Part shown: positions 1-45,445 of the stretch, piece after piece
How the letters are laid out: every line of letters begins with the position of its first letter
Numbering within the stretch: position 1 is the first letter of the stretch
Source: Nesterenkonia sphaerica
Lineage (GTDB): Bacteria; Actinomycetota; Actinomycetes; Actinomycetales; Micrococcaceae
Assembly (NCBI RefSeq): GCF_005771565.1
Contig: NZ_VAWA01000017.1
Location: 1 to 45,445, forward strand
Reading direction: 5' to 3'
Length of the DNA: 45,445 bases
Position numbers and translations under genes: made by a program
The notes under the pieces: model-generated
Seen by the model: the letters and a program-made list of their open reading frames with translations, nothing else
What the model was told of the DNA's origin: nothing
Database searches by the model: none

Positions 1-84
1 CCCCCGTACACAAACTACTTGACAAGCCCGGAAAGCTACTTGGTCTACTCAATCGACGAGGATTATTTCTCGGAACTCCGTTAG
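1..84 (+). CDS. C-terminal end of an unidentified protein (5' truncated by window)
   Basis: Frame 1 is open from the window edge for 27 codons and ends in TAG at 82-84. The residues (rich in Tyr, Ser, Glu and Leu, ending SELR) look like protein rather than random GC-rich translation, but they are too few to identify a family. The gene would run toward yeiH and converge with it, leaving about 88 bases between the stops. This is inference from an open frame only. Confidence 0.4.
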   Translation, partial: PPYTNYLTSPESYLVYSIDEDYFSELR

Positions 85-172
85 TCATCATTCGGAATGG
101 GGCAGTCGAGTGCCTTGCTCTACCCCAGGCGCCCGGCCACATCCTGTGGCTCTATAGATTGCGAACACTCCC

Positions 173-1279
173 TCACAAAAGGACGACGACGCCGCCGAAA
201 GCGGTCCCCGCAGCGAGCACACTTCCCGCCCCGCCCAGCAGCAACGCGGGTGCACCGGTGCGCAGCAGCTGCTTCAAATCCACTCCGGCACCGAGTCCGA
301 CCATCGCGAAGGTGATGAGCATGGTGGTCACCTGGGTGATGAAGGCCGCCGTCTCAGCAGGAACTTCAGTCACCGAATTCACCGCCACCGCAGCCAAGAA
401 GCCCACTACGAACCACGGCATGACCGGCGGGCGCTTCCCCGTAGCGCTGCCACCGCCGGCGTCGCCCAGGCGCAGCGCCACCACGGCGGGGGCCAGCAAC
501 AGCACGCGCGCGAGCTTCACCACAGTGGCCACGGTCAGCGCGGTCGCTCCCACGATGCCCCCGGCAGCGACCACCTGGCCCACCTCGTGGACGCTCGCGC
601 CGATCCACACGCCAGCACTGCGCTGCCCCATGCCCAGCACCGCAGCCAACGCAGGCAGGACGACCATCGCGATAGTCCCCCATACCGTCACCACCGCCAG
701 GGCGGTCGCTGTGGGACCTGCGATGTGCCGAGCCTGACGGTCTCGCCCATCGCCACGGTCCAGCACCGCGGACCCCGCCGCCACCGCGGAGGCACCACAG
801 ATCGCGGTGCCGGTGGCCACCAGCGCGGAGGTGGTCCTATCCGCGCCGAACAGAGGGCCAATCAGCCTCGTGCCGAAGAACGTCACACTCACCGTCACTA
901 CCACGATGACCAGCACTTCCCAGCCGAGGTCGAAGATGTCACCCAGGGCAAGCTGCAGGCCCAGCAGCACGATCCCCAACCGCAGCGGAAACTTTCCCGC
1001 CCACTTCAGTCCCACCTCGCCCCAGTCCGGCACCCATCCAAGAGTGCGGATCATGATGCCGATCGCAATGGCAATCAGCAGGCTGGAGACCGGCAACCAC
1101 TCCCCTAAGACACGGTGAGCCAGCACCGCGCCCACAAAAGCCAGCACCGCCCCGGGAAGGATCTCGTAGCCGCGGTCTGCCCACCGCTCAGGGTCAAAAT
1201 GTGGCACCGGATCAGTGTATGTGCACACACCGGTAGAATCTTCGGGTGCTTGCCCCCGGAACCGGCTCAGTGTCGTCAC
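173..1279 (-). CDS. YeiH/UPF0324-family putative sulfate exporter
   Basis: This is a polytopic inner-membrane protein of the YeiH (UPF0324, putative sulfate exporter) family. It has about ten hydrophobic segments from residue 40 to the C terminus, and the family-typical GTAICGASAVAA motif at residues 157-168. The usual family length is 330-350 residues. The longest frame (368 aa, GTG at 1279) overlaps the divergent tgt start, so the true start is more likely GTG at 1228 (351 aa) or GTG at 1207 (344 aa), just before the first membrane segment. Substrate is not established for most of the family; the sulfate/sulfite role comes from family naming. It shares a very short divergent promoter region with tgt. 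Confidence 0.85.
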   Translation of the reverse strand: MTTLSRFRGQAPEDSTGVCTYTDPVPHFDPERWADRGYEILPGAVLAFVGAVLAHRVLGEWLPVSSLLIAIAIGIMIRTLGWVPDWGEVGLKWAGKFPLRLGIVLLGLQLALGDIFDLGWEVLVIVVVTVSVTFFGTRLIGPLFGADRTTSALVATGTAICGASAVAAGSAVLDRGDGRDRQARHIAGPTATALAVVTVWGTIAMVVLPALAAVLGMGQRSAGVWIGASVHEVGQVVAAGGIVGATALTVATVVKLARVLLLAPAVVALRLGDAGGGSATGKRPPVMPWFVVGFLAAVAVNSVTEVPAETAAFITQVTTMLITFAMVGLGAGVDLKQLLRTGAPALLLGGAGSVLAAGTAFGGVVVLL

Positions 1280-2523
1280 CCCTGCCCCCTGCCCATACTC
1301 AGGGGGACTTCGCGTTCGAAGTCCACGACCGTGTAGAGGGCCAGCTGGGCCGCACCGGCGCCATCACCACCCCGCATGGGGTCATCGAGACACCGGCCTT
1401 CATCCCGGTGGCCACCAAAGCCACCGTCAAGGCTGTCCGGCCTGAAGAGATGTCGGAGCTGGGCGCCCAGGCGGTGCTGGCCAATGCCTATCACCTGAAC
1501 CTCCAGCCCGGCACCGACGTGCTCGACGCCGCGGGGGGGCTGGGCAATTTCATGAACTGGCCAGGACCCACCTTCACCGACTCCGGAGGGTTCCAGGTGA
1601 TGAGCCTGGGCGTGGGGTTCAAGAAGGTGATTCAGATGGACTCCAGCCGGGTCACCAATGATGAGGCGATTGCCGCCGAGCACGAGCGGCGGGCGTTTGT
1701 CGACGATGACGGCGTGACCTTCAAGTCCCACATTGACGGCACCGAGCACCGCTTCTCGCCCGAGATCTCGATGCGGCTGCAGCATGAGATCGGCGCCGAC
1801 ATCATCTTCGCCTTTGACGAGCTGACCACCCTGTTCAACACTCGCGACTACCAGGAAGAATCTCTGGAGCGCACCCGGCTGTGGGCCCAGCGGTGCCTGC
1901 GTGCGCACCGGAATCTCACCGCCGAGCGCTCCCACCGGCCGTATCAGGCACTTTTTGGGGTGCTCCAGGGCGCCCAGTACGAGGACTTGCGCCGCAAGGC
2001 TGCCCGGGACCTGGGGAGCATGACGGTCGACGGTCAGCAGTTCGACGGTTTCGGCATCGGTGGCGCCCTGGAGAAGGAGAACCTGGGCACCATTGTGCGG
2101 TGGGTCAGCGAGGAACTTCCGGAGAACAAACCCCGGCACCTGCTGGGCATCTCAGAGCCGGAGGACTTCTTCACCGCCGTGGAGAACGGTGCGGACACCT
2201 TCGACTGCGTCCAGCCCTCCCGGGTGGCCCGAAACGGCCGGGTCTACACCCCGGACGGGTATTTCAACATTCCCCAGGCGAAGTACAAGAAGGACTTCTC
2301 ACCGATCCAGGACGGCTGCGGATGCTACACGTGCCAGCACTACACCAAGGCCTATCTGCACCACCTGTTCAAGGCCAAGGAGATGCTCTACTCCACCCTG
2401 TGCACTATCCATAATGAATACTTCACAGTGAAGCTGGTCGCCGATATCCGCAGCTCCATCACCGAGGGCAGGTTCGCAGAATTCCGCGACGACGCCCTCG
2501 CCCGGTATCAGGGAAAGACGTAG
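1246..2523 (+). CDS. tgt: queuine/preQ1 tRNA-guanine transglycosylase
   Basis: The enzyme exchanges guanine-34 for a queuine precursor or queuine in tRNAs with GUN anticodons. The DSGGFQ motif is at residues 112-117, and the nucleophilic Asp of the FDCV motif is near residue 320, followed by QPSRVARNGR. The structural zinc site is C358-x-C360-x2-C363 with H389. Length (425 aa with a GTG start at 1246) is slightly long for the family because of a non-conserved 20-residue N-terminal extension. GTG at 1270 is an alternative, and neither start has a clear ribosome binding site. No queuosine synthesis genes lie nearby, so the organism may salvage the base. Its stop (2521-2523) directly abuts the stop of the convergent dehydrogenase gene. 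Confidence 0.97.
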   Translation: MLAPGTGSVSSPLPPAHTQGDFAFEVHDRVEGQLGRTGAITTPHGVIETPAFIPVATKATVKAVRPEEMSELGAQAVLANAYHLNLQPGTDVLDAAGGLGNFMNWPGPTFTDSGGFQVMSLGVGFKKVIQMDSSRVTNDEAIAAEHERRAFVDDDGVTFKSHIDGTEHRFSPEISMRLQHEIGADIIFAFDELTTLFNTRDYQEESLERTRLWAQRCLRAHRNLTAERSHRPYQALFGVLQGAQYEDLRRKAARDLGSMTVDGQQFDGFGIGGALEKENLGTIVRWVSEELPENKPRHLLGISEPEDFFTAVENGADTFDCVQPSRVARNGRVYTPDGYFNIPQAKYKKDFSPIQDGCGCYTCQHYTKAYLHHLFKAKEMLYSTLCTIHNEYFTVKLVADIRSSITEGRFAEFRDDALARYQGKT

Positions 2524-3492
2524 TCACTCCACCGGGGTCAGGGGCTGCTCTCCGCTGAGCACCGCGATCGTATTGCGGAAGGCCAGGGCAGCCATCTCAT
2601 TGCGGGTGGCATCACCGGCGGAGCCGATATGCGGCAGCATCACCACCTGCTCCATAGTGCGCAACCGGGAATTGGTCTGCGGCTCAAACTCGTGCACGTC
2701 CAGGCCCGCGCCGCTGAGGTGTCCGGAGTCCAGGGCATCGGCCAGTGCCTCTTCGTCCACCAAGGGTCCGCGGGCGGTGTTGATCAGGTAGCTGCCGGGT
2801 TTCATGGACGCCAGCTGCTCGGCACCGATCAGGTGCTTGGTCTCCGGAGTCAGCGGACAGTGCAGGCTGACAATGTCGGCAACCCTGAGCAACTCGTGCA
2901 TCGAGGAGGCAGGACGCACCCCGAAGCTGCGGGCGTCGTCGTCATGGGCCCGCCGGCCGGTGGCAACGATGTTCATGCCGAAGGCCTGGGCCCGTTTCGC
3001 CACCGCCATACCGATCCGGCCGAGTCCTACAATCCCCAGAGTCGCCCCCGCAGAGACGTCGAGCCCCACGTACCCTTCAGGACTCCAGATCCACTCGGTC
3101 CCGGTGCGGATGAACCGGTCACCCTCGGCGACCCGCCGGGTGGTGGCCAGCAGCAGTGCCAGGGTCAGATCCGCCACGGCGTCGTCGAGGACCCCGGGGG
3201 TGTTGGTCACGGTCACATTGCGCTCAGCGGCAGCGTCCAGATCAATGTTGTCGTAACCGACGGCCACATTGGCCACTACCTTCAGCTGATCCCCGGCGGC
3301 GTCGAGGACCTCAGCATCAATCCGGTCGGTGACCAAACTGATGATGGCCCCGGCACCGCGAACTGCCTCCAACAGTTCCGTGCGATCCGGCGGGAACTCA
3401 GAGGTGTGGTGCACACGCAGCTGCGCAGGCAGCTGCTGACGGAACTGTTCGACGACGTCGCCCAGCGGGCGGGTGAGATAGATGTGACCCAT
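2524..3492 (-). CDS. D-isomer 2-hydroxyacid dehydrogenase (glyoxylate/hydroxypyruvate reductase-like)
   Basis: This is a cytosolic NAD(P)-dependent oxidoreductase of the D-2-hydroxyacid dehydrogenase family (322 aa). The Rossmann motif GLGRIG sits mid-protein. The catalytic trio is seen as the Arg of NTARG, a downstream Glu (in DVHEFEP), and the His of LPHIGSA. The domain starts at GHIYLTRPLG, so I chose the ATG at 3492 over the upstream in-frame start at 3519. Closest families are GhrA/GhrB-type glyoxylate or hydroxypyruvate reductases, but the substrate cannot be settled from sequence. The gene converges with tgt (stop codons adjacent, no spacer) and diverges from nrtR across about 120 bases. 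Confidence 0.9.
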   Translation of the reverse strand: MGHIYLTRPLGDVVEQFRQQLPAQLRVHHTSEFPPDRTELLEAVRGAGAIISLVTDRIDAEVLDAAGDQLKVVANVAVGYDNIDLDAAAERNVTVTNTPGVLDDAVADLTLALLLATTRRVAEGDRFIRTGTEWIWSPEGYVGLDVSAGATLGIVGLGRIGMAVAKRAQAFGMNIVATGRRAHDDDARSFGVRPASSMHELLRVADIVSLHCPLTPETKHLIGAEQLASMKPGSYLINTARGPLVDEEALADALDSGHLSGAGLDVHEFEPQTNSRLRTMEQVVMLPHIGSAGDATRNEMAALAFRNTIAVLSGEQPLTPVE

Positions 3493-3536
3493 GCCCCTCA
3501 GGCTACAGGGAAGCCACACGCACCCACTTCAGGTTG

Positions 3537-3574
3537 ACTTGACCACAAGTAGCAGGAGATAGTGTCACGTACAC
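3537..3574 (+). promoter_or_regulatory. candidate nrtR operon promoter with two inverted repeats (possible NrtR operators)
   Basis: Upstream of nrtR a -35-like TTGACT (3534-3539) and a -10-like AGATAG/GATAGT (about 3557-3563) surround a perfect ACTTG-N4-CAAGT inverted repeat (3537-3550). A second repeat, GTGT-N5-ACAC (3562-3574), lies at the expected transcript start. NrtR proteins bind palindromes and commonly autorepress NAD operons, so these are reasonable operator candidates. I did not match either to a published actinobacterial NrtR consensus. Confidence 0.4.
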
Positions 3575-3611
3575 CACAAGCCAATGATTGCGATCCCTGG
3601 AAGACGGTGAG

Positions 3612-4313
3612 ATGTCCGCAGAAACCGAGCAGCACCTGGTGCTTGCTGTCTCCACGGTGATCTTTTCGCTGCGTCCGGACCCGGAGACCGGAGAGCTCAC
3701 CCTGTGGCTTCCGCTGGTGCGCCGGATCCGGGAGCCGTTCAAGAACCGGTGGGCGCTGCCCGGCGGGCCCCTGGACAACGCCCATGACCTGGCCGAGGCG
3801 GCCAACAACACCATGCAGCACACCACCCAAGTGCAGCCCCGTCATCTGGAGCAGCTCTACGCCTTCGGTGATGTGGATCGGTCACCGGAGGCGCCGGAAC
3901 GGGTGGTCTCCATCGTCTACTGGGCTCTGGTCGGGCAGGACGAGGATCTCCAGGTGGTCGACGCCGAGAACGTGGAATGGCATCCGGTGGAGGAGATCCC
4001 CGGACCGTTGGCATTCGACCATGACCTCATCGTCCGCTACGCGGTGGACCGACTACGGGCGAAGGTCACCTACTCCCCCATCGCCCACGCCTTCCTGCCA
4101 GAGGAGTTCTCCTTAGCGGACCTCCGCAGGGTCTACGAGGCGATTCTGAACCGGGCGCTGGACCCATCGAACTTCCGGCGCCAGATCCTGTCCCAGGGCA
4201 CGGTGCAGGACACCGGCCGCCGGATGACCGGCACCGCCCACCGCCCACCGAAGCTCTACCGCTCAGCACCGCAGAGCAGCCGCTACGCACTCACCATTGA
4301 GGAGAACCCATGA
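3612..4313 (+). CDS. nrtR: NrtR-type Nudix/winged-helix regulator of NAD biosynthesis
   Basis: This is a 233-aa protein with an N-terminal Nudix-like domain (about residues 10-140) and a C-terminal winged-helix domain beginning near EFSLADLRRVYEAIL. That architecture defines NrtR, a regulator that senses ADP-ribose or related NAD metabolites and represses NAD genes. The Nudix box is degenerate: after GGPLD the expected RE and EE catalytic acids are replaced (EAANNTMQ), as in NrtR members that bind rather than hydrolyse the nucleotide. I chose ATG 3612 because the upstream eight residues are not domain-like. Its stop overlaps the nadA start (ATGA), so it is the first gene of the nrtR-nadA-nadC-nifS operon and likely autoregulated. 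Confidence 0.9.
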   Translation: MSAETEQHLVLAVSTVIFSLRPDPETGELTLWLPLVRRIREPFKNRWALPGGPLDNAHDLAEAANNTMQHTTQVQPRHLEQLYAFGDVDRSPEAPERVVSIVYWALVGQDEDLQVVDAENVEWHPVEEIPGPLAFDHDLIVRYAVDRLRAKVTYSPIAHAFLPEEFSLADLRRVYEAILNRALDPSNFRRQILSQGTVQDTGRRMTGTAHRPPKLYRSAPQSSRYALTIEENP

Positions 4314-5584
4314 CCGTGTCTGTGCCGCAACGGATCGGCCTCTCACCCGCGAAATCCTGCAATCCGAAACTGGCGGACGGACCCTGGGAGTTCGACGCAC
4401 TCCCCGGCTACGGACCCGGCTCCTCCGAAACCGACCCCATCCCGGATGCCACCACCCGCCCCGGTCAGCTCCCGCGGGCCTACCAGGAGATGCCGGCCGA
4501 GCAGCTGCACGCACGGATCCGCTCAGCTAAGGCGACGCTGGCTGAGCGGCTGGTGATTCTGGGCCACTTCTACCAGCGCGACGAGGTGGTTCAGCACGCC
4601 GACTTCCTAGGTGATTCCTACCAGCTGGCCAAGGCGGCGCTGGCCAAGCCGGAGGCTGAGCACATTGTCTTCTGCGGCGTGCACTTCATGGCCGAGACCG
4701 CCGACATCCTCTCCGCAGCGGAGCAGCAGGTGATCCTCCCGAACCTCGCCGCCGGCTGCTCAATGGCTGACATGGCTGATGAGGACTCGGTGCAGACTGC
4801 CTGGGAGGAGATCTGCGAGGTCTACGGTGTGGACCCGGAGAACGTCACCCCAGGGCCGGATGGGAAACTGCCGATCCTGCCGGTGACCTACATGAACTCC
4901 TCCGCAGCGCTGAAGGCCTTCTGCGGCCGTCATGGGGGGATCGTGTGCACCTCCTCCAATGCCACTGCGGTGCTGGAGTGGGCCTTTGCGCGCGCCCACC
5001 GGGTGCTGTTCTTCCCTGACCAGCACCTCGGGCGCAACACCGCCAAGGCCATGGGGATACCGGTGGAGCAGATGCCGATGTGGAATCCGCGCCGCGCCCT
5101 GGGCGGGAACAGCCCCGAGGACCTCCAGCAGGCCAAGGTTCTGCTCTGGCACGGATTCTGCTCCGTGCACAAACGGTTCACCGTCAGCCAGATCGACAAA
5201 GCACGCGCTGACTACCCTGGCTGCCGGGTCATTGTGCATCCGGAGTCCCCCATGCCGGTGGTGGACGCCGCCGACGCCGCCGGCTCCACAGATGCTATCC
5301 GCAAGTACGTGGCTGCCAGCGCACCAGGCGAAGTGATTGCCATCGGCACGGAGATCAATCTGGTGAACCGGCTGGCCGCCGAATACCCGGACCGCACCAT
5401 TTTCTGCCTGGATCCGGTGATCTGCCCCTGCTCCACCATGTACCGGATCCATCCGGGCTACCTGGCCTGGGTGCTCGATGAGCTGGTCGAAGGCCGGTCA
5501 CCAAACCGGATCAGCGTCAGCCCGGACGTGGCAGCCCCGGCCCGGCTGGCCCTGGACCGGATGCTGGCGGCCGCCCCCAAATGA
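4310..5584 (+). CDS. nadA: quinolinate synthase A
   Basis: NadA condenses iminoaspartate with dihydroxyacetone phosphate to quinolinate in de novo NAD synthesis and carries an oxygen-sensitive [4Fe-4S] cluster. The protein is 424 aa, the long NadA form. Likely cluster ligands are Cys150 (AAGCSMADM), Cys213 (IVCTSSNA) and Cys372 (PVICPCSTM). The substrate-site motifs GHFYQRDEV, CGVHFMAET and HPESPMPVVD are present. The first 50 residues are a non-conserved extension. The start overlaps the nrtR stop and its own stop overlaps the nadC start (both ATGA), implying translational coupling. Confidence 0.97.
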   Translation: MTVSVPQRIGLSPAKSCNPKLADGPWEFDALPGYGPGSSETDPIPDATTRPGQLPRAYQEMPAEQLHARIRSAKATLAERLVILGHFYQRDEVVQHADFLGDSYQLAKAALAKPEAEHIVFCGVHFMAETADILSAAEQQVILPNLAAGCSMADMADEDSVQTAWEEICEVYGVDPENVTPGPDGKLPILPVTYMNSSAALKAFCGRHGGIVCTSSNATAVLEWAFARAHRVLFFPDQHLGRNTAKAMGIPVEQMPMWNPRRALGGNSPEDLQQAKVLLWHGFCSVHKRFTVSQIDKARADYPGCRVIVHPESPMPVVDAADAAGSTDAIRKYVAASAPGEVIAIGTEINLVNRLAAEYPDRTIFCLDPVICPCSTMYRIHPGYLAWVLDELVEGRSPNRISVSPDVAAPARLALDRMLAAAPK

Positions 5585-6456
5585 GACCAGCACCGCCGAA
5601 CCCCGTGCCCGCAGCTGTGGTGGACCGGATCGTTGACCTGGCCCTGGCAGAGGACGTCCCGTGCGGGGACCTGACCACGGAAGCGTTTGTGCCAGTGCAC
5701 GCGCAGGCACAGGCACAGCTGCGGGCGCGCGAGCCGGGTGTGCTCTCCGGCGGAGAGGTCTTCGCCCGGGCCATGCAGACCCTCGACGGCGACGTCGCGG
5801 TCAAGCTCCTCCGTGCGGAGGGCTCCAGGTTCGGGGCGGGGGATCTGCTGGCCGAGGTCACCGGACCGGCCCGCGCCATCCTCACCGGCGAGCGCGTGGG
5901 ACTGAACCTGGTGCAGCGGATGAGCGGGATCGCCACACTCACCGCGGCATTCGTGGAGGCGGTCCGCGGTACGGGGGTGCGGATCACCGACACCCGGAAG
6001 ACGACCCCGGGGCTGCGAGCGCTGGAGCGCTACGCGGTGCGCTGTGGTGGTGGGCACAATCACCGCTTCAGCCTCTCGGATGCGGTGATGGTCAAAGACA
6101 ACCACTTAGCCGCGGTCGCTGCGGCAGGAACTGGCTTGGCCGCGGCGGTCCGGGAGGCAAAGTCCCGGCTGCAGCATACCGCACTTATTGAGGTGGAGGT
6201 GGACCGGATGGATCAGGTGCTCCCAGCACTGGAAGGTGGTGCCCACACTATCCTGCTGGACAACTTTGGTCTGGATCAGATGAGGCAGGCGGTAGAACTG
6301 ATCGCAGGCCGCGCCGTGGTGGAGGCCTCCGGCGGGGTCTCCCTGGAGACTGTCGGAGCGATGGCAGTCACCGGTGTGGATGTGATCAGTGTGGGTGCCC
6401 TGACCCACAGCGCGCGGGCGTTGGACCTGGGACTGGACTTTGAGGTCAGCCCGTGA
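5581..6456 (+). CDS. nadC: nicotinate-nucleotide pyrophosphorylase (quinolinate phosphoribosyltransferase)
   Basis: NadC converts quinolinate and PRPP to nicotinate mononucleotide with loss of CO2. The 291-aa protein has all family landmarks in order: EDVPCGDLTT near the N terminus, ERVGLNLVQRMSGIAT, the active-site stretch TRKTTPGLR followed by KYAVRCGGG-like residues and MVKDNH, EVEVDR, LLDNF, EASGG and the terminal ISVGALTHS. It overlaps nadA upstream (ATGA) and the nifS-like gene downstream (GTGA). The nadA-nadC juxtaposition without nadB between them is unusual, because nadA-nadB-nadC is the common actinobacterial arrangement. Confidence 0.97.
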   Translation: MRPAPPNPVPAAVVDRIVDLALAEDVPCGDLTTEAFVPVHAQAQAQLRAREPGVLSGGEVFARAMQTLDGDVAVKLLRAEGSRFGAGDLLAEVTGPARAILTGERVGLNLVQRMSGIATLTAAFVEAVRGTGVRITDTRKTTPGLRALERYAVRCGGGHNHRFSLSDAVMVKDNHLAAVAAAGTGLAAAVREAKSRLQHTALIEVEVDRMDQVLPALEGGAHTILLDNFGLDQMRQAVELIAGRAVVEASGGVSLETVGAMAVTGVDVISVGALTHSARALDLGLDFEVSP

Positions 6457-7562
6457 TTTACCTGGATGAGGCGGCCGCCGCGCCGCCGCGCCGTGAGGTG
6501 CTGGAGGCCATGTGGCCATATATGACCGCACATTTCGCCAACCCCGCCAGCCTGCACGATCCCGGACTGGAAGCCGAACGGGGGTTGACTGATGCCCGCC
6601 GCAGGGTGGCGGAGCATCTGGGCGCCCAGCCGGCTGAGGTCGTCTTCACCTCCGGCGGGACGGAGTCAGACAACGCGGCGGTCAAAGGGATCGCGCTGGC
6701 GGCACCGCGGGGCCGCCATGTGCTGATCTCCGCGGTGGAACACCCGGCAGTGGTGGAATCAGCGGCATGGCTGACCCGGATGGGATTCACCGTGGAGCGC
6801 ATCCCGGTGGACTCCGAGGGCCTCGTCTCTCCGGAGTCGCTGCAACGATTACTGCGGCCAGACACCACCCTGGTCAGCGTCCAGCTGGCCAATGGCGAGG
6901 TGGGCACCGTCCAGGACCTGACCGCGCTGACGGCCATCACGGCAGACTTCGGCGTCCCGTTGCACACCGACGCGGTCCAAGCCGCAGGCTCCATGCCGCT
7001 CCCGGTGGCCGAACTCGGGGTACAGGCACTGAGTCTGGCCGGCCACAAGATCGGCACGCCCAAGGGGGTGGGAGTGCTCTACGTGCATCGCCGGACTCCT
7101 ATCGAGCCACTGATCCACGGCGGCGGTCACCAGCGGGGCCGGCGGGCCGGCACCGAGAACGCCGCAGGCGCGGTCGGGATGGCGGTGGCACTGGAGCGGG
7201 CCGCAGCAGCAGATCTGGAGAGCTGGCGACGTCGTCGTGATGATTTCATTGCTGCGGTGGAGTCCCACGTGCCAGCGGCGCGGCTGACCGGCCACCGCAC
7301 TCAGCGGCTGCCCGGGCATGCCTCCTTCACATTCCCCGGGCGCAGCGGGGAGTCTCTGCTGCTGGATCTTCAGCAGCGCGGAGTGGTCTGCTCCTCGACG
7401 TCCGCCTGCGCCTCTGGGGAGACCGAGCCCAGTCCTGTGCTGAGCGCCCTGGGCCTGTCCCCGGAGGAGGCTGACAGCGCGGTGCGGTTCACGTTCGGTG
7501 CTGATCTTCCTGAGCAGCACCTACACCACGCTGTGGAGGCGATCCGTCAGGCTCAGCGGTGA
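6453..7562 (+). CDS. NifS/IscS-like cysteine desulfurase of the NAD operon
   Basis: This is a PLP-dependent cysteine desulfurase (class V aminotransferase fold, 369 aa). Visible residues are the PLP Schiff-base Lys199 in SLAGHKIG, the PLP-stacking His97 in VEHPAV, and catalytic Cys319 in SSTSACASGE, on a loop of the group I (NifS/IscS) type. It starts with GTG overlapping the nadC stop. A desulfurase in a nadA operon is a known arrangement and is usually interpreted as supplying sulfur for the NadA [4Fe-4S] cluster; that specific role here is inference. The last 10 bases overlap the convergent CBS gene. Confidence 0.93.
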   Translation: MIYLDEAAAAPPRREVLEAMWPYMTAHFANPASLHDPGLEAERGLTDARRRVAEHLGAQPAEVVFTSGGTESDNAAVKGIALAAPRGRHVLISAVEHPAVVESAAWLTRMGFTVERIPVDSEGLVSPESLQRLLRPDTTLVSVQLANGEVGTVQDLTALTAITADFGVPLHTDAVQAAGSMPLPVAELGVQALSLAGHKIGTPKGVGVLYVHRRTPIEPLIHGGGHQRGRRAGTENAAGAVGMAVALERAAAADLESWRRRRDDFIAAVESHVPAARLTGHRTQRLPGHASFTFPGRSGESLLLDLQQRGVVCSSTSACASGETEPSPVLSALGLSPEEADSAVRFTFGADLPEQHLHHAVEAIRQAQR

Positions 7563-7966
7563 GCGTCAGGCTCCGCGGGCACCCTGGAGGACTCCTCCAA
7601 GCTGTTGGCGAAGACGCTGGTGGGATAAAGGATACCGATGGCCTCATCATCCTGGAGCACCACGAAGGGACGGGCGCCTCCGGCCCGGTACAGCTCCACC
7701 ACGTCATCCACCGTGTGATCGGGTCGGACTGATTCGAACTCTTCGAGGATCATGCATGCGCAGCGCTTCTTCGTCCACGTCTCGGGGAACTGCGCCACCA
7801 CCTGGGCGATATCGGCTTCGGTAATCAGACCCCGCGGCTGATTGGACAGACCCAGCACCAACACGGCCTGGTCCTCGCCGCTGACCAACTGCGCGGCCTC
7901 AGCCAACGAGTGGGTGACCGAGACCACGCTGGTCACCGGTGACATCAGATCACTGACATACCTCAT
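7553..7966 (-). CDS. CBS-pair domain protein
   Basis: This is a 137-aa cytosolic protein made almost entirely of two CBS motifs: roughly residues 5-60 (DLMSPVTSVVSVTHSLAEAAQL...GLITEADI) and 75-130 (SVRPDHTVDDVVELYRAGGARPFVVLQDDEAIGILYPTSVF). CBS pairs bind adenosine nucleotides such as AMP or ATP and act as energy sensors. The start overlaps the stop of the upstream STAS gene (ATGA), so the two are translationally coupled. The 3' end overlaps the nifS-like gene by 10 bases on the opposite strand. A stand-alone CBS protein next to STAS and GAF-ANTAR proteins suggests a stress-signalling role, but no direct evidence is visible. Confidence 0.85.
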   Translation of the reverse strand: MRYVSDLMSPVTSVVSVTHSLAEAAQLVSGEDQAVLVLGLSNQPRGLITEADIAQVVAQFPETWTKKRCACMILEEFESVRPDHTVDDVVELYRAGGARPFVVLQDDEAIGILYPTSVFANSLEESSRVPAEPDAHR

Positions 7967-8265
7967 GGCAGCACCGTCTCTTCCTCCAACGGCAGCGCAG
8001 GAAACTCCACCGCCGGTTCCGGCAGTCCCATCGGCTGCCGCACCTGAGTGAGATACAGCTGCAATGCGGCCAAGCCAGCAGGTTCGATCTCCTCAGTGGC
8101 CTGAAGATCGAGGACCAACTCGGGTGATGCGGCAGGCTGAATGCCCCGATCAAGAGCGGCGGTGAGGGCCTTCGAACTCTCCAGTGTGAGTCCACCAGAC
8201 AGTGACAGGCGCAGAGGACCATTGATGTCTGAGAGGCTGATCTCCAGCCGTGATGAGTGCTCCAT
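7963..8265 (-). CDS. STAS-domain protein (anti-sigma-factor-antagonist-like)
   Basis: This is a 100-aa protein with a STAS-like pattern: a beta strand pair (LEISLSDINGPLRLSLSGGLT), a helix (SSKALTAALDRGI), the ELVLDLQATEEIEPAGLAALQLYL core and a final strand. In SpoIIAA-like proteins the core contains D-S-[ST]-G with the phosphorylated Ser/Thr. Here the equivalent is EEIEPAGLAAL, lacking an obvious phosphoacceptor, so it may be a non-phosphorylated variant. ATG 8265, preceded by AGGG, fits the domain start better than the longer frame from 8346. It is co-transcribed with the CBS gene and divergent from the GAF-ANTAR regulator. Confidence 0.7.
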   Translation of the reverse strand: MEHSSRLEISLSDINGPLRLSLSGGLTLESSKALTAALDRGIQPAASPELVLDLQATEEIEPAGLAALQLYLTQVRQPMGLPEPAVEFPALPLEEETVLP

Positions 8266-8452
8266 GAATACATCAACCCTTGAAAAATCCGAGACAAGAG
8301 CCCTCTGCTTGAGCATTATCCACGTTATCAGACCACCGCCGAGCAATGAAGACGCCCTCGAGGCAGACGAAGCCTACCTACCGGGGCCATAGCGTAAAGT
8401 CCAGAGCATAGAATTTTCTCCACAACGCACGGAGGAGAGAACGGAGGCTGAG

Positions 8453-9181
8453 GTGGAAACTGCCCAGGATACGCGTGACTTCTCGACTGAGCTGAGTCAG
8501 TTGCTGATGCAGGATCACGACATAGTCCAGGTGTTGAACTCCCTGGCGCGGATGGCTGAGCAGCGGCTGTCTATCGGCCGCAGCGTCCGGTGTGGGATTG
8601 TTCTCGAGCGTCCCCGGCGAAACTTGGTGGTAGCCAGCGGGTCTCCGGAAGCCCAACAGATGGAAGAGACCCAGACCGGCTTTGGTGACGGCCCGTGTCT
8701 GGAGGCCCAACGTTCGGGAAAGATCATCAGGATTCCCGATGCCCGATATGAGAAACGCTGGCCGCCCTATATGGAGGAACTGCGTCAGCAGGGTTTGCTG
8801 AGCGTGCTGGCGGTGCCGCTGACCATCAATGCCTCCGCCAGAGCGGCCATGAACTTCTATTCCTATGAGCCGGGCGATTTTGCCGATGAGGCTTTCGAGA
8901 TCGCCTTGGACTTCGCGGAAACAGCCTCCACCACAGTGGCGATCGCGCTTCGGATTGCGGAGCATTCTGAGACCGCTGAGGATCGTCGGCTGGCCATGGA
9001 GTCACGAACCACCATTGACCTCGCAGTAGGCATCATCATGGGGCAGAACAGGTGCACCCAGGAGGAGGCTGTCGCAATCTTGAAGAAAGCCTCCAACAAC
9101 CGGAATGTGAAGCTGCGTGAACTCGCCGAACAGGTCATCGGCACAGTCGGGCAGTCAGCTGCTTCTACGAGCTTCGATTAG
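8453..9181 (+). CDS. GAF-ANTAR transcription antitermination regulator
   Basis: This is a 242-aa protein with an N-terminal GAF domain (about residues 20-160) and a C-terminal ANTAR RNA-binding domain (about 178-230: ESRTTIDLAVGIIMGQNRCTQEEAVAIL...). ANTAR domains bind paired-hexaloop RNA hairpins and control termination. Actinobacterial GAF-ANTAR proteins are common and poorly characterised. GTG 8453 is preceded by strong GGAGGA/GGAG sequences at 8431-8446. The signal sensed by the GAF domain cannot be inferred, and no haem-type Cys/His signature stands out. It is divergent from the STAS-CBS pair, with which it may form a sensory cluster. Confidence 0.92.
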   Translation: METAQDTRDFSTELSQLLMQDHDIVQVLNSLARMAEQRLSIGRSVRCGIVLERPRRNLVVASGSPEAQQMEETQTGFGDGPCLEAQRSGKIIRIPDARYEKRWPPYMEELRQQGLLSVLAVPLTINASARAAMNFYSYEPGDFADEAFEIALDFAETASTTVAIALRIAEHSETAEDRRLAMESRTTIDLAVGIIMGQNRCTQEEAVAILKKASNNRNVKLRELAEQVIGTVGQSAASTSFD

Positions 9182-9203
9182 GGCGGCGCAGCCGGAGCGG
9201 AGC

Positions 9204-9938
9204 TCAAGGGTGCGCTAAAGGTGCGAGGAGCTCCGGTGAGTTGTTCCGGACGTTTCCGACCTCTCGCCCCACTTCGTAGATCTCCCACCCGGTCGCGACC
9301 TCCAGAGCCTCAGCGCGCACTTGAAGCAGCAGTAGAGCGGCATCATCCTTGGCAAGTTTGTCGGGCCTCAACCAGTCACTGAAGTGCTTTGGGCCCAGCG
9401 GCAGCGGCATTCTGTCATGCAGTGCGGCCAGATCGTCGAGAATCCCGCCGGGGCCGGGCTGTGGTGAGGGCCCGGTGAGGACGGTGGTGGACAAGACCCA
9501 GTGGTCAGCGCTGGGGTCCTTCCACCATTCGTACAGTCCGGCAAAGGTGATGGGCCGGCCGTTCTTGGGTCGGACCACATGGGGACGCTTCCGGGTTCCC
9601 TCAGTGAACCATTCGTAATAGGCGTCTGCGGGGACCGCGCACCTGCGAGTCTGCACAGCCGCACGGAACGTTGGTTTCTCAGCTGCGGTCTCGCTGCGGG
9701 CGTTGAAGGTCTTGTACGACTGCTTGGGATCTTTGGCCCAACCAGGCAACAGTCCCCACCGTGCAAGGTGAATCTCCCGGCGCAGTTCGTCTTCTTCGAG
9801 ACGTTCCACCACGATCGGCACATCGGTGGTGGGAGCGACATTCCAGGAGGGCAGGACCTCCACACCCTCGGCCAAGTGCACACCGAGCTCCGCCGCGAGG
9901 TCGGCTCCGGCACGGGCTTGAACGTATCTGCCGCACAT
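9204..9938 (-). CDS. SRAP-family abasic-site DNA-protein crosslink protein (YedK/HMCES)
   Basis: SOS-response-associated peptidase family, 244 aa. These proteins covalently trap abasic sites in single-stranded DNA through an N-terminal Cys. The start is fixed by chemistry: Met1 is followed directly by Cys2 in MCGRY, so ATG 9938 is the true start and the longer frame to 10178 is excluded. Other conserved residues are Asn33 (WNVAPT), Glu109 (DAYYEW) and His174 (LHDRMP). On the minus strand a TATGGT -10 lies six bases before the ATG, so the mRNA is probably leaderless. The gene is divergent from the small membrane protein at 10056. Confidence 0.95.
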   Translation of the reverse strand: MCGRYVQARAGADLAAELGVHLAEGVEVLPSWNVAPTTDVPIVVERLEEDELRREIHLARWGLLPGWAKDPKQSYKTFNARSETAAEKPTFRAAVQTRRCAVPADAYYEWFTEGTRKRPHVVRPKNGRPITFAGLYEWWKDPSADHWVLSTTVLTGPSPQPGPGGILDDLAALHDRMPLPLGPKHFSDWLRPDKLAKDDAALLLLQVRAEALEVATGWEIYEVGREVGNVRNNSPELLAPLAHP

Positions 9939-10055
9939 AAAAAGACCATACGCCGGGGCCGAGCCATCACGCCAGGTTCGGCCGCACGGCGCTCCCCCGA
10001 CGGCACCAACGGCTGAGCCGCTGATCAGCCCGGTCCTACCTAGTACGATGTGCCT

Positions 10056-10295
10056 ATGAGCGAACGTCACCCCGAGCCCGGACCGGGCCCCGAAGAGTCC
10101 CCCGGCCTCGACTCCGGCAACAGTGTCCGTCCCGGCGACACCCCTCCCGATGCCGGCACCGGCGATGACCAGAGCCACGGTGCCCCACCGGCTAAGTCAC
10201 CGAAGGGCTCCAAGCCCCTCATCATCGTCGGAGGCATCGGTGTTGCCATCCTGTTGCTGATCTTCGTCGGCTACATCGCGGGGATCATCGCCTAA
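10056..10295 (+). CDS. small single-pass membrane protein
   Basis: This is a 79-aa protein of unknown family. The N-terminal 50 residues are polar, rich in Pro, Gly, Asp and Ser, and probably disordered. The C terminus is one hydrophobic segment (about residues 55-78, LIIVGGIGVAILLLIFVGYIAGIIA-like). It is likely a C-terminally anchored protein. ATG 10056 is preceded by a TACGAT -10-like hexamer at 10044-10049, spaced for a leaderless transcript. That favours it over the in-frame GTG at 10050. No function can be assigned. Confidence 0.75.
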   Translation: MSERHPEPGPGPEESPGLDSGNSVRPGDTPPDAGTGDDQSHGAPPAKSPKGSKPLIIVGGIGVAILLLIFVGYIAGIIA

Positions 10296-10326
10296 GCGGT
10301 GGATCTCTCTCGCCGCCCAGAAGACT

Positions 10327-11016
10327 ATGACTGCGAACATGGAGACTGCTGTGAGTCGGACGGCCCTGGTCACCGGAGCCAGCAGCGGCATCGGCCGTGA
10401 GGTCGCCCGTCAGCTGGCGGAACTCGGGTGGCGCGTGATCGCCGTCGCCAGGAACGAACAGCGGCTGCAAGACCTGGCAGCCGAAGCGCCGGGAGTTGAA
10501 CCGGCTACGGCAGATCTGACCCGCTTCCCCTACCCCGATCTGATCCCCGAAAGGGTCGACGCCCTGGTCCATGCGGCAGGCATTGTGCCAGTCGGAACTG
10601 TCGAAGAAGCGACACACGAGGACTGGACGTCGGCATTCTCTCTCAACGTCACGGCCGGAGCTGAACTCGTCCGCCAAGCCCTGCCGCAGCTGCGCCGAGA
10701 CCGAGGCACTGTGGTGTTCGTGAACTCTGGCGCAGGAGTCACTCCCCTGCCGCGCAATACTCTCTACGGGGCGACCAAGCATGCCCTCCGGGCGTTGGCC
10801 AATGGACTCCGGAAAGATGAAGAGAACCACGGAGTACGGGTGACTTCGGTTTTTCCGGGACCCACCGATACGCCCTTATTCACCGGCGACGTCGACCGTT
10901 CCGAGCTGATCCAGCCTGCGACTGTCGCGCGGGCCATCATCACCGCGATCACCGCATCGGATGACACCCAACTGACCGAGATTCAAGTCCGGCCCCGCCG
11001 AGAAATCTCCTGGTAG
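10327..11016 (+). CDS. short-chain dehydrogenase/reductase
   Basis: Classical SDR of 229 aa, a cytosolic NAD(P)-dependent oxidoreductase. The cofactor motif TGASSGIG is near residue 17, the HAAG motif near 82, and the catalytic pair is in YGATK (Y-x3-K), with Ser upstream in VNSGAG. Arg residues after the first strand (ARNEQR) suggest NADP(H), which is inference. It belongs to the short YciK/DltE-like group; the substrate is unknown. GTG 10351 (MSRTALVTG) is an alternative start that would place the Rossmann strand at the very N terminus. Confidence 0.92.
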   Translation: MTANMETAVSRTALVTGASSGIGREVARQLAELGWRVIAVARNEQRLQDLAAEAPGVEPATADLTRFPYPDLIPERVDALVHAAGIVPVGTVEEATHEDWTSAFSLNVTAGAELVRQALPQLRRDRGTVVFVNSGAGVTPLPRNTLYGATKHALRALANGLRKDEENHGVRVTSVFPGPTDTPLFTGDVDRSELIQPATVARAIITAITASDDTQLTEIQVRPRREISW

Positions 11017-11046
11017 TCCCCGGCGGAAAGGTCATGAGGGGACCCC

Positions 11047-11073
11047 TTGAGGGCGCGTGCCCAGGTGTACAAT
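11047..11073 (+). promoter_or_regulatory. candidate promoter of the TerC riboswitch transcript
   Basis: TTGAGG (11047-11052) and TACAAT (11068-11073) are separated by 15 bases, a little short of the optimal 17. The predicted transcript start near 11080 coincides with the 5' strand of the riboswitch P1 helix, which supports the call. Confidence 0.5.
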
Positions 11074-11080
11074 AACCTGT

Positions 11081-11182
11081 GTAAGGGAGTATCCCACGGA
11101 GCTGTGCTCGTCAGCACGCGAAGCCCCTGAGCTTCGCCGGGCCCAGCAGTCTGAGATCTGAATCTCAGGCGGAGAGACTTGC
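11081..11182 (+). ncRNA. yybP-ykoY manganese riboswitch
   Basis: The leader of the TerC gene carries the landmarks of the Mn2+-sensing yybP-ykoY family. These are a 5' GUAAG-GGAGUA box (11081-11091), a central stem-loop with CCCUGAGCUUCGCC (about 11125-11138), and a 3' GGAGAGAC box (11171-11178). The closing helix pairs GUAAG (11081-11085) with CUUGC (11178-11182). TerC-family Mn exporters are classic targets of this riboswitch in bacteria, so gene and leader support each other. Mn2+ binding would be expected to raise expression. No separate terminator hairpin is obvious in the 40 bases before the ATG, so control may act on translation initiation. Confidence 0.85.
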
Positions 11183-11223
11183 GACCGCTACGACGCCTGT
11201 CGCACTCTCGAAAGGTTCTCTTC

Positions 11224-12282
11224 ATGGAGATCACCCCCCTGCTGTGGGCTCTCACCCTCGTGTCCATCATGGCGCTGCTCGCCGTTGACTTCTTCGGACA
11301 CGTCCGCAAAGCCCACGAACCCACCTTGCGTGAATCTGCCGTATGGTCAGCGGTCTATGTGGGCATCGCGCTGCTCTTCGGGCTGGTATTCGTCATCTTG
11401 GGGGATTCCGACCACGCCGTGGAGTATTACGCCGGATACCTCACCGAAAAAGCCCTGTCGGTCGACAACCTCTTCGTGTTCTTGGTGATCATCTCCAGTT
11501 TCAACGTCCCCCGGAAGTACCAGCAGAAGGTCCTGCTTTTCGGCATCGCGTTTGCTCTCATGGCACGCACGGTGTTGATCTTTCTCGGCGCCGGCCTCAT
11601 GAATGTCTTCAGTGACGTTTTCTACGCGTTCGGGATCATACTTCTGATCACAGCCGCCAATATGTTGCGCCACGAGGTCAGGGGACACAAGCGATCAGAC
11701 AACGCTGAGAACATTGTCATGCGCACCGCACGCCGGGTGTTGAATACCTCGGATGATTACGACGGCGACAAACTGACCACAGTGATTCGTGGCCGGCGCA
11801 TGCTCACCCCCATGGTGTTGGTCATGGTCGTCATCGGCGGCACTGACGTTCTCTTTGCTTTGGACTCCGTTCCCGCGATCTACGGGCTCACAAGCGAACC
11901 CTACATAGTCTTCACTGCGACTGCCTTCTCCCTATTGGGCCTGCGGCAGCTGTACTTCCTGCTGAACGGGCTTCTGGACCGGCTGGCCTACCTCTCCTAT
12001 GGCCTCATCGCCGTTCTAGGATTCATCGGTACCAAACTGATTCTTCACGCCTTGCATGAGAACAATCTGGCTTTCATCAATTCCGGGGAGAGTGTTCCCG
12101 TGCTGGAAATTCCCACAGGCACCTCGTTGATAGTGATTGCTGCAATCCTGGCGGTCACCGTCGTCGCGTCGCTGCTCAGTATGCGGAGCTCAGACAGAGT
12201 TGAGCCACCCAGCGCCCCCAGTAGGTCAGGCGCGGCAGCGGATTCACCTCAGGAGCCTGAACTGACGTCCAAGGTGGGATAG
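11224..12282 (+). CDS. TerC/YkoY-family membrane protein, likely manganese exporter
   Basis: This is an integral membrane protein of the TerC family (352 aa, about nine hydrophobic segments). Conserved acidic membrane motifs are visible: the VDNLF motif in the first half (EKALSVDNLFVFLVI) and GGTDVLFALDSVPAI in the second, giving the inverted-repeat arrangement of the family. Members export Mn2+ or support metalation of secreted proteins. The tellurite link is historical. ATG 11224 follows GAAAGG and fits the first membrane segment (MEITPLLW), so the 15 extra upstream residues are excluded. Control by the upstream Mn riboswitch supports metal export. A perfect hairpin terminator follows at 12302. 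Confidence 0.93.
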   Translation: MEITPLLWALTLVSIMALLAVDFFGHVRKAHEPTLRESAVWSAVYVGIALLFGLVFVILGDSDHAVEYYAGYLTEKALSVDNLFVFLVIISSFNVPRKYQQKVLLFGIAFALMARTVLIFLGAGLMNVFSDVFYAFGIILLITAANMLRHEVRGHKRSDNAENIVMRTARRVLNTSDDYDGDKLTTVIRGRRMLTPMVLVMVVIGGTDVLFALDSVPAIYGLTSEPYIVFTATAFSLLGLRQLYFLLNGLLDRLAYLSYGLIAVLGFIGTKLILHALHENNLAFINSGESVPVLEIPTGTSLIVIAAILAVTVVASLLSMRSSDRVEPPSAPSRSGAAADSPQEPELTSKVG

Positions 12283-12301
12283 TGCGAATGCCGCGGCAGG
12301 G

Positions 12302-12337
12302 CCCCTTACATCCCGGCCATGGTAGGGATGTAAGGGG
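12302..12337. terminator. hairpin terminator after the TerC gene
   Basis: A perfect 13-bp inverted repeat (CCCCTTACATCCC / GGGATGTAAGGGG) with a 10-base loop sits ten bases before the left att repeat. There is no long U tract, but it is symmetrical and could act in both directions. It would shield the element from chromosomal transcription. Confidence 0.75.
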
Positions 12338-12346
12338 GCGTGATGA

Positions 12347-12391
12347 TGGTCGGGCTAGCGGGATTTGAACCCACGACCTTCCGTCCCCCAG
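12347..12391 (-). repeat. left attachment repeat (orphan 3' half of tRNA-Pro)
   Basis: These 45 bases are identical to 30724-30768. On the minus strand they comprise the anticodon loop, the 3' anticodon strand, variable loop, T arm, acceptor 3' strand and encoded CCA of tRNA-Pro. No 5' half follows (the sequence diverges at 12392), so this is the tRNA remnant displaced by integration and not a working gene. Confidence 0.95.
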
Positions 12392-12585
12392 TCCGAAATG
12401 GTCCTCAAAGCTGGCATGGGGCCGCGTGCTTCGCCCCGTAGATGCAGGGTTGTGGACTGTTGAGAATGATGGTGTTGACGGGGGTATTCATGACCGGTTC
12501 GGACATTTTTCGTACCGGCAAGCCCAGGGCGCTCCGGTCACGCAGTGCTTGGGATGAGTTGCATGACCATGCAAGGATTGCGCGA
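12392..12585. other. element left end without a supported gene
   Basis: The stretch between the left att repeat and the first element gene holds a plus-strand open frame (12442-12702), but it runs into the antisense gene and resembles no family I know. No hairpin or repeat array stands out. Integrase arm-type binding sites would be expected at an element end, but I could not identify any. Confidence 0.4.
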
Positions 12586-13095
12586 CTATACAAGCCGAGG
12601 GGGCTCCCAATAGACAGAAGTCTCCGCGTCTGGATTGAGCACGGCCCCGACTCCTGCCACACTACGTGTTCCTTCCGGATCCGATTCGAGAATGATAGTT
12701 AGCGCCATTGCTGTCTGATCCGCATTGAGTACTGGAATGCCGCGCTCGTCACGTTCGAGATCATCAACGCGGTACAGCCGGACAACCTCATACAACGGTG
12801 CCTCGAATCGAACAGTCTCGCCTGGTGCTACACGTGCTGGCTCAATTCCGCACGATCGCACGAGTGGCCCTCGCGCCAGAGCGATCACTTCTGACACGTC
12901 GTCTCTGTGCGGATCGCCTGTAGCCAATTCTTCTACTATCACGTCAGGGTCGCGCCCTTGAAGCCTGTCGTAGTCGAGCAAGTGACGCACGACCGCCCGG
13001 CGAAAATTCGGTGTCATCTGATCCCAAACACTGTGCATGTCCCCGGCAAACAGATCCTCATGCCACCGTGTCGCTAGTAACTGCGGAGGCTCCAT
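12586..13095 (-). CDS. unknown cargo protein, possibly NTF2/SnoaL-like
   Basis: This is a 169-aa soluble protein with no signal peptide or membrane segment. The N-terminal half (TRWHEDLFAGDMHSVWDQMTP followed by a helical stretch) resembles the opening helices of NTF2/SnoaL-like folds, and the C-terminal half looks like beta strands (VRFEAPLYEVVRLYRV, ALTIILESD, VYWEPPRLV). No catalytic motif is recognisable. It stands alone at the left edge of the element, transcribed toward the att site, the usual place for passenger genes. The NTF2 suggestion is weak. Confidence 0.65.
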   Translation of the reverse strand: MEPPQLLATRWHEDLFAGDMHSVWDQMTPNFRRAVVRHLLDYDRLQGRDPDVIVEELATGDPHRDDVSEVIALARGPLVRSCGIEPARVAPGETVRFEAPLYEVVRLYRVDDLERDERGIPVLNADQTAMALTIILESDPEGTRSVAGVGAVLNPDAETSVYWEPPRLV

Positions 13096-13322
13096 GCCAA
13101 GAGGCTACCCTGCTCACAGCGTGGGAGATAGGCCTACTGTCCCGGTACGGTACTCTCAAACTGGCGAACTGGCACGACACTATCTGGCGACGGCAGGCAG
13201 GGCATCCTGACGACGCGTAGCTCGCCAAGCACTTCGAGCGGATGCGCGAGGTGACCCGAGATGCAGTGTTTGCGTGACTGTTCCTGAAGTCCTCAATACT
13301 CGTTCATAGAAAGGTGGCTTGA

Positions 13323-13760
13323 ATGAGTGAAACGCAGCTGGAAGAGCCCGAGCTGGACTACGCATACCTCGCGGAATACGCACGCACCGAGAGAGGCGCG
13401 ATAACGGCAGTAGGCGCGAGTTACACGCGTGTTCTGACAGACCTCCTGCCCATGAGTTTCACGGTATATGTCGCGGGGCGCTTTCGAGCGCCTGCAAAAG
13501 GCCAACCATTTGAAGTCGACATCACCTTTGGGCGGGCCGACGACGACGAAACCATTCGTCTAGGCAATACCTTTAATCCTGCTACAGCGCCCGACTCTTA
13601 CCGTGATCGAGTCGGCTTGACTTTCGCCGTGGGCATTCCGGCGGAAGTTGAAAACGAGGGTCTTCACAAAGTCGAGATATTCGCCAATAACAGGTCTGTC
13701 AGGAAGCTCTTCTTTGACGTTGATCTAGACCGGCAAGGTGCAGCGTCAGGTGACCGCTGA
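13323..13760 (+). CDS. DUF6941-like protein
   Basis: This is a 145-aa soluble protein resembling DUF6941. It opens with a DYAYLAEYAR segment, followed by ITAVGASYTRV, a strand pattern matching the opening of that family, and a beta-rich remainder (MSFTVYVAGRF, PFEVDITFGRADDD, GLTFAVGI, GLHKVEIFANN). It looks like an all-beta sandwich with no catalytic residues. ATG 13323 has GAAAGGTGG upstream. The stop overlaps the start of the DUF4258 gene (TGATG), so the pair is translationally coupled and likely functions together. Family assignment is from pattern memory and moderate; function unknown. Confidence 0.72.
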   Translation: MSETQLEEPELDYAYLAEYARTERGAITAVGASYTRVLTDLLPMSFTVYVAGRFRAPAKGQPFEVDITFGRADDDETIRLGNTFNPATAPDSYRDRVGLTFAVGIPAEVENEGLHKVEIFANNRSVRKLFFDVDLDRQGAASGDR

Positions 13761-14008
13761 TGCTGCTAAAGTTCAGCCCCCACGGCAGGCGCCGAATGCA
13801 GGAGCGGGCGATCGCCGAAAGCGACATCCTGTTCACGCTGCGCGAGCACAACCGGGTCAGATACCCCTCAAGGGAGGGGGGAGGAAAATGGGTGTACGAA
13901 GGGCGAAACGCCTCGGGGAGGCGCCTCGCCATAATTACGCGCCCCGCGGTCGAAGACCTGCCTCCAGGCGGTCGGTTGACGATCATTACGGCATACTGGC
14001 GGGATTAA
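13760..14008 (+). CDS. DUF4258 protein, RelE-like small protein
   Basis: This is an 82-aa basic protein with the DUF4258 pattern: FSPHGRRRMQERAIAESDILFTLRE (the H-x-R-x-R-M-x-E-R helix), KWVYEGRNASGRRLAIITR and a final TIITAYW strand. DUF4258 proteins are small RelE/BrnT-like folds, and many sit in toxin-antitoxin-like pairs. Here it is translationally coupled to the DUF6941-like gene and followed 78 bases later by a DUF2283 gene, a partnership I recall from other genomes. Toxin activity is an inference from fold and context. Confidence 0.8.
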   Translation: MLLKFSPHGRRRMQERAIAESDILFTLREHNRVRYPSREGGGKWVYEGRNASGRRLAIITRPAVEDLPPGGRLTIITAYWRD

Positions 14009-14086
14009 AGCGACCAATAAGGTCTATAGTGGAAACCTGTAGCACAGCGTGATTCGCTCACTGTTGCTCATCAACTAGGAGGAACG

Positions 14087-14428
14087 ATGCACACGCACGG
14101 ATCGGCATTCTTTGATACCGAGCTGCAGGTGGGGTATGCCTATGTCGTGGACAAACCGGCTATGCGGACAGTGGAGTTCAGCGACGTTATTCTGGTGGAT
14201 TTGGCCGAAGATGGAGATGTTGTCGGACTCGAGGTTCTCGCTAGGCTGCACGAACTCCCCGTGAGCGAAATGGCGTCTGAGTACGCTTGGAGCGCTGGCA
14301 CATGGCGCGCTGTTCACGCCGCGGCCAAGGACTTGGAGAGCCTGATGAAAGCACAGCCTACGACGGGCACGGACGGCGTCTACCGCCCAAGAACTACTTG
14401 GGGTACTCGCGATCTCGTAGAAGCCTGA
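14087..14428 (+). CDS. DUF2283 protein, possible antitoxin partner of DUF4258
   Basis: This is a 113-aa protein. Residues about 8-55 follow the DUF2283 pattern: FFDTELQVGYAYV at the N terminus, VEFSDVILVDLAEDGDVVGLEVL in the middle. The acidic C-terminal tail (about 60-113) is longer than in minimal members and could wrap a partner protein. A strong AGGAGG lies 5-10 bases before ATG 14087. Proximity to DUF4258 suggests an antitoxin or regulator role, which is inference. Confidence 0.8.
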   Translation: MHTHGSAFFDTELQVGYAYVVDKPAMRTVEFSDVILVDLAEDGDVVGLEVLARLHELPVSEMASEYAWSAGTWRAVHAAAKDLESLMKAQPTTGTDGVYRPRTTWGTRDLVEA

Positions 14429-14817
14429 GTAAGGGCAACCGAGGTGCCCTATCCGAGTTCATTCCTGAGCCCTTCGTCGAGCTTTTCGAACCTCGCCAGA
14501 GCAGTGTCAAGACCCGCAAGCGAAAGCGTTACCTGACGGTTGGTCACGGTCTCAATCGTACTTCCCGAGTGTCACCACCCCACCAGGCGCAGGTCAAATG
14601 GGGTGTGAGCGTGTTCCGCTTTTGAGCAGAAATTTGAGGGGTCTGTAGATCGCCCTCTGCGGGGTCGTGCAGGTCTGAGACTGCCGGGGGCCGCGCTCGC
14701 CATAGCCGGTGTAGGTGCCCTGAGCTACCCTGGAGACCTGGCGTGAGGGCGTCGGGGCGGGGGTCCGCTCCCCTGCTGATCACCGGCTGCTGAGGGGCAG
14801 CAGATAGAAGGTCACAG
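14429..14817. other. intergenic stretch with a possible protein remnant
   Basis: No convincing full gene. On the minus strand 14449-14547 an open frame of about 32 codons (GTG start, TAG stop) encodes a helical, protein-like sequence containing LSLAGLDTALARF, which may be a small protein or a remnant. The right half is GC-rich with G runs and probably contains the promoter of the lipoprotein gene. Confidence 0.35.
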
Positions 14818-15552
14818 ATGAAAAGAGCGCTTGCAGGCCTCAGCGCCACCGGCTTGTTCCTCACGGCCTGCGGTGGTGTCACCGAAGATGACCACTATGA
14901 ATCCGCGGACGAGCTTGTCGAGGCGTACGAGTCCGAGGGTGGGGAGTGCAATGAGCCCCAGACTGAAACGTCTTTCGATGACCACGGGGATGCTGTCCGA
15001 TGCAGCTCTGGTGTCTCTATCTACACGTGGACCGACCCGCCTCGCCGAGAGGCTGACGTCCCGGAAGAACTCCAAGAGGTGCTCAAGCTTCACGCTGGCG
15101 AGGAACGCCGGCATGTCGCGCACCAGACCTGGGCCTTCTCAGTAAAAGGTGAGGACAGCGCAGAGTGGGTACATGAGCGCTTCGGCGGACAAATCCTATC
15201 GGCCGATGCTTACCGGGACTACGTCAGCCCACTGCACAACGCATATGAGGAATGCAATGACCCTGAGTGGGATGAAGCGCTTACCTACGACGAAACTTAT
15301 GAAGTGATGACTGTGAACGGTGCGTATCAAAAACTCGGCGACCACCTGAGTGCCGCCGGGACGGCTGCTGGCATCGTCTGGTTTTGCGTGGAAGATGAGC
15401 TATCTGTCCCCCAGCATGTGCAAGACCACATTGGCTCAACAACATCCCTGCAGGGTCGTCAGGATGCGCGGTGGGATGAATTCTCAGCGTCATGGAGCTA
15501 CCACCCCAACAATGGGCTGAACCTCACGCTTGAATGGGAGGATGACTCGTAG
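14818..15552 (+). CDS. secreted lipoprotein, element cargo
   Basis: This is a 244-aa lipoprotein precursor. It has a short basic N terminus (MKRA), a hydrophobic stretch and lipobox LTAC with the modified Cys at about residue 18. The mature part is acidic and contains four further cysteines that could form disulfides, with no enzyme motif. It would be anchored on the outer face of the cell membrane. Temperate phages and satellites often carry lipoproteins that block superinfection by other phages; that role is inferred from context only. Its 3' end overlaps the excisionase-like fragment by 11 bases. Confidence 0.78.
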   Translation: MKRALAGLSATGLFLTACGGVTEDDHYESADELVEAYESEGGECNEPQTETSFDDHGDAVRCSSGVSIYTWTDPPRREADVPEELQEVLKLHAGEERRHVAHQTWAFSVKGEDSAEWVHERFGGQILSADAYRDYVSPLHNAYEECNDPEWDEALTYDETYEVMTVNGAYQKLGDHLSAAGTAAGIVWFCVEDELSVPQHVQDHIGSTTSLQGRQDARWDEFSASWSYHPNNGLNLTLEWEDDS

Positions 15553-15688
15553 GTCGGTCTACCGACCCCTGCTCCGCAACGGTGACCTCGAGGGGATCCA
15601 GATTGGCGGCCGCGGCCAATGGCGGATCGAAGACGCGAAGCTGGAGGAGTACATCGAGCGGATGTACGAGGCGCAGCGGGGCGGCTAG
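15542..15688 (+). pseudogene. N-terminally truncated HTH_17/excisionase-family fragment
   Basis: A 48-codon frame starting with ATG 15542 inside the lipoprotein 3' end encodes the C-terminal half of an excisionase-family (MerR-like) DNA-binding domain. It shows SVYRPLLRNGDLEG, then IQIGGRGQWRIE, then a terminal helix KLEEYIERMYEA. The missing part is the first helix of the domain (normally about 20-25 residues such as L-T-V-E-E-V-A), replaced by MTRR. Similar full-length proteins are chromosomal in many Micrococcales. The fragment marks a recombination scar; it could still be translated through the overlap, but probably cannot bind DNA normally. Confidence 0.72.
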
Positions 15689-15733
15689 CTGAGCAACGGT
15701 CTTGCTCCTAAGTATGAGGCTAGTCCGAAAGGC

Positions 15734-16192
15734 CTATCCATCTTCTTGCTTGTCAGCTTCAGCTCTGTCAGCCTTTCGGCGGCGTCGATACTCCTCGCGC
15801 TGAACCTCGCGCTCTTCGTCCGACGCAATGTCTAGCTCCGGCATATCCCCCAGATCCTGCACCTTGTCGATTATTCCCAGGGCGGCTCTCGCAGTGCTCC
15901 TAGCCCGCTCGAATAGCGGCTGGAGTAAGGTAGTGTCTGAAATAATGCTTTCGGCAACAGCGTCATCCGCAACGGGTTCGCTAAGCTCACTCAGCGCAAC
16001 GCCCAGAGCGACGGTTACGACGGACGTATCGGTCGCCGCATGCAGAGAGGCCATGCAGTACCTATCCCCATCGACTTCACGGTCGCCGTAGGTGAAAGCC
16101 CACACGGGATCATGGGCTTTCCCCCCGCGGAAGCTCTCCACGGAAAAGACCTCGACTTTACGAGCGTAGAAATTTCTTGAAGTGTTGCCCAT
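15734..16192 (-). CDS. unknown third gene of the toxin-antitoxin operon
   Basis: This is a 152-aa soluble protein starting at ATG 16192, four bases after the antitoxin stop (the overlapping GTG at 16195 is also possible). The N-terminal half appears beta-rich (KVEVFSVESF, PVWAFTYGDREVDGDRYCMASLHA), the middle is helical, and the C-terminal 40 residues are highly charged (EEREVQREEYRRRRKADRAEADK is the style). No family recognised. Spacing makes it part of the higBA operon, where a third protein may be an added regulator or chaperone, but this is unproven. Confidence 0.65.
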   Translation of the reverse strand: MGNTSRNFYARKVEVFSVESFRGGKAHDPVWAFTYGDREVDGDRYCMASLHAATDTSVVTVALGVALSELSEPVADDAVAESIISDTTLLQPLFERARSTARAALGIIDKVQDLGDMPELDIASDEEREVQREEYRRRRKADRAEADKQEDG

Positions 16193-16195
16193 CAC

Positions 16196-16669
16196 TCAGC
16201 TCTTTGCCATTTCATTCTTGACAAGATCCACGCTGACCGCCCGGCCATGAGTATGTAACAGCCCCAATTCTTGAACGCGCTCCGCTGAGGGGTCATGATC
16301 ATGATCATGGCGAAACCCTACGAACTTCCAACGTCCAAACTCCTCAGTCTGCATACGGGCCGTTGGAAGTTCGGCACCGGCTGCCGGCGAATCTTGGCGG
16401 GCTTCAACGGGCCGGGAACTCAGGATGAGCTCGAAGCCAAGCGCGTGAAGCGTGTCGGCGAGCTTGCGAACAGTAATGTTCCGCTCCCCTCGGAGCCGAT
16501 TGGACACCTCGCTCTTGGAAACATTCAGGGCTTTCGCTAGAGCCGTGCGAGTAATCCCGGATCGCTCCAATGCGTCAGCAATGAGTTCGCTGGAATCGAC
16601 CATCGCCGCTTCTTGAGCATAGGTACGCCTGTACTGCGGATCTTTCATGTCCTGATCAAAGAGTCCCAT
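16196..16669 (-). CDS. HigA-type XRE antitoxin
   Basis: This is a 157-aa protein with a helix-turn-helix of the XRE class at about residues 30-75 (DALERSGITRTALAKALNVS, then KSEVSNRLRGERNITVRKLADTLHALGF). It has an extended C-terminal part that includes a His/Asp-rich run (HDHDHDP). ATG 16669 lies inside the 3' end of the toxin gene (14-bp overlap), giving the toxin-first order typical of higBA. I rejected the frame extending to 16768 because it lies wholly inside the toxin gene. It would neutralise the toxin and repress the operon promoter upstream of 17057. Confidence 0.85.
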   Translation of the reverse strand: MGLFDQDMKDPQYRRTYAQEAAMVDSSELIADALERSGITRTALAKALNVSKSEVSNRLRGERNITVRKLADTLHALGFELILSSRPVEARQDSPAAGAELPTARMQTEEFGRWKFVGFRHDHDHDPSAERVQELGLLHTHGRAVSVDLVKNEMAKS

Positions 16670-17057
16670 GACCGTGTCCCTTCGCCCTACGCTCACAGTC
16701 CCGATAGATGGAAACTGCTTTTTCAATCTCCCGAGGCACTTGGTTATTGCTCGGCTTCTTGGTGCCATGCGTTAAGTGCCAACAGCCGGCTTTCTCTACA
16801 ACGTAAATTCGATACGGTTGCGGCTTAAGCTCAAGCACAACAATATCCCCTAAGACCTTCAGTGTTTTGATGTTCTCTTGAGACTTTATGCGGTGGCCGT
16901 TTTTATGCATTTCCAACCACCTCTGGAGACGAGTGCGCGACTTCTCGGGAAGTTTCGATACATACTTATCGGCATCGGAACGTCCTGACTCTCGCACGCA
17001 CAGCCACTCGGTATCACTGTCTTCATAGACTCGCTTCCAAGCCCCTAGTGCAGTCAT
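16656..17057 (-). CDS. HigB/Gp49-type mRNA interferase-like toxin
   Basis: This is a 133-aa protein of the HigB / phage-derived Gp49-like family (RelE superfamily). Family features are the basic central region with GHRIKSQENIKTLKVLGDIVVLEL, the strand YRIYVVEKAGCWHL, and the C-terminal HGTKKPSNNQVPREIEKA helix, where the Lys-Lys-Pro and REIE pattern is diagnostic. RelE-superfamily toxins cleave mRNA on the ribosome. It overlaps the XRE antitoxin by 14 bp. Such modules stabilise mobile elements or act in phage defence. Codon use looks AT-richer than the neighbouring genes. Confidence 0.82.
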   Translation of the reverse strand: MTALGAWKRVYEDSDTEWLCVRESGRSDADKYVSKLPEKSRTRLQRWLEMHKNGHRIKSQENIKTLKVLGDIVVLELKPQPYRIYVVEKAGCWHLTHGTKKPSNNQVPREIEKAVSIYRDCERRAKGHGHGTL

Positions 17058-17325
17058 AACTTAACTGCTCCCATCAAACATAGCACGTGCGCGCAACCTA
17101 CTGTGACCTACTTCATACTTGCCACCATACATTGACCTCCACAGTCGGAGGCGCGCAATGTGGGGCGCCTTCTCGCCGAGACGCGTAACTTCGTCAGACA
17201 CACAAACAGCACCCCACCCAGACCAAAGTCCAAGTGGGGCGTCTGTTCATGTACGGTGCAACGGCTACGGCATCGTGGAACGTACTATAGGTCACCCTCC
17301 ACGGGGTCGTATGAGGCTGGAGCTC

Positions 17326-17955
17326 TTACTCCTGGGAGGCTGCCTCGGAGGCCTCGCCGCCGCCCTCCGGCGCCCCTTCGGGCGTGACGATGCGGCGGGT
17401 GGTGAGCCGGTCTGGGGTCTCCTGCGAGGCCAGGAGTATGGTCTGCTTGATCCGCGCCCATTGGCCCCCTGCTAGTGGGCCCTGGGAGAGCTTGTGCCAC
17501 TGGTCAGCAGTGAGGCGCTCGCCGCCGATGGTTCCCAGCTTGGCCAGCGCTATGCAGGTGCCGACGATGGACTGGTCCCACTGGCGAGTGCTGTTCTTCT
17601 CGACCTGGGCGTACTCGGCAGCGAAGGCTTCGGCGTCGGTGTCGCTGAGCGCCTCAACGGTTACCTCAGCCTTGGAGGCCCGGATCCTGGCTTCCAGCTC
17701 CGCTTGCTGCTCCTGGAGCTCTGCGGCCTGCTGGGCGGCCTCCTGGGGGTCCTGAAGGCTTGCACCCTTGTTGTGGGCCTTGATGCGCTCCTGCAGCTCC
17801 TGAGCCTCTCCCAGGAGGCCTGGATCCAGGTAGACGGTGAGGGTGCGAGTATGGCGTTTGCCCTCGCCCAGCCACCTGTTCAGGTCGAAGGTGGGCGGGT
17901 CTTCGGTCGCGGCCTCGGCCTGAGTGTGGGTCTCGGTGGTGAGGTTCTCTGTCAT
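17326..17955 (-). CDS. unknown protein downstream of the tape measure gene
   Basis: This is a 209-aa soluble protein. The first 40 residues are polar and acidic, then FDLNRWLGEGKRHTRTLTVYLDP, a coiled-coil-prone Gln/Glu/Ala-rich section (about residues 70-105, QEAAQQAAELQEQQAELEAR-like), and a compact helical domain (about 110-185). ATG 17955 follows GGATAGGAAA. It is the last gene of the run tape measure, 149-aa protein and this one. Its position and coiled coil would suit a tail-assembly or scaffold helper, but chaperones usually precede the tape measure gene, so function is open. Confidence 0.72.
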   Translation of the reverse strand: MTENLTTETHTQAEAATEDPPTFDLNRWLGEGKRHTRTLTVYLDPGLLGEAQELQERIKAHNKGASLQDPQEAAQQAAELQEQQAELEARIRASKAEVTVEALSDTDAEAFAAEYAQVEKNSTRQWDQSIVGTCIALAKLGTIGGERLTADQWHKLSQGPLAGGQWARIKQTILLASQETPDRLTTRRIVTPEGAPEGGGEASEAASQE

Positions 17956-17980
17956 GGGGTTTCCTATCCGGTGGTGGGGG

Positions 17981-18430
17981 TTACTGCTCGATGGGCTCAG
18001 CGTGTTCTTTGGGCAGCCATTCAATGCCGGTGAAGCTCGGAAGGACGCCTATGGAGATCAGGTGCCCCATGGTGAGGACTTCCTCCAGGTGCATGCCTCG
18101 CTGATTGACGTAGGTGCCGATGATGGGCCCCTGGCCTCGCAGAAAGTCCTCATAGGTCACCTGAAAAGCGCAGGTGCCTACTGGCCAGGCGCTCGCCGCC
18201 TCGCCGGGGTCGTCCCAGAACACGTTCACCGCCATCACGTACCGTTCGCCCTGCCTCTCGAACGGGTCCGGAATGTCGATGCGGTGGTGACAGAACATCT
18301 CCAGGTTGCGGTTCTTCCCGGCCCGGATCCGCGCCGCAGACGCTTTGTCCACGCGATCCCACAGGCGGGCTACCTCGTCGATTGTGGGTGGCTCGTTTGG
18401 CTTCCAGCGGGTGAAGTCGATGTGGTGCAT
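17981..18430 (-). CDS. unknown 149-aa protein following the tape measure gene
   Basis: This is a soluble protein with a mixed alpha/beta look: HIDFTRWKPNEPPTIDEVARLWDRVDKASAARIRAGKN-like N terminus, then GERYVMAVNVFWDDP and a C-terminal ISIGVLPSFTGIEWLP. No family recognised and no membrane segment. ATG 18430 has AGGGGA at a good distance, so the frame extending to 18517 is not needed. It lies 100 bases after the tape measure stop and 25 bases before the 209-aa gene, so all three are probably co-transcribed. Confidence 0.72.
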   Translation of the reverse strand: MHHIDFTRWKPNEPPTIDEVARLWDRVDKASAARIRAGKNRNLEMFCHHRIDIPDPFERQGERYVMAVNVFWDDPGEAASAWPVGTCAFQVTYEDFLRGQGPIIGTYVNQRGMHLEEVLTMGHLISIGVLPSFTGIEWLPKEHAEPIEQ

Positions 18431-18529
18431 GGTGATCCCCTGTCTCTCGTGGTGGTCAGTCTGCGAGCGCCTTGGGCTCTGTGGTCTCCGGTCTGTGTGC
18501 TGTCCCCCGGGGTCCATGCTGGGCGGTAT

Positions 18530-21500
18530 TCACCGGTCACCCCCTGGTGCGCTGGTATCCCAAATGGAGATCTGATCGAGTCCGCGCAGGGTGGCCTCGA
18601 TGTCGGTCTCGCGGACAGGGTTGTGGTTGGTCTGGTAGAGCGCCACACGGGGACCGGAGGCCATTGCTCGAGCCAGCCGGTCATAGTCGATGGACCCACC
18701 CCCGGAGTGGGCGCGAACACTGGAGGCTGGGAACTCTCGGGCGAACATCCCCGGCCCGCTCCGGCCGCCGACTGCGAGCTTAGGAATGGAGGCTGCTGCG
18801 GCCTGGATTGCGGCCGGCCGGTCCTGGTTGATGGCATGGAGTAGGTCGTCGTACCGGTCGGAGGATTTGCGATTGACCACCCATTCCCGATCATCCACAA
18901 AGGCGGTGGGCTGGCCTGTCAGGGAAGAGATGCCGAGGATTTGGTCAGTGCCCAGGCCCGTGGCGGGGAGCCGCCCCCCAGTGGAGCGTCGCGGGAGCCC
19001 TGCACCGGGCCTACCTCCGGAGGCGAAGCTACCGAGCCCCATCCCTACCCGGCCGCCAGCGGCTCTGCGGCCCAGGACACTGCCGACCACTGAGCCGACC
19101 CCACCGCCCACGACGCCGACTCTGATGGTCGCCGTGCGAGTGCGTGCCAGCCGGTTCAGCGCCGCTTCGGCGAGGAAGGTGGCGGCGTTCGCTGTCACAG
19201 TGGTGTTCCAGGGGGTGTTGATGAACAGGCCCATGTCGGCGCGGACCGGTCCGTCGTTGCCGTTGAAGTCCACGTCAGTGGCCCACGGTGTGCCGGTGAA
19301 CCGGCCCATACTGGAACGGGCAGGGGAGTCCTCGCCGTCGAATCGAATCGGGGTATTCCAAGGGGTGTCGATGAACAGGCCCATCCCGGACCGGGCAGGG
19401 GTGTCGTTGCCGTTGAAATCGACATCGGTGCTCCACGGGTTATTCGTGAAGTCCCGCATCAGCGAGCGCACCGGCTCATCCTCACCCAGCAGCGCGATCA
19501 AGGTCTCCCAATCACCGTTGACGAACGCCATGGCCACCTCGCGGGCTCGCTCGTCATCACCGATGATCTCGACCAGGGCCTCATAGTCGCCGGTCTCCAG
19601 GGCGGTCAGGGCGGCCTGGGCCTCTTCATCGTCAGCGCCGACCAGAATTTCTACCCAGGTGGGGATCTCGTTGATCGTCCGGGCGGTCTCTTCGGCGATG
19701 AGCTGGGCGGTGCGATCCATGTGGGTTTCGATGTCGATGTTGTCCGGGATCCCCAGCATCGTCCGGATCCACTCTTCGGCCTGCTCGCGGGACTCTCCGG
19801 CGGCCATCCGCCAGGCGATGATGTCTTCAATGCCGCTATTGAGGTGCTCTGATAGGGCTTCTTCGCTCGCGCCGAGGATCGCCATGCCTTCGGCTGCGGA
19901 ATGCACGTCCATGACCATGTCGCGCATCATCCCGGCGTAGTCACTGCCCGCCTGTGTACTCTCATCCAGGGTGATGAGAGTGTCGCCGAGTTGGGCGTCG
20001 TACTCGGCCTGGGAGATGGTGCCCTCTTCGAGAGCGACCTTTAGGTCCGCCAGGCGCGTCTCTTCTTCTGCGAACAGGTCGTTCATCTCGCGGACCGCGT
20101 CAGCGTGGGAGTGGACCTTTGCCTCAGCGTCCATGTTCATCTCGCCCACGGCCATGAGGTTCTCGACCAGCTCGCCCAGTGAACCGGTGGCCTCATCCAC
20201 GGCATCGGCGACTCCTGCGTAGGCGTCACTGAAGGCAGAGACGGAGCCGGCCGCCTCATCGAAGGCGCTCGCGGCGTTGTAGGTGGCGTCCGCGCCCTCT
20301 TCGAGCAGCCCGGAAATGACCTCCCAGTCCTCGCCAGCGGCGAGCGCCGCGAGCGCTGCAGCGTTTACCCCGTCAGCCAAGAGAGCCTGGGCGTCAATCA
20401 CCACACCGGAGGCGCTCGCCGATTCTTCAAGAGCGGAGATGATCCGCGGATACCGGTTTGCCAGGTCTTCAGCAGACCATCCGAGCTGGTCCGCCATTTG
20501 GGCCACTTCGCGCATGCCAGCGGCAGCCTGATCATAGTTTCCAGCTTCGAACGCCGAGACGAGCGCCTGGTCGAACCTGTCCACAGCCTCAGACGAGACG
20601 GTCATGTCGTTGGCGAGGCCGAGGAAGTCCGCCCCCATCTCCCGAAGTCGATTGTTAAGCGACGGGTCAGTGAGGCGCTCCATAGCCCCGCTGAGGCCTT
20701 CTACACTGTCGCCGAACAGGGACCACCGGTCGAAGTCGACCAACGAATCAGTGGCGCCCCGCTGGCCTTCTGCCAGCCGCACAAGGGCCTGCTCCATGGA
20801 TCCGATGGACCCGGTGAAGTCGTCCACGTCGCCGCCGATGCGCTTGATGATCGTCCAAGCGCCCCACGCGGCGGCCACCGCACCGACACTCACAGCCAGG
20901 GTGCGCAGGCCTCCCAGAGTGGTGAACAGGCCACGTGTGAGGTTCGCTGTGGCAACCAGCGCCTGTTTCGCCCCTGTGGCGAACGCAAGGATTTGTGTTC
21001 TTGCCAGACCCCAAGCGCCACCCATGGCGACTATCCCGGCGGCTGCAGTGAGCCCGAGCCCGGAGAGCTGCAGGATGAGAGGGTTAATTTCCAGCAGTGC
21101 TGACCCAAAGTCTGCTGCCATATTGATTGCCCCAACCAGAAAGCCTCCCCCGTTGGGGTTCACCAGTGGTGTGGCGATGATCCCGCCCAGGTCACGGATG
21201 CGGGCACGGATGCGGTCCAGGGCGCCCGTCATGGTGTCCCGCAGACCCTCAGCGGCACCAGCGAAGCGGGTGTTCATGCCCTCAGTCAGCGCGCTGATCG
21301 CGGTTTCAGCGTCCAGTGCGCCGGCGGTGATCTGCTCACGAATCTCATTGCCGGAGACGCCCATGGCTTCGCCGATGATGTCGGCGGCGTTGATACCCAT
21401 CTGGCCCATGCGCTGGAGCTCTCGGCCTGTAATGCGCCCCTGGCCCTGTACCTGACCGAGGATCTCGACCAGTCGCATGACCTCTTGGTCACCGCCACCG

Positions 21501-22327
21501 ATGGCGGCCACCGCGTTCTGGATGCCCTCCATGGTGGGGACCACGTTTTCGGCCTCCATACCGAAGGCCATCAGCTGCTGCTGCGCCTCGATCCACACGT
21601 CACGGGCGAAGGGGGACGTGTCAGCGAACTCGTGGAGCCGGTCCATCTGATTCGCGGCGGCCTCAGCTGAGCCGGTCATGGTCTCCATGGCGCGCCCTGC
21701 GACCTGCTGCAGCGTGTTGTAGGCGATGCCGGTGTTAATCACCGAGGTCATCACTGCTGCGATGCCACCGCCAGTGATGGCCAGCCCTGCGGCGAACCCG
21801 CGGTTCTCCTGGTTGATGCGTGAGATTTCCCGGCCGAAGGTGCCGAAGTGTTCCCCGGCGGTGACTGCGGCGCCTCCCAGGGACAGCAGTGCCCCGCTGA
21901 ACCCTTCGGTGTAGGACAGGCCCGCGGCGAACGATGATCCGAGCCCTTGAAGCCCGTTGGCGAATGTGCCGGTGGTGGTGGTGGCCTGAGTGAACGCGCC
22001 GCTCATTCGGTCAGCCTCCGAGGCGGTGCCTGAGATCCCCCCGGAGAGTCGGAAGAGCGCCTCAGAGGAGGCGCTGGCACCGGTGCTGGCCGCCTGCGTA
22101 GCCGAACCCAGGTTTTCCATGGAGCCGCTGGCGCTGTCAGCGGCGCTACTGGCCTGTTGGAAGCCCTGCGAGGAAGCCTGGGCGGCCTGCGAGGCTCGAG
22201 AGGCAGACTGGTCCAGCTTGTCGGCCGAGGTAGCCGCACGGTCGGTAGCCTGGGCGGCCTGGTCCATGGACCGGATGTAGCCGCTGATGTCCGCGGAGAG
22301 AACGACGGTCACAGTCCGGTCAGCCAT
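18530..22327 (-). CDS. phage tail tape measure protein
   Basis: This 1265-aa protein is the largest gene in the element. The N terminus (DRTVTVVLSADISGY, then an Ala/Ser/Gln-rich helical section to about residue 130) and the tape-measure domain near 190-380 (TAITGAL-like GALDAETAISALTEGMNTRF, GRITGRELQRMGQMGINAADIIGEAMG) match siphophage tape measures. Hydrophobic stretches lie near 420-500. Residues about 910-1044 form 24-25-residue repeats with the pattern F-x4-W-x-T...GxDxPxR. The Gly-rich C terminus (GTDQILGISSLTGQPTAFVDDREWVVNRKSS) is typical. At about 1.5 angstrom per residue it would set a tail near 190 nm. No other tail gene is present, so it could only work in a helper's tail. Confidence 0.93.
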   Translation of the reverse strand: MADRTVTVVLSADISGYIRSMDQAAQATDRAATSADKLDQSASRASQAAQASSQGFQQASSAADSASGSMENLGSATQAASTGASASSEALFRLSGGISGTASEADRMSGAFTQATTTTGTFANGLQGLGSSFAAGLSYTEGFSGALLSLGGAAVTAGEHFGTFGREISRINQENRGFAAGLAITGGGIAAVMTSVINTGIAYNTLQQVAGRAMETMTGSAEAAANQMDRLHEFADTSPFARDVWIEAQQQLMAFGMEAENVVPTMEGIQNAVAAIGGGDQEVMRLVEILGQVQGQGRITGRELQRMGQMGINAADIIGEAMGVSGNEIREQITAGALDAETAISALTEGMNTRFAGAAEGLRDTMTGALDRIRARIRDLGGIIATPLVNPNGGGFLVGAINMAADFGSALLEINPLILQLSGLGLTAAAGIVAMGGAWGLARTQILAFATGAKQALVATANLTRGLFTTLGGLRTLAVSVGAVAAAWGAWTIIKRIGGDVDDFTGSIGSMEQALVRLAEGQRGATDSLVDFDRWSLFGDSVEGLSGAMERLTDPSLNNRLREMGADFLGLANDMTVSSEAVDRFDQALVSAFEAGNYDQAAAGMREVAQMADQLGWSAEDLANRYPRIISALEESASASGVVIDAQALLADGVNAAALAALAAGEDWEVISGLLEEGADATYNAASAFDEAAGSVSAFSDAYAGVADAVDEATGSLGELVENLMAVGEMNMDAEAKVHSHADAVREMNDLFAEEETRLADLKVALEEGTISQAEYDAQLGDTLITLDESTQAGSDYAGMMRDMVMDVHSAAEGMAILGASEEALSEHLNSGIEDIIAWRMAAGESREQAEEWIRTMLGIPDNIDIETHMDRTAQLIAEETARTINEIPTWVEILVGADDEEAQAALTALETGDYEALVEIIGDDERAREVAMAFVNGDWETLIALLGEDEPVRSLMRDFTNNPWSTDVDFNGNDTPARSGMGLFIDTPWNTPIRFDGEDSPARSSMGRFTGTPWATDVDFNGNDGPVRADMGLFINTPWNTTVTANAATFLAEAALNRLARTRTATIRVGVVGGGVGSVVGSVLGRRAAGGRVGMGLGSFASGGRPGAGLPRRSTGGRLPATGLGTDQILGISSLTGQPTAFVDDREWVVNRKSSDRYDDLLHAINQDRPAAIQAAAASIPKLAVGGRSGPGMFAREFPASSVRAHSGGGSIDYDRLARAMASGPRVALYQTNHNPVRETDIEATLRGLDQISIWDTSAPGGDR
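19196..19600 (-). repeat. tandem 75-bp repeats inside the tape measure gene
   Basis: Codons about 910-1044 of the tape measure protein contain three full 25-residue units (nucleotides 19459-19385, 19384-19310, 19309-19235) plus a partial fourth (to about 19196). Two more degenerate units precede them. Each unit has F-x4-W-x-T-x-[VI]-x-F-[ND]-G-[NE]-D-x-P-x-R. Nucleotide similarity between units is high enough for length change by recombination. Confidence 0.85.
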
Positions 22328-22368
22328 GGTCTCCCCTGCCTCCTGAGCGCGTCATCGGAACACCTCGC

Positions 22369-23034
22369 CTAGTTCATCGCCGCGTGGCTGGCGGCGAACT
22401 GGCGCAGCACGCCAGGAACCACAGAGGGAACCCGTGCCTGCTGCTCGGTGGTGAGCTCGAGCGAGTCCAGGATCCGGTTGATGGCGCTGTAGAACGTGGC
22501 AGCCTGCCGCTCTGTGACGTCCAACTGGCGCTGTTCTACACCAGCCTTCAGGGCTGCGGTGGTGTACCGGGCGAGCTGGTCTTCAGCCTCCTGTAGGAGC
22601 TTCAGCCAGATGCTGGCCCCAGCCTGCTCGGTTTCCTTGTCGATGGGCCCGTGGACGCCTGAGCCTTTCTCGTGGCTGGTGAGTCCCCACACCATCGGGT
22701 GCCGCCGCAGGTCGACCTCGCCATCGTGGGATTCCCCCTCGTGGGCTTCAAGCTCAGAGACGATCTGCCTGAGCGCGTGCACCTGTGCGTGCTTCTGGGT
22801 GACGAGCTCCAGTAGGGCCTGGGTGGGGTCCACGTTCGCTTCTGGGACTTCTCCAAGGATGGAGAGCTGGCGTAGTGCGTTGCGGCGCTCTCGGCGCTCG
22901 CTGGCGGCCTTCTGTGACTGCGGGGATCTTCCGCCGTGGGTGCGGCATCGCGTGGAGTCCATCATCGGCGAGCGCTGGCAGGGCTCCCCGGTGGTGCGGT
23001 TTCTCGCCCCGCAGATTTTTCTGTCCTCTGACAT
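22369..23034 (-). CDS. small terminase subunit-like zinc-finger protein
   Basis: This is a 221-aa soluble protein. The N terminus has a zinc-finger-like arrangement Cys-x-A...GEPCQR...TRCRTHGG (about residues 7-35), the C-C-C-H/HGG motif of many actinophage small terminase-like proteins. It is followed by a basic helix (SERRERRNALRQL), DPTQALLELV...VHALRQIV and a C-terminal helical region with WLKLLQEAEDQLARYT and GVEQRQLDV. Small terminases recognise phage DNA for packaging. ATG 23034 follows GGGAGAG, whereas the longer TTG frame at 23118 is unlikely. No large terminase is present, so it would have to work with a helper's enzyme. Confidence 0.75.
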   Translation of the reverse strand: MSEDRKICGARNRTTGEPCQRSPMMDSTRCRTHGGRSPQSQKAASERRERRNALRQLSILGEVPEANVDPTQALLELVTQKHAQVHALRQIVSELEAHEGESHDGEVDLRRHPMVWGLTSHEKGSGVHGPIDKETEQAGASIWLKLLQEAEDQLARYTTAALKAGVEQRQLDVTERQAATFYSAINRILDSLELTTEQQARVPSVVPGVLRQFAASHAAMN

Positions 23035-23482
23035 CTCGCTCTCCCTGTCTGCTGCTGGCTCTTGCATGTGGTGACCTGCCCCTGGTGTGATGCCTTCCCC
23101 TCTGGGGAAGGAGGTCAAGTTTCATTGTAGCCTTCCCACAACGAATTGACCCGTAAATAGTAGAGTTCGGCCAAGTCGGAAGGTAGACTGAGGGTGCTGC
23201 TCTCGCCGGGTCGTTTCTGACCTTCAGCGCCCCTCCGGGCCCCCCTGTCCCCCGGAGGGGCGCTTCTCTGTGTAGACAGGGCGGCGAGGCTCAAGCCGTC
23301 TGCGGTGCGCCAGAAGGGTGGCTTTCGGGCCTGGCGTGTGGATTCAACCCTTGCAGGTCGTCAGCGAGTGCAGGGACTGCGAGCGCCGAGGGTCTGGCGT
23401 TGCCGGGGTCCCGGACTACCGGTGAGCCAGCGTCAGTGTTGCCGTGCCACGGGAGCAACCCGCAATCGGACCCAAGGGCCGC
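23035..23482. other. intergenic region between the terminase-like and lipoprotein genes
   Basis: No protein gene is supported. The stretch holds the leader of the small-terminase-like gene, a minus-strand -10-like TACAAT at 23124-23129 and the hairpin at 23227-23263. The right part (23264-23482) is GC-rich without clear coding signal. By position it is also a place where a packaging recognition site could lie, though nothing in the sequence proves that. Confidence 0.5.
23227..23263 (+). terminator. strong GC-rich hairpin terminator
   Basis: A perfect 13-bp inverted repeat (GCGCCCCTCCGGG / CCCGGAGGGGCGC) with an 11-base loop is followed on the plus strand by TTCTCT. It could stop minus-strand read-through from the lipoprotein gene, or end an unseen plus-strand transcript. 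Confidence 0.7.
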
Positions 23483-24322
23483 CTATTGCTTCTCCCAGGT
23501 GCCGCAACGGTCCGTGAAGAACGAGTGGTCAGTTTCGGCGATGTCTACCTCAGCACGGAACCCGCTCCGCATGAGGTTGTTCTCAACGATGTTCCCAGCG
23601 GCGTCCAGGCGCTCCCAGTAGCACCCATCGAACCCTGATTCAGACTCTGTGACATAGAAGCCCGGCGGCATGTCCTCGCCCACTCGGTAAGAGCCGCTGC
23701 CGAAGCTGCCATCCGGCTCTTGAGGCTCTCTTGCCTCATTGACCTCAGCGATCCGCTCTTCGACCTCTCCGCGGTCAGGATGGTCTGGGCATAGCACCAG
23801 TGCGCCCTGGACTTCCTCCTGTTGGCCCTCGCTCCACGGCAGGCCCCCAGATCGGGTGCTGTTGTCACCCAGCAAGGGAGTGGCGCAGATTCCGTACAGA
23901 ACGCGCAGTGACTCTTCCTTGTCGTAGTTCGCAGTCTCGAGTGCTTCGCGTTCTGTCTCGGTCAGGTCGTAGGAGCCAAAGCTGGAGTTATAGCTCGCCT
24001 CGCACCGGACATCGTCCCGGGCGTCGAAGCCCTCCCAGGCGGCTTCAAAGCTCTCATAGGACCCCAAGTCAGAAGGTTCGGTTTCTTCTGTGTCCATCTC
24101 GCGACAGGAGATGCTGAGGTCTTCAGCGGGACTGACCGAGGCAGGCGACGCGCTCGCGGTTGTGGCCTCCGGTGCTGGCGAGGAAGTCTCAGCGACTGGA
24201 GACGCGGTCGTCTCCGCCGCTTCGGTCGCTGGCTGAGCAGGCGCATCATCTTCGGTCTCGCCACATCCAGCCAGGGCGCCAGCGAGCGTGGCTGCCATCG
24301 TCGCCAGGATAGCCCTACGCAT
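23483..24322 (-). CDS. secreted lipoprotein with low-complexity linker
   Basis: This is a 279-aa lipoprotein precursor with lipobox LAGC (Cys at about residue 20), followed by an Ala/Thr/Ser/Pro/Glu-rich linker to about 65. A Cys-containing middle domain and a compact C-terminal domain follow (about 205-279), with SGSYRVGEDMPPGFYVTE, GCYWERLDAAGNIVENN and a final DRCGTW. That C-terminal block recurs in many actinobacterial secreted and prophage-encoded lipoproteins. It is probably displayed on the cell surface during the integrated state; superinfection exclusion is a plausible but unproven role. Confidence 0.8.
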   Translation of the reverse strand: MRRAILATMAATLAGALAGCGETEDDAPAQPATEAAETTASPVAETSSPAPEATTASASPASVSPAEDLSISCREMDTEETEPSDLGSYESFEAAWEGFDARDDVRCEASYNSSFGSYDLTETEREALETANYDKEESLRVLYGICATPLLGDNSTRSGGLPWSEGQQEEVQGALVLCPDHPDRGEVEERIAEVNEAREPQEPDGSFGSGSYRVGEDMPPGFYVTESESGFDGCYWERLDAAGNIVENNLMRSGFRAEVDIAETDHSFFTDRCGTWEKQ

Positions 24323-24954
24323 GACGCCAGCCTATAACCAGCGAGCGCCGAACGGGAGGTGAGGACGACAATTCCTTGACGGCTTCGCAGGCCTCAGGGG
24401 GTCGCCTCTTCGCTCTTCGCCCTCCACCGTGCCCACGCGGGCCGGTCTCCGAGGTCTCGGTAGGGAATCCGGTCTGATGTCGCCTCACGGCCAACCGGGG
24501 TTGCTGCTCGGCTCCCCCCGTTCGGATCTTCATCACGCGGTCACTCTTGTCTGGGTTCAGGTGTGGAATTATCACGGTGCTTCTCCTGCTCTCTTTCTCT
24601 GTCTGTGAATGCCTTGACTGCCGTGTGAGCCAGAGCGTGCCGAGCGCGCCGCCCCTTATAAGGGGCGCGGCGCACTGGCGCACTACCGCCCCGGCGCACT
24701 TTTGGCGCACTCTGGCGCACTGGCTGATATGGCTCTGCATCCCTGTAATGACGGGCTTTTGAGTGCGCCAAATCTTCCCGGCGCACTGGCTGTATTTGAG
24801 TGCGCCAAAGACCCTCCCAAAAACCCCAGTGCGCCGGCGCACTCCGGAGCGCTCGACGCGCATCCCGATAGGCTGGTCTTGGATCCCCCTACTTCCCTGT
24901 AAAGGCGGGGCTTTTGGTGTCCCGGCGCAGTCTCGGGGCGGTGCTGGGGAGGTG
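24323..24954. other. non-coding region containing the element origin
   Basis: Open frames here are either reading through the iteron array or lack start signals. The right two-thirds carry the iterons and an 18-bp palindrome. The left third (24323-24600) has a minus-strand frame ending at 24315 with a basic, Arg/Gly-rich translation and no family match, which I did not accept as a gene. Confidence 0.5.
24650..24843. repeat. iteron array, candidate replication origin
   Basis: Ten copies of the 8-mer GGCGCACT occur in 175 bp. Seven are direct: 24669, 24677, 24693, 24704, 24714, 24780 and 24836. Three are inverted (AGTGCGCC): 24762, 24799 and 24828. Copies 24828-24843 form a perfect 16-bp palindrome, and two inverted copies lie inside identical 15-mers TTTGAGTGCGCCAAA (24758 and 24795). 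An 18-bp palindrome CGCCCCTTATAAGGGGCG (24650-24667) with a TATA core flanks the array. The array lies 110 bases past the replication ATPase gene, the usual rep-ori arrangement of plasmids and phage satellites. Confidence 0.8.
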
Positions 24955-26325
24955 TTAGAACACAGCATGCTGACTCAACTCTGGTTCGAGGGTGCCTTTC
25001 GCCCCCATCTTTCCCAGCCAGACCACTCCCGTGGGGGTGAGGTCGTGCAGCGTGGCGTTCTTGCCCCCGGCCCGCGTGACGATGTAACCCTGCTCGAGAG
25101 CCCAATTGATGCCTGCCTGGATTGCAGCCCTGGTGTGGTCTTCCTTCAGTGCATCCTGGATCTTTCGCTTAGACAGCTCCGCGCTGGGGTGTTCTTGAAG
25201 ATGGGTGAGCACGGTGATCGCGGCGGCCTGGGCCTCTGCTGTGAGCCGGTCCCGTTTGCGGCTGCCTCCGGCGATGACGAGCCGCCCCCGGTCGTCTCTT
25301 TCAACCCTCGCCTCGGGCACGTTGACGTCCCGACCGTAGGCGGAGAAGTACCGATCGCTAGTCATGTCGTCGGCCTTGCCGAGCACGCCCTGCCACATGG
25401 CCGCGTTGGAGGCTCTCAGGGCGCTGTCACCGCGGGCGCGCTCGCCGTTGTGCCCGGTGTGGTGAACGATCATCGACTCGGCCGCGCCCATGTCCGCCAT
25501 GAGCTCGTCCCAGGCGGTGAGGAATCTTCCAGCCTCTCGGTTCTCGTCCAGGCCGAGCGCGTCCAGCATGGGCCGCAGGTTGTCGAGGATGACCACCTGT
25601 CCGGGCCCAGCCTCCAGGTGTCGGGCCCAGCGCTCCCGTGTCTCGGGTTCGAGGATGTTGAAGCTGGAGAGGTGGCCTTGGAGAGTAATGGGCCGGATCA
25701 GTTCGGTGTTGGTGATCTGTTGACCGTCGAGCCACCGGGCGAGTGTGGAAGCTGTCATTTCGGTATCGATCAGCAGCACCGCCGGGGGTTCCTTCTCCAC
25801 TGCGAACCGACCGAGGAAGGGGTCCCCGTCTGCCAGCGACCTGAGCAGGTTCGCCACCGTCGAGGTCTTTCCGAACTTCGGGGCGGCGGTGAACAGTACC
25901 CGTGACATTGCTGGCCACAGCCCATCTATCAGGTACGGAGTCTGATCGTCGAGGTGCTCTTCAATGAACGCATCCAGGGTCGGCAATGCAGGGAGTGGCA
26001 CATCCCTGGCGTCTTCGGCTGCGAGCGCCTCACGGGCTTGCTTGCGGCGCCGCTGAGAGGCGATCTCTTCATCAAGCTGGGACCGTTCGATCTTCTCGGG
26101 GAGGTCGGTCAGCTTGGGTATGTCGACGGCTATCGGCTCGCCCTCGATGGTCGCTGCGAGCGCGTCCGCTGCTGCGTAGGGCACCAGGAAGTCCCGTGCA
26201 TATCTGGCGTGTGGGGAATCTTGGCTGGCCTTCATGATCGCCCGGTGTGACTCCCAGAACCTCTCCTGGACGGGCTCGGGGAGTCTGTCGACGATGTTGC
26301 GGATGCTGTGGGTGAAGTCGATCAT
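24955..26325 (-). CDS. RepA/AAA_25-type replication ATPase
   Basis: This is a 456-aa protein. The RecA-like ATPase core has Walker A APKFGKTS (residues 148-155), an acidic LLIDTEM strand, Walker B VVILDNL (244-250) and the sensor-like HHTGHNGERARGDSALRASNA. This is the AAA_25/RepA hexameric helicase type found in plasmids and mobile elements. A C-terminal winged-helix-like domain (about 370-430, ELSKRKIQDAL...) may bind DNA. The first 110 residues are helical, and no primase motif is visible, so it would act as a helicase or helicase-loader at the adjacent iterons. It overlaps the upstream gene (ATGA). Confidence 0.87.
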   Translation of the reverse strand: MIDFTHSIRNIVDRLPEPVQERFWESHRAIMKASQDSPHARYARDFLVPYAAADALAATIEGEPIAVDIPKLTDLPEKIERSQLDEEIASQRRRKQAREALAAEDARDVPLPALPTLDAFIEEHLDDQTPYLIDGLWPAMSRVLFTAAPKFGKTSTVANLLRSLADGDPFLGRFAVEKEPPAVLLIDTEMTASTLARWLDGQQITNTELIRPITLQGHLSSFNILEPETRERWARHLEAGPGQVVILDNLRPMLDALGLDENREAGRFLTAWDELMADMGAAESMIVHHTGHNGERARGDSALRASNAAMWQGVLGKADDMTSDRYFSAYGRDVNVPEARVERDDRGRLVIAGGSRKRDRLTAEAQAAAITVLTHLQEHPSAELSKRKIQDALKEDHTRAAIQAGINWALEQGYIVTRAGGKNATLHDLTPTGVVWLGKMGAKGTLEPELSQHAVF

Positions 26326-26756
26326 GCGGCGTTTCCTCGCTCCATGATCTGGCGGGCTCGCTCACGCTCGCTGCGAGAGAATCCGGCTAATGGGTCACCG
26401 TTGAGCCTGCGCAGCTCGGTTATCCTGAGGCGCGGATCCGGGGGGATTTCTACGTGCTCAATCCCGACGATGTAATACTCCTGGGTGCCGTGGGTGTCTG
26501 CGTATCGGCCGGCGCAGTGCGCTATGCGGTGTTCACGTCTGCTCTTGAGGCTCACCCCGTGGGTGTGGGTCCTGGCGCACCAGGGGCACCGGACCTCTAC
26601 GCCCAGGTGGAACCGTGGCATGAAGTTCTCGTCGAACCCAAGACCTCGGATCCAGTAGGCGCGGATCACCTCAGCTTCACGGCACCCCGGCCTCGTGCCA
26701 GCGGTGAACACCACATTGTGGCCGCCCCTGTTCCTGTCCTGCTGCTGCCTGCTCAT
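26322..26756 (-). CDS. small zinc-ribbon-like protein of the replication operon
   Basis: This is a 144-aa protein with CPWC (about residues 57-60), followed by THTHG and HRIAHC, a likely zinc-binding CxxC...H...C arrangement. This pattern recurs in short actinobacterial mobile-element proteins encoded just upstream of the RepA-like ATPase. The C-terminal third (ITELRRLNGDPLAGFSRSERERARQIME) is helical and charged. Its stop overlaps the ATPase start, so the two products are coupled. Function unknown; a replication accessory is plausible. Confidence 0.75.
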   Translation of the reverse strand: MSRQQQDRNRGGHNVVFTAGTRPGCREAEVIRAYWIRGLGFDENFMPRFHLGVEVRCPWCARTHTHGVSLKSRREHRIAHCAGRYADTHGTQEYYIVGIEHVEIPPDPRLRITELRRLNGDPLAGFSRSERERARQIMERGNAA

Positions 26757-26860
26757 GGGCCTGTCGTCCCTTCCTGCGCTGCTTTACCGTGTGGAGCGCT
26801 TCTAGTCCTGTCAGTCGTACCCGGCGCCGGGAGAGCCCCTGCGTGGCCCCGGCGGTGCTG

Positions 26861-27151
26861 TCATTTCCCTGCGGCCTTCCACTTACGGATCACGCCCCTG
26901 TGGCGAGAGCGCGTGCTGCTGGTGGTGTAACCGGCCGGTGTGATGATCCCGAGCCTGCGAGCGCTGCTGAACGCGCCGCCGACCCAGTTCGGGTGAGCGG
27001 GCTCCCCGACGAGCCGCCGCAAGTCGTCGGCGGTGAAGGTGGTGTCGTAGGTCCGCGCTCGCCGCGCCAGGGCTTCGATGCTTTCCCTGGCGTCAGCGAG
27101 CCAGCTGGCCTTGGCCTCTCCTGGCGCTTCTAGCGACATCGGAGTAGTCAT
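26861..27151 (-). CDS. small winged-helix-like phage protein
   Basis: This is a 96-aa protein with helical N terminus (ADARESIEALARRARTYD), FTADDLRRLVGEPAHPNWVGGAFSSARRLGII and TPAGYTTSSTRSRHRGVIRKWK at the end. The latter part matches a common phage-encoded wing region in which a Gly-Tyr-Thr-Thr-Ser wing precedes basic residues. I chose ATG 27151 because the upstream extension is Pro/Arg/Ser-rich antisense sequence. DNA binding is probable, target unknown. Confidence 0.72.
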   Translation of the reverse strand: MTTPMSLEAPGEAKASWLADARESIEALARRARTYDTTFTADDLRRLVGEPAHPNWVGGAFSSARRLGIITPAGYTTSSTRSRHRGVIRKWKAAGK

Positions 27152-27167
27152 GCCCTCAACTCGCCCT

Positions 27168-27392
27168 TCACCGGTCTGGCCGGGCCCAGGGGTGGTCAAC
27201 GATGAGCTTGGGAACCCCGTTGACGTCGGCGATGCGGTGCAACCCTGTGCTGACTGCCGCGCTCTTGAGGTTCTCCACGGTGTAGCCGGTGTGGGCTGCG
27301 ATCCGTTCGACCATGGCCGCATCCCAGCCGGTGATGCTGACAGTGGCCTCCTGCAGGGCCTGGGCTTGCGCCTCTGGCATCCGCTCACCCAT
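27168..27392 (-). CDS. unknown 74-aa protein
   Basis: This is a small soluble protein: ALQEATVSITGWDAAMVERIAAHTGY, then LKSAAVSTGLHRIADVNGVPKLIVDHPWARPD. The start at ATG 27392 overlaps the end of the ImmA-like gene by eight bases, and the longer frame to 27626 lies inside that gene. The arrangement of helix, helix and short strand could be a DNA-binding or partner-binding module. No family recognised. Confidence 0.6.
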   Translation of the reverse strand: MGERMPEAQAQALQEATVSITGWDAAMVERIAAHTGYTVENLKSAAVSTGLHRIADVNGVPKLIVDHPWARPDR

Positions 27393-28284
27393 CACGGTCA
27401 CCTCCTGCCCCGACGGTGGCCAGTTCGCGCTCGCGGTCGAACAGGTGGCCGTGGTCTGCGGTCCAGGCGTCGACACGGTCAGCCTGGGCGATGAGGAACG
27501 CGGCCAACTGGCGAGCCTGCTCTGGGGTGGCGTGGAAGCCGCCGCTGCAATCACGAAGCGCCCATGGCAGGTCAATCTCCAGCCCCATGCCTGGATCCAG
27601 CCGCTCTTGTCCCCCGAGGGTGCCATTCAAGGACGGAGAGACCCTGATGGTCGTGTCGGCAATCTCGAACCGGGTCGGGGCGAAGGAATGGATGTCGTCA
27701 TCGTCGTCACGTCCGCAGAGGCCATCCCAGTCGATGCAGCCCTCTGGGTGCCACTGTCCAGCGACTCTGGCGTAGTCCCGTGCCGTGCTCGGCAGCACGC
27801 GGCAGAGCCGGAAGACGCGCTGCGGGTCGTGCTTCTGGCATTCCTCCCAGACGGGGCCGATCACTTCCCAGTCTTCGGTTGTGATGATCATCCGAGCGGC
27901 CATCGTGTGGGCTTCCTCGCTGGTGTAACCACCGGGGCTGTTGTCTGTGAGCCTGGCGTGAGCGAGCATCACGGCGAGGGTGTCGCGGCGCTGTACGTGC
28001 GCCAGACCGGCCAGCAGGTCGATGGTTCGGGTATTCGCGTTATATCCACCCCAGTACCCTTCGGGAAGCTCGGGGTGATCTTCGACCTTCACCCCGATAT
28101 GTGAGGCGAGGGTTTCGAGGTCGGCGACGGTGAGGCCGGTCGGTGCGAACCCTGCGGGCACAGGCGTATCGTTGGTCATGAGCGCTGCCTTTCTTGGGTG
28201 GTCGTTCTCAGCGGTCCGGATATCTGCTTGGCGGTGGAGTCCGGGCCGCTGCTCTGTTGGCTGGGTGGTTGCGGTGGTGCTCAT
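27385..28284 (-). CDS. ImmA/IrrE-like protein with degenerate metal site
   Basis: This is a 299-aa protein resembling the ImmA/IrrE zinc-peptidase family. The segments NTRTIDLLAGLAHVQRRDTLAVMLAHARL and EEAHTMAARMIITTEDW line up with the family's strand, HExxH helix and following E-x2-A-x2-A helix. The HELxH position reads VMLAH, losing the first His and the catalytic Glu. Active ImmA proteins cleave mobile-element repressors and trigger excision, so this may be a non-catalytic regulator. ATG 28284 overlaps the excisionase stop (ATGA) and has GGGAGGAAA upstream; an internal ATG at 28179 also has GAAAGG and could give a 264-aa form. Confidence 0.72.
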   Translation of the reverse strand: MSTTATTQPTEQRPGLHRQADIRTAENDHPRKAALMTNDTPVPAGFAPTGLTVADLETLASHIGVKVEDHPELPEGYWGGYNANTRTIDLLAGLAHVQRRDTLAVMLAHARLTDNSPGGYTSEEAHTMAARMIITTEDWEVIGPVWEECQKHDPQRVFRLCRVLPSTARDYARVAGQWHPEGCIDWDGLCGRDDDDDIHSFAPTRFEIADTTIRVSPSLNGTLGGQERLDPGMGLEIDLPWALRDCSGGFHATPEQARQLAAFLIAQADRVDAWTADHGHLFDRERELATVGAGGDRDG

Positions 28285-28520
28285 GCGGCGGTTTCCTCCC
28301 GGTGGGAGTTGAGCCAGTCAAGAGCGTCGGACTTATCGACATAGACGCGGCGCCCAATCTTGATCGTTTTTGGACCCGTGCCCTTGTGCCGCATCCAGCG
28401 CCACGTGGACTGAGGGATGCCGGTCATCTGCTCCAGGTCTGGGAAGCTCAGCAGTTCCGGGAAGCCCTGAGCTGATCCAGCGGCGTCGTGCCCGCTGGGG
28501 GTGCTGGTGGCGGTAACCAT
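28281..28520 (-). CDS. AlpA/HTH_17 excisionase
   Basis: This is a 79-aa DNA-binding protein with the excisionase (MerR-like, HTH_17/AlpA) pattern: LLSFPDLEQMTGIPQSTWRWMRHKGTGPKTIKIGRRVYVDKSDALDWL. Such proteins bend att DNA for excision and often act as the first activator of satellite genes. AAGAAAGG lies before ATG 28520. It is the first gene of the leftward transcript, faces the repressor across the divergent promoter pair, and its stop overlaps the next gene (ATGA). It is intact, unlike the HTH_17 fragment at 15542. Confidence 0.88.
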   Translation of the reverse strand: MVTATSTPSGHDAAGSAQGFPELLSFPDLEQMTGIPQSTWRWMRHKGTGPKTIKIGRRVYVDKSDALDWLNSHREETAA

Positions 28521-28588
28521 GCGGTGAGCCTTTCTTGTAGTTATCTTCCAACTCTTGCGGCGATATGGATGGATTATCGCTACTCATG

Positions 28589-28617
28589 ACTCTAACTTCA
28601 CTCCGCAACGGTGTCAA
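28589..28617 (-). promoter_or_regulatory. promoter of the leftward xis-rep operon
   Basis: On the minus strand TTGACA (28617-28612), a 17-base spacer and TAGAGT (28594-28589) form the best sigma-70-like promoter in the window. The start would lie near 28582, about 60 bases before the excisionase ATG. It stands back to back with the repressor promoter, 14 bases apart. Confidence 0.75.
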
Positions 28618-28631
28618 TCATCCACATATAC

Positions 28632-28660
28632 TTGTGTCGTGGTTGCGTGTTCGCTACAGT
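28632..28660 (+). promoter_or_regulatory. repressor promoter giving a leaderless mRNA
   Basis: TTGTGT (28632-28637), a 17-base spacer and TACAGT (28655-28660) place the transcript start at or within a base of ATG 28667. A CACA-N6-TGTG inverted repeat (28623-28636) covers the -35 and is a possible operator, as expected for an autoregulated repressor. Confidence 0.7.
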
Positions 28661-28666
28661 CCAAGC

Positions 28667-29407
28667 ATGTCCTATGCCACGAAACTCGATCAGGCGTTCC
28701 CGGAGAAGCTGAAATTACGGCGCCAACACCTAGGCATGTCCCAGCAGAAGCTCTCAGACACGCTCAAAGCCGATGATGTGCATTTGAGTAAGCACGCCAT
28801 CGCACAGATCGAGGTGGGTAAACGCGCTGTGAAGGTCGGGGAAGCGTTCATGATTGCCCAAGCACTGGAAACTGACCTTGATGGATTGCTTCGCACCCCT
28901 TCGCCCCTCTCACAGGTCGAGGAAAGAGGCTGGGACACGTTCGCACCGTGGCAGAGCGCTCATCGGTCAGGCACGAAACTGCTAGAGACCATCTCCGAAT
29001 TTCACGAGGTCCTGCCTTCCATTGACGAGCACGTCATGGGCGCGGAAGTAGCAGGGCGATACCGGGCCGCACTCGCCGACGTGAACGACAGGACAGGGCC
29101 AGTCAAAGCGGCCATGTATGCGCTCTGCGAGTGGGCTTTCCAGCGACACGGTCTTCACAAGTACCTGCCACCAGGGGCCACCGAAGATGCAGCGGAACTG
29201 GCTGGCTCAAGCGGTGACACTCTTGAAGATCACCTGATCCCGGACGACAAAGTCCACGCCGTGCTGCGGTACGCCCAGCGCAACCCTGAGGACGTGAAAT
29301 CCCACTGGTGGGGGTCTGACCTCCTGCGCCTCCACGAGGCACATGGCAACCTCCCGACATTCGCCGGCGAAGAGCCGTCCGCGAGCGCGGGAGCCACCGA
29401 TGGCTAA
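28667..29407 (+). CDS. XRE-family repressor of the element
   Basis: This is a 246-aa cytosolic regulator. The helix-turn-helix of the XRE/Cro class is at residues about 10-70 (LKLRRQHLGMSQQKLSDTL, then HLSKHAIAQIEVGKRAVKV). The rest, to residue 246, is a helical domain with conserved-looking Trp/Phe residues that could sense a signal or mediate dimerisation. No LexA-type Ala-Gly cleavage site with Ser/Lys is seen, so it is not obviously SOS-cleaved. ATG 28667 coincides with the predicted transcript start. Its stop overlaps the integrase start by eight bases, so immunity and integration are expressed together, much as stl and int sit side by side in satellites. Confidence 0.88.
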   Translation: MSYATKLDQAFPEKLKLRRQHLGMSQQKLSDTLKADDVHLSKHAIAQIEVGKRAVKVGEAFMIAQALETDLDGLLRTPSPLSQVEERGWDTFAPWQSAHRSGTKLLETISEFHEVLPSIDEHVMGAEVAGRYRAALADVNDRTGPVKAAMYALCEWAFQRHGLHKYLPPGATEDAAELAGSSGDTLEDHLIPDDKVHAVLRYAQRNPEDVKSHWWGSDLLRLHEAHGNLPTFAGEEPSASAGATDG

Positions 29408-30650
29408 GCGATACGTTCCAGGCACCACGCACATTCAAGACCTTTGGTACAAGCGTGACAAGACCCCGTCCCAGCGACACAAGCGGGGTAAGAGGTGGCG
29501 AGCCTTCTGGGTCGATAATCTCGGCCAGGAACACACCGCGATGTTCGGCACGAAAGAGGAAGCCAAAGCGCACCTCGCCGACGTCACCGCATCCCTGAAG
29601 ACGCACACCTACGTCAATCCCGAGCACGGAAAGGTCACCGTCGGTGAACTCGTCGAGCACCACTTAGACGCCTTCGTGGGGAAACCCAAGACCCTGGGCA
29701 CAAAACGGTCCCTGGCGAAGACACAGGTGCTCCCCCGCTGGCAGCACGTGCCAGTCCGCGCCGTAGAAGCCTCAGACGTGCGAGCCTGGATCGCCGCCAT
29801 GATGCGCGGCGAGAATGACCGGAAACCGGTCAGCTCGAAGTGGGCACGGGATGCCGCCATGCTGTTGCATGCCGTGCTGAAAGATGCCGTCGCTGACCGT
29901 CGGATCGCCTTCGACCCCATGGTCACAGTGAAGCTCCCGTCGAAGGGCAGGCCCCGCGACCAGTACCCCCTGACGATAGAAGAGGTCTATGCGCTCGCCG
30001 ACGCCATGACCATCAAAGACGATGATGGCCAGCCCGAGAGTGGCGTAGTGCAGGTGGACCGGGCACTGCTGCTCACACTGTGCTTCACCGGGATCAGGGT
30101 TGGCGAAGCGCTGGGCCTGACTGCGAGCGCAGTGGACTTCAACCGGCGCCGGATCCACATCAGGCGCACTTACGGCCAGGATGAGCACGGCCGCACCATA
30201 GAGTCCACACCGAAGTCTCACGAATCCCGCTGGGTGCCGATCCCCGCCCAGCTCATGGGCGAACTGCTCCCACTTGTGGAAGCACGCACCGGCAAGCAAG
30301 ACATCTTCGTGGGTCCCCGCGGTGGCACGGTCCGGGCCGATAACTGGCGCAACCGGGTCTTCACTCCTGCGCTGGTCGACTGCGACCTCTACGACCCCGA
30401 CAGTCCGCGTGTGGTGCACGACCTGCGGCACACCTACGCCTCACTGGCAGTCCGGGCCGGGGCGAACGTGAAAGCGCTGCAGAGAGCCATGGGGCACGCC
30501 AGCGCGTCCATCACCCTGGATGTGTACTCACACCTGTTCGACGACGACCTTGAAGCGCTCGGCGAGAGCCTCGGGAAACTCAAGCCAAAACCGGCCCAGC
30601 CAAAACCCGTTCGTACCCATTTCGTACCGGCGTCTCAGCCAGCCTCTTAG
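29400..30650 (+). CDS. int: tyrosine-recombinase integrase
   Basis: This is a 416-aa site-specific recombinase. It has an N-terminal AP2-like arm-binding region (AFWVDNLGQEHTAMFGTKEEA), a SAM-like core-binding domain (about residues 75-180) and a catalytic domain with Arg233 (TGIRVGEALG), Lys272, His340 and Arg343 (HDLRHTYAS), His366 (GHASASI) and nucleophile Tyr376 (DVYSHLF). All six catalytic residues are present. ATG 29400 overlaps the repressor stop. The gene ends 74 bases before the right attachment repeat in tRNA-Pro, the standard position for an integrase that recombines at the tRNA 3' half. Confidence 0.96.
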   Translation: MAKRYVPGTTHIQDLWYKRDKTPSQRHKRGKRWRAFWVDNLGQEHTAMFGTKEEAKAHLADVTASLKTHTYVNPEHGKVTVGELVEHHLDAFVGKPKTLGTKRSLAKTQVLPRWQHVPVRAVEASDVRAWIAAMMRGENDRKPVSSKWARDAAMLLHAVLKDAVADRRIAFDPMVTVKLPSKGRPRDQYPLTIEEVYALADAMTIKDDDGQPESGVVQVDRALLLTLCFTGIRVGEALGLTASAVDFNRRRIHIRRTYGQDEHGRTIESTPKSHESRWVPIPAQLMGELLPLVEARTGKQDIFVGPRGGTVRADNWRNRVFTPALVDCDLYDPDSPRVVHDLRHTYASLAVRAGANVKALQRAMGHASASITLDVYSHLFDDDLEALGESLGKLKPKPAQPKPVRTHFVPASQPAS

Positions 30651-30676
30651 CGGCGCTCGCCGCCAAGCATAGAGAA

Positions 30677-30714
30677 ACCCTCTACTTCCCTGTGTTGGTG
30701 GGCTTGTAGAGGGT
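30677..30714 (+). terminator. integrase terminator
   Basis: A perfect 9-bp inverted repeat ACCCTCTAC / GTAGAGGGT with a 20-base loop starts 27 bases after the integrase stop and ends ten bases before the right att repeat. It mirrors the hairpin beyond the left att site. Confidence 0.65.
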
Positions 30715-30723
30715 CTGTGATGC

Positions 30724-30768
30724 TGGTCGGGCTAGCGGGATTTGAACCCACGACCTTCCGTCCCCCAG
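30724..30768 (-). repeat. right attachment repeat within tRNA-Pro
   Basis: This is the second copy of the 45-bp att core (identical to 12347-12391), covering the anticodon loop to the encoded CCA of tRNA-Pro. The sequence beyond 30768 is the chromosomal 5' half of the tRNA. Confidence 0.95.
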
Positions 30769-30800
30769 ACGGACGCGCTACCAAGCTGCGCTATAGCCCG
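30724..30800 (-). tRNA. tRNA-Pro (anticodon GGG)
   Basis: On the minus strand the 77-base cloverleaf is complete. It has acceptor CGGGCTA/TAGCCCG, D arm GCGC...GCGC, anticodon stem TCCGT/ACGGA with loop CTGGGGG (anticodon GGG), T arm GTGGG-TTCAAAT-CCCGC, discriminator A and an encoded CCA. The anticodon GGG reads CCC and CCU proline codons. The 3' half from the anticodon loop is supplied by the mobile element after integration, so the gene remains functional. Confidence 0.95.
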
Positions 30801-30957
30801 TAACTGTGCTTGTAGAGTCCAGCGGAGCTGGCCGAAGCACCGGAATAGTCTACATGATCAGCGGAGCAGTTCGGACCGCGGTCTGTGATGAAACCGTAAC
30901 TCCCCATGGCCGTTGAAATCCCAAGTCACGGGCACAGCCGTGGATACGGTACCTCTT

Positions 30958-32235
30958 ATGCACTCGCGCCTTCCCCATTTTGCGGGTGTGCACGGACGGC
31001 TTTCGGTCGCCGCAGTCACTGCGGCGCTATTGGTGTCCGGCTGCGCACCGAACTTCCACGCCCCCGAGACCTCCAGCCTCGCCCCGGCCAGTGACACCTA
31101 CCACCTGCCGCAGAGGGTGAAGAACACCGCCGACACAACTATGCGCGACGCCGCCGCGGCCGTGGCGCAGCAGCTGACCTTCCATTACCCCGCAGCAGCC
31201 GAAACAGACACCGACGACTCCCGCGCTGAAGAGCCACGCGCCGACGGCATGGAGGAAACCCCGGAAACCGGCGAGGATGCTGAGTCAGAAGGAGCTACGT
31301 CTTCCCGCGCCGAACTGCAGCAGTGGTCCGAGGCTCTCACCAGGGCCTACGAAACCGCCGAGGAAGAGGCTGAGCGCGAGCCCACCCCGGAAGCGGAGCC
31401 CCCGACGCAGAGCAGCGAGCCCGAGGAGGACGAGCCCTCCGCCGAGGAGGAGCCACAGGAAGGACTGCCAGAGCCCGAGCCGGACCCGGAACCCGAGCCT
31501 GAACCAGAGACGCCCACCCCGGAACCGGAACCTCCTGCGGAGTCCTCGGAGGTGAGCTTCGACGGCGACCTGGACGCGTTCCTGCGCCAGATAGCCAGCG
31601 CCTATCCAGGCACGATCTCGATTAGCCTGCAGGAGGTGGGCGGCCAATCCCGCAGCGCCTCCACGGGGGGCGCAGATTCCTTCGTCACGGCCAGCACCTA
31701 CAAACTGCTGGTGGGCTACAGCCTCATTCGCGAGGTCGAAGCCGGCGAGCTCAGCTGGGACGACACCGCCCACGGTGACAAAGACCTCGCCCAATGCTTC
31801 AACGACATGATCGTCCTCAGCGACAACCCCTGCCCCGAAGCCATCGGCCCCGCCATCGGCTGGAGCAAGATCTACGCCGATGCCGCGGCCGTGGGCGCGA
31901 CCAGCACCTCCGGCGGCGAAGGCGGTATCCGGACCAACGCTGCAGACCTCACCAGGTTTATGACCAGCCTGGCCACCGGTTCAATGTCCATGAGCGAGGC
32001 CGGGCACGAACGGCTGCGCAATGCGCTGGCCGCCAATATCCACCGGGAAGGCATTCCTGCCGGCTCCGCGGGACGGGTGCTGAACAAGCCCGGGTTCATC
32101 AACGGCAATCTGCACGACACGGCGATCGTGCACCACCCTTCGGGGACTTACGTGCTGACGATCCTGAGCCAGGGCTCCAACTGGCACGCCCTGGCTGGCA
32201 TCACCCGCGACATCGAATCCGCCCTCTACGGCTGA
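30958..32235 (+). CDS. beta-lactamase/PBP-like serine hydrolase lipoprotein
   Basis: This is a 425-aa secreted lipoprotein. It has a signal peptide with lipobox VSGC (Cys near residue 30), and a long acidic Glu/Pro-rich linker (about residues 80-185). The C-terminal domain is of the class A beta-lactamase-like fold (about 190-425). The active-site S-x-x-K is STYK, the SxN motif is SDN, and the KTG position reads KPG in LNKPGF. No clear Glu166-type loop was seen, so a DD-peptidase-like or unknown hydrolase is as likely as a beta-lactamase. ATG 30958 is chosen because the signal sequence starts there. The 5' flank of tRNA-Pro lies just upstream, and the gene converges on der. Confidence 0.85.
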   Translation: MHSRLPHFAGVHGRLSVAAVTAALLVSGCAPNFHAPETSSLAPASDTYHLPQRVKNTADTTMRDAAAAVAQQLTFHYPAAAETDTDDSRAEEPRADGMEETPETGEDAESEGATSSRAELQQWSEALTRAYETAEEEAEREPTPEAEPPTQSSEPEEDEPSAEEEPQEGLPEPEPDPEPEPEPETPTPEPEPPAESSEVSFDGDLDAFLRQIASAYPGTISISLQEVGGQSRSASTGGADSFVTASTYKLLVGYSLIREVEAGELSWDDTAHGDKDLAQCFNDMIVLSDNPCPEAIGPAIGWSKIYADAAAVGATSTSGGEGGIRTNAADLTRFMTSLATGSMSMSEAGHERLRNALAANIHREGIPAGSAGRVLNKPGFINGNLHDTAIVHHPSGTYVLTILSQGSNWHALAGITRDIESALYG

Positions 32236-32240
32236 GCCGC

Positions 32241-33773
32241 TCAGCGGCGCTTACGCTTCTCCCGCACGCGCATCTGCACCTCAATAGGGGTGCCGCTGAA
32301 GTCAAAGGTCTCGCGCAGCCGCCGGATGATGAACCGTCGGTAGCCCGGATCCAAGAACCCGGTGGTGAACAGCACAAACGTCGGCGGCCGAGTCGAGGGC
32401 TGGGTGCCGAACAGAATCCGCGGCTGCTTACCGCCGCGCACCGGGTGCGGATGCGCCGCCACAAGCTCACCGAGAAAGGCGTTGAGCCGCCCTGTAGGAA
32501 TTCGCTGCTCCCAGTTAGCCAGTGACTTCTGCAGAGCGGGGGCCAGCCGGTCCTTGTGCCAGCCGGTGAGCGCGGAAACATTCACCCGCGGCGCCCATGA
32601 AATATGCGCCAGGTCTCGCTCGATCTCACGTTCCAGGTAGTAACGGCGCTCATCGTCGAGCAAGTCCCATTTGTTGAACGCCAGCACCACGGCACGGCCG
32701 GAGTCCAGGGCCATCTGCACAATCCGCACATCCTGCTCACTGACCGGCTCCTCCACCGACAGCAGAATCACCGCCACCTCAGCCCGCTCCAGGGCCCGCT
32801 GGGTGCGCAACATCGCATAGTACTCTGAACCGGAGGCCATGTGCTGACGCCGCCGGATCCCGGCGGTGTCCACGAACGTCCACTGTTCACCGCCGAGCTC
32901 AATGAGCTCATCGACCGGGTCCCGTGTGGTGCCCGCGACGTTATCCACCACCACCCGGTCGGCACCGGCCAGCTTGTTCAGCAGCGAGGACTTCCCCACA
33001 TTGGGCCTACCCACCAGGGCGACACGCCGGGGTCCACCCAGGGGCACCATTCCCCCGTGCTGGGCCGTCTCCGGCAGGTGCTCCAGTGCGGCGTCGAGCA
33101 GATCACCGGTACCGGTGCCGTGCAGCGCCGAGACCGGGTACGGCTCGCCCATACCCAAGTTCCACAGCGGGTACACCTCAGACATCTGGGCGCTGGAGTC
33201 GATCTTATTGGCCACCAGCAGCACCGGCTTCTTCTTCCGGCGCAGCATCTTCACCACGGCCTCATCCACGGCGGTCGCACCGACCAGACCGTCAAGGACG
33301 AAGACCACCGCATCCGCCTCGTCCACGGCCAATTCGGCCTGCTCGGCCACCCGCTTGTGCAGGCCCTTCGCGTCAGCCTCCCAACCGCCTGTGTCCACCA
33401 GGGTGAAGTCGCGCCCGTTCCACTCCGCCGGGTAGGAGACGCGGTCGCGGGTGACCCCCGGGACGTCCTCCACCACGGCTTCCCGGGACCGGATGATCCG
33501 GTTGACCAGGGTGGACTTGCCCACATTGGGGCGTCCAATGATCGCCAGCACCGGCGGGGCGGGCACATAGGGACGGGCCTCGGCAGCCTCGTCGTCCACA
33601 TCCAACAGCGCCGCGTCGTCGGGCTCCAGCTCATACTCAGCCAGCCCGGCTCGCAGCGAGGCGGCCCGAGCCTCGGCCTCGTCATCGGTAATTGCGGCCA
33701 GCCGCTGGGCGAGCCGCTCCTCGTCGCCGGAGGAGACATAGTCCTCGCCGGCGCCCTGTGGATCCTGCGCCAT
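32241..33773 (-). CDS. der: ribosome biogenesis GTPase Der (EngA)
   Basis: Der is an essential 50S subunit assembly factor with two tandem GTPase domains and a C-terminal KH-like domain. In this 510-aa protein the first G domain has [14 protein letters not shown] and NKID, and the second has [14 protein letters not shown] and NKWD. The KH-like region ends in the basic tail EKRKRR. An acidic N-terminal extension of about 70 residues, common in actinobacteria, precedes the first domain. The start codon shares one base with the cmk stop (TGATG), so the two are coupled. Confidence 0.97.
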
Positions 33774-34489
33774 CAGGACCTGGCTCCCTGGGCGAGCAGG
33801 ACCCGGCTGGTCAGCGACTCGACGGTCTCTTCGAAACTCAGATCGGAGGAGTCCAGAACGGCGACCCCATCAGCGGCCTCAGTGAAGTTCGACGCCGCTG
33901 AGTCCTTGGTATCGCGGTCCAGCACCTGGCGCCGCAGCGCCTCGGGGTCCTGGGTTCCGCCCAGCTGCGCCCCTCGGCGCTTCAGCCGGGCTTCCGCGGA
34001 GGCGGTCAGCAGCACCCGGACCTGCGCATCCGGGGCAACCACCGTAGTGATGTCGCGGCCTTCGGCCACGATGAATCCGGCCCGGTCAATGATCCTGCGC
34101 TGAGCGGCGATCAGCACCGCACGCGCCTCAGGGTTGGTGGCGACCTGAGAGACCTTCTCTGAAATGGTGGCCTCGCGGATGGCTGCGGTGACGTCGGCCT
34201 CACCGACGGTGACCACCTGGTGGTCGGGGTTGGTGGAGATCGTCAGTGGCAGCTCGGCGACGGCAACAGCCACGGCCTCCGGGTCTCCGAGATCCACCTC
34301 TTCGCGCAGGCAGTACCAGGTCGCGGCGCGGTACATGGCGCCGGTGTCGAGGTACGCGGCGCCAAGTGCGGCTGCGGCTGCCCGGCAGACGCTGGACTTG
34401 CCGGAGCCGGAGGGCCCGTCCACAGCCACCACCAGGCGGTCTGCGGCGTGGGGCGCCTCGGGAGGCACCTCATCAGTATGTGTACTCAC
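33773..34489 (-). CDS. cmk: cytidylate kinase
   Basis: Cmk phosphorylates CMP and dCMP. The P-loop [10 protein letters not shown] is near residue 25, followed by [10 protein letters not shown] and the [13 protein letters not shown] motif, with the LID-region DRDTKDS near 195. GTG 34489 overlaps the tyrA stop as GTGA and has GGAAGG upstream, so I prefer it (238 aa) to the ATG at 34507, which would add six residues and a 22-base overlap. It sits between tyrA and der in the conserved actinobacterial operon. Confidence 0.95.
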
Positions 34490-35616
34490 GAAAGAACTAC
34501 CTTCCATCCCATAGTCGTCAGCGCCTCAGCCAGTTCATTGCGGCGGGCGGGCAGCACCGACAGTTCCACCATACCGACTTGGTGGCCAGCCGAATGCGCC
34601 ATGTGCAGGTCTTCAACGTTGACTCCGACATCTGCGACGTCATTGAGGACAGCGGCGATCTGCCCAGGTCGGTCGTCCACAATAACAGTCAGCTGCGCGA
34701 ACGACTGCGGCGGGGCACCGTGTTTGCCCGGGACTCTGGCTACACCGGCGTTGCCCTCGGCGATGAGTTGGGCGATATCCGCCTGGCCCCCCGGTGCCGC
34801 TGGGTCCTCCAAGGTGCTGATCAGCCGTTCGACGTCGTCACGCACTCCGTAGAGCAGCTCCACTACAGGGCGGGCATTGGCGCTGAGGATCTGCACCCAC
34901 AGGTTCGGGTCACTGGCGGCGATCCGCGTGACATCGCGCAGCCCGTTGCCGGAGAGCGCGAGCGCCCCGGGCGCAGCCTCCTGCAGCCGAGAAGCCACCA
35001 GCGAGGCCGCAATCTGCGGCAGGTGGGAGATCAGCGCGACGGATTCGTCATGCTGGACCGCACTCATCTGATGCGCGCTGGCGCCCAGCCTCCGGGCCAG
35101 GGCGGTGACCGCTTCCACCGCCTCCGGGTCGGAGATCTGCTCCTGGGTGGACGGATCCACCGCTGGGCAGATCACCCAGGGCATGGAGGTGAACAGCTCC
35201 CCACGGGCAGCGACCGGGCCGGACTTCTCCCGCCCTGCCATCGGGTGGGTCCCGACGTATCTGCGCAGGTCCTCACTGGTCAGCGGATGATCCTCCTGCT
35301 GCGCCCACTGCAAGAGGTCCCGCAGCACGGCCGCCTTCACCGAGGCGATGTCCATCACCACACTGCGCGGGTGTGCCTGCAGGGCCTGCGCCACCTCCTC
35401 GGCGGTGACCTCCGGCGGTGAGGCGATGACCACCAGCTCCGCAGTGTGCTCCGGGGACCATGAGGTGCCAGCCCCGACGTCTTCAGCGATGCGCTGGGCT
35501 GTGGGTGAGGGGTCCGAGAGCCACACCTGGTGTCCGGCGGAGCGCAGCCCGAGACCGATGCTGGTGCCCAGCAGCCCGGTGCCGCGGACTAGCACTGTGG
35601 CGCGCCGCTCAGCCAT
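34486..35616 (-). CDS. tyrA: prephenate dehydrogenase
   Basis: TyrA oxidatively decarboxylates prephenate to 4-hydroxyphenylpyruvate for tyrosine synthesis. The 376-aa protein has the NAD motif GTGLLGTS (its middle residues vary from GxGxxG but the fold is clear), the GTHPMAGRE substrate motif, H-L-P-Q-I-A and a C-terminal ACT domain (about 300-376, AQLTVIVDDRPGQIAAVL) for regulation by tyrosine. ATG 35616 overlaps the rluB stop by eight bases (ATGGCTGA), so I prefer it to the GTG at 35625. Confidence 0.95.
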   Translation of the reverse strand: MAERRATVLVRGTGLLGTSIGLGLRSAGHQVWLSDPSPTAQRIAEDVGAGTSWSPEHTAELVVIASPPEVTAEEVAQALQAHPRSVVMDIASVKAAVLRDLLQWAQQEDHPLTSEDLRRYVGTHPMAGREKSGPVAARGELFTSMPWVICPAVDPSTQEQISDPEAVEAVTALARRLGASAHQMSAVQHDESVALISHLPQIAASLVASRLQEAAPGALALSGNGLRDVTRIAASDPNLWVQILSANARPVVELLYGVRDDVERLISTLEDPAAPGGQADIAQLIAEGNAGVARVPGKHGAPPQSFAQLTVIVDDRPGQIAAVLNDVADVGVNVEDLHMAHSAGHQVGMVELSVLPARRNELAEALTTMGWKVVLS

Positions 35617-36544
35617 CTGCGGCACTTCCCGCCAGGTCCTGCAGATGGCCGATCTCCTGCGTCTCCAGATCCCGCAGGGTGCCCTGCGGCTGGTCGCCGA
35701 TGACGATCTTGCCGATCGCCGTGCGCACCAGGCGCGTCACGGGGAAGCCCACGTGATCAAACATACGCCGGACAATCCGGTTCCGCCCCGAATGCAGGGT
35801 CACTTCCACCATCGTGCGTGAGCCGGTGGAGCCCATGACCCAGCAGCGGTCGGCGGCGATGGGACCGTCATCGAGCTCAATGCCGGCCTGGAGCACCTTG
35901 GCGGTCTTCACCGGCAGCTGGCCCTGAACTTCGACCAGGTACGTCTTCGGCACCTCATACCGGGGGTGGGTGAGCTTATGGGTGAGGTCGCCGTCATTGG
36001 TCAGCAGCAGCAGGCCCTCGGTGTCATAGTCCAGCCGACCCACGTGGACCAGTCTGGCATCGCGCATGCTCTGGTCCAGATAGTCCCCTACGCAGCGCCG
36101 GCCCTGCGGGTCGTGCATGGTGGTCATGACCTTCGCCGGCTTGTTGAACATCACATACCGGTGCTGCACGTCCAGGGTCACCCGCACCCCGTCCACGTGA
36201 ATCGTCACACTGCTCGGGTCAACCCGCACCCCGGGTTCGATGATCACTTTGCCGTCCACCGTGACCCGGCCTTCGCTGATGAGGTCCTCGCACACGCGGC
36301 GGGAGGCCACCCCCGCCTGGGCCAGGATCTTCTGCAGGCGTGTCCCGCTCTCCTGATGCACCGAGCGGAAGTTCGACTCGGCCTCATCGGCGCGGATCTT
36401 CACCGGCTTGGCCTCGGCCGAGATCAGCCGCTCCGGTGTGGCGTGGGCGAAGGGTCCGCCGCCGGATCCCGGTTTGGGGGTGCGCGCTGCGCGGGCGGCA
36501 CGCTGCGCCGGGGCCTTCCGGCCAGGTTTCCCCGAAAAAGTCAT
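35609..36544 (-). CDS. rluB: rRNA large subunit pseudouridine synthase B
   Basis: RluB/RsuA-family enzyme that isomerises a uridine in 23S rRNA. The 311-aa protein has a basic, disordered N-terminal 60 residues, an S4 RNA-binding domain (RLQKILAQAGVASRRVCEDLI) and the catalytic domain with the Asp of GRLDYDTEGLLLLTNDG, followed by KTYLVEV, RNRIVRRM and LVRTAIG. ATG 36544 has AGG nine bases upstream; ATG 36553 is an alternative. The gene precedes tyrA and cmk in a co-directional operon with scpAB. Confidence 0.94.
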   Translation of the reverse strand: MTFSGKPGRKAPAQRAARAARTPKPGSGGGPFAHATPERLISAEAKPVKIRADEAESNFRSVHQESGTRLQKILAQAGVASRRVCEDLISEGRVTVDGKVIIEPGVRVDPSSVTIHVDGVRVTLDVQHRYVMFNKPAKVMTTMHDPQGRRCVGDYLDQSMRDARLVHVGRLDYDTEGLLLLTNDGDLTHKLTHPRYEVPKTYLVEVQGQLPVKTAKVLQAGIELDDGPIAADRCWVMGSTGSRTMVEVTLHSGRNRIVRRMFDHVGFPVTRLVRTAIGKIVIGDQPQGTLRDLETQEIGHLQDLAGSAADG

Positions 36545-36615
36545 GCCGGCCATCCTACCGCCCGGCGCGCCCCCGGCCTGCCGCTGCCCCTGTCAGCCAG
36601 CTGGTCACCGAGCGA

Positions 36616-37233
36616 TCACATCCCCGGGTGCTCGTGCTCCTGGAGGTCTTCGACTCCGGGCAGGTGAGGTGAGAGCTGCGGAAGGTCCGCCAGGGAGTCC
36701 AGGCCCAAGCGTTCCAGCAGCTGGGCGGTGGTCACATACAGGGTCGCCCCGGTGACCGGGTCGTGCCCGGCGGTGTCCAACAGTCCCCGCTGCACCAGAG
36801 TGCGCACCACTCCGTCGACATTGACTCCACGGATGGCGGCCACCGCAGAGCGGGCCACTGGCTGCCTGTAGGCGATCACGGCCAGCGTCTCCAGTGCTGC
36901 GGCCGAGAGCCGGGCGGTCTGGTCGCCGAGCACAAACGCTGAGACTTGTTCGGCGTAGCGGGCACGGGAGTAGTACCGCCAGCCGCCTGCCACCTCCCGC
37001 AGCTCATAGCCGCGCTGCCTGCCCCCGGCGGCGCCGTCGGCTTCTGCCCGGAGTTGATCCAGCAGGGCCACCATCCGGTGTTCCGAGACGTCCACCGCGG
37101 CTGCCAGCTGCTTCGCGGTGACGGGCTCCTCGGTGACCATCAGCACCGCCTCCACAGCGGCGAGGTGCTGCTCATGGGAGACCAGCTGGTGCGAGTCGGC
37201 CTCCTCCAGCGCCGGATTCTGAGCCTCAGTCAT
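36616..37233 (-). CDS. scpB: segregation and condensation protein B
   Basis: ScpB is the kite-type subunit of the SMC-ScpAB condensin complex. The 205-aa protein has two winged-helix units (about residues 20-85 and 100-180). Family motifs include AVEAVLMVTEEPVT, GWRYYSR, LSAAALETLAVIAYRQPV and VRTLVQRGLLDT. The start overlaps the scpA stop by eight bases (ATGACTGA), so the two proteins are made together, as their partnership requires. Confidence 0.96.
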   Translation of the reverse strand: MTEAQNPALEEADSHQLVSHEQHLAAVEAVLMVTEEPVTAKQLAAAVDVSEHRMVALLDQLRAEADGAAGGRQRGYELREVAGGWRYYSRARYAEQVSAFVLGDQTARLSAAALETLAVIAYRQPVARSAVAAIRGVNVDGVVRTLVQRGLLDTAGHDPVTGATLYVTTAQLLERLGLDSLADLPQLSPHLPGVEDLQEHEHPGM

Positions 37234-38056
37234 GACCGGACCCGCCCCATTCCGCCCCGGCCCGGGCGATGGCGTGTGCGGCGTCGTCGTGGGCTCCCCC
37301 GGACCAGGTGACGGTCAGCTCACCCAGCGGCGCCTGCTGATCAAACTCCACCGTGCGGTCACGGAAGAGCTCCAACAGCCCCAGGAAGCGCACAACCACC
37401 ACGAGCCGGCTCGGCGCTGCGGTGACCAGCTCTCCGAAGGTGCAGGCCCCGGCGCTGCGGAGCTGTTCGGCCATGCTGGCCATCTCCTCTTGGATGTTCA
37501 CCTGCTGGGTGTGCAGGTGCTCCATGACCACATGGTCAGGTTCCAGCTGTTGGCGCAGCAGGGCGCGCTCAGCAAGCTCCTTGAGCTGCTCCGCGGTGGT
37601 CCTCCACTGCAGTTCCGGCAGCAGGTGGGCCATTTCGGGGTGGGTGCCCGGCCGGCGGGGGAACCGCCCGGCGTTCTCGGCGGCGGCAGCGGCCATCTGT
37701 TCGGCAATCTGCTTGAAGGCTTTGTACTGCAGCAGGCGCGCGAAGAGCAGGTCGCGGGCTTCCAGGACGGCGATGTCCTCGTCGGACTCCACCTCAGAGC
37801 CGGGCAGCAGCTGCACCAGCTTCATATCCAGCAGGGTGGCGGCCACGAAGACGAAGTTGGACGATTCGTCCAGGGCCTTCTCCGGCTCGAGGGTGCGCAC
37901 GTAGGTGAGGAACTCATCGGTGACCTCAGCCAGGGCCACCGCGGTGATGTCCATCCGGCGCTGAGCGATCAGCCCCAGCAGGAGGTCGAACGGTCCGTCG
38001 AAACCGTCCAGACGCACCTGGAAGCCGGAGGTGGTCTCAGCCTCAGCCGACAGCAT
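37226..38056 (-). CDS. scpA: segregation and condensation protein A
   Basis: ScpA is the kleisin that bridges SMC heads and binds ScpB. The 276-aa protein starts with the typical FQVRLDGFDGPFDLLLGLI region, then DITAVALAEVTDEFL, SNFVFVAATLLDMKLVQLLP, and a winged-helix C terminus (LVVVVRFLGLLELFRDRTVEFDQ). ATG 38056, two bases after the parA stop, is preferred; ATG 38071 would overlap parA by 13 bases. It belongs to the parA-scpA-scpB-rluB operon. Confidence 0.95.
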   Translation of the reverse strand: MLSAEAETTSGFQVRLDGFDGPFDLLLGLIAQRRMDITAVALAEVTDEFLTYVRTLEPEKALDESSNFVFVAATLLDMKLVQLLPGSEVESDEDIAVLEARDLLFARLLQYKAFKQIAEQMAAAAAENAGRFPRRPGTHPEMAHLLPELQWRTTAEQLKELAERALLRQQLEPDHVVMEHLHTQQVNIQEEMASMAEQLRSAGACTFGELVTAAPSRLVVVVRFLGLLELFRDRTVEFDQQAPLGELTVTWSGGAHDDAAHAIARAGAEWGGSGHD

Positions 38057-38058
38057 GC

Positions 38059-38946
38059 CTACGGGGAGCATCCTCGGCTGATGAGCTCGCGGGCAAGCTG
38101 ACGGTACGCCTTCGCGCCGTCGTGCTTGGCTGCATAGCTGGTGATGGGTTCGGCGGCGACGGTCGCGTCGGGGAACTTCACCGACCGTTTGATGACCGTC
38201 TCGAACACTTTGTCCCCGAAGGCCTCCACAATCCGTTGGATGACTTCCTTGGAGTGGGTGGTGCGCAGGTCCACCATGGTCACCAGCACCCCGTCGATCT
38301 CAAGATCCGGGTTGATGCGGTCCTGGACCTTCTCAATGGTGTCTTTCAGCAGGGCCACCGCGCGCAGGGCGAAGAACTCTGCCACCAGCGGAATCAGCAC
38401 CCCGTGGGCGGCAGTGAGTGCGTTGACCGTCAGCAGTCCCAAGGAGGGTTGGCAGTCGATGATGATGACGTCGTAATCATTGCGGACCGGGCGCAGGGCA
38501 CGCTGCAGTATCTGCTCACGGCCCACCTCGGTAACCAGCTGCACCTCAGCGGCGGAGAGGTCGATGTTGGCCGGCAGCAGGTCCACTCCCGGCACGTGGG
38601 TGGAGACCAGGGCGTCGTGGATGGTGACGTCCTTCTCCATCATCACGTTGTAGACGGTGGTCTCCAGATCGTGCGGATTGGCGCCAAAGCCGGCCGAGAG
38701 TGCCCCCTGGGGGTCGAAGTCCACCATGAGGACTCGGCGTCCGTATTCGGAGAGCGCGGCGGCCAGGTTGATCGCCGAGGTGGTCTTGCCCACTCCGCCC
38801 TTCTGGTTGACCATGGCGATGATGCGGGCTGGGCCGTGACCGTCCAGCGGCTCCGGGTCCGCGAACTCATGCTTGGGGCGGCCGGTGGGGCCGATGATCG
38901 CCTCACCCTGAATGGTGAAGAGCGTTCGCGGCTGGTCGGCGTTCAC
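38059..38946 (-). CDS. ParA-family chromosome partition ATPase
   Basis: ParA/Soj-like ATPase, 295 aa. Deviant Walker A KGGVGKTT near residue 50, VDFDPQGAL switch I, IIIDCQPSLG Walker B and a terminal helix. It is a solitary ParA heading the scpAB operon, typical of actinobacteria, distinct from the origin-proximal parAB pair. GTG 38946 has GGAGGG six bases upstream and gives a normal family N terminus, whereas the frame extending to 39024 adds 26 unlikely residues. Confidence 0.94.
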   Translation of the reverse strand: MNADQPRTLFTIQGEAIIGPTGRPKHEFADPEPLDGHGPARIIAMVNQKGGVGKTTSAINLAAALSEYGRRVLMVDFDPQGALSAGFGANPHDLETTVYNVMMEKDVTIHDALVSTHVPGVDLLPANIDLSAAEVQLVTEVGREQILQRALRPVRNDYDVIIIDCQPSLGLLTVNALTAAHGVLIPLVAEFFALRAVALLKDTIEKVQDRINPDLEIDGVLVTMVDLRTTHSKEVIQRIVEAFGDKVFETVIKRSVKFPDATVAAEPITSYAAKHDGAKAYRQLARELISRGCSP

Positions 38947-39040
38947 GTGCGGCCCTCCGGTGTGGTCTGCTGCGACGGGGTGTCGATGTCCAGACCAGAT
39001 TACCGCCTGAGCCGTTTCGGGCAAGGCGCAGGTTCAACCC

Positions 39041-40960
39041 CTACAGGTTCCTCCGCAGCACCGGCAGCAGGTCCTCGATGACCCCGGCGTCCTCAATGGT
39101 GGACGGCACGGTGTAGTCCTTACCGTCAGCGATCTGCCGCATGGTCTTGCGCAGGATCTTTCCGGACCGGGTCTTCGGAAGCGCGGGCACCACGGCCACC
39201 TCCTTGAAGTCGGCCACCGGACCGATGCTCGATCTCACGTGTGCCACCAGCTCCTGGCGCAGCTGGTCCTCAGTGATCGTCGCCCCGGATTTCAGCACCA
39301 GGAACCCGGCCGGGCGCTGACCCTTGAGCTCGTCAGCCAGACCTATGACCGCACATTCTGCGACTGCGGGGTGCTCAGCGACTGCCGCCTCAATCTCCCC
39401 AGTGGAGAGCCGGTGCCCCGAGACGTTGATGACATCATCGGTGCGGCCCATGACAAAGATGTACCCGTGCTGATCCACATATCCGGAGTCTCCGGTGGCG
39501 TAGTAGCCCTCAAACGCGCTGAGGTAGGACTCCACGTAGCGGGCGTCGTCGCCCCACAGCGAGTACAGGGTGCCCGGCGGAAGCGGGAGCTTGATGGCGA
39601 TATTGCCCTCCTGGCCGGCTGGCAGCGGCTCCCCCAGCGGGTCAAGCACCGCAATGTCGTAGCCCACCATGGGCAGGGTGGCGGAGCCGGCTTTCACTGG
39701 GAGCTGCTCGATGCCCACCGGGTTCGCAGCAATGGGCCAGCCGGTCTCGGTCTGCCACCAGTTGTCGATCACCGGCACCTGCAGCGCCTCACCGATCCAC
39801 CGCTGGGTCTCCGGGTCCAATCGCTCCCCCGCGGAGAAGAGGTACTTGAGGCTGGAGATGTCATACTCAGCGACTTTGGAGGCCTCAGGGTCTGCTTTCC
39901 GGATCGCCCGCAATGCGGTGGGCGCGGTGAACAGTGAGGAGATGCCATGCTGCTGCACCATACGCCAGAAGGCCCCGGCGTCAGGAGTGCCGATGGGCTT
40001 CCCCTCATAGAGCACGCTGGTCGCCCCCGCCAGCAGCGGTGCATACACGATGTAGGAATGGCCCACTACCCAGCCGACGTCGGAGGCGGTCAGCAGTGTC
40101 TGCCCCGGCCCGACGTCGAAGATCGCGCGCATGGACCAGTGCAGCGCCACCGCGGTCCCGCCCTGATCACGCACCACGCCCTTGGGCTTCCCCGTGGTCC
40201 CTGAGGTGTAGAGGACATAGAGCGGGTGGGTGGCCGCGACGCTGACTGCGTCGCTGGGGCCGGCCTGGGTGGTCAGTGACGCCCAATCGTGCCAGGTCGC
40301 CTCGGTCTGCTCCGCTGCCTCAGCCGCACTGGTCTCGAATCCCTCACGGTGAACGACGACGACGTCACGGACGCGGTGGTGTGCCCGCTGCAGGGCTTCT
40401 GCCACCTTGGGCAGATATTCGATCCGGCGAGTCGGTTCGATACCGCCGGTGGCGGTGAGCACAGTGTCCGGGGCGGCGTCGTCGATCCTGGCGGCAATCT
40501 CCCGAGCGGCAAAGCCTCCGAAGACCACCGAGTGCACCGCTCCCAGGCGTGCGCAGGCCAGCATGGCAATCACTGCCTGCGGAATCATGGGCATATAAAT
40601 CAGTACCCGGTCCCCGGAGCTGACCCCGAGTGTCTTCAGGGCACCGGCGGCGCGGGAGACCTCGTCGAGCAGCTGAGTGTAGGTATAGGTGCGCGAATCC
40701 TCGGTGACTGCGGAGTCATAGATCAGCGCGGTCTGGTCCCCGCGGCCGGCTGCGACGTGCCGGTCCAGCGCATTGTGGGTGATGTTCAGCTTCCCGTCCG
40801 GGAACCACCGATACAGGGGTGCGGCAGAGTCGTCGACGGCCGTGCCGGGAAAGGTGTCCCACTCCAAACCTGCGGCGGCATCCAGCCAGAAATCTTCCGG
40901 CGCCGTGATCGACTTGCGGTAGGTATCGCGGTAGGAATTGGAGGATTGCGTGGCGGACAT
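39041..40960 (-). CDS. prpE: propionyl-CoA synthetase (acetyl-CoA synthetase family)
   Basis: PrpE activates propionate to propionyl-CoA via an acyl-adenylate. The protein is 639 aa, normal for the family, with the P-loop YTSGTTGKPKG, the AMP-site motif NNWWQTETGWPI, YYATGDSGYVD and the C-terminal catalytic Lys in SGKILRK. ATG 40960 has GAAGGAG upstream. Sequence alone cannot fully separate propionate from acetate preference; the divergent prpDBC cluster makes propionate the likely substrate. The protein is cytosolic, and its transcription faces the GntR gene across a 159-base region with two TGTATACA sites. Confidence 0.92.
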   Translation of the reverse strand: MSATQSSNSYRDTYRKSITAPEDFWLDAAAGLEWDTFPGTAVDDSAAPLYRWFPDGKLNITHNALDRHVAAGRGDQTALIYDSAVTEDSRTYTYTQLLDEVSRAAGALKTLGVSSGDRVLIYMPMIPQAVIAMLACARLGAVHSVVFGGFAAREIAARIDDAAPDTVLTATGGIEPTRRIEYLPKVAEALQRAHHRVRDVVVVHREGFETSAAEAAEQTEATWHDWASLTTQAGPSDAVSVAATHPLYVLYTSGTTGKPKGVVRDQGGTAVALHWSMRAIFDVGPGQTLLTASDVGWVVGHSYIVYAPLLAGATSVLYEGKPIGTPDAGAFWRMVQQHGISSLFTAPTALRAIRKADPEASKVAEYDISSLKYLFSAGERLDPETQRWIGEALQVPVIDNWWQTETGWPIAANPVGIEQLPVKAGSATLPMVGYDIAVLDPLGEPLPAGQEGNIAIKLPLPPGTLYSLWGDDARYVESYLSAFEGYYATGDSGYVDQHGYIFVMGRTDDVINVSGHRLSTGEIEAAVAEHPAVAECAVIGLADELKGQRPAGFLVLKSGATITEDQLRQELVAHVRSSIGPVADFKEVAVVPALPKTRSGKILRKTMRQIADGKDYTVPSTIEDAGVIEDLLPVLRRNL

Positions 40961-41029
40961 GGAAGCTCCTTCGCGCAGCGGCAATGGTGTGGCGTCAGTC
41001 ACTAGTAGTGTAGCCCCGACCGCGCCTGC

Positions 41030-41037
41030 TGTATACA
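41030..41037. promoter_or_regulatory. candidate GntR/FCD operator, prpE side
   Basis: TGTATACA is a perfect 8-bp palindrome. Extended, it reads TTGTATACAG on the minus strand and fits the T-x-GT-x2-AC-x-A form of FadR-type regulators. An identical copy lies 74 bp away before the GntR gene. Confidence 0.6.
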
Positions 41038-41103
41038 AGACTGAGGCGCAACCACAATAATCCCTCCCCCAGACAGCAATACGGTGCCCAAATACGCAGA
41101 ATT

Positions 41104-41111
41104 TGTATACA
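41104..41111. promoter_or_regulatory. candidate GntR/FCD operator overlapping the regulator's promoter
   Basis: This is the second identical TGTATACA, 9 bases before the GntR ATG, extended TTGTATACAC. It contains a TATACA -10-like hexamer at 41106-41111 whose start would fall at the ATG (leaderless). A protein bound here would block its own promoter, suggesting autorepression. Confidence 0.6.
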
Positions 41112-41119
41112 CTGCTGGT

Positions 41120-41761
41120 ATGCGAGCAAGTGATACTGCCTACACTGCGCTCCAGGAGGACATTCTGGAGGGCCGCTTGGCCCCCGGCACGGTCCTGGGC
41201 GAGGTGGGCCAGTCGGAGCGGCTGGGTGTCTCCCGCACTCCTATTAGGGAGGCGTTCTCCCGGCTGATCGCCGCGGGACTCGCCGTACAGCAGCCGGGAC
41301 GTGGAACCGTCGTCAGCGATATCTCGCTTGAGGATGTGGACCGACTCTTTGAAGTGCGCATCCCGCTGGAGACGCAGGCGGCGGGCTTAGCTGCCCAGCG
41401 CGGCGCCCCGGAGGTTTTCACGGCCCTGGCCGAGGAGTTCCGGCAGGCGCAGCGCGCGCCTGAGGCAGACAATCACTACCAGCTGGCCGCCCGGATGGAT
41501 GAGGCTATCGACGGCTCGTTGGACAACCCCTACCTGAGCACGATGATGGCCAATCTCCGTGTGCACCTGATTCGGGTGCGCCGGCTGGCCAAGGACCGTC
41601 CAGAAAGGCTGGCCGAGTCGGCCGCAGAGCACCGGGATATCTGCCTTGGAATCGCTTCCGGCGATCCGCAGATGGCCGAGGCGGCCACCAGCCTGCACCT
41701 GCGCCGGAGCCTTGCCTATATTTCCGAACTCCGACAAGCCGAACCGGTACCGTCACCATGA
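41120..41761 (+). CDS. GntR-family (FadR/FCD) regulator of the prp locus
   Basis: This is a 213-aa regulator with an N-terminal winged helix-turn-helix (about residues 5-70: [37 protein letters not shown]) and a C-terminal helical FCD domain (about 85-210). FCD metal-binding or ligand-contacting residues are likely in ARMDEAIDG and [16 protein letters not shown] 41120 is the first start after the operator. It stands between prpE and prpDBC and probably senses a methylcitrate-cycle intermediate. In other lineages PrpR-type regulators do this job, so a GntR in this place is less common. Confidence 0.9.
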
Positions 41762-41777
41762 GAGGACACCCCAGCAG

Positions 41778-43295
41778 ATGATCCAGCACACCGTACGAGT
41801 CCACCCGAGCAAAGCCAATCTTGCGCGCGAAGACCAGCTGGCCTACAAGATCGCCCAGGTCGCCGTGGACGAGGTAGCTGTGGAGGACGACGTCGCCGAG
41901 ATGGTGATCAACCGGGTCATCGACAACGCCGCGGTGGCCGTGGCGTCGCTGACCCGCGCCCCGATCGTCTCGGCCCGCGCACAGGCGCTGGACCACCCGG
42001 TCTCCGCCAACGGCACCGGCGCCTCCATCTTCGGCATAAGCCAGAAGTCGTCCCCCGAGTGGGCTGCGTGGGCCAACGGCGTGGCCGTGCGTGAGCTGGA
42101 CTTCCACGACACCTTCCTCGCCGCCGACTACTCCCACCCGGGCGACAACATCCCCGCCATCCTCGCTGTGGCCCAGCACACTGGACGCACCGGCGCCGAT
42201 GTCATCCGCGGTCTGGCCACCGGTTATGAGATCCAGGTGGACCTGGTGAAGGCCATCTGTCTGCACAAGCACAAGATCGACCACGTGGCCCACCTGGGCC
42301 CCTCTGCGGCGGCCGGCATCGGCACCCTGCTGGGGCTCAACGCCGAGACCATCTTCCAGGCGGTGGGACAGGCGCTGCACACCACGACCGCCACTCGCCA
42401 GTCCCGCAAGGGCGAGATCTCCACCTGGAAGGCCCATGCCCCGGCCTTTGCAGGCAAGATGGCGGTGGAGGCAGTGGACCGCGCGATGCGCGGGCAGACC
42501 TCACCGGTGCCGATCTACGAAGGTGAGGACGGTGTCATCGCATGGATTCTGGACGGCCCCGACGCCGAGTACACGGTCCCGCTGCCCGCCCCCGGTGAGG
42601 CCAAGCGCGCCATCTTGGACACCTACACCAAGGAACACTCCGCCGAGTACCAGGCGCAGGCGTGGATCGATCTGGCTCGGAAGCTCCACCATGAGCACCC
42701 CGAGGTCACTGACCCGGCGAACGTGGACTCGGTGCTGATCCGGACCAGCCACCACACCCATTACGTCATCGGTTCAGGGGCCAACGACCCGCAGAAGTAC
42801 GATCCCACCGCGTCCCGGGAGACGCTGGACCACTCGATTCCTTATATCTTCACAGTCGCGCTGCAGGACGGCAGCTGGCACCACGGTGACTCCTACGCTC
42901 CGGAGCGTGCCGGGCGGCCGGACACTGTGGAACTGTGGCACAAGGTCACCACGGAGGAGGACCCGGAGTGGACTCGCCGGTACCACTCACTGGACATCTC
43001 GGAGAAGGCCTTCGGCGGTTCGGTGGAGATTAGGCTGACCGACGGGCGCACCATCACCGACGAGATCGCCGTGGCGGATGCTCATCCGCTGGGGGCTCGT
43101 CCCTTCGCTCGTGAGCAGTACGTCGCCAAGTTCCGCTCCCTGGCTGCCGGGATCATCGACGACGCCGAGGCGGAACGCTTCCTGGACACCGCCCAGCGGC
43201 TGCCCCAGCTTTCTGCGGATGAGCTGGTGGGTCTCAACATTGAGGCTGCTGACGGCGTCGTCGACCTCTCCGCCTCCCCCAAGGGCCTGTTCTGA
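41778..43295 (+). CDS. prpD: 2-methylcitrate dehydratase
   Basis: PrpD dehydrates 2-methylcitrate to 2-methyl-cis-aconitate. The 505-aa protein is of the MmgE/PrpD family, with [18 protein letters not shown], the [24 protein letters not shown] region, [18 protein letters not shown] and [16 protein letters not shown] 41778 follows GAGAGGA, 16 bases after the gntR stop, so the 44 upstream residues of the longer frame are excluded. The stop shares a base with the prpB start. Confidence 0.95.
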
Positions 43296-44221
43296 TGCTG
43301 TACGCAAAGACCACGCCGGAGCAGAAGCGGGCCCACCTGCGCCAGATCCTTACTCCCGGAGCCGCCCGGCAGTTTCCGGGGACTTTCACTCCCCTGAGCG
43401 CACCCCTGATTCAGGAGAAAGGCTTCGACGGCCTCTATGTTTCCGGGGCAGTGCTGGCCAACGAGCTGGGCTTGCCCGATATTGGCCTGACCACGTTGAC
43501 CGAGGTCGCTCAGCGGGCTGGGCAGATCGCCCGGATGTCTGATCTGCCCACCATCGCCGATGCTGACACCGGTTTCGGCGAACCGATGAACGTGGCCCGA
43601 ACTATCCACGAGTTGGAGAATGCGGGCTTAGCCGGTTGCCATATTGAAGATCAGGTCAACCCCAAACGCTGCGGTCACTTGGACGGCAAGTCCACAGTGG
43701 ACACCGAAACGGCCACCAAGCGTATCCGCGCGGCCGCCGAGGCCAGGCGTGATGCGAACTTCCTGATTATGGCGCGAACCGATCTTCGTGCCGTCGAAGG
43801 GTTGGATGCGGCGGTTGAGCGCGCCCAGGCGCTGGTCGCTGCCGGGGCCGACGCGATCTTCCCGGAAGCGATGAAGGATCTTCGTGAGTTTGAGGTCATG
43901 TGCCAAGCAGTGGATGTGCCGGTGCTGGCAAACATGACAGAGTTCGGCAAGTCCGAGCTGTTCACCCGCGAGCAGTTGGCGTCCGCCGGAGTGGCGCTGA
44001 TCATCTACCCGGTGACATCGCTGCGCTCTGCAATGGGTGCGATAGAACGTACGCTGGACACCATCTCCGCTGCGGGGACCCAAGAGTCCGCAGTGCCGGA
44101 GATGATGACTCGCGCCCGGCTCTATGAGCTGGTGGACTATGAGGCCTACAGCAGTTTCGATGCCGGGGTCTTCGACTTCGACGTGCCGGACCGTTTTACT
44201 AACCAAGGAGCGCAACGATGA
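43295..44221 (+). CDS. prpB: 2-methylisocitrate lyase
   Basis: PrpB splits 2-methylisocitrate into pyruvate and succinate. The 308-aa protein belongs to the isocitrate lyase/PEP mutase family, with metal-site DADTGFG, the active-site loop KRCGH with catalytic Cys, IMARTD, and FPEAM. ATG 43295 overlaps the prpD stop by one base; the stop overlaps prpC (ATGA). No other start is needed. Confidence 0.97.
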   Translation: MLYAKTTPEQKRAHLRQILTPGAARQFPGTFTPLSAPLIQEKGFDGLYVSGAVLANELGLPDIGLTTLTEVAQRAGQIARMSDLPTIADADTGFGEPMNVARTIHELENAGLAGCHIEDQVNPKRCGHLDGKSTVDTETATKRIRAAAEARRDANFLIMARTDLRAVEGLDAAVERAQALVAAGADAIFPEAMKDLREFEVMCQAVDVPVLANMTEFGKSELFTREQLASAGVALIIYPVTSLRSAMGAIERTLDTISAAGTQESAVPEMMTRARLYELVDYEAYSSFDAGVFDFDVPDRFTNQGAQR

Positions 44222-45354
44222 CTCAGAACACCGTCTACAAAGGCTTAGCCGGCGTGGTGGCCGACCACACTGCGGTCTCCAAAGTGAACCCGGAGACCAA
44301 TTCCCTGCTCTATCAGGGCTATCCGGTCCAGCAGCTGGCCGCCGAGCTGGACTTCGAAGCCGTGGCGCTGCTGCTGTGGAACGGCGAGCTGCCCAGCGAG
44401 CAGGAGCTCAAGGAATTCGTCGACTTCGAACGCAGCCACCGGGGGCTGGCGGACAATGTCCGTGCCGCCATCGACCTGCTCCCGAAAGACTGTCATCCCA
44501 TGGACGTCGGTCGCACTGCAGTGTCGGTCTTGGGTGCCAATGATCCTCACTCGGAGGAGTCCGACAGGCCCACTGAGCTGCTGAAGGCTAAGAAGCTTTT
44601 TGCTGCGTTCCCAGCGGTAGTGGCCTATGACCAGCGTCGCCGACGTGGCCAGGAGCTGGTGGAGCCCCGGGACGATTTGGACTATTCACAGAATTTCCTG
44701 TGGATGACTTTCGGCGAGGAGGCTCCGCCGGAGGTGGTGGACGCATTCCGGGTGTCTATGGTCCTGTACGCCGAGCACTCCTTCAACGCCTCCACCTTTA
44801 CCGCTCGGGTGGTGACGTCCACCCTGTCGGACCTCCACTCGGCAGTCACTGCTGCTATCGGGGCGCTGAAGGGCCCCCTGCATGGCGGTGCCAATGAGGC
44901 GGTGATGCACACCTTTGAGGAGATCGGCATCCGCCCCGAGGAGACCCGCGAAGAGGCTGCTGCCCGTTCCAAGGCGTGGATGGAGAACGCGCTCGCCGAG
45001 AAGCGCAAGGTCATGGGCTTCGGGCACCGGGTGTACAAGAACGGCGACTCCCGGGTGCCCACGATGAAGAAGGCGCTGGATGCGATGGTCGAGTACTACG
45101 GCCGGGGCGAGCTGATGGGACTCTACGACGGCTTGGAAACCGCCATGGACGAGGCCAAAGGCATCAAACCTAACCTCGACTATCCGGCCGGCCCCACCTA
45201 TCACCTCATGGGATTCGACACCGAGATGTTCACTCCACTGTTCATTGCCTCCCGGATTACCGGGTGGACCGCTCACATCATGGAGCAGCGCGCGAATAAC
45301 TCCCTGATCCGTCCACTGAGCGAATACAACGGTCCGGAAGAGCGTCACCTCTGA
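44218..45354 (+). CDS. prpC: 2-methylcitrate synthase
   Basis: PrpC condenses propionyl-CoA with oxaloacetate to 2-methylcitrate. This citrate-synthase-family enzyme (378 aa) has the catalytic triad in EHSFNAST, GPLHGGANE and GFGHRVYK, with the Asp in MGFDTEMFTP, and lacks the NADH-regulation domain of type II citrate synthases. Short type I synthases of this kind can accept acetyl-CoA as well; the operon with prpD and prpB favours methylcitrate synthesis. ATG 44218 has AAGGAG upstream. It is the last gene of the operon. Confidence 0.95.
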   Translation: MTQNTVYKGLAGVVADHTAVSKVNPETNSLLYQGYPVQQLAAELDFEAVALLLWNGELPSEQELKEFVDFERSHRGLADNVRAAIDLLPKDCHPMDVGRTAVSVLGANDPHSEESDRPTELLKAKKLFAAFPAVVAYDQRRRRGQELVEPRDDLDYSQNFLWMTFGEEAPPEVVDAFRVSMVLYAEHSFNASTFTARVVTSTLSDLHSAVTAAIGALKGPLHGGANEAVMHTFEEIGIRPEETREEAAARSKAWMENALAEKRKVMGFGHRVYKNGDSRVPTMKKALDAMVEYYGRGELMGLYDGLETAMDEAKGIKPNLDYPAGPTYHLMGFDTEMFTPLFIASRITGWTAHIMEQRANNSLIRPLSEYNGPEERHL

Positions 45355-45389
45355 CAGTACGCCGCGCAGCCCTGGTTCGCCCTCCTGCT

Positions 45390-45445
45390 TAGTAGCGGAT
45401 GGTGACGGGGGTGGGGTTCCAGGTCAGGGTGGGGCGCAGTGATCC
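45390..45445 (-). CDS. C-terminal end of an unidentified protein (truncated by window)
   Basis: The minus-strand frame entering from the window edge is open for 17 codons and ends TAA at 45392-45390. Its residues (Thr, Pro, Val, Ile, ending in IRY) look like a beta-rich C terminus. The gene would converge with prpC, leaving 35 bases between stops. Too short to name. Confidence 0.35.

Follow-up and report, generated by a model that had tools for sequence, protein, structure and literature searches.

A probable phage satellite of Nesterenkonia carrying tape measure and tail assembly chaperone genes

PLEs of Vibrio cholerae are satellites that exploit ICP1, a contractile-tailed phage. PLE11 virions hold ICP1 capsid proteins together with the PLE's own tape measure protein (TMP). 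The satellite TMP becomes part of a chimeric tail, and deleting tmp lowers transduction by 96-99.9% (PMC12987554). According to the respective papers, cf-PICIs encode capsid, portal and terminases (PMC10690885), candidate phage-inducible chromosomal islands (PICIs) of Mycobacterium, some of them in tRNA genes, encode an integrase and a major capsid protein (PMC10654092), and the size given for PICIs is ~10-15 kb (PMC11364771). Our literature search found no paper linking PICIs with Micrococcales. Here, we describe an 18.4-kb element (12347-30768) in a tRNA-Pro gene of a Nesterenkonia genome, whose closest working analogue is the PLE; the window is the whole 45,445-nt stretch of DNA analysed.

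The element is bounded by a direct repeat of 64 nt (91%) with a perfect 45-bp core, which is the 3' end of tRNA-Pro(ggg), as proposed in the initial annotation (Table 1). These att repeats and an integrase of its own provide the site-specific integration feature of PICIs. ORFs were called mechanically, and start sites are our choice. The integrase and repressor are confirmed by Pfam and PHROGs, and the predicted divergent operon is present, with an AlpA-like (HTH_17) xis and an AAA_25 ATPase that matches phage primase/helicase families and has no recognised primase domain. The proposed iteron origin is found as an array of ten GGCGCACT copies in both orientations after the ATPase gene, marking a candidate origin; the whole window holds 13 copies versus 2.96 expected, a count reached in 0/100 shuffles. 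By gene order and iterons, the element shares with PICIs a repressor diverging from a xis/replication operon with a candidate origin. Judged from sequence, the integration, regulation and replication modules look intact.

Table 1. Features of the element, with window coordinates
Feature	Position	Strand	Evidence or remark
attL, 45-bp copy of tRNA-Pro 3' end	12347..12391		Perfect match to 30724-30768
ORF, 169 aa	12586..13095	-	No Pfam or PHROG match
DUF6941 cargo gene	13323..13760	+	44% to gene of same-genus phage G002:C2
DUF4258 cargo gene	13760..14008	+	40% to next gene of G002:C2
DUF2283 cargo gene	14087..14428	+	38% to next gene of G002:C2
Putative lipoprotein (N-terminus reading)	14818..15552	+	38% to stretch between TAC and TMP of prophage L045, opposite strand
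3' fragment of chromosomal gene (BldC-like by reading)	15581..15680	+	Also beside DUF cassette of phage G002:C2
ORF, 153 aa	15734..16195	-	No Pfam or PHROG match
HTH antitoxin-like gene	16196..16768	-	HTH_3 above cut-off
Gp49/HigB-like toxin candidate	16656..17057	-	PF05973 20.7 bits, below 23.9 cut-off
TAC homologue, G part only	17326..18024	-	phrog_15960 0.0013; 41-44% to phage TACs; likely start 17955
TMP, 1265 aa, open throughout	18530..22327	-	PF20155 2.7e-22; phrog_1686 9.8e-21; TIGR02675 above cut-off
HGGxSTG packaging-region protein, candidate TerS	22369..23118	-	phrog_3678 7.8e-39; NF041373; likely start 23034
Putative lipoprotein (our reading)	23483..24322	-	phrog_19157 0.00037
Iteron-like array, 10 GGCGCACT, candidate origin	24669..24843		Motif count
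AAA_25 replication ATPase, RepA/helicase-like	24955..26325	-	PF13481 8.6e-28; relatives near integrases elsewhere
Partner gene of ATPase	26322..26756	-	40-43% homologue also upstream of ATPase in L015, L049
ORF, phrog_27658 (function unknown)	26861..27388	-	7.1e-11; 40% match in tRNA-Pro phage-like element of G010
Early ORF, weak DUF6907	27385..28284	-	37% to stretch adjoining integrase of phage G002:C2
xis, AlpA-like HTH_17	28281..28520	-	Pfam/PHROGs
HTH_3 repressor	28565..29407	+	Pfam; likely start 28667
Promoter-like site upstream of xis, divergent region	28589..28617	-	Weak: 1 site found vs 1.4 expected
Tyrosine integrase	29343..30650	+	PF00589 2.7e-16; phrog_1 1.2e-57; likely start 29400
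attR, 3' 45 nt of intact tRNA-Pro(ggg) (30724-30800, minus)	30724..30768		Perfect match to attL

In the scans made, the element showed no recognisable gene for a motor, a head, a further tail part or lysis. Seventeen marker proteins (TerL, portal, head, protease, HNH, DnaB, minor tail, lysin, capsid, FtsK, serine integrase and others) found no match in it at E<=0.01, and TerL from another element of the same genome found none at E<=1. When 30 element ORFs were scanned with PHROGs, families for head, TerL or lysis stayed above E 0.04, the weakest seen being TerS (0.043) and portal (0.044). These marker queries and scans bear out the reported absence of large terminase, portal, capsid and lysin. 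Queries for TerL, portal, head and lysin, which belong to a complete tailed prophage, for TerL, portal, head, protease and capsid, as in cf-PICIs, and for the capsid gene of the Mycobacterium candidates were all without a match in the element.

Genes for a TMP and a homologue of the tail assembly chaperone (TAC), which the initial annotation does not mention, give the element the tail genes characteristic of PLEs. The TMP is identified by three libraries and aligns with phage TMPs over nearly the full length; same-genus phages have TMPs of 1241 and 1243 aa, and other close relatives of 1135-1452 aa. A 645-bp TMP segment with 79-80% DNA identity to both same-genus phages was rejected as a sign of recent transfer: the phages are 80% identical to each other there, so the segment is a conserved domain. 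A second TMP that might betray a resident helper was not found, PF20155 matching the element alone and PF10145 nothing. In same-genus phages, the gene preceding TMP is 41-44% identical to this TAC. The model of the element's TAC (pLDDT 65, 3 rows, low confidence) matches Arthrobacter phage TACs with a best E of 1.9e-6; against solved folds, the matches listed are all short, common helical stretches. The frameshift T part is absent from this TAC and present in the phages G021, G002 and L045.

The gene described initially as small-terminase-like encodes an HGGxSTG/phrog_3678 protein, for which gene position is what speaks for a terminase role; its identity as TerS is a candidate one, unproven. 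Among 27 viral loci on possibly redundant contigs, it lies directly upstream of TerL in 7 by aligned TerL start and in 8 by ORF. The two are separated in the phages BIM BV-113 and LuckyBarnes by other genes, one of which is annotated TerS. The fold gives no support for TerS: the model (pLDDT 80.7, pTM 0.47) has no PDB match at E<=0.001. In BFVD, it matched two uncharacterised actinophage proteins, and a profile search of solved-structure sequences gave a single match at E 0.37.

Apparently complete phages of the same genus carry homologues of all three genes. Two were compared, G021:C9 (45.0-84.8 kb; identical to IMG/VR L044) and G002:C2 (entire), and their TMP, TAC and HGGxSTG proteins are 37-51% identical to those of the element. 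G002:C2 further matches the three cargo genes in the same order (38-44%), the early ORF (37%) and, weakly, the integrase (27%), while the IMG/VR prophage L045 shares a lipoprotein-like gene; the replication ATPase, xis and repressor are matched by neither G021:C9 nor G002:C2. Because the cargo block, the early ORF and the host-gene fragment are common to G002:C2, part of the element is phage-derived. Unlike the element, however, all three phages have TerL, portal and head genes, and their TAC precedes TMP. In the element, TMP stands between HGGxSTG and TAC, its start 707 bp from that of HGGxSTG, as against 14,333 bp in G021, 14,449 bp in G002 and 14,192 bp in L045. The HGGxSTG-TAC gap is 4.4 kb versus 9.0-15.3 kb in 14 other family genomes, namely those with both matches on one contig (same strand in 14/14). 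Since TAC follows TMP and this gap is shortened, gene order and spacing rule out a simple deletion of a G021:C9- or G002:C2-type prophage.

The main rival is a more elaborate history, in which deletions and rearrangements stripped a mosaic siphophage of TerL, head and lysis genes and of most tail genes. TMP, TAC and HGGxSTG would then be left-overs, with the integration/replication end alone still working. The homologues in apparently complete phages and the lost T part of TAC fit such a remnant, as does the host-gene fragment beside the cargo, which suggests shared phage ancestry. Decayed relatives also exist, such as G128 (locus L251), whose HGGxSTG gene contains stops; no TerL was found there, and a TMP-like match lies 9.4-10.9 kb downstream. 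We nevertheless consider this history unlikely: the TMP-to-TAC order and the 0.7-kb HGGxSTG-TMP spacing require several rearrangements; the 1265-codon TMP, TAC and HGGxSTG genes are all open, and att, int, xis and ATPase look intact; HGGxSTG pairs with TMP on three short contigs, judging by size (below); and the replication ATPase belongs to a type seen in elements, unlike the DnaB-like helicase of phage G002.

The host-gene fragment has a match in 28 of 30 genus genomes, its own included. This conserved 100 bp was considered as a cos/pac site and ruled out, being the 3' end of a chromosomal gene, and RNA folds tested with it were no better than shuffles. Among ten element proteins submitted to PADLOC, the antitoxin-like HTH protein was the sole match to known defence genes.

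The tail genes might instead serve interference, the TMP and G-only TAC acting as decoys that titrate or poison tail assembly of a helper or invader and staying out of the element's own particles. By the logic of lambda G/GT, a TAC that lacks T could still bind TMP but fail to recruit the tail tube, and two lipoprotein-like genes flank the tail/packaging module. Defence systems borne by satellites and prophages are also known to act on tail assembly, the precedents being Tai in PICIs (PMC11364771) and Tab (PMC10884400), although the consulted parts of these papers do not describe the inhibitors as TMPs themselves. A decoy needs less than a full-length TMP, and the packaging-region gene beside the tail genes suggests a role in packaging DNA; we therefore regard interference as improbable.

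The collections searched did not contain the same element within a complete prophage, which would have marked it as a phage remnant. For the element itself, megablast against phages and plasmids returned nothing, and a viral-contig scan with the element-type HGGxSTG gave no confirmed case. Nor was the same design found. Among 44 viral HGGxSTG loci with flanks of up to 10 kb, no TMP was detected in the stretches covered, either with 3 or with 59 TMP queries. Within the host family, HGGxSTG occurs in 35 of 395 genomes; the ~10.5 kb downstream, covered for 20 of the 35, contains TerL in 16/20 and TMP in 1/20 (L251, 59 queries).

Loci of the replication ATPase, 19 in all, likewise failed to reveal the design. 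Its best relatives reach 48-50% identity among the matches listed; an integrase match lies alongside in 16/19 loci and a capsid gene in at least three distinct loci. TMP, TAC or HGGxSTG was found near it in 0/19 loci, and in 0/7 of a second set (three contigs common to both). This occurrence without tail genes would suit an ordinary integrative island that carries phage genes as passive cargo (morons) and moves by generalised transduction or an unseen route, as would the tRNA-Pro site, a hotspot that elsewhere holds an unrelated 11.4-kb island and a 38-kb phage-like element. Against it speaks the clustering of three virion-assembly-related genes, all on one strand and co-directional with the replication operon, and we hold such an island to be very improbable.

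Homologues of HGGxSTG and TMP occur on contigs of identical size, 10400, 10840 and 14504 bp, where ~0.06 coincidences are expected; the matching used lists of 119, 30 and 117 values with the element's own contig left out, and a further coincidence at 4644 bp is uncounted, coming from different sources. Judged by these matched sizes, three contigs of 10-14.5 kb appear to pair the two genes, although the link is indirect and the TMP match on the 10400-bp contig (P0002) is partial. In a tree of all 31 HGGxSTG proteins and 4 phage rows, the versions from these contigs group with the element's, apart from phages, with support of 99/96 with the long-branched P0130 and 91/92 without it. Their TMPs fall in two groups of a tree of 23 of the 120 listed proteins. 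From these trees, the TMP seems exchangeable and the HGGxSTG module stable. None of the ATPase contigs among the 120 listed matches equals the three in size, and the lack of a close ATPase relative counts against a close sister element, which would be expected to show one.

A phage satellite is the best reading of the element, and a probable one, because its modules look intact, no motor, head or lysis gene was found and phage-derived genes stand in a new order. The initial annotation's interpretation is supported in part; its label, PICI-like with terS, undersells and partly misnames the element. That the satellite supplies its own TMP and TAC, as factors setting tail length and initiating the tail, to helper-built chimeric tails has, in our analysis, about an even chance. 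The repressor would keep the element quiescent until a related siphophage infects the cell or undergoes induction; Int and Xis would then excise it, the ATPase would replicate it from the iterons, and the HGGxSTG protein would steer helper TerL onto its DNA. The satellite TMP and TAC would replace or compete with the helper's, the helper tail tube polymerising round the satellite TMP, and the resulting particle would join a helper head to a tail of mixed origin, the arrangement demonstrated in V. cholerae PLEs. Since the element's TMP is about as long as those of same-genus phages, a swap of TMPs is expected and not a shortened tail. The element would probably gain by evading defences directed at TMP, by having its DNA delivered through a matched tail and by draining helper tail assembly.

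The same genome holds a second, capsid-encoding satellite-like element (contig C75) with head and packaging genes, in which no TMP was found, and each might even supply what the other lacks. An actinobacterial lineage of 'tail-pirating' satellites in its own right, with a stable HGGxSTG and TMPs swapped from different helper siphophages, so that chimeric tails arose at least twice, is a tentative and rather doubtful proposal. If true, an element that encodes both TMP and TAC, in which no head genes were found and whose TMP shows signs of exchange, would speak for convergence on this satellite strategy and provide a second, siphophage-based system for asking what a satellite gains from its own tape measure. 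The element also yields a search rule: integrase, TMP and TAC without TerL.

Among described systems, PICIs and SaPIs share the order integrase-repressor / xis-replication-origin / packaging-region gene, but the element, slightly above the PICI size range, differs in its AAA_25 ATPase, in which no primase domain is recognised, in encoding HGGxSTG where a proven TerS would stand, and in its TMP and TAC. To our knowledge, a TMP/TAC pair is not a PICI hallmark. Candidate Mycobacterium PICIs come from the same host phylum, and L015, L061 and L066 have a related replication ATPase, but these carry a capsid gene, with no TMP or TAC found in the latter three. Like the element, cf-PICIs carry some of the genes for virion assembly, in a few cases including a putative tmp (PMC12987554, Extended Data Fig. 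10b), but theirs include capsid, portal and terminases, of which none was found in the element. PLE11, PLE1 and PLE4 are alike in encoding their own TMP and TAC, a likeness of design, and some PLEs add a baseplate hub not seen in the element (PMC12987554). The element differs from them in its tyrosine integrase in tRNA-Pro, its candidate TerS and its siphophage-type TMP and TAC.

The element inserted in tRNA-Pro carries genes for a tail tape measure protein (TMP) and a tail assembly chaperone (TAC) homologue, both overlooked in the initial annotation, and is probably a phage satellite. The 1265-aa TMP matches Pfam TMP_3 (2.7e-22) and the PHROG tail tape measure family (9.8e-21), exceeds the cut-off of NCBIfam tape_meas_nterm, and can be aligned from residue 1 to residue 1249 with the TMP of a prophage. 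The PHROG match of the 232-aa protein is weak alone (0.0013), but its 41-44% identity to the product of the gene upstream of the TMP gene in same-genus phages marks it, by sequence, as a TAC homologue. Its three-row model (mean pLDDT 65) resembles annotated Arthrobacter phage tail assembly chaperones (best BFVD E 1.9e-6). In these phages a further ORF in another frame, the T part, comes after the TAC gene; it is 55% identical between the phages in genomes G002 and G021 and is also present in the IMG/VR phage locus L045; the element contains no match to it (best E 0.18).

The window corresponds to C9, one of 86 contigs in a host genome of 2.79 Mb whose relatives place it in Nesterenkonia. The element is flanked by 64-nt direct repeats, 91% alike, whose perfect core is the 3' end of tRNA-Pro(ggg). 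Divergent from the integrase and repressor, the minus strand reads xis, early ORFs, the ATPase, the iteron-like array, a lipoprotein-like gene, HGGxSTG, TMP, TAC and a toxin/antitoxin-like pair. The octamer occurs 13 times in the whole window against 2.96 expected, a count reached in 0 of 100 shuffles. The att repeat, integrase, repressor, excisionase-replication operon and iterons of the initial annotation are thus all borne out.

Features of the element in window coordinates
Feature	Position	Strand	Basis
Left att core	12347-12391		perfect 45-bp repeat
Integrase		+	tyrosine integrase
Repressor		+	HTH_3
Host-gene 3' fragment	15581-15680
TAC homologue	17326-18024	-	232 aa
TMP	18530-22327	-	1265 aa
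HGGxSTG protein	22369-23118	-	NF041373
Iteron-like array	24669-24843		ten GGCGCACT octamers, both orientations
Replication ATPase	24955-26325	-	AAA_25
Excisionase (xis)		-	HTH_17
Right att core	30724-30768		perfect 45-bp repeat

The reported absence of large terminase (TerL), portal, capsid and lysin genes also holds. The element was negative at E<=0.01 for seventeen marker proteins taken from same-genus phages and one capsid-bearing element (TerL, portal, head, protease, HNH, DnaB, minor tail, lysin, capsid, FtsK and others), and at E<=1 for the TerL that a separate element of this genome encodes. PHROG scans of 30 element ORFs found head, TerL and lysis families absent below E 0.04, and TMP and TAC were the only tail genes recognised.

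Relatives of the ATPase occur in 10 of 98 related genomes (host included), at 17 genome loci and on two viral contigs. Within the fetched stretches, 16 of these 19 loci have a tyrosine or serine integrase match, and none has TMP, TAC or HGGxSTG. In the element, therefore, a replication module of the kind found in integrated elements is combined with siphophage genes for virion assembly. Since the module's kin stand without these genes, they could be read as passive cargo, the least probable of the explanations weighed here. Capsid genes accompany related ATPases at L015, L061 and L066/L050; in L015, an integrated element of genome G003, the same ATPase is found with genes for a serine integrase, an HK97-type capsid and an FtsK-like protein. 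In its treatment of candidate Mycobacterium phage-inducible chromosomal islands (PICIs), PMC10654092 defines them by integrase plus capsid.

The gene first described as small-terminase-like belongs to NF041373 (HGGxSTG; above cut-off) and phrog_3678 (7.8e-39). The slot directly before TerL is the usual place of the small terminase (TerS). Of 44 viral loci with HGGxSTG, 27 also show TerL within the retrieved stretch; in seven of the 27 (eight by ORF limits), the aligned TerL begins 39-121 bp after HGGxSTG. In phage BIM BV-113, several genes, one encoding an HTH protein, separate HGGxSTG from TerL, and LuckyBarnes has an annotated TerS in that interval, both of which argue against HGGxSTG being TerS; fold searches returned no TerS among the matches. 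We regard the product as a packaging-region protein and putative TerS.

HGGxSTG is found in three of 30 genus genomes: the host, G021 and G002. The G002 phage (contig C2, 48 kb) encodes TerL, portal, head morphogenesis protein, protease, lysin, DnaB and integrase; the G021 phage (contig C9), identical to IMG/VR L044, has TerL, portal and head homologues. Identity to the element is 37-40% for TMP, 41-44% for TAC and 45-51% for HGGxSTG. Three cargo genes in conserved order, one early ORF (37%) and a 100-bp host-gene fragment are common to the element and the G002 phage, so part of the element descends from such a phage. The strongest rival explanation is a rearranged prophage remnant, which we consider unlikely. 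HGGxSTG and TMP start 707 bp apart in the element versus 14.3-14.4 kb in G002 and G021 and 14.2 kb in L045, and TAC, which precedes TMP in both same-genus phages, follows it here. The HGGxSTG-TAC gap is 4.4 kb, compared with 9.0-15.3 kb (same strand) in 14 other family genomes with both on one contig. Judging from these gene orders, a single deletion could not yield the element; at least two rearrangements or cassette acquisition would be needed. The host-gene 3' fragment adjoins the same cargo in the element and in the G002 phage and may be the relic of an attachment site. A second lipoprotein-like gene of the element, at 14818-15552 on the plus strand, has a homologue (38%) at L045:9240-9935, on the opposite strand between prophage TAC and TMP; one guess is a TMP-linked exclusion gene.

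Sister elements of the putative satellite may exist. Listed TMP and HGGxSTG homologues coincide in contig size at 10400, 10840 and 14504 bp (about 0.06 coincidences expected from jittered lengths), and contigs this short could not hold both genes if they lay about 14 kb apart as in phages. The three HGGxSTG versions from contigs of these sizes cluster with the element's, apart from phages (support 99/96, or 91/92 when the long-branched P0130 is left out). The closest partner of the element's protein in the TMP tree is P0002, which is partial at its start and different at its end, and the TMPs of the other two size-matched contigs sit with P0013 in another group. The HGGxSTG lineage thus seems stable and the TMP exchanged, their pairing being taken from matched contig sizes. 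Among 120 ATPase matches listed, none shares those sizes or exceeds 50% identity, so any sister elements may use another replication system. The 19 ATPase loci, 44 viral HGGxSTG loci and 20 of 35 family genomes that were read contained no further element of this design. Viral contigs L161 and L160 share 87% identity limited to 743 bp around HGGxSTG and two short pieces; the TerL, portal, head and TMP queries used had no match in L161. On viral contig 3300028585_000536, a TMP 38% identical to the element's lies downstream of what we read as a contractile tail sheath gene, and this TMP family may cross tail types.

Within about 12 kb (~25.7-38 kb; L038, L155), contig C75 of the host genome encodes an integrase, TerL, a portal and a capsid protein alongside small ORFs of connector size. 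Its ends were not found, and its gene content suggests a second satellite-like element, resembling capsid-encoding PICIs (cf-PICIs). Apart from that of the tRNA-Pro element, PF20155 and PF10145 detected no TMP in the host genome. Across the genus, this tRNA-Pro(ggg) gene acts as a hotspot for integration: its sites in G009 (L128), G010 (L129, L130) and G017 (L131) are occupied by an island of 11.4 kb, a phage-like element of 38 kb and a stretch of 4 kb between att-like repeats.

The tape measure fixes tail length, and the tube forms around it with TAC. Upon helper entry the putative satellite would excise and replicate, its HGGxSTG protein and the helper TerL would direct packaging, and its TMP and TAC would build chimeric tails, an outcome we rate at even chances. 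As the element shows no T part, the helper TAC would need to supply tube recruitment, or the element TAC would work against the helper; interference with tail assembly, ranked after the prophage remnant among the rivals, seems improbable.

A precedent for chimeric tails is found in the PLE satellites of Vibrio cholerae. PMC12987554 describes PLE TMP and TAC genes, replacement of the phage TMP by the PLE TMP in PLE11 virions, and a 96-99.9% fall in transduction without tmp; it states that no other satellite with a TMP had been reported earlier, and shows that PLE-like elements and some cf-PICIs carry putative tmp genes. The features of cf-PICIs are not those of our element, its PICI-type core genes are candidates, and it is filed as a member of neither PLE nor PICI. 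Its layout is like that of a PICI, and its proposed likeness to PLE is one of design, in a single respect of working.
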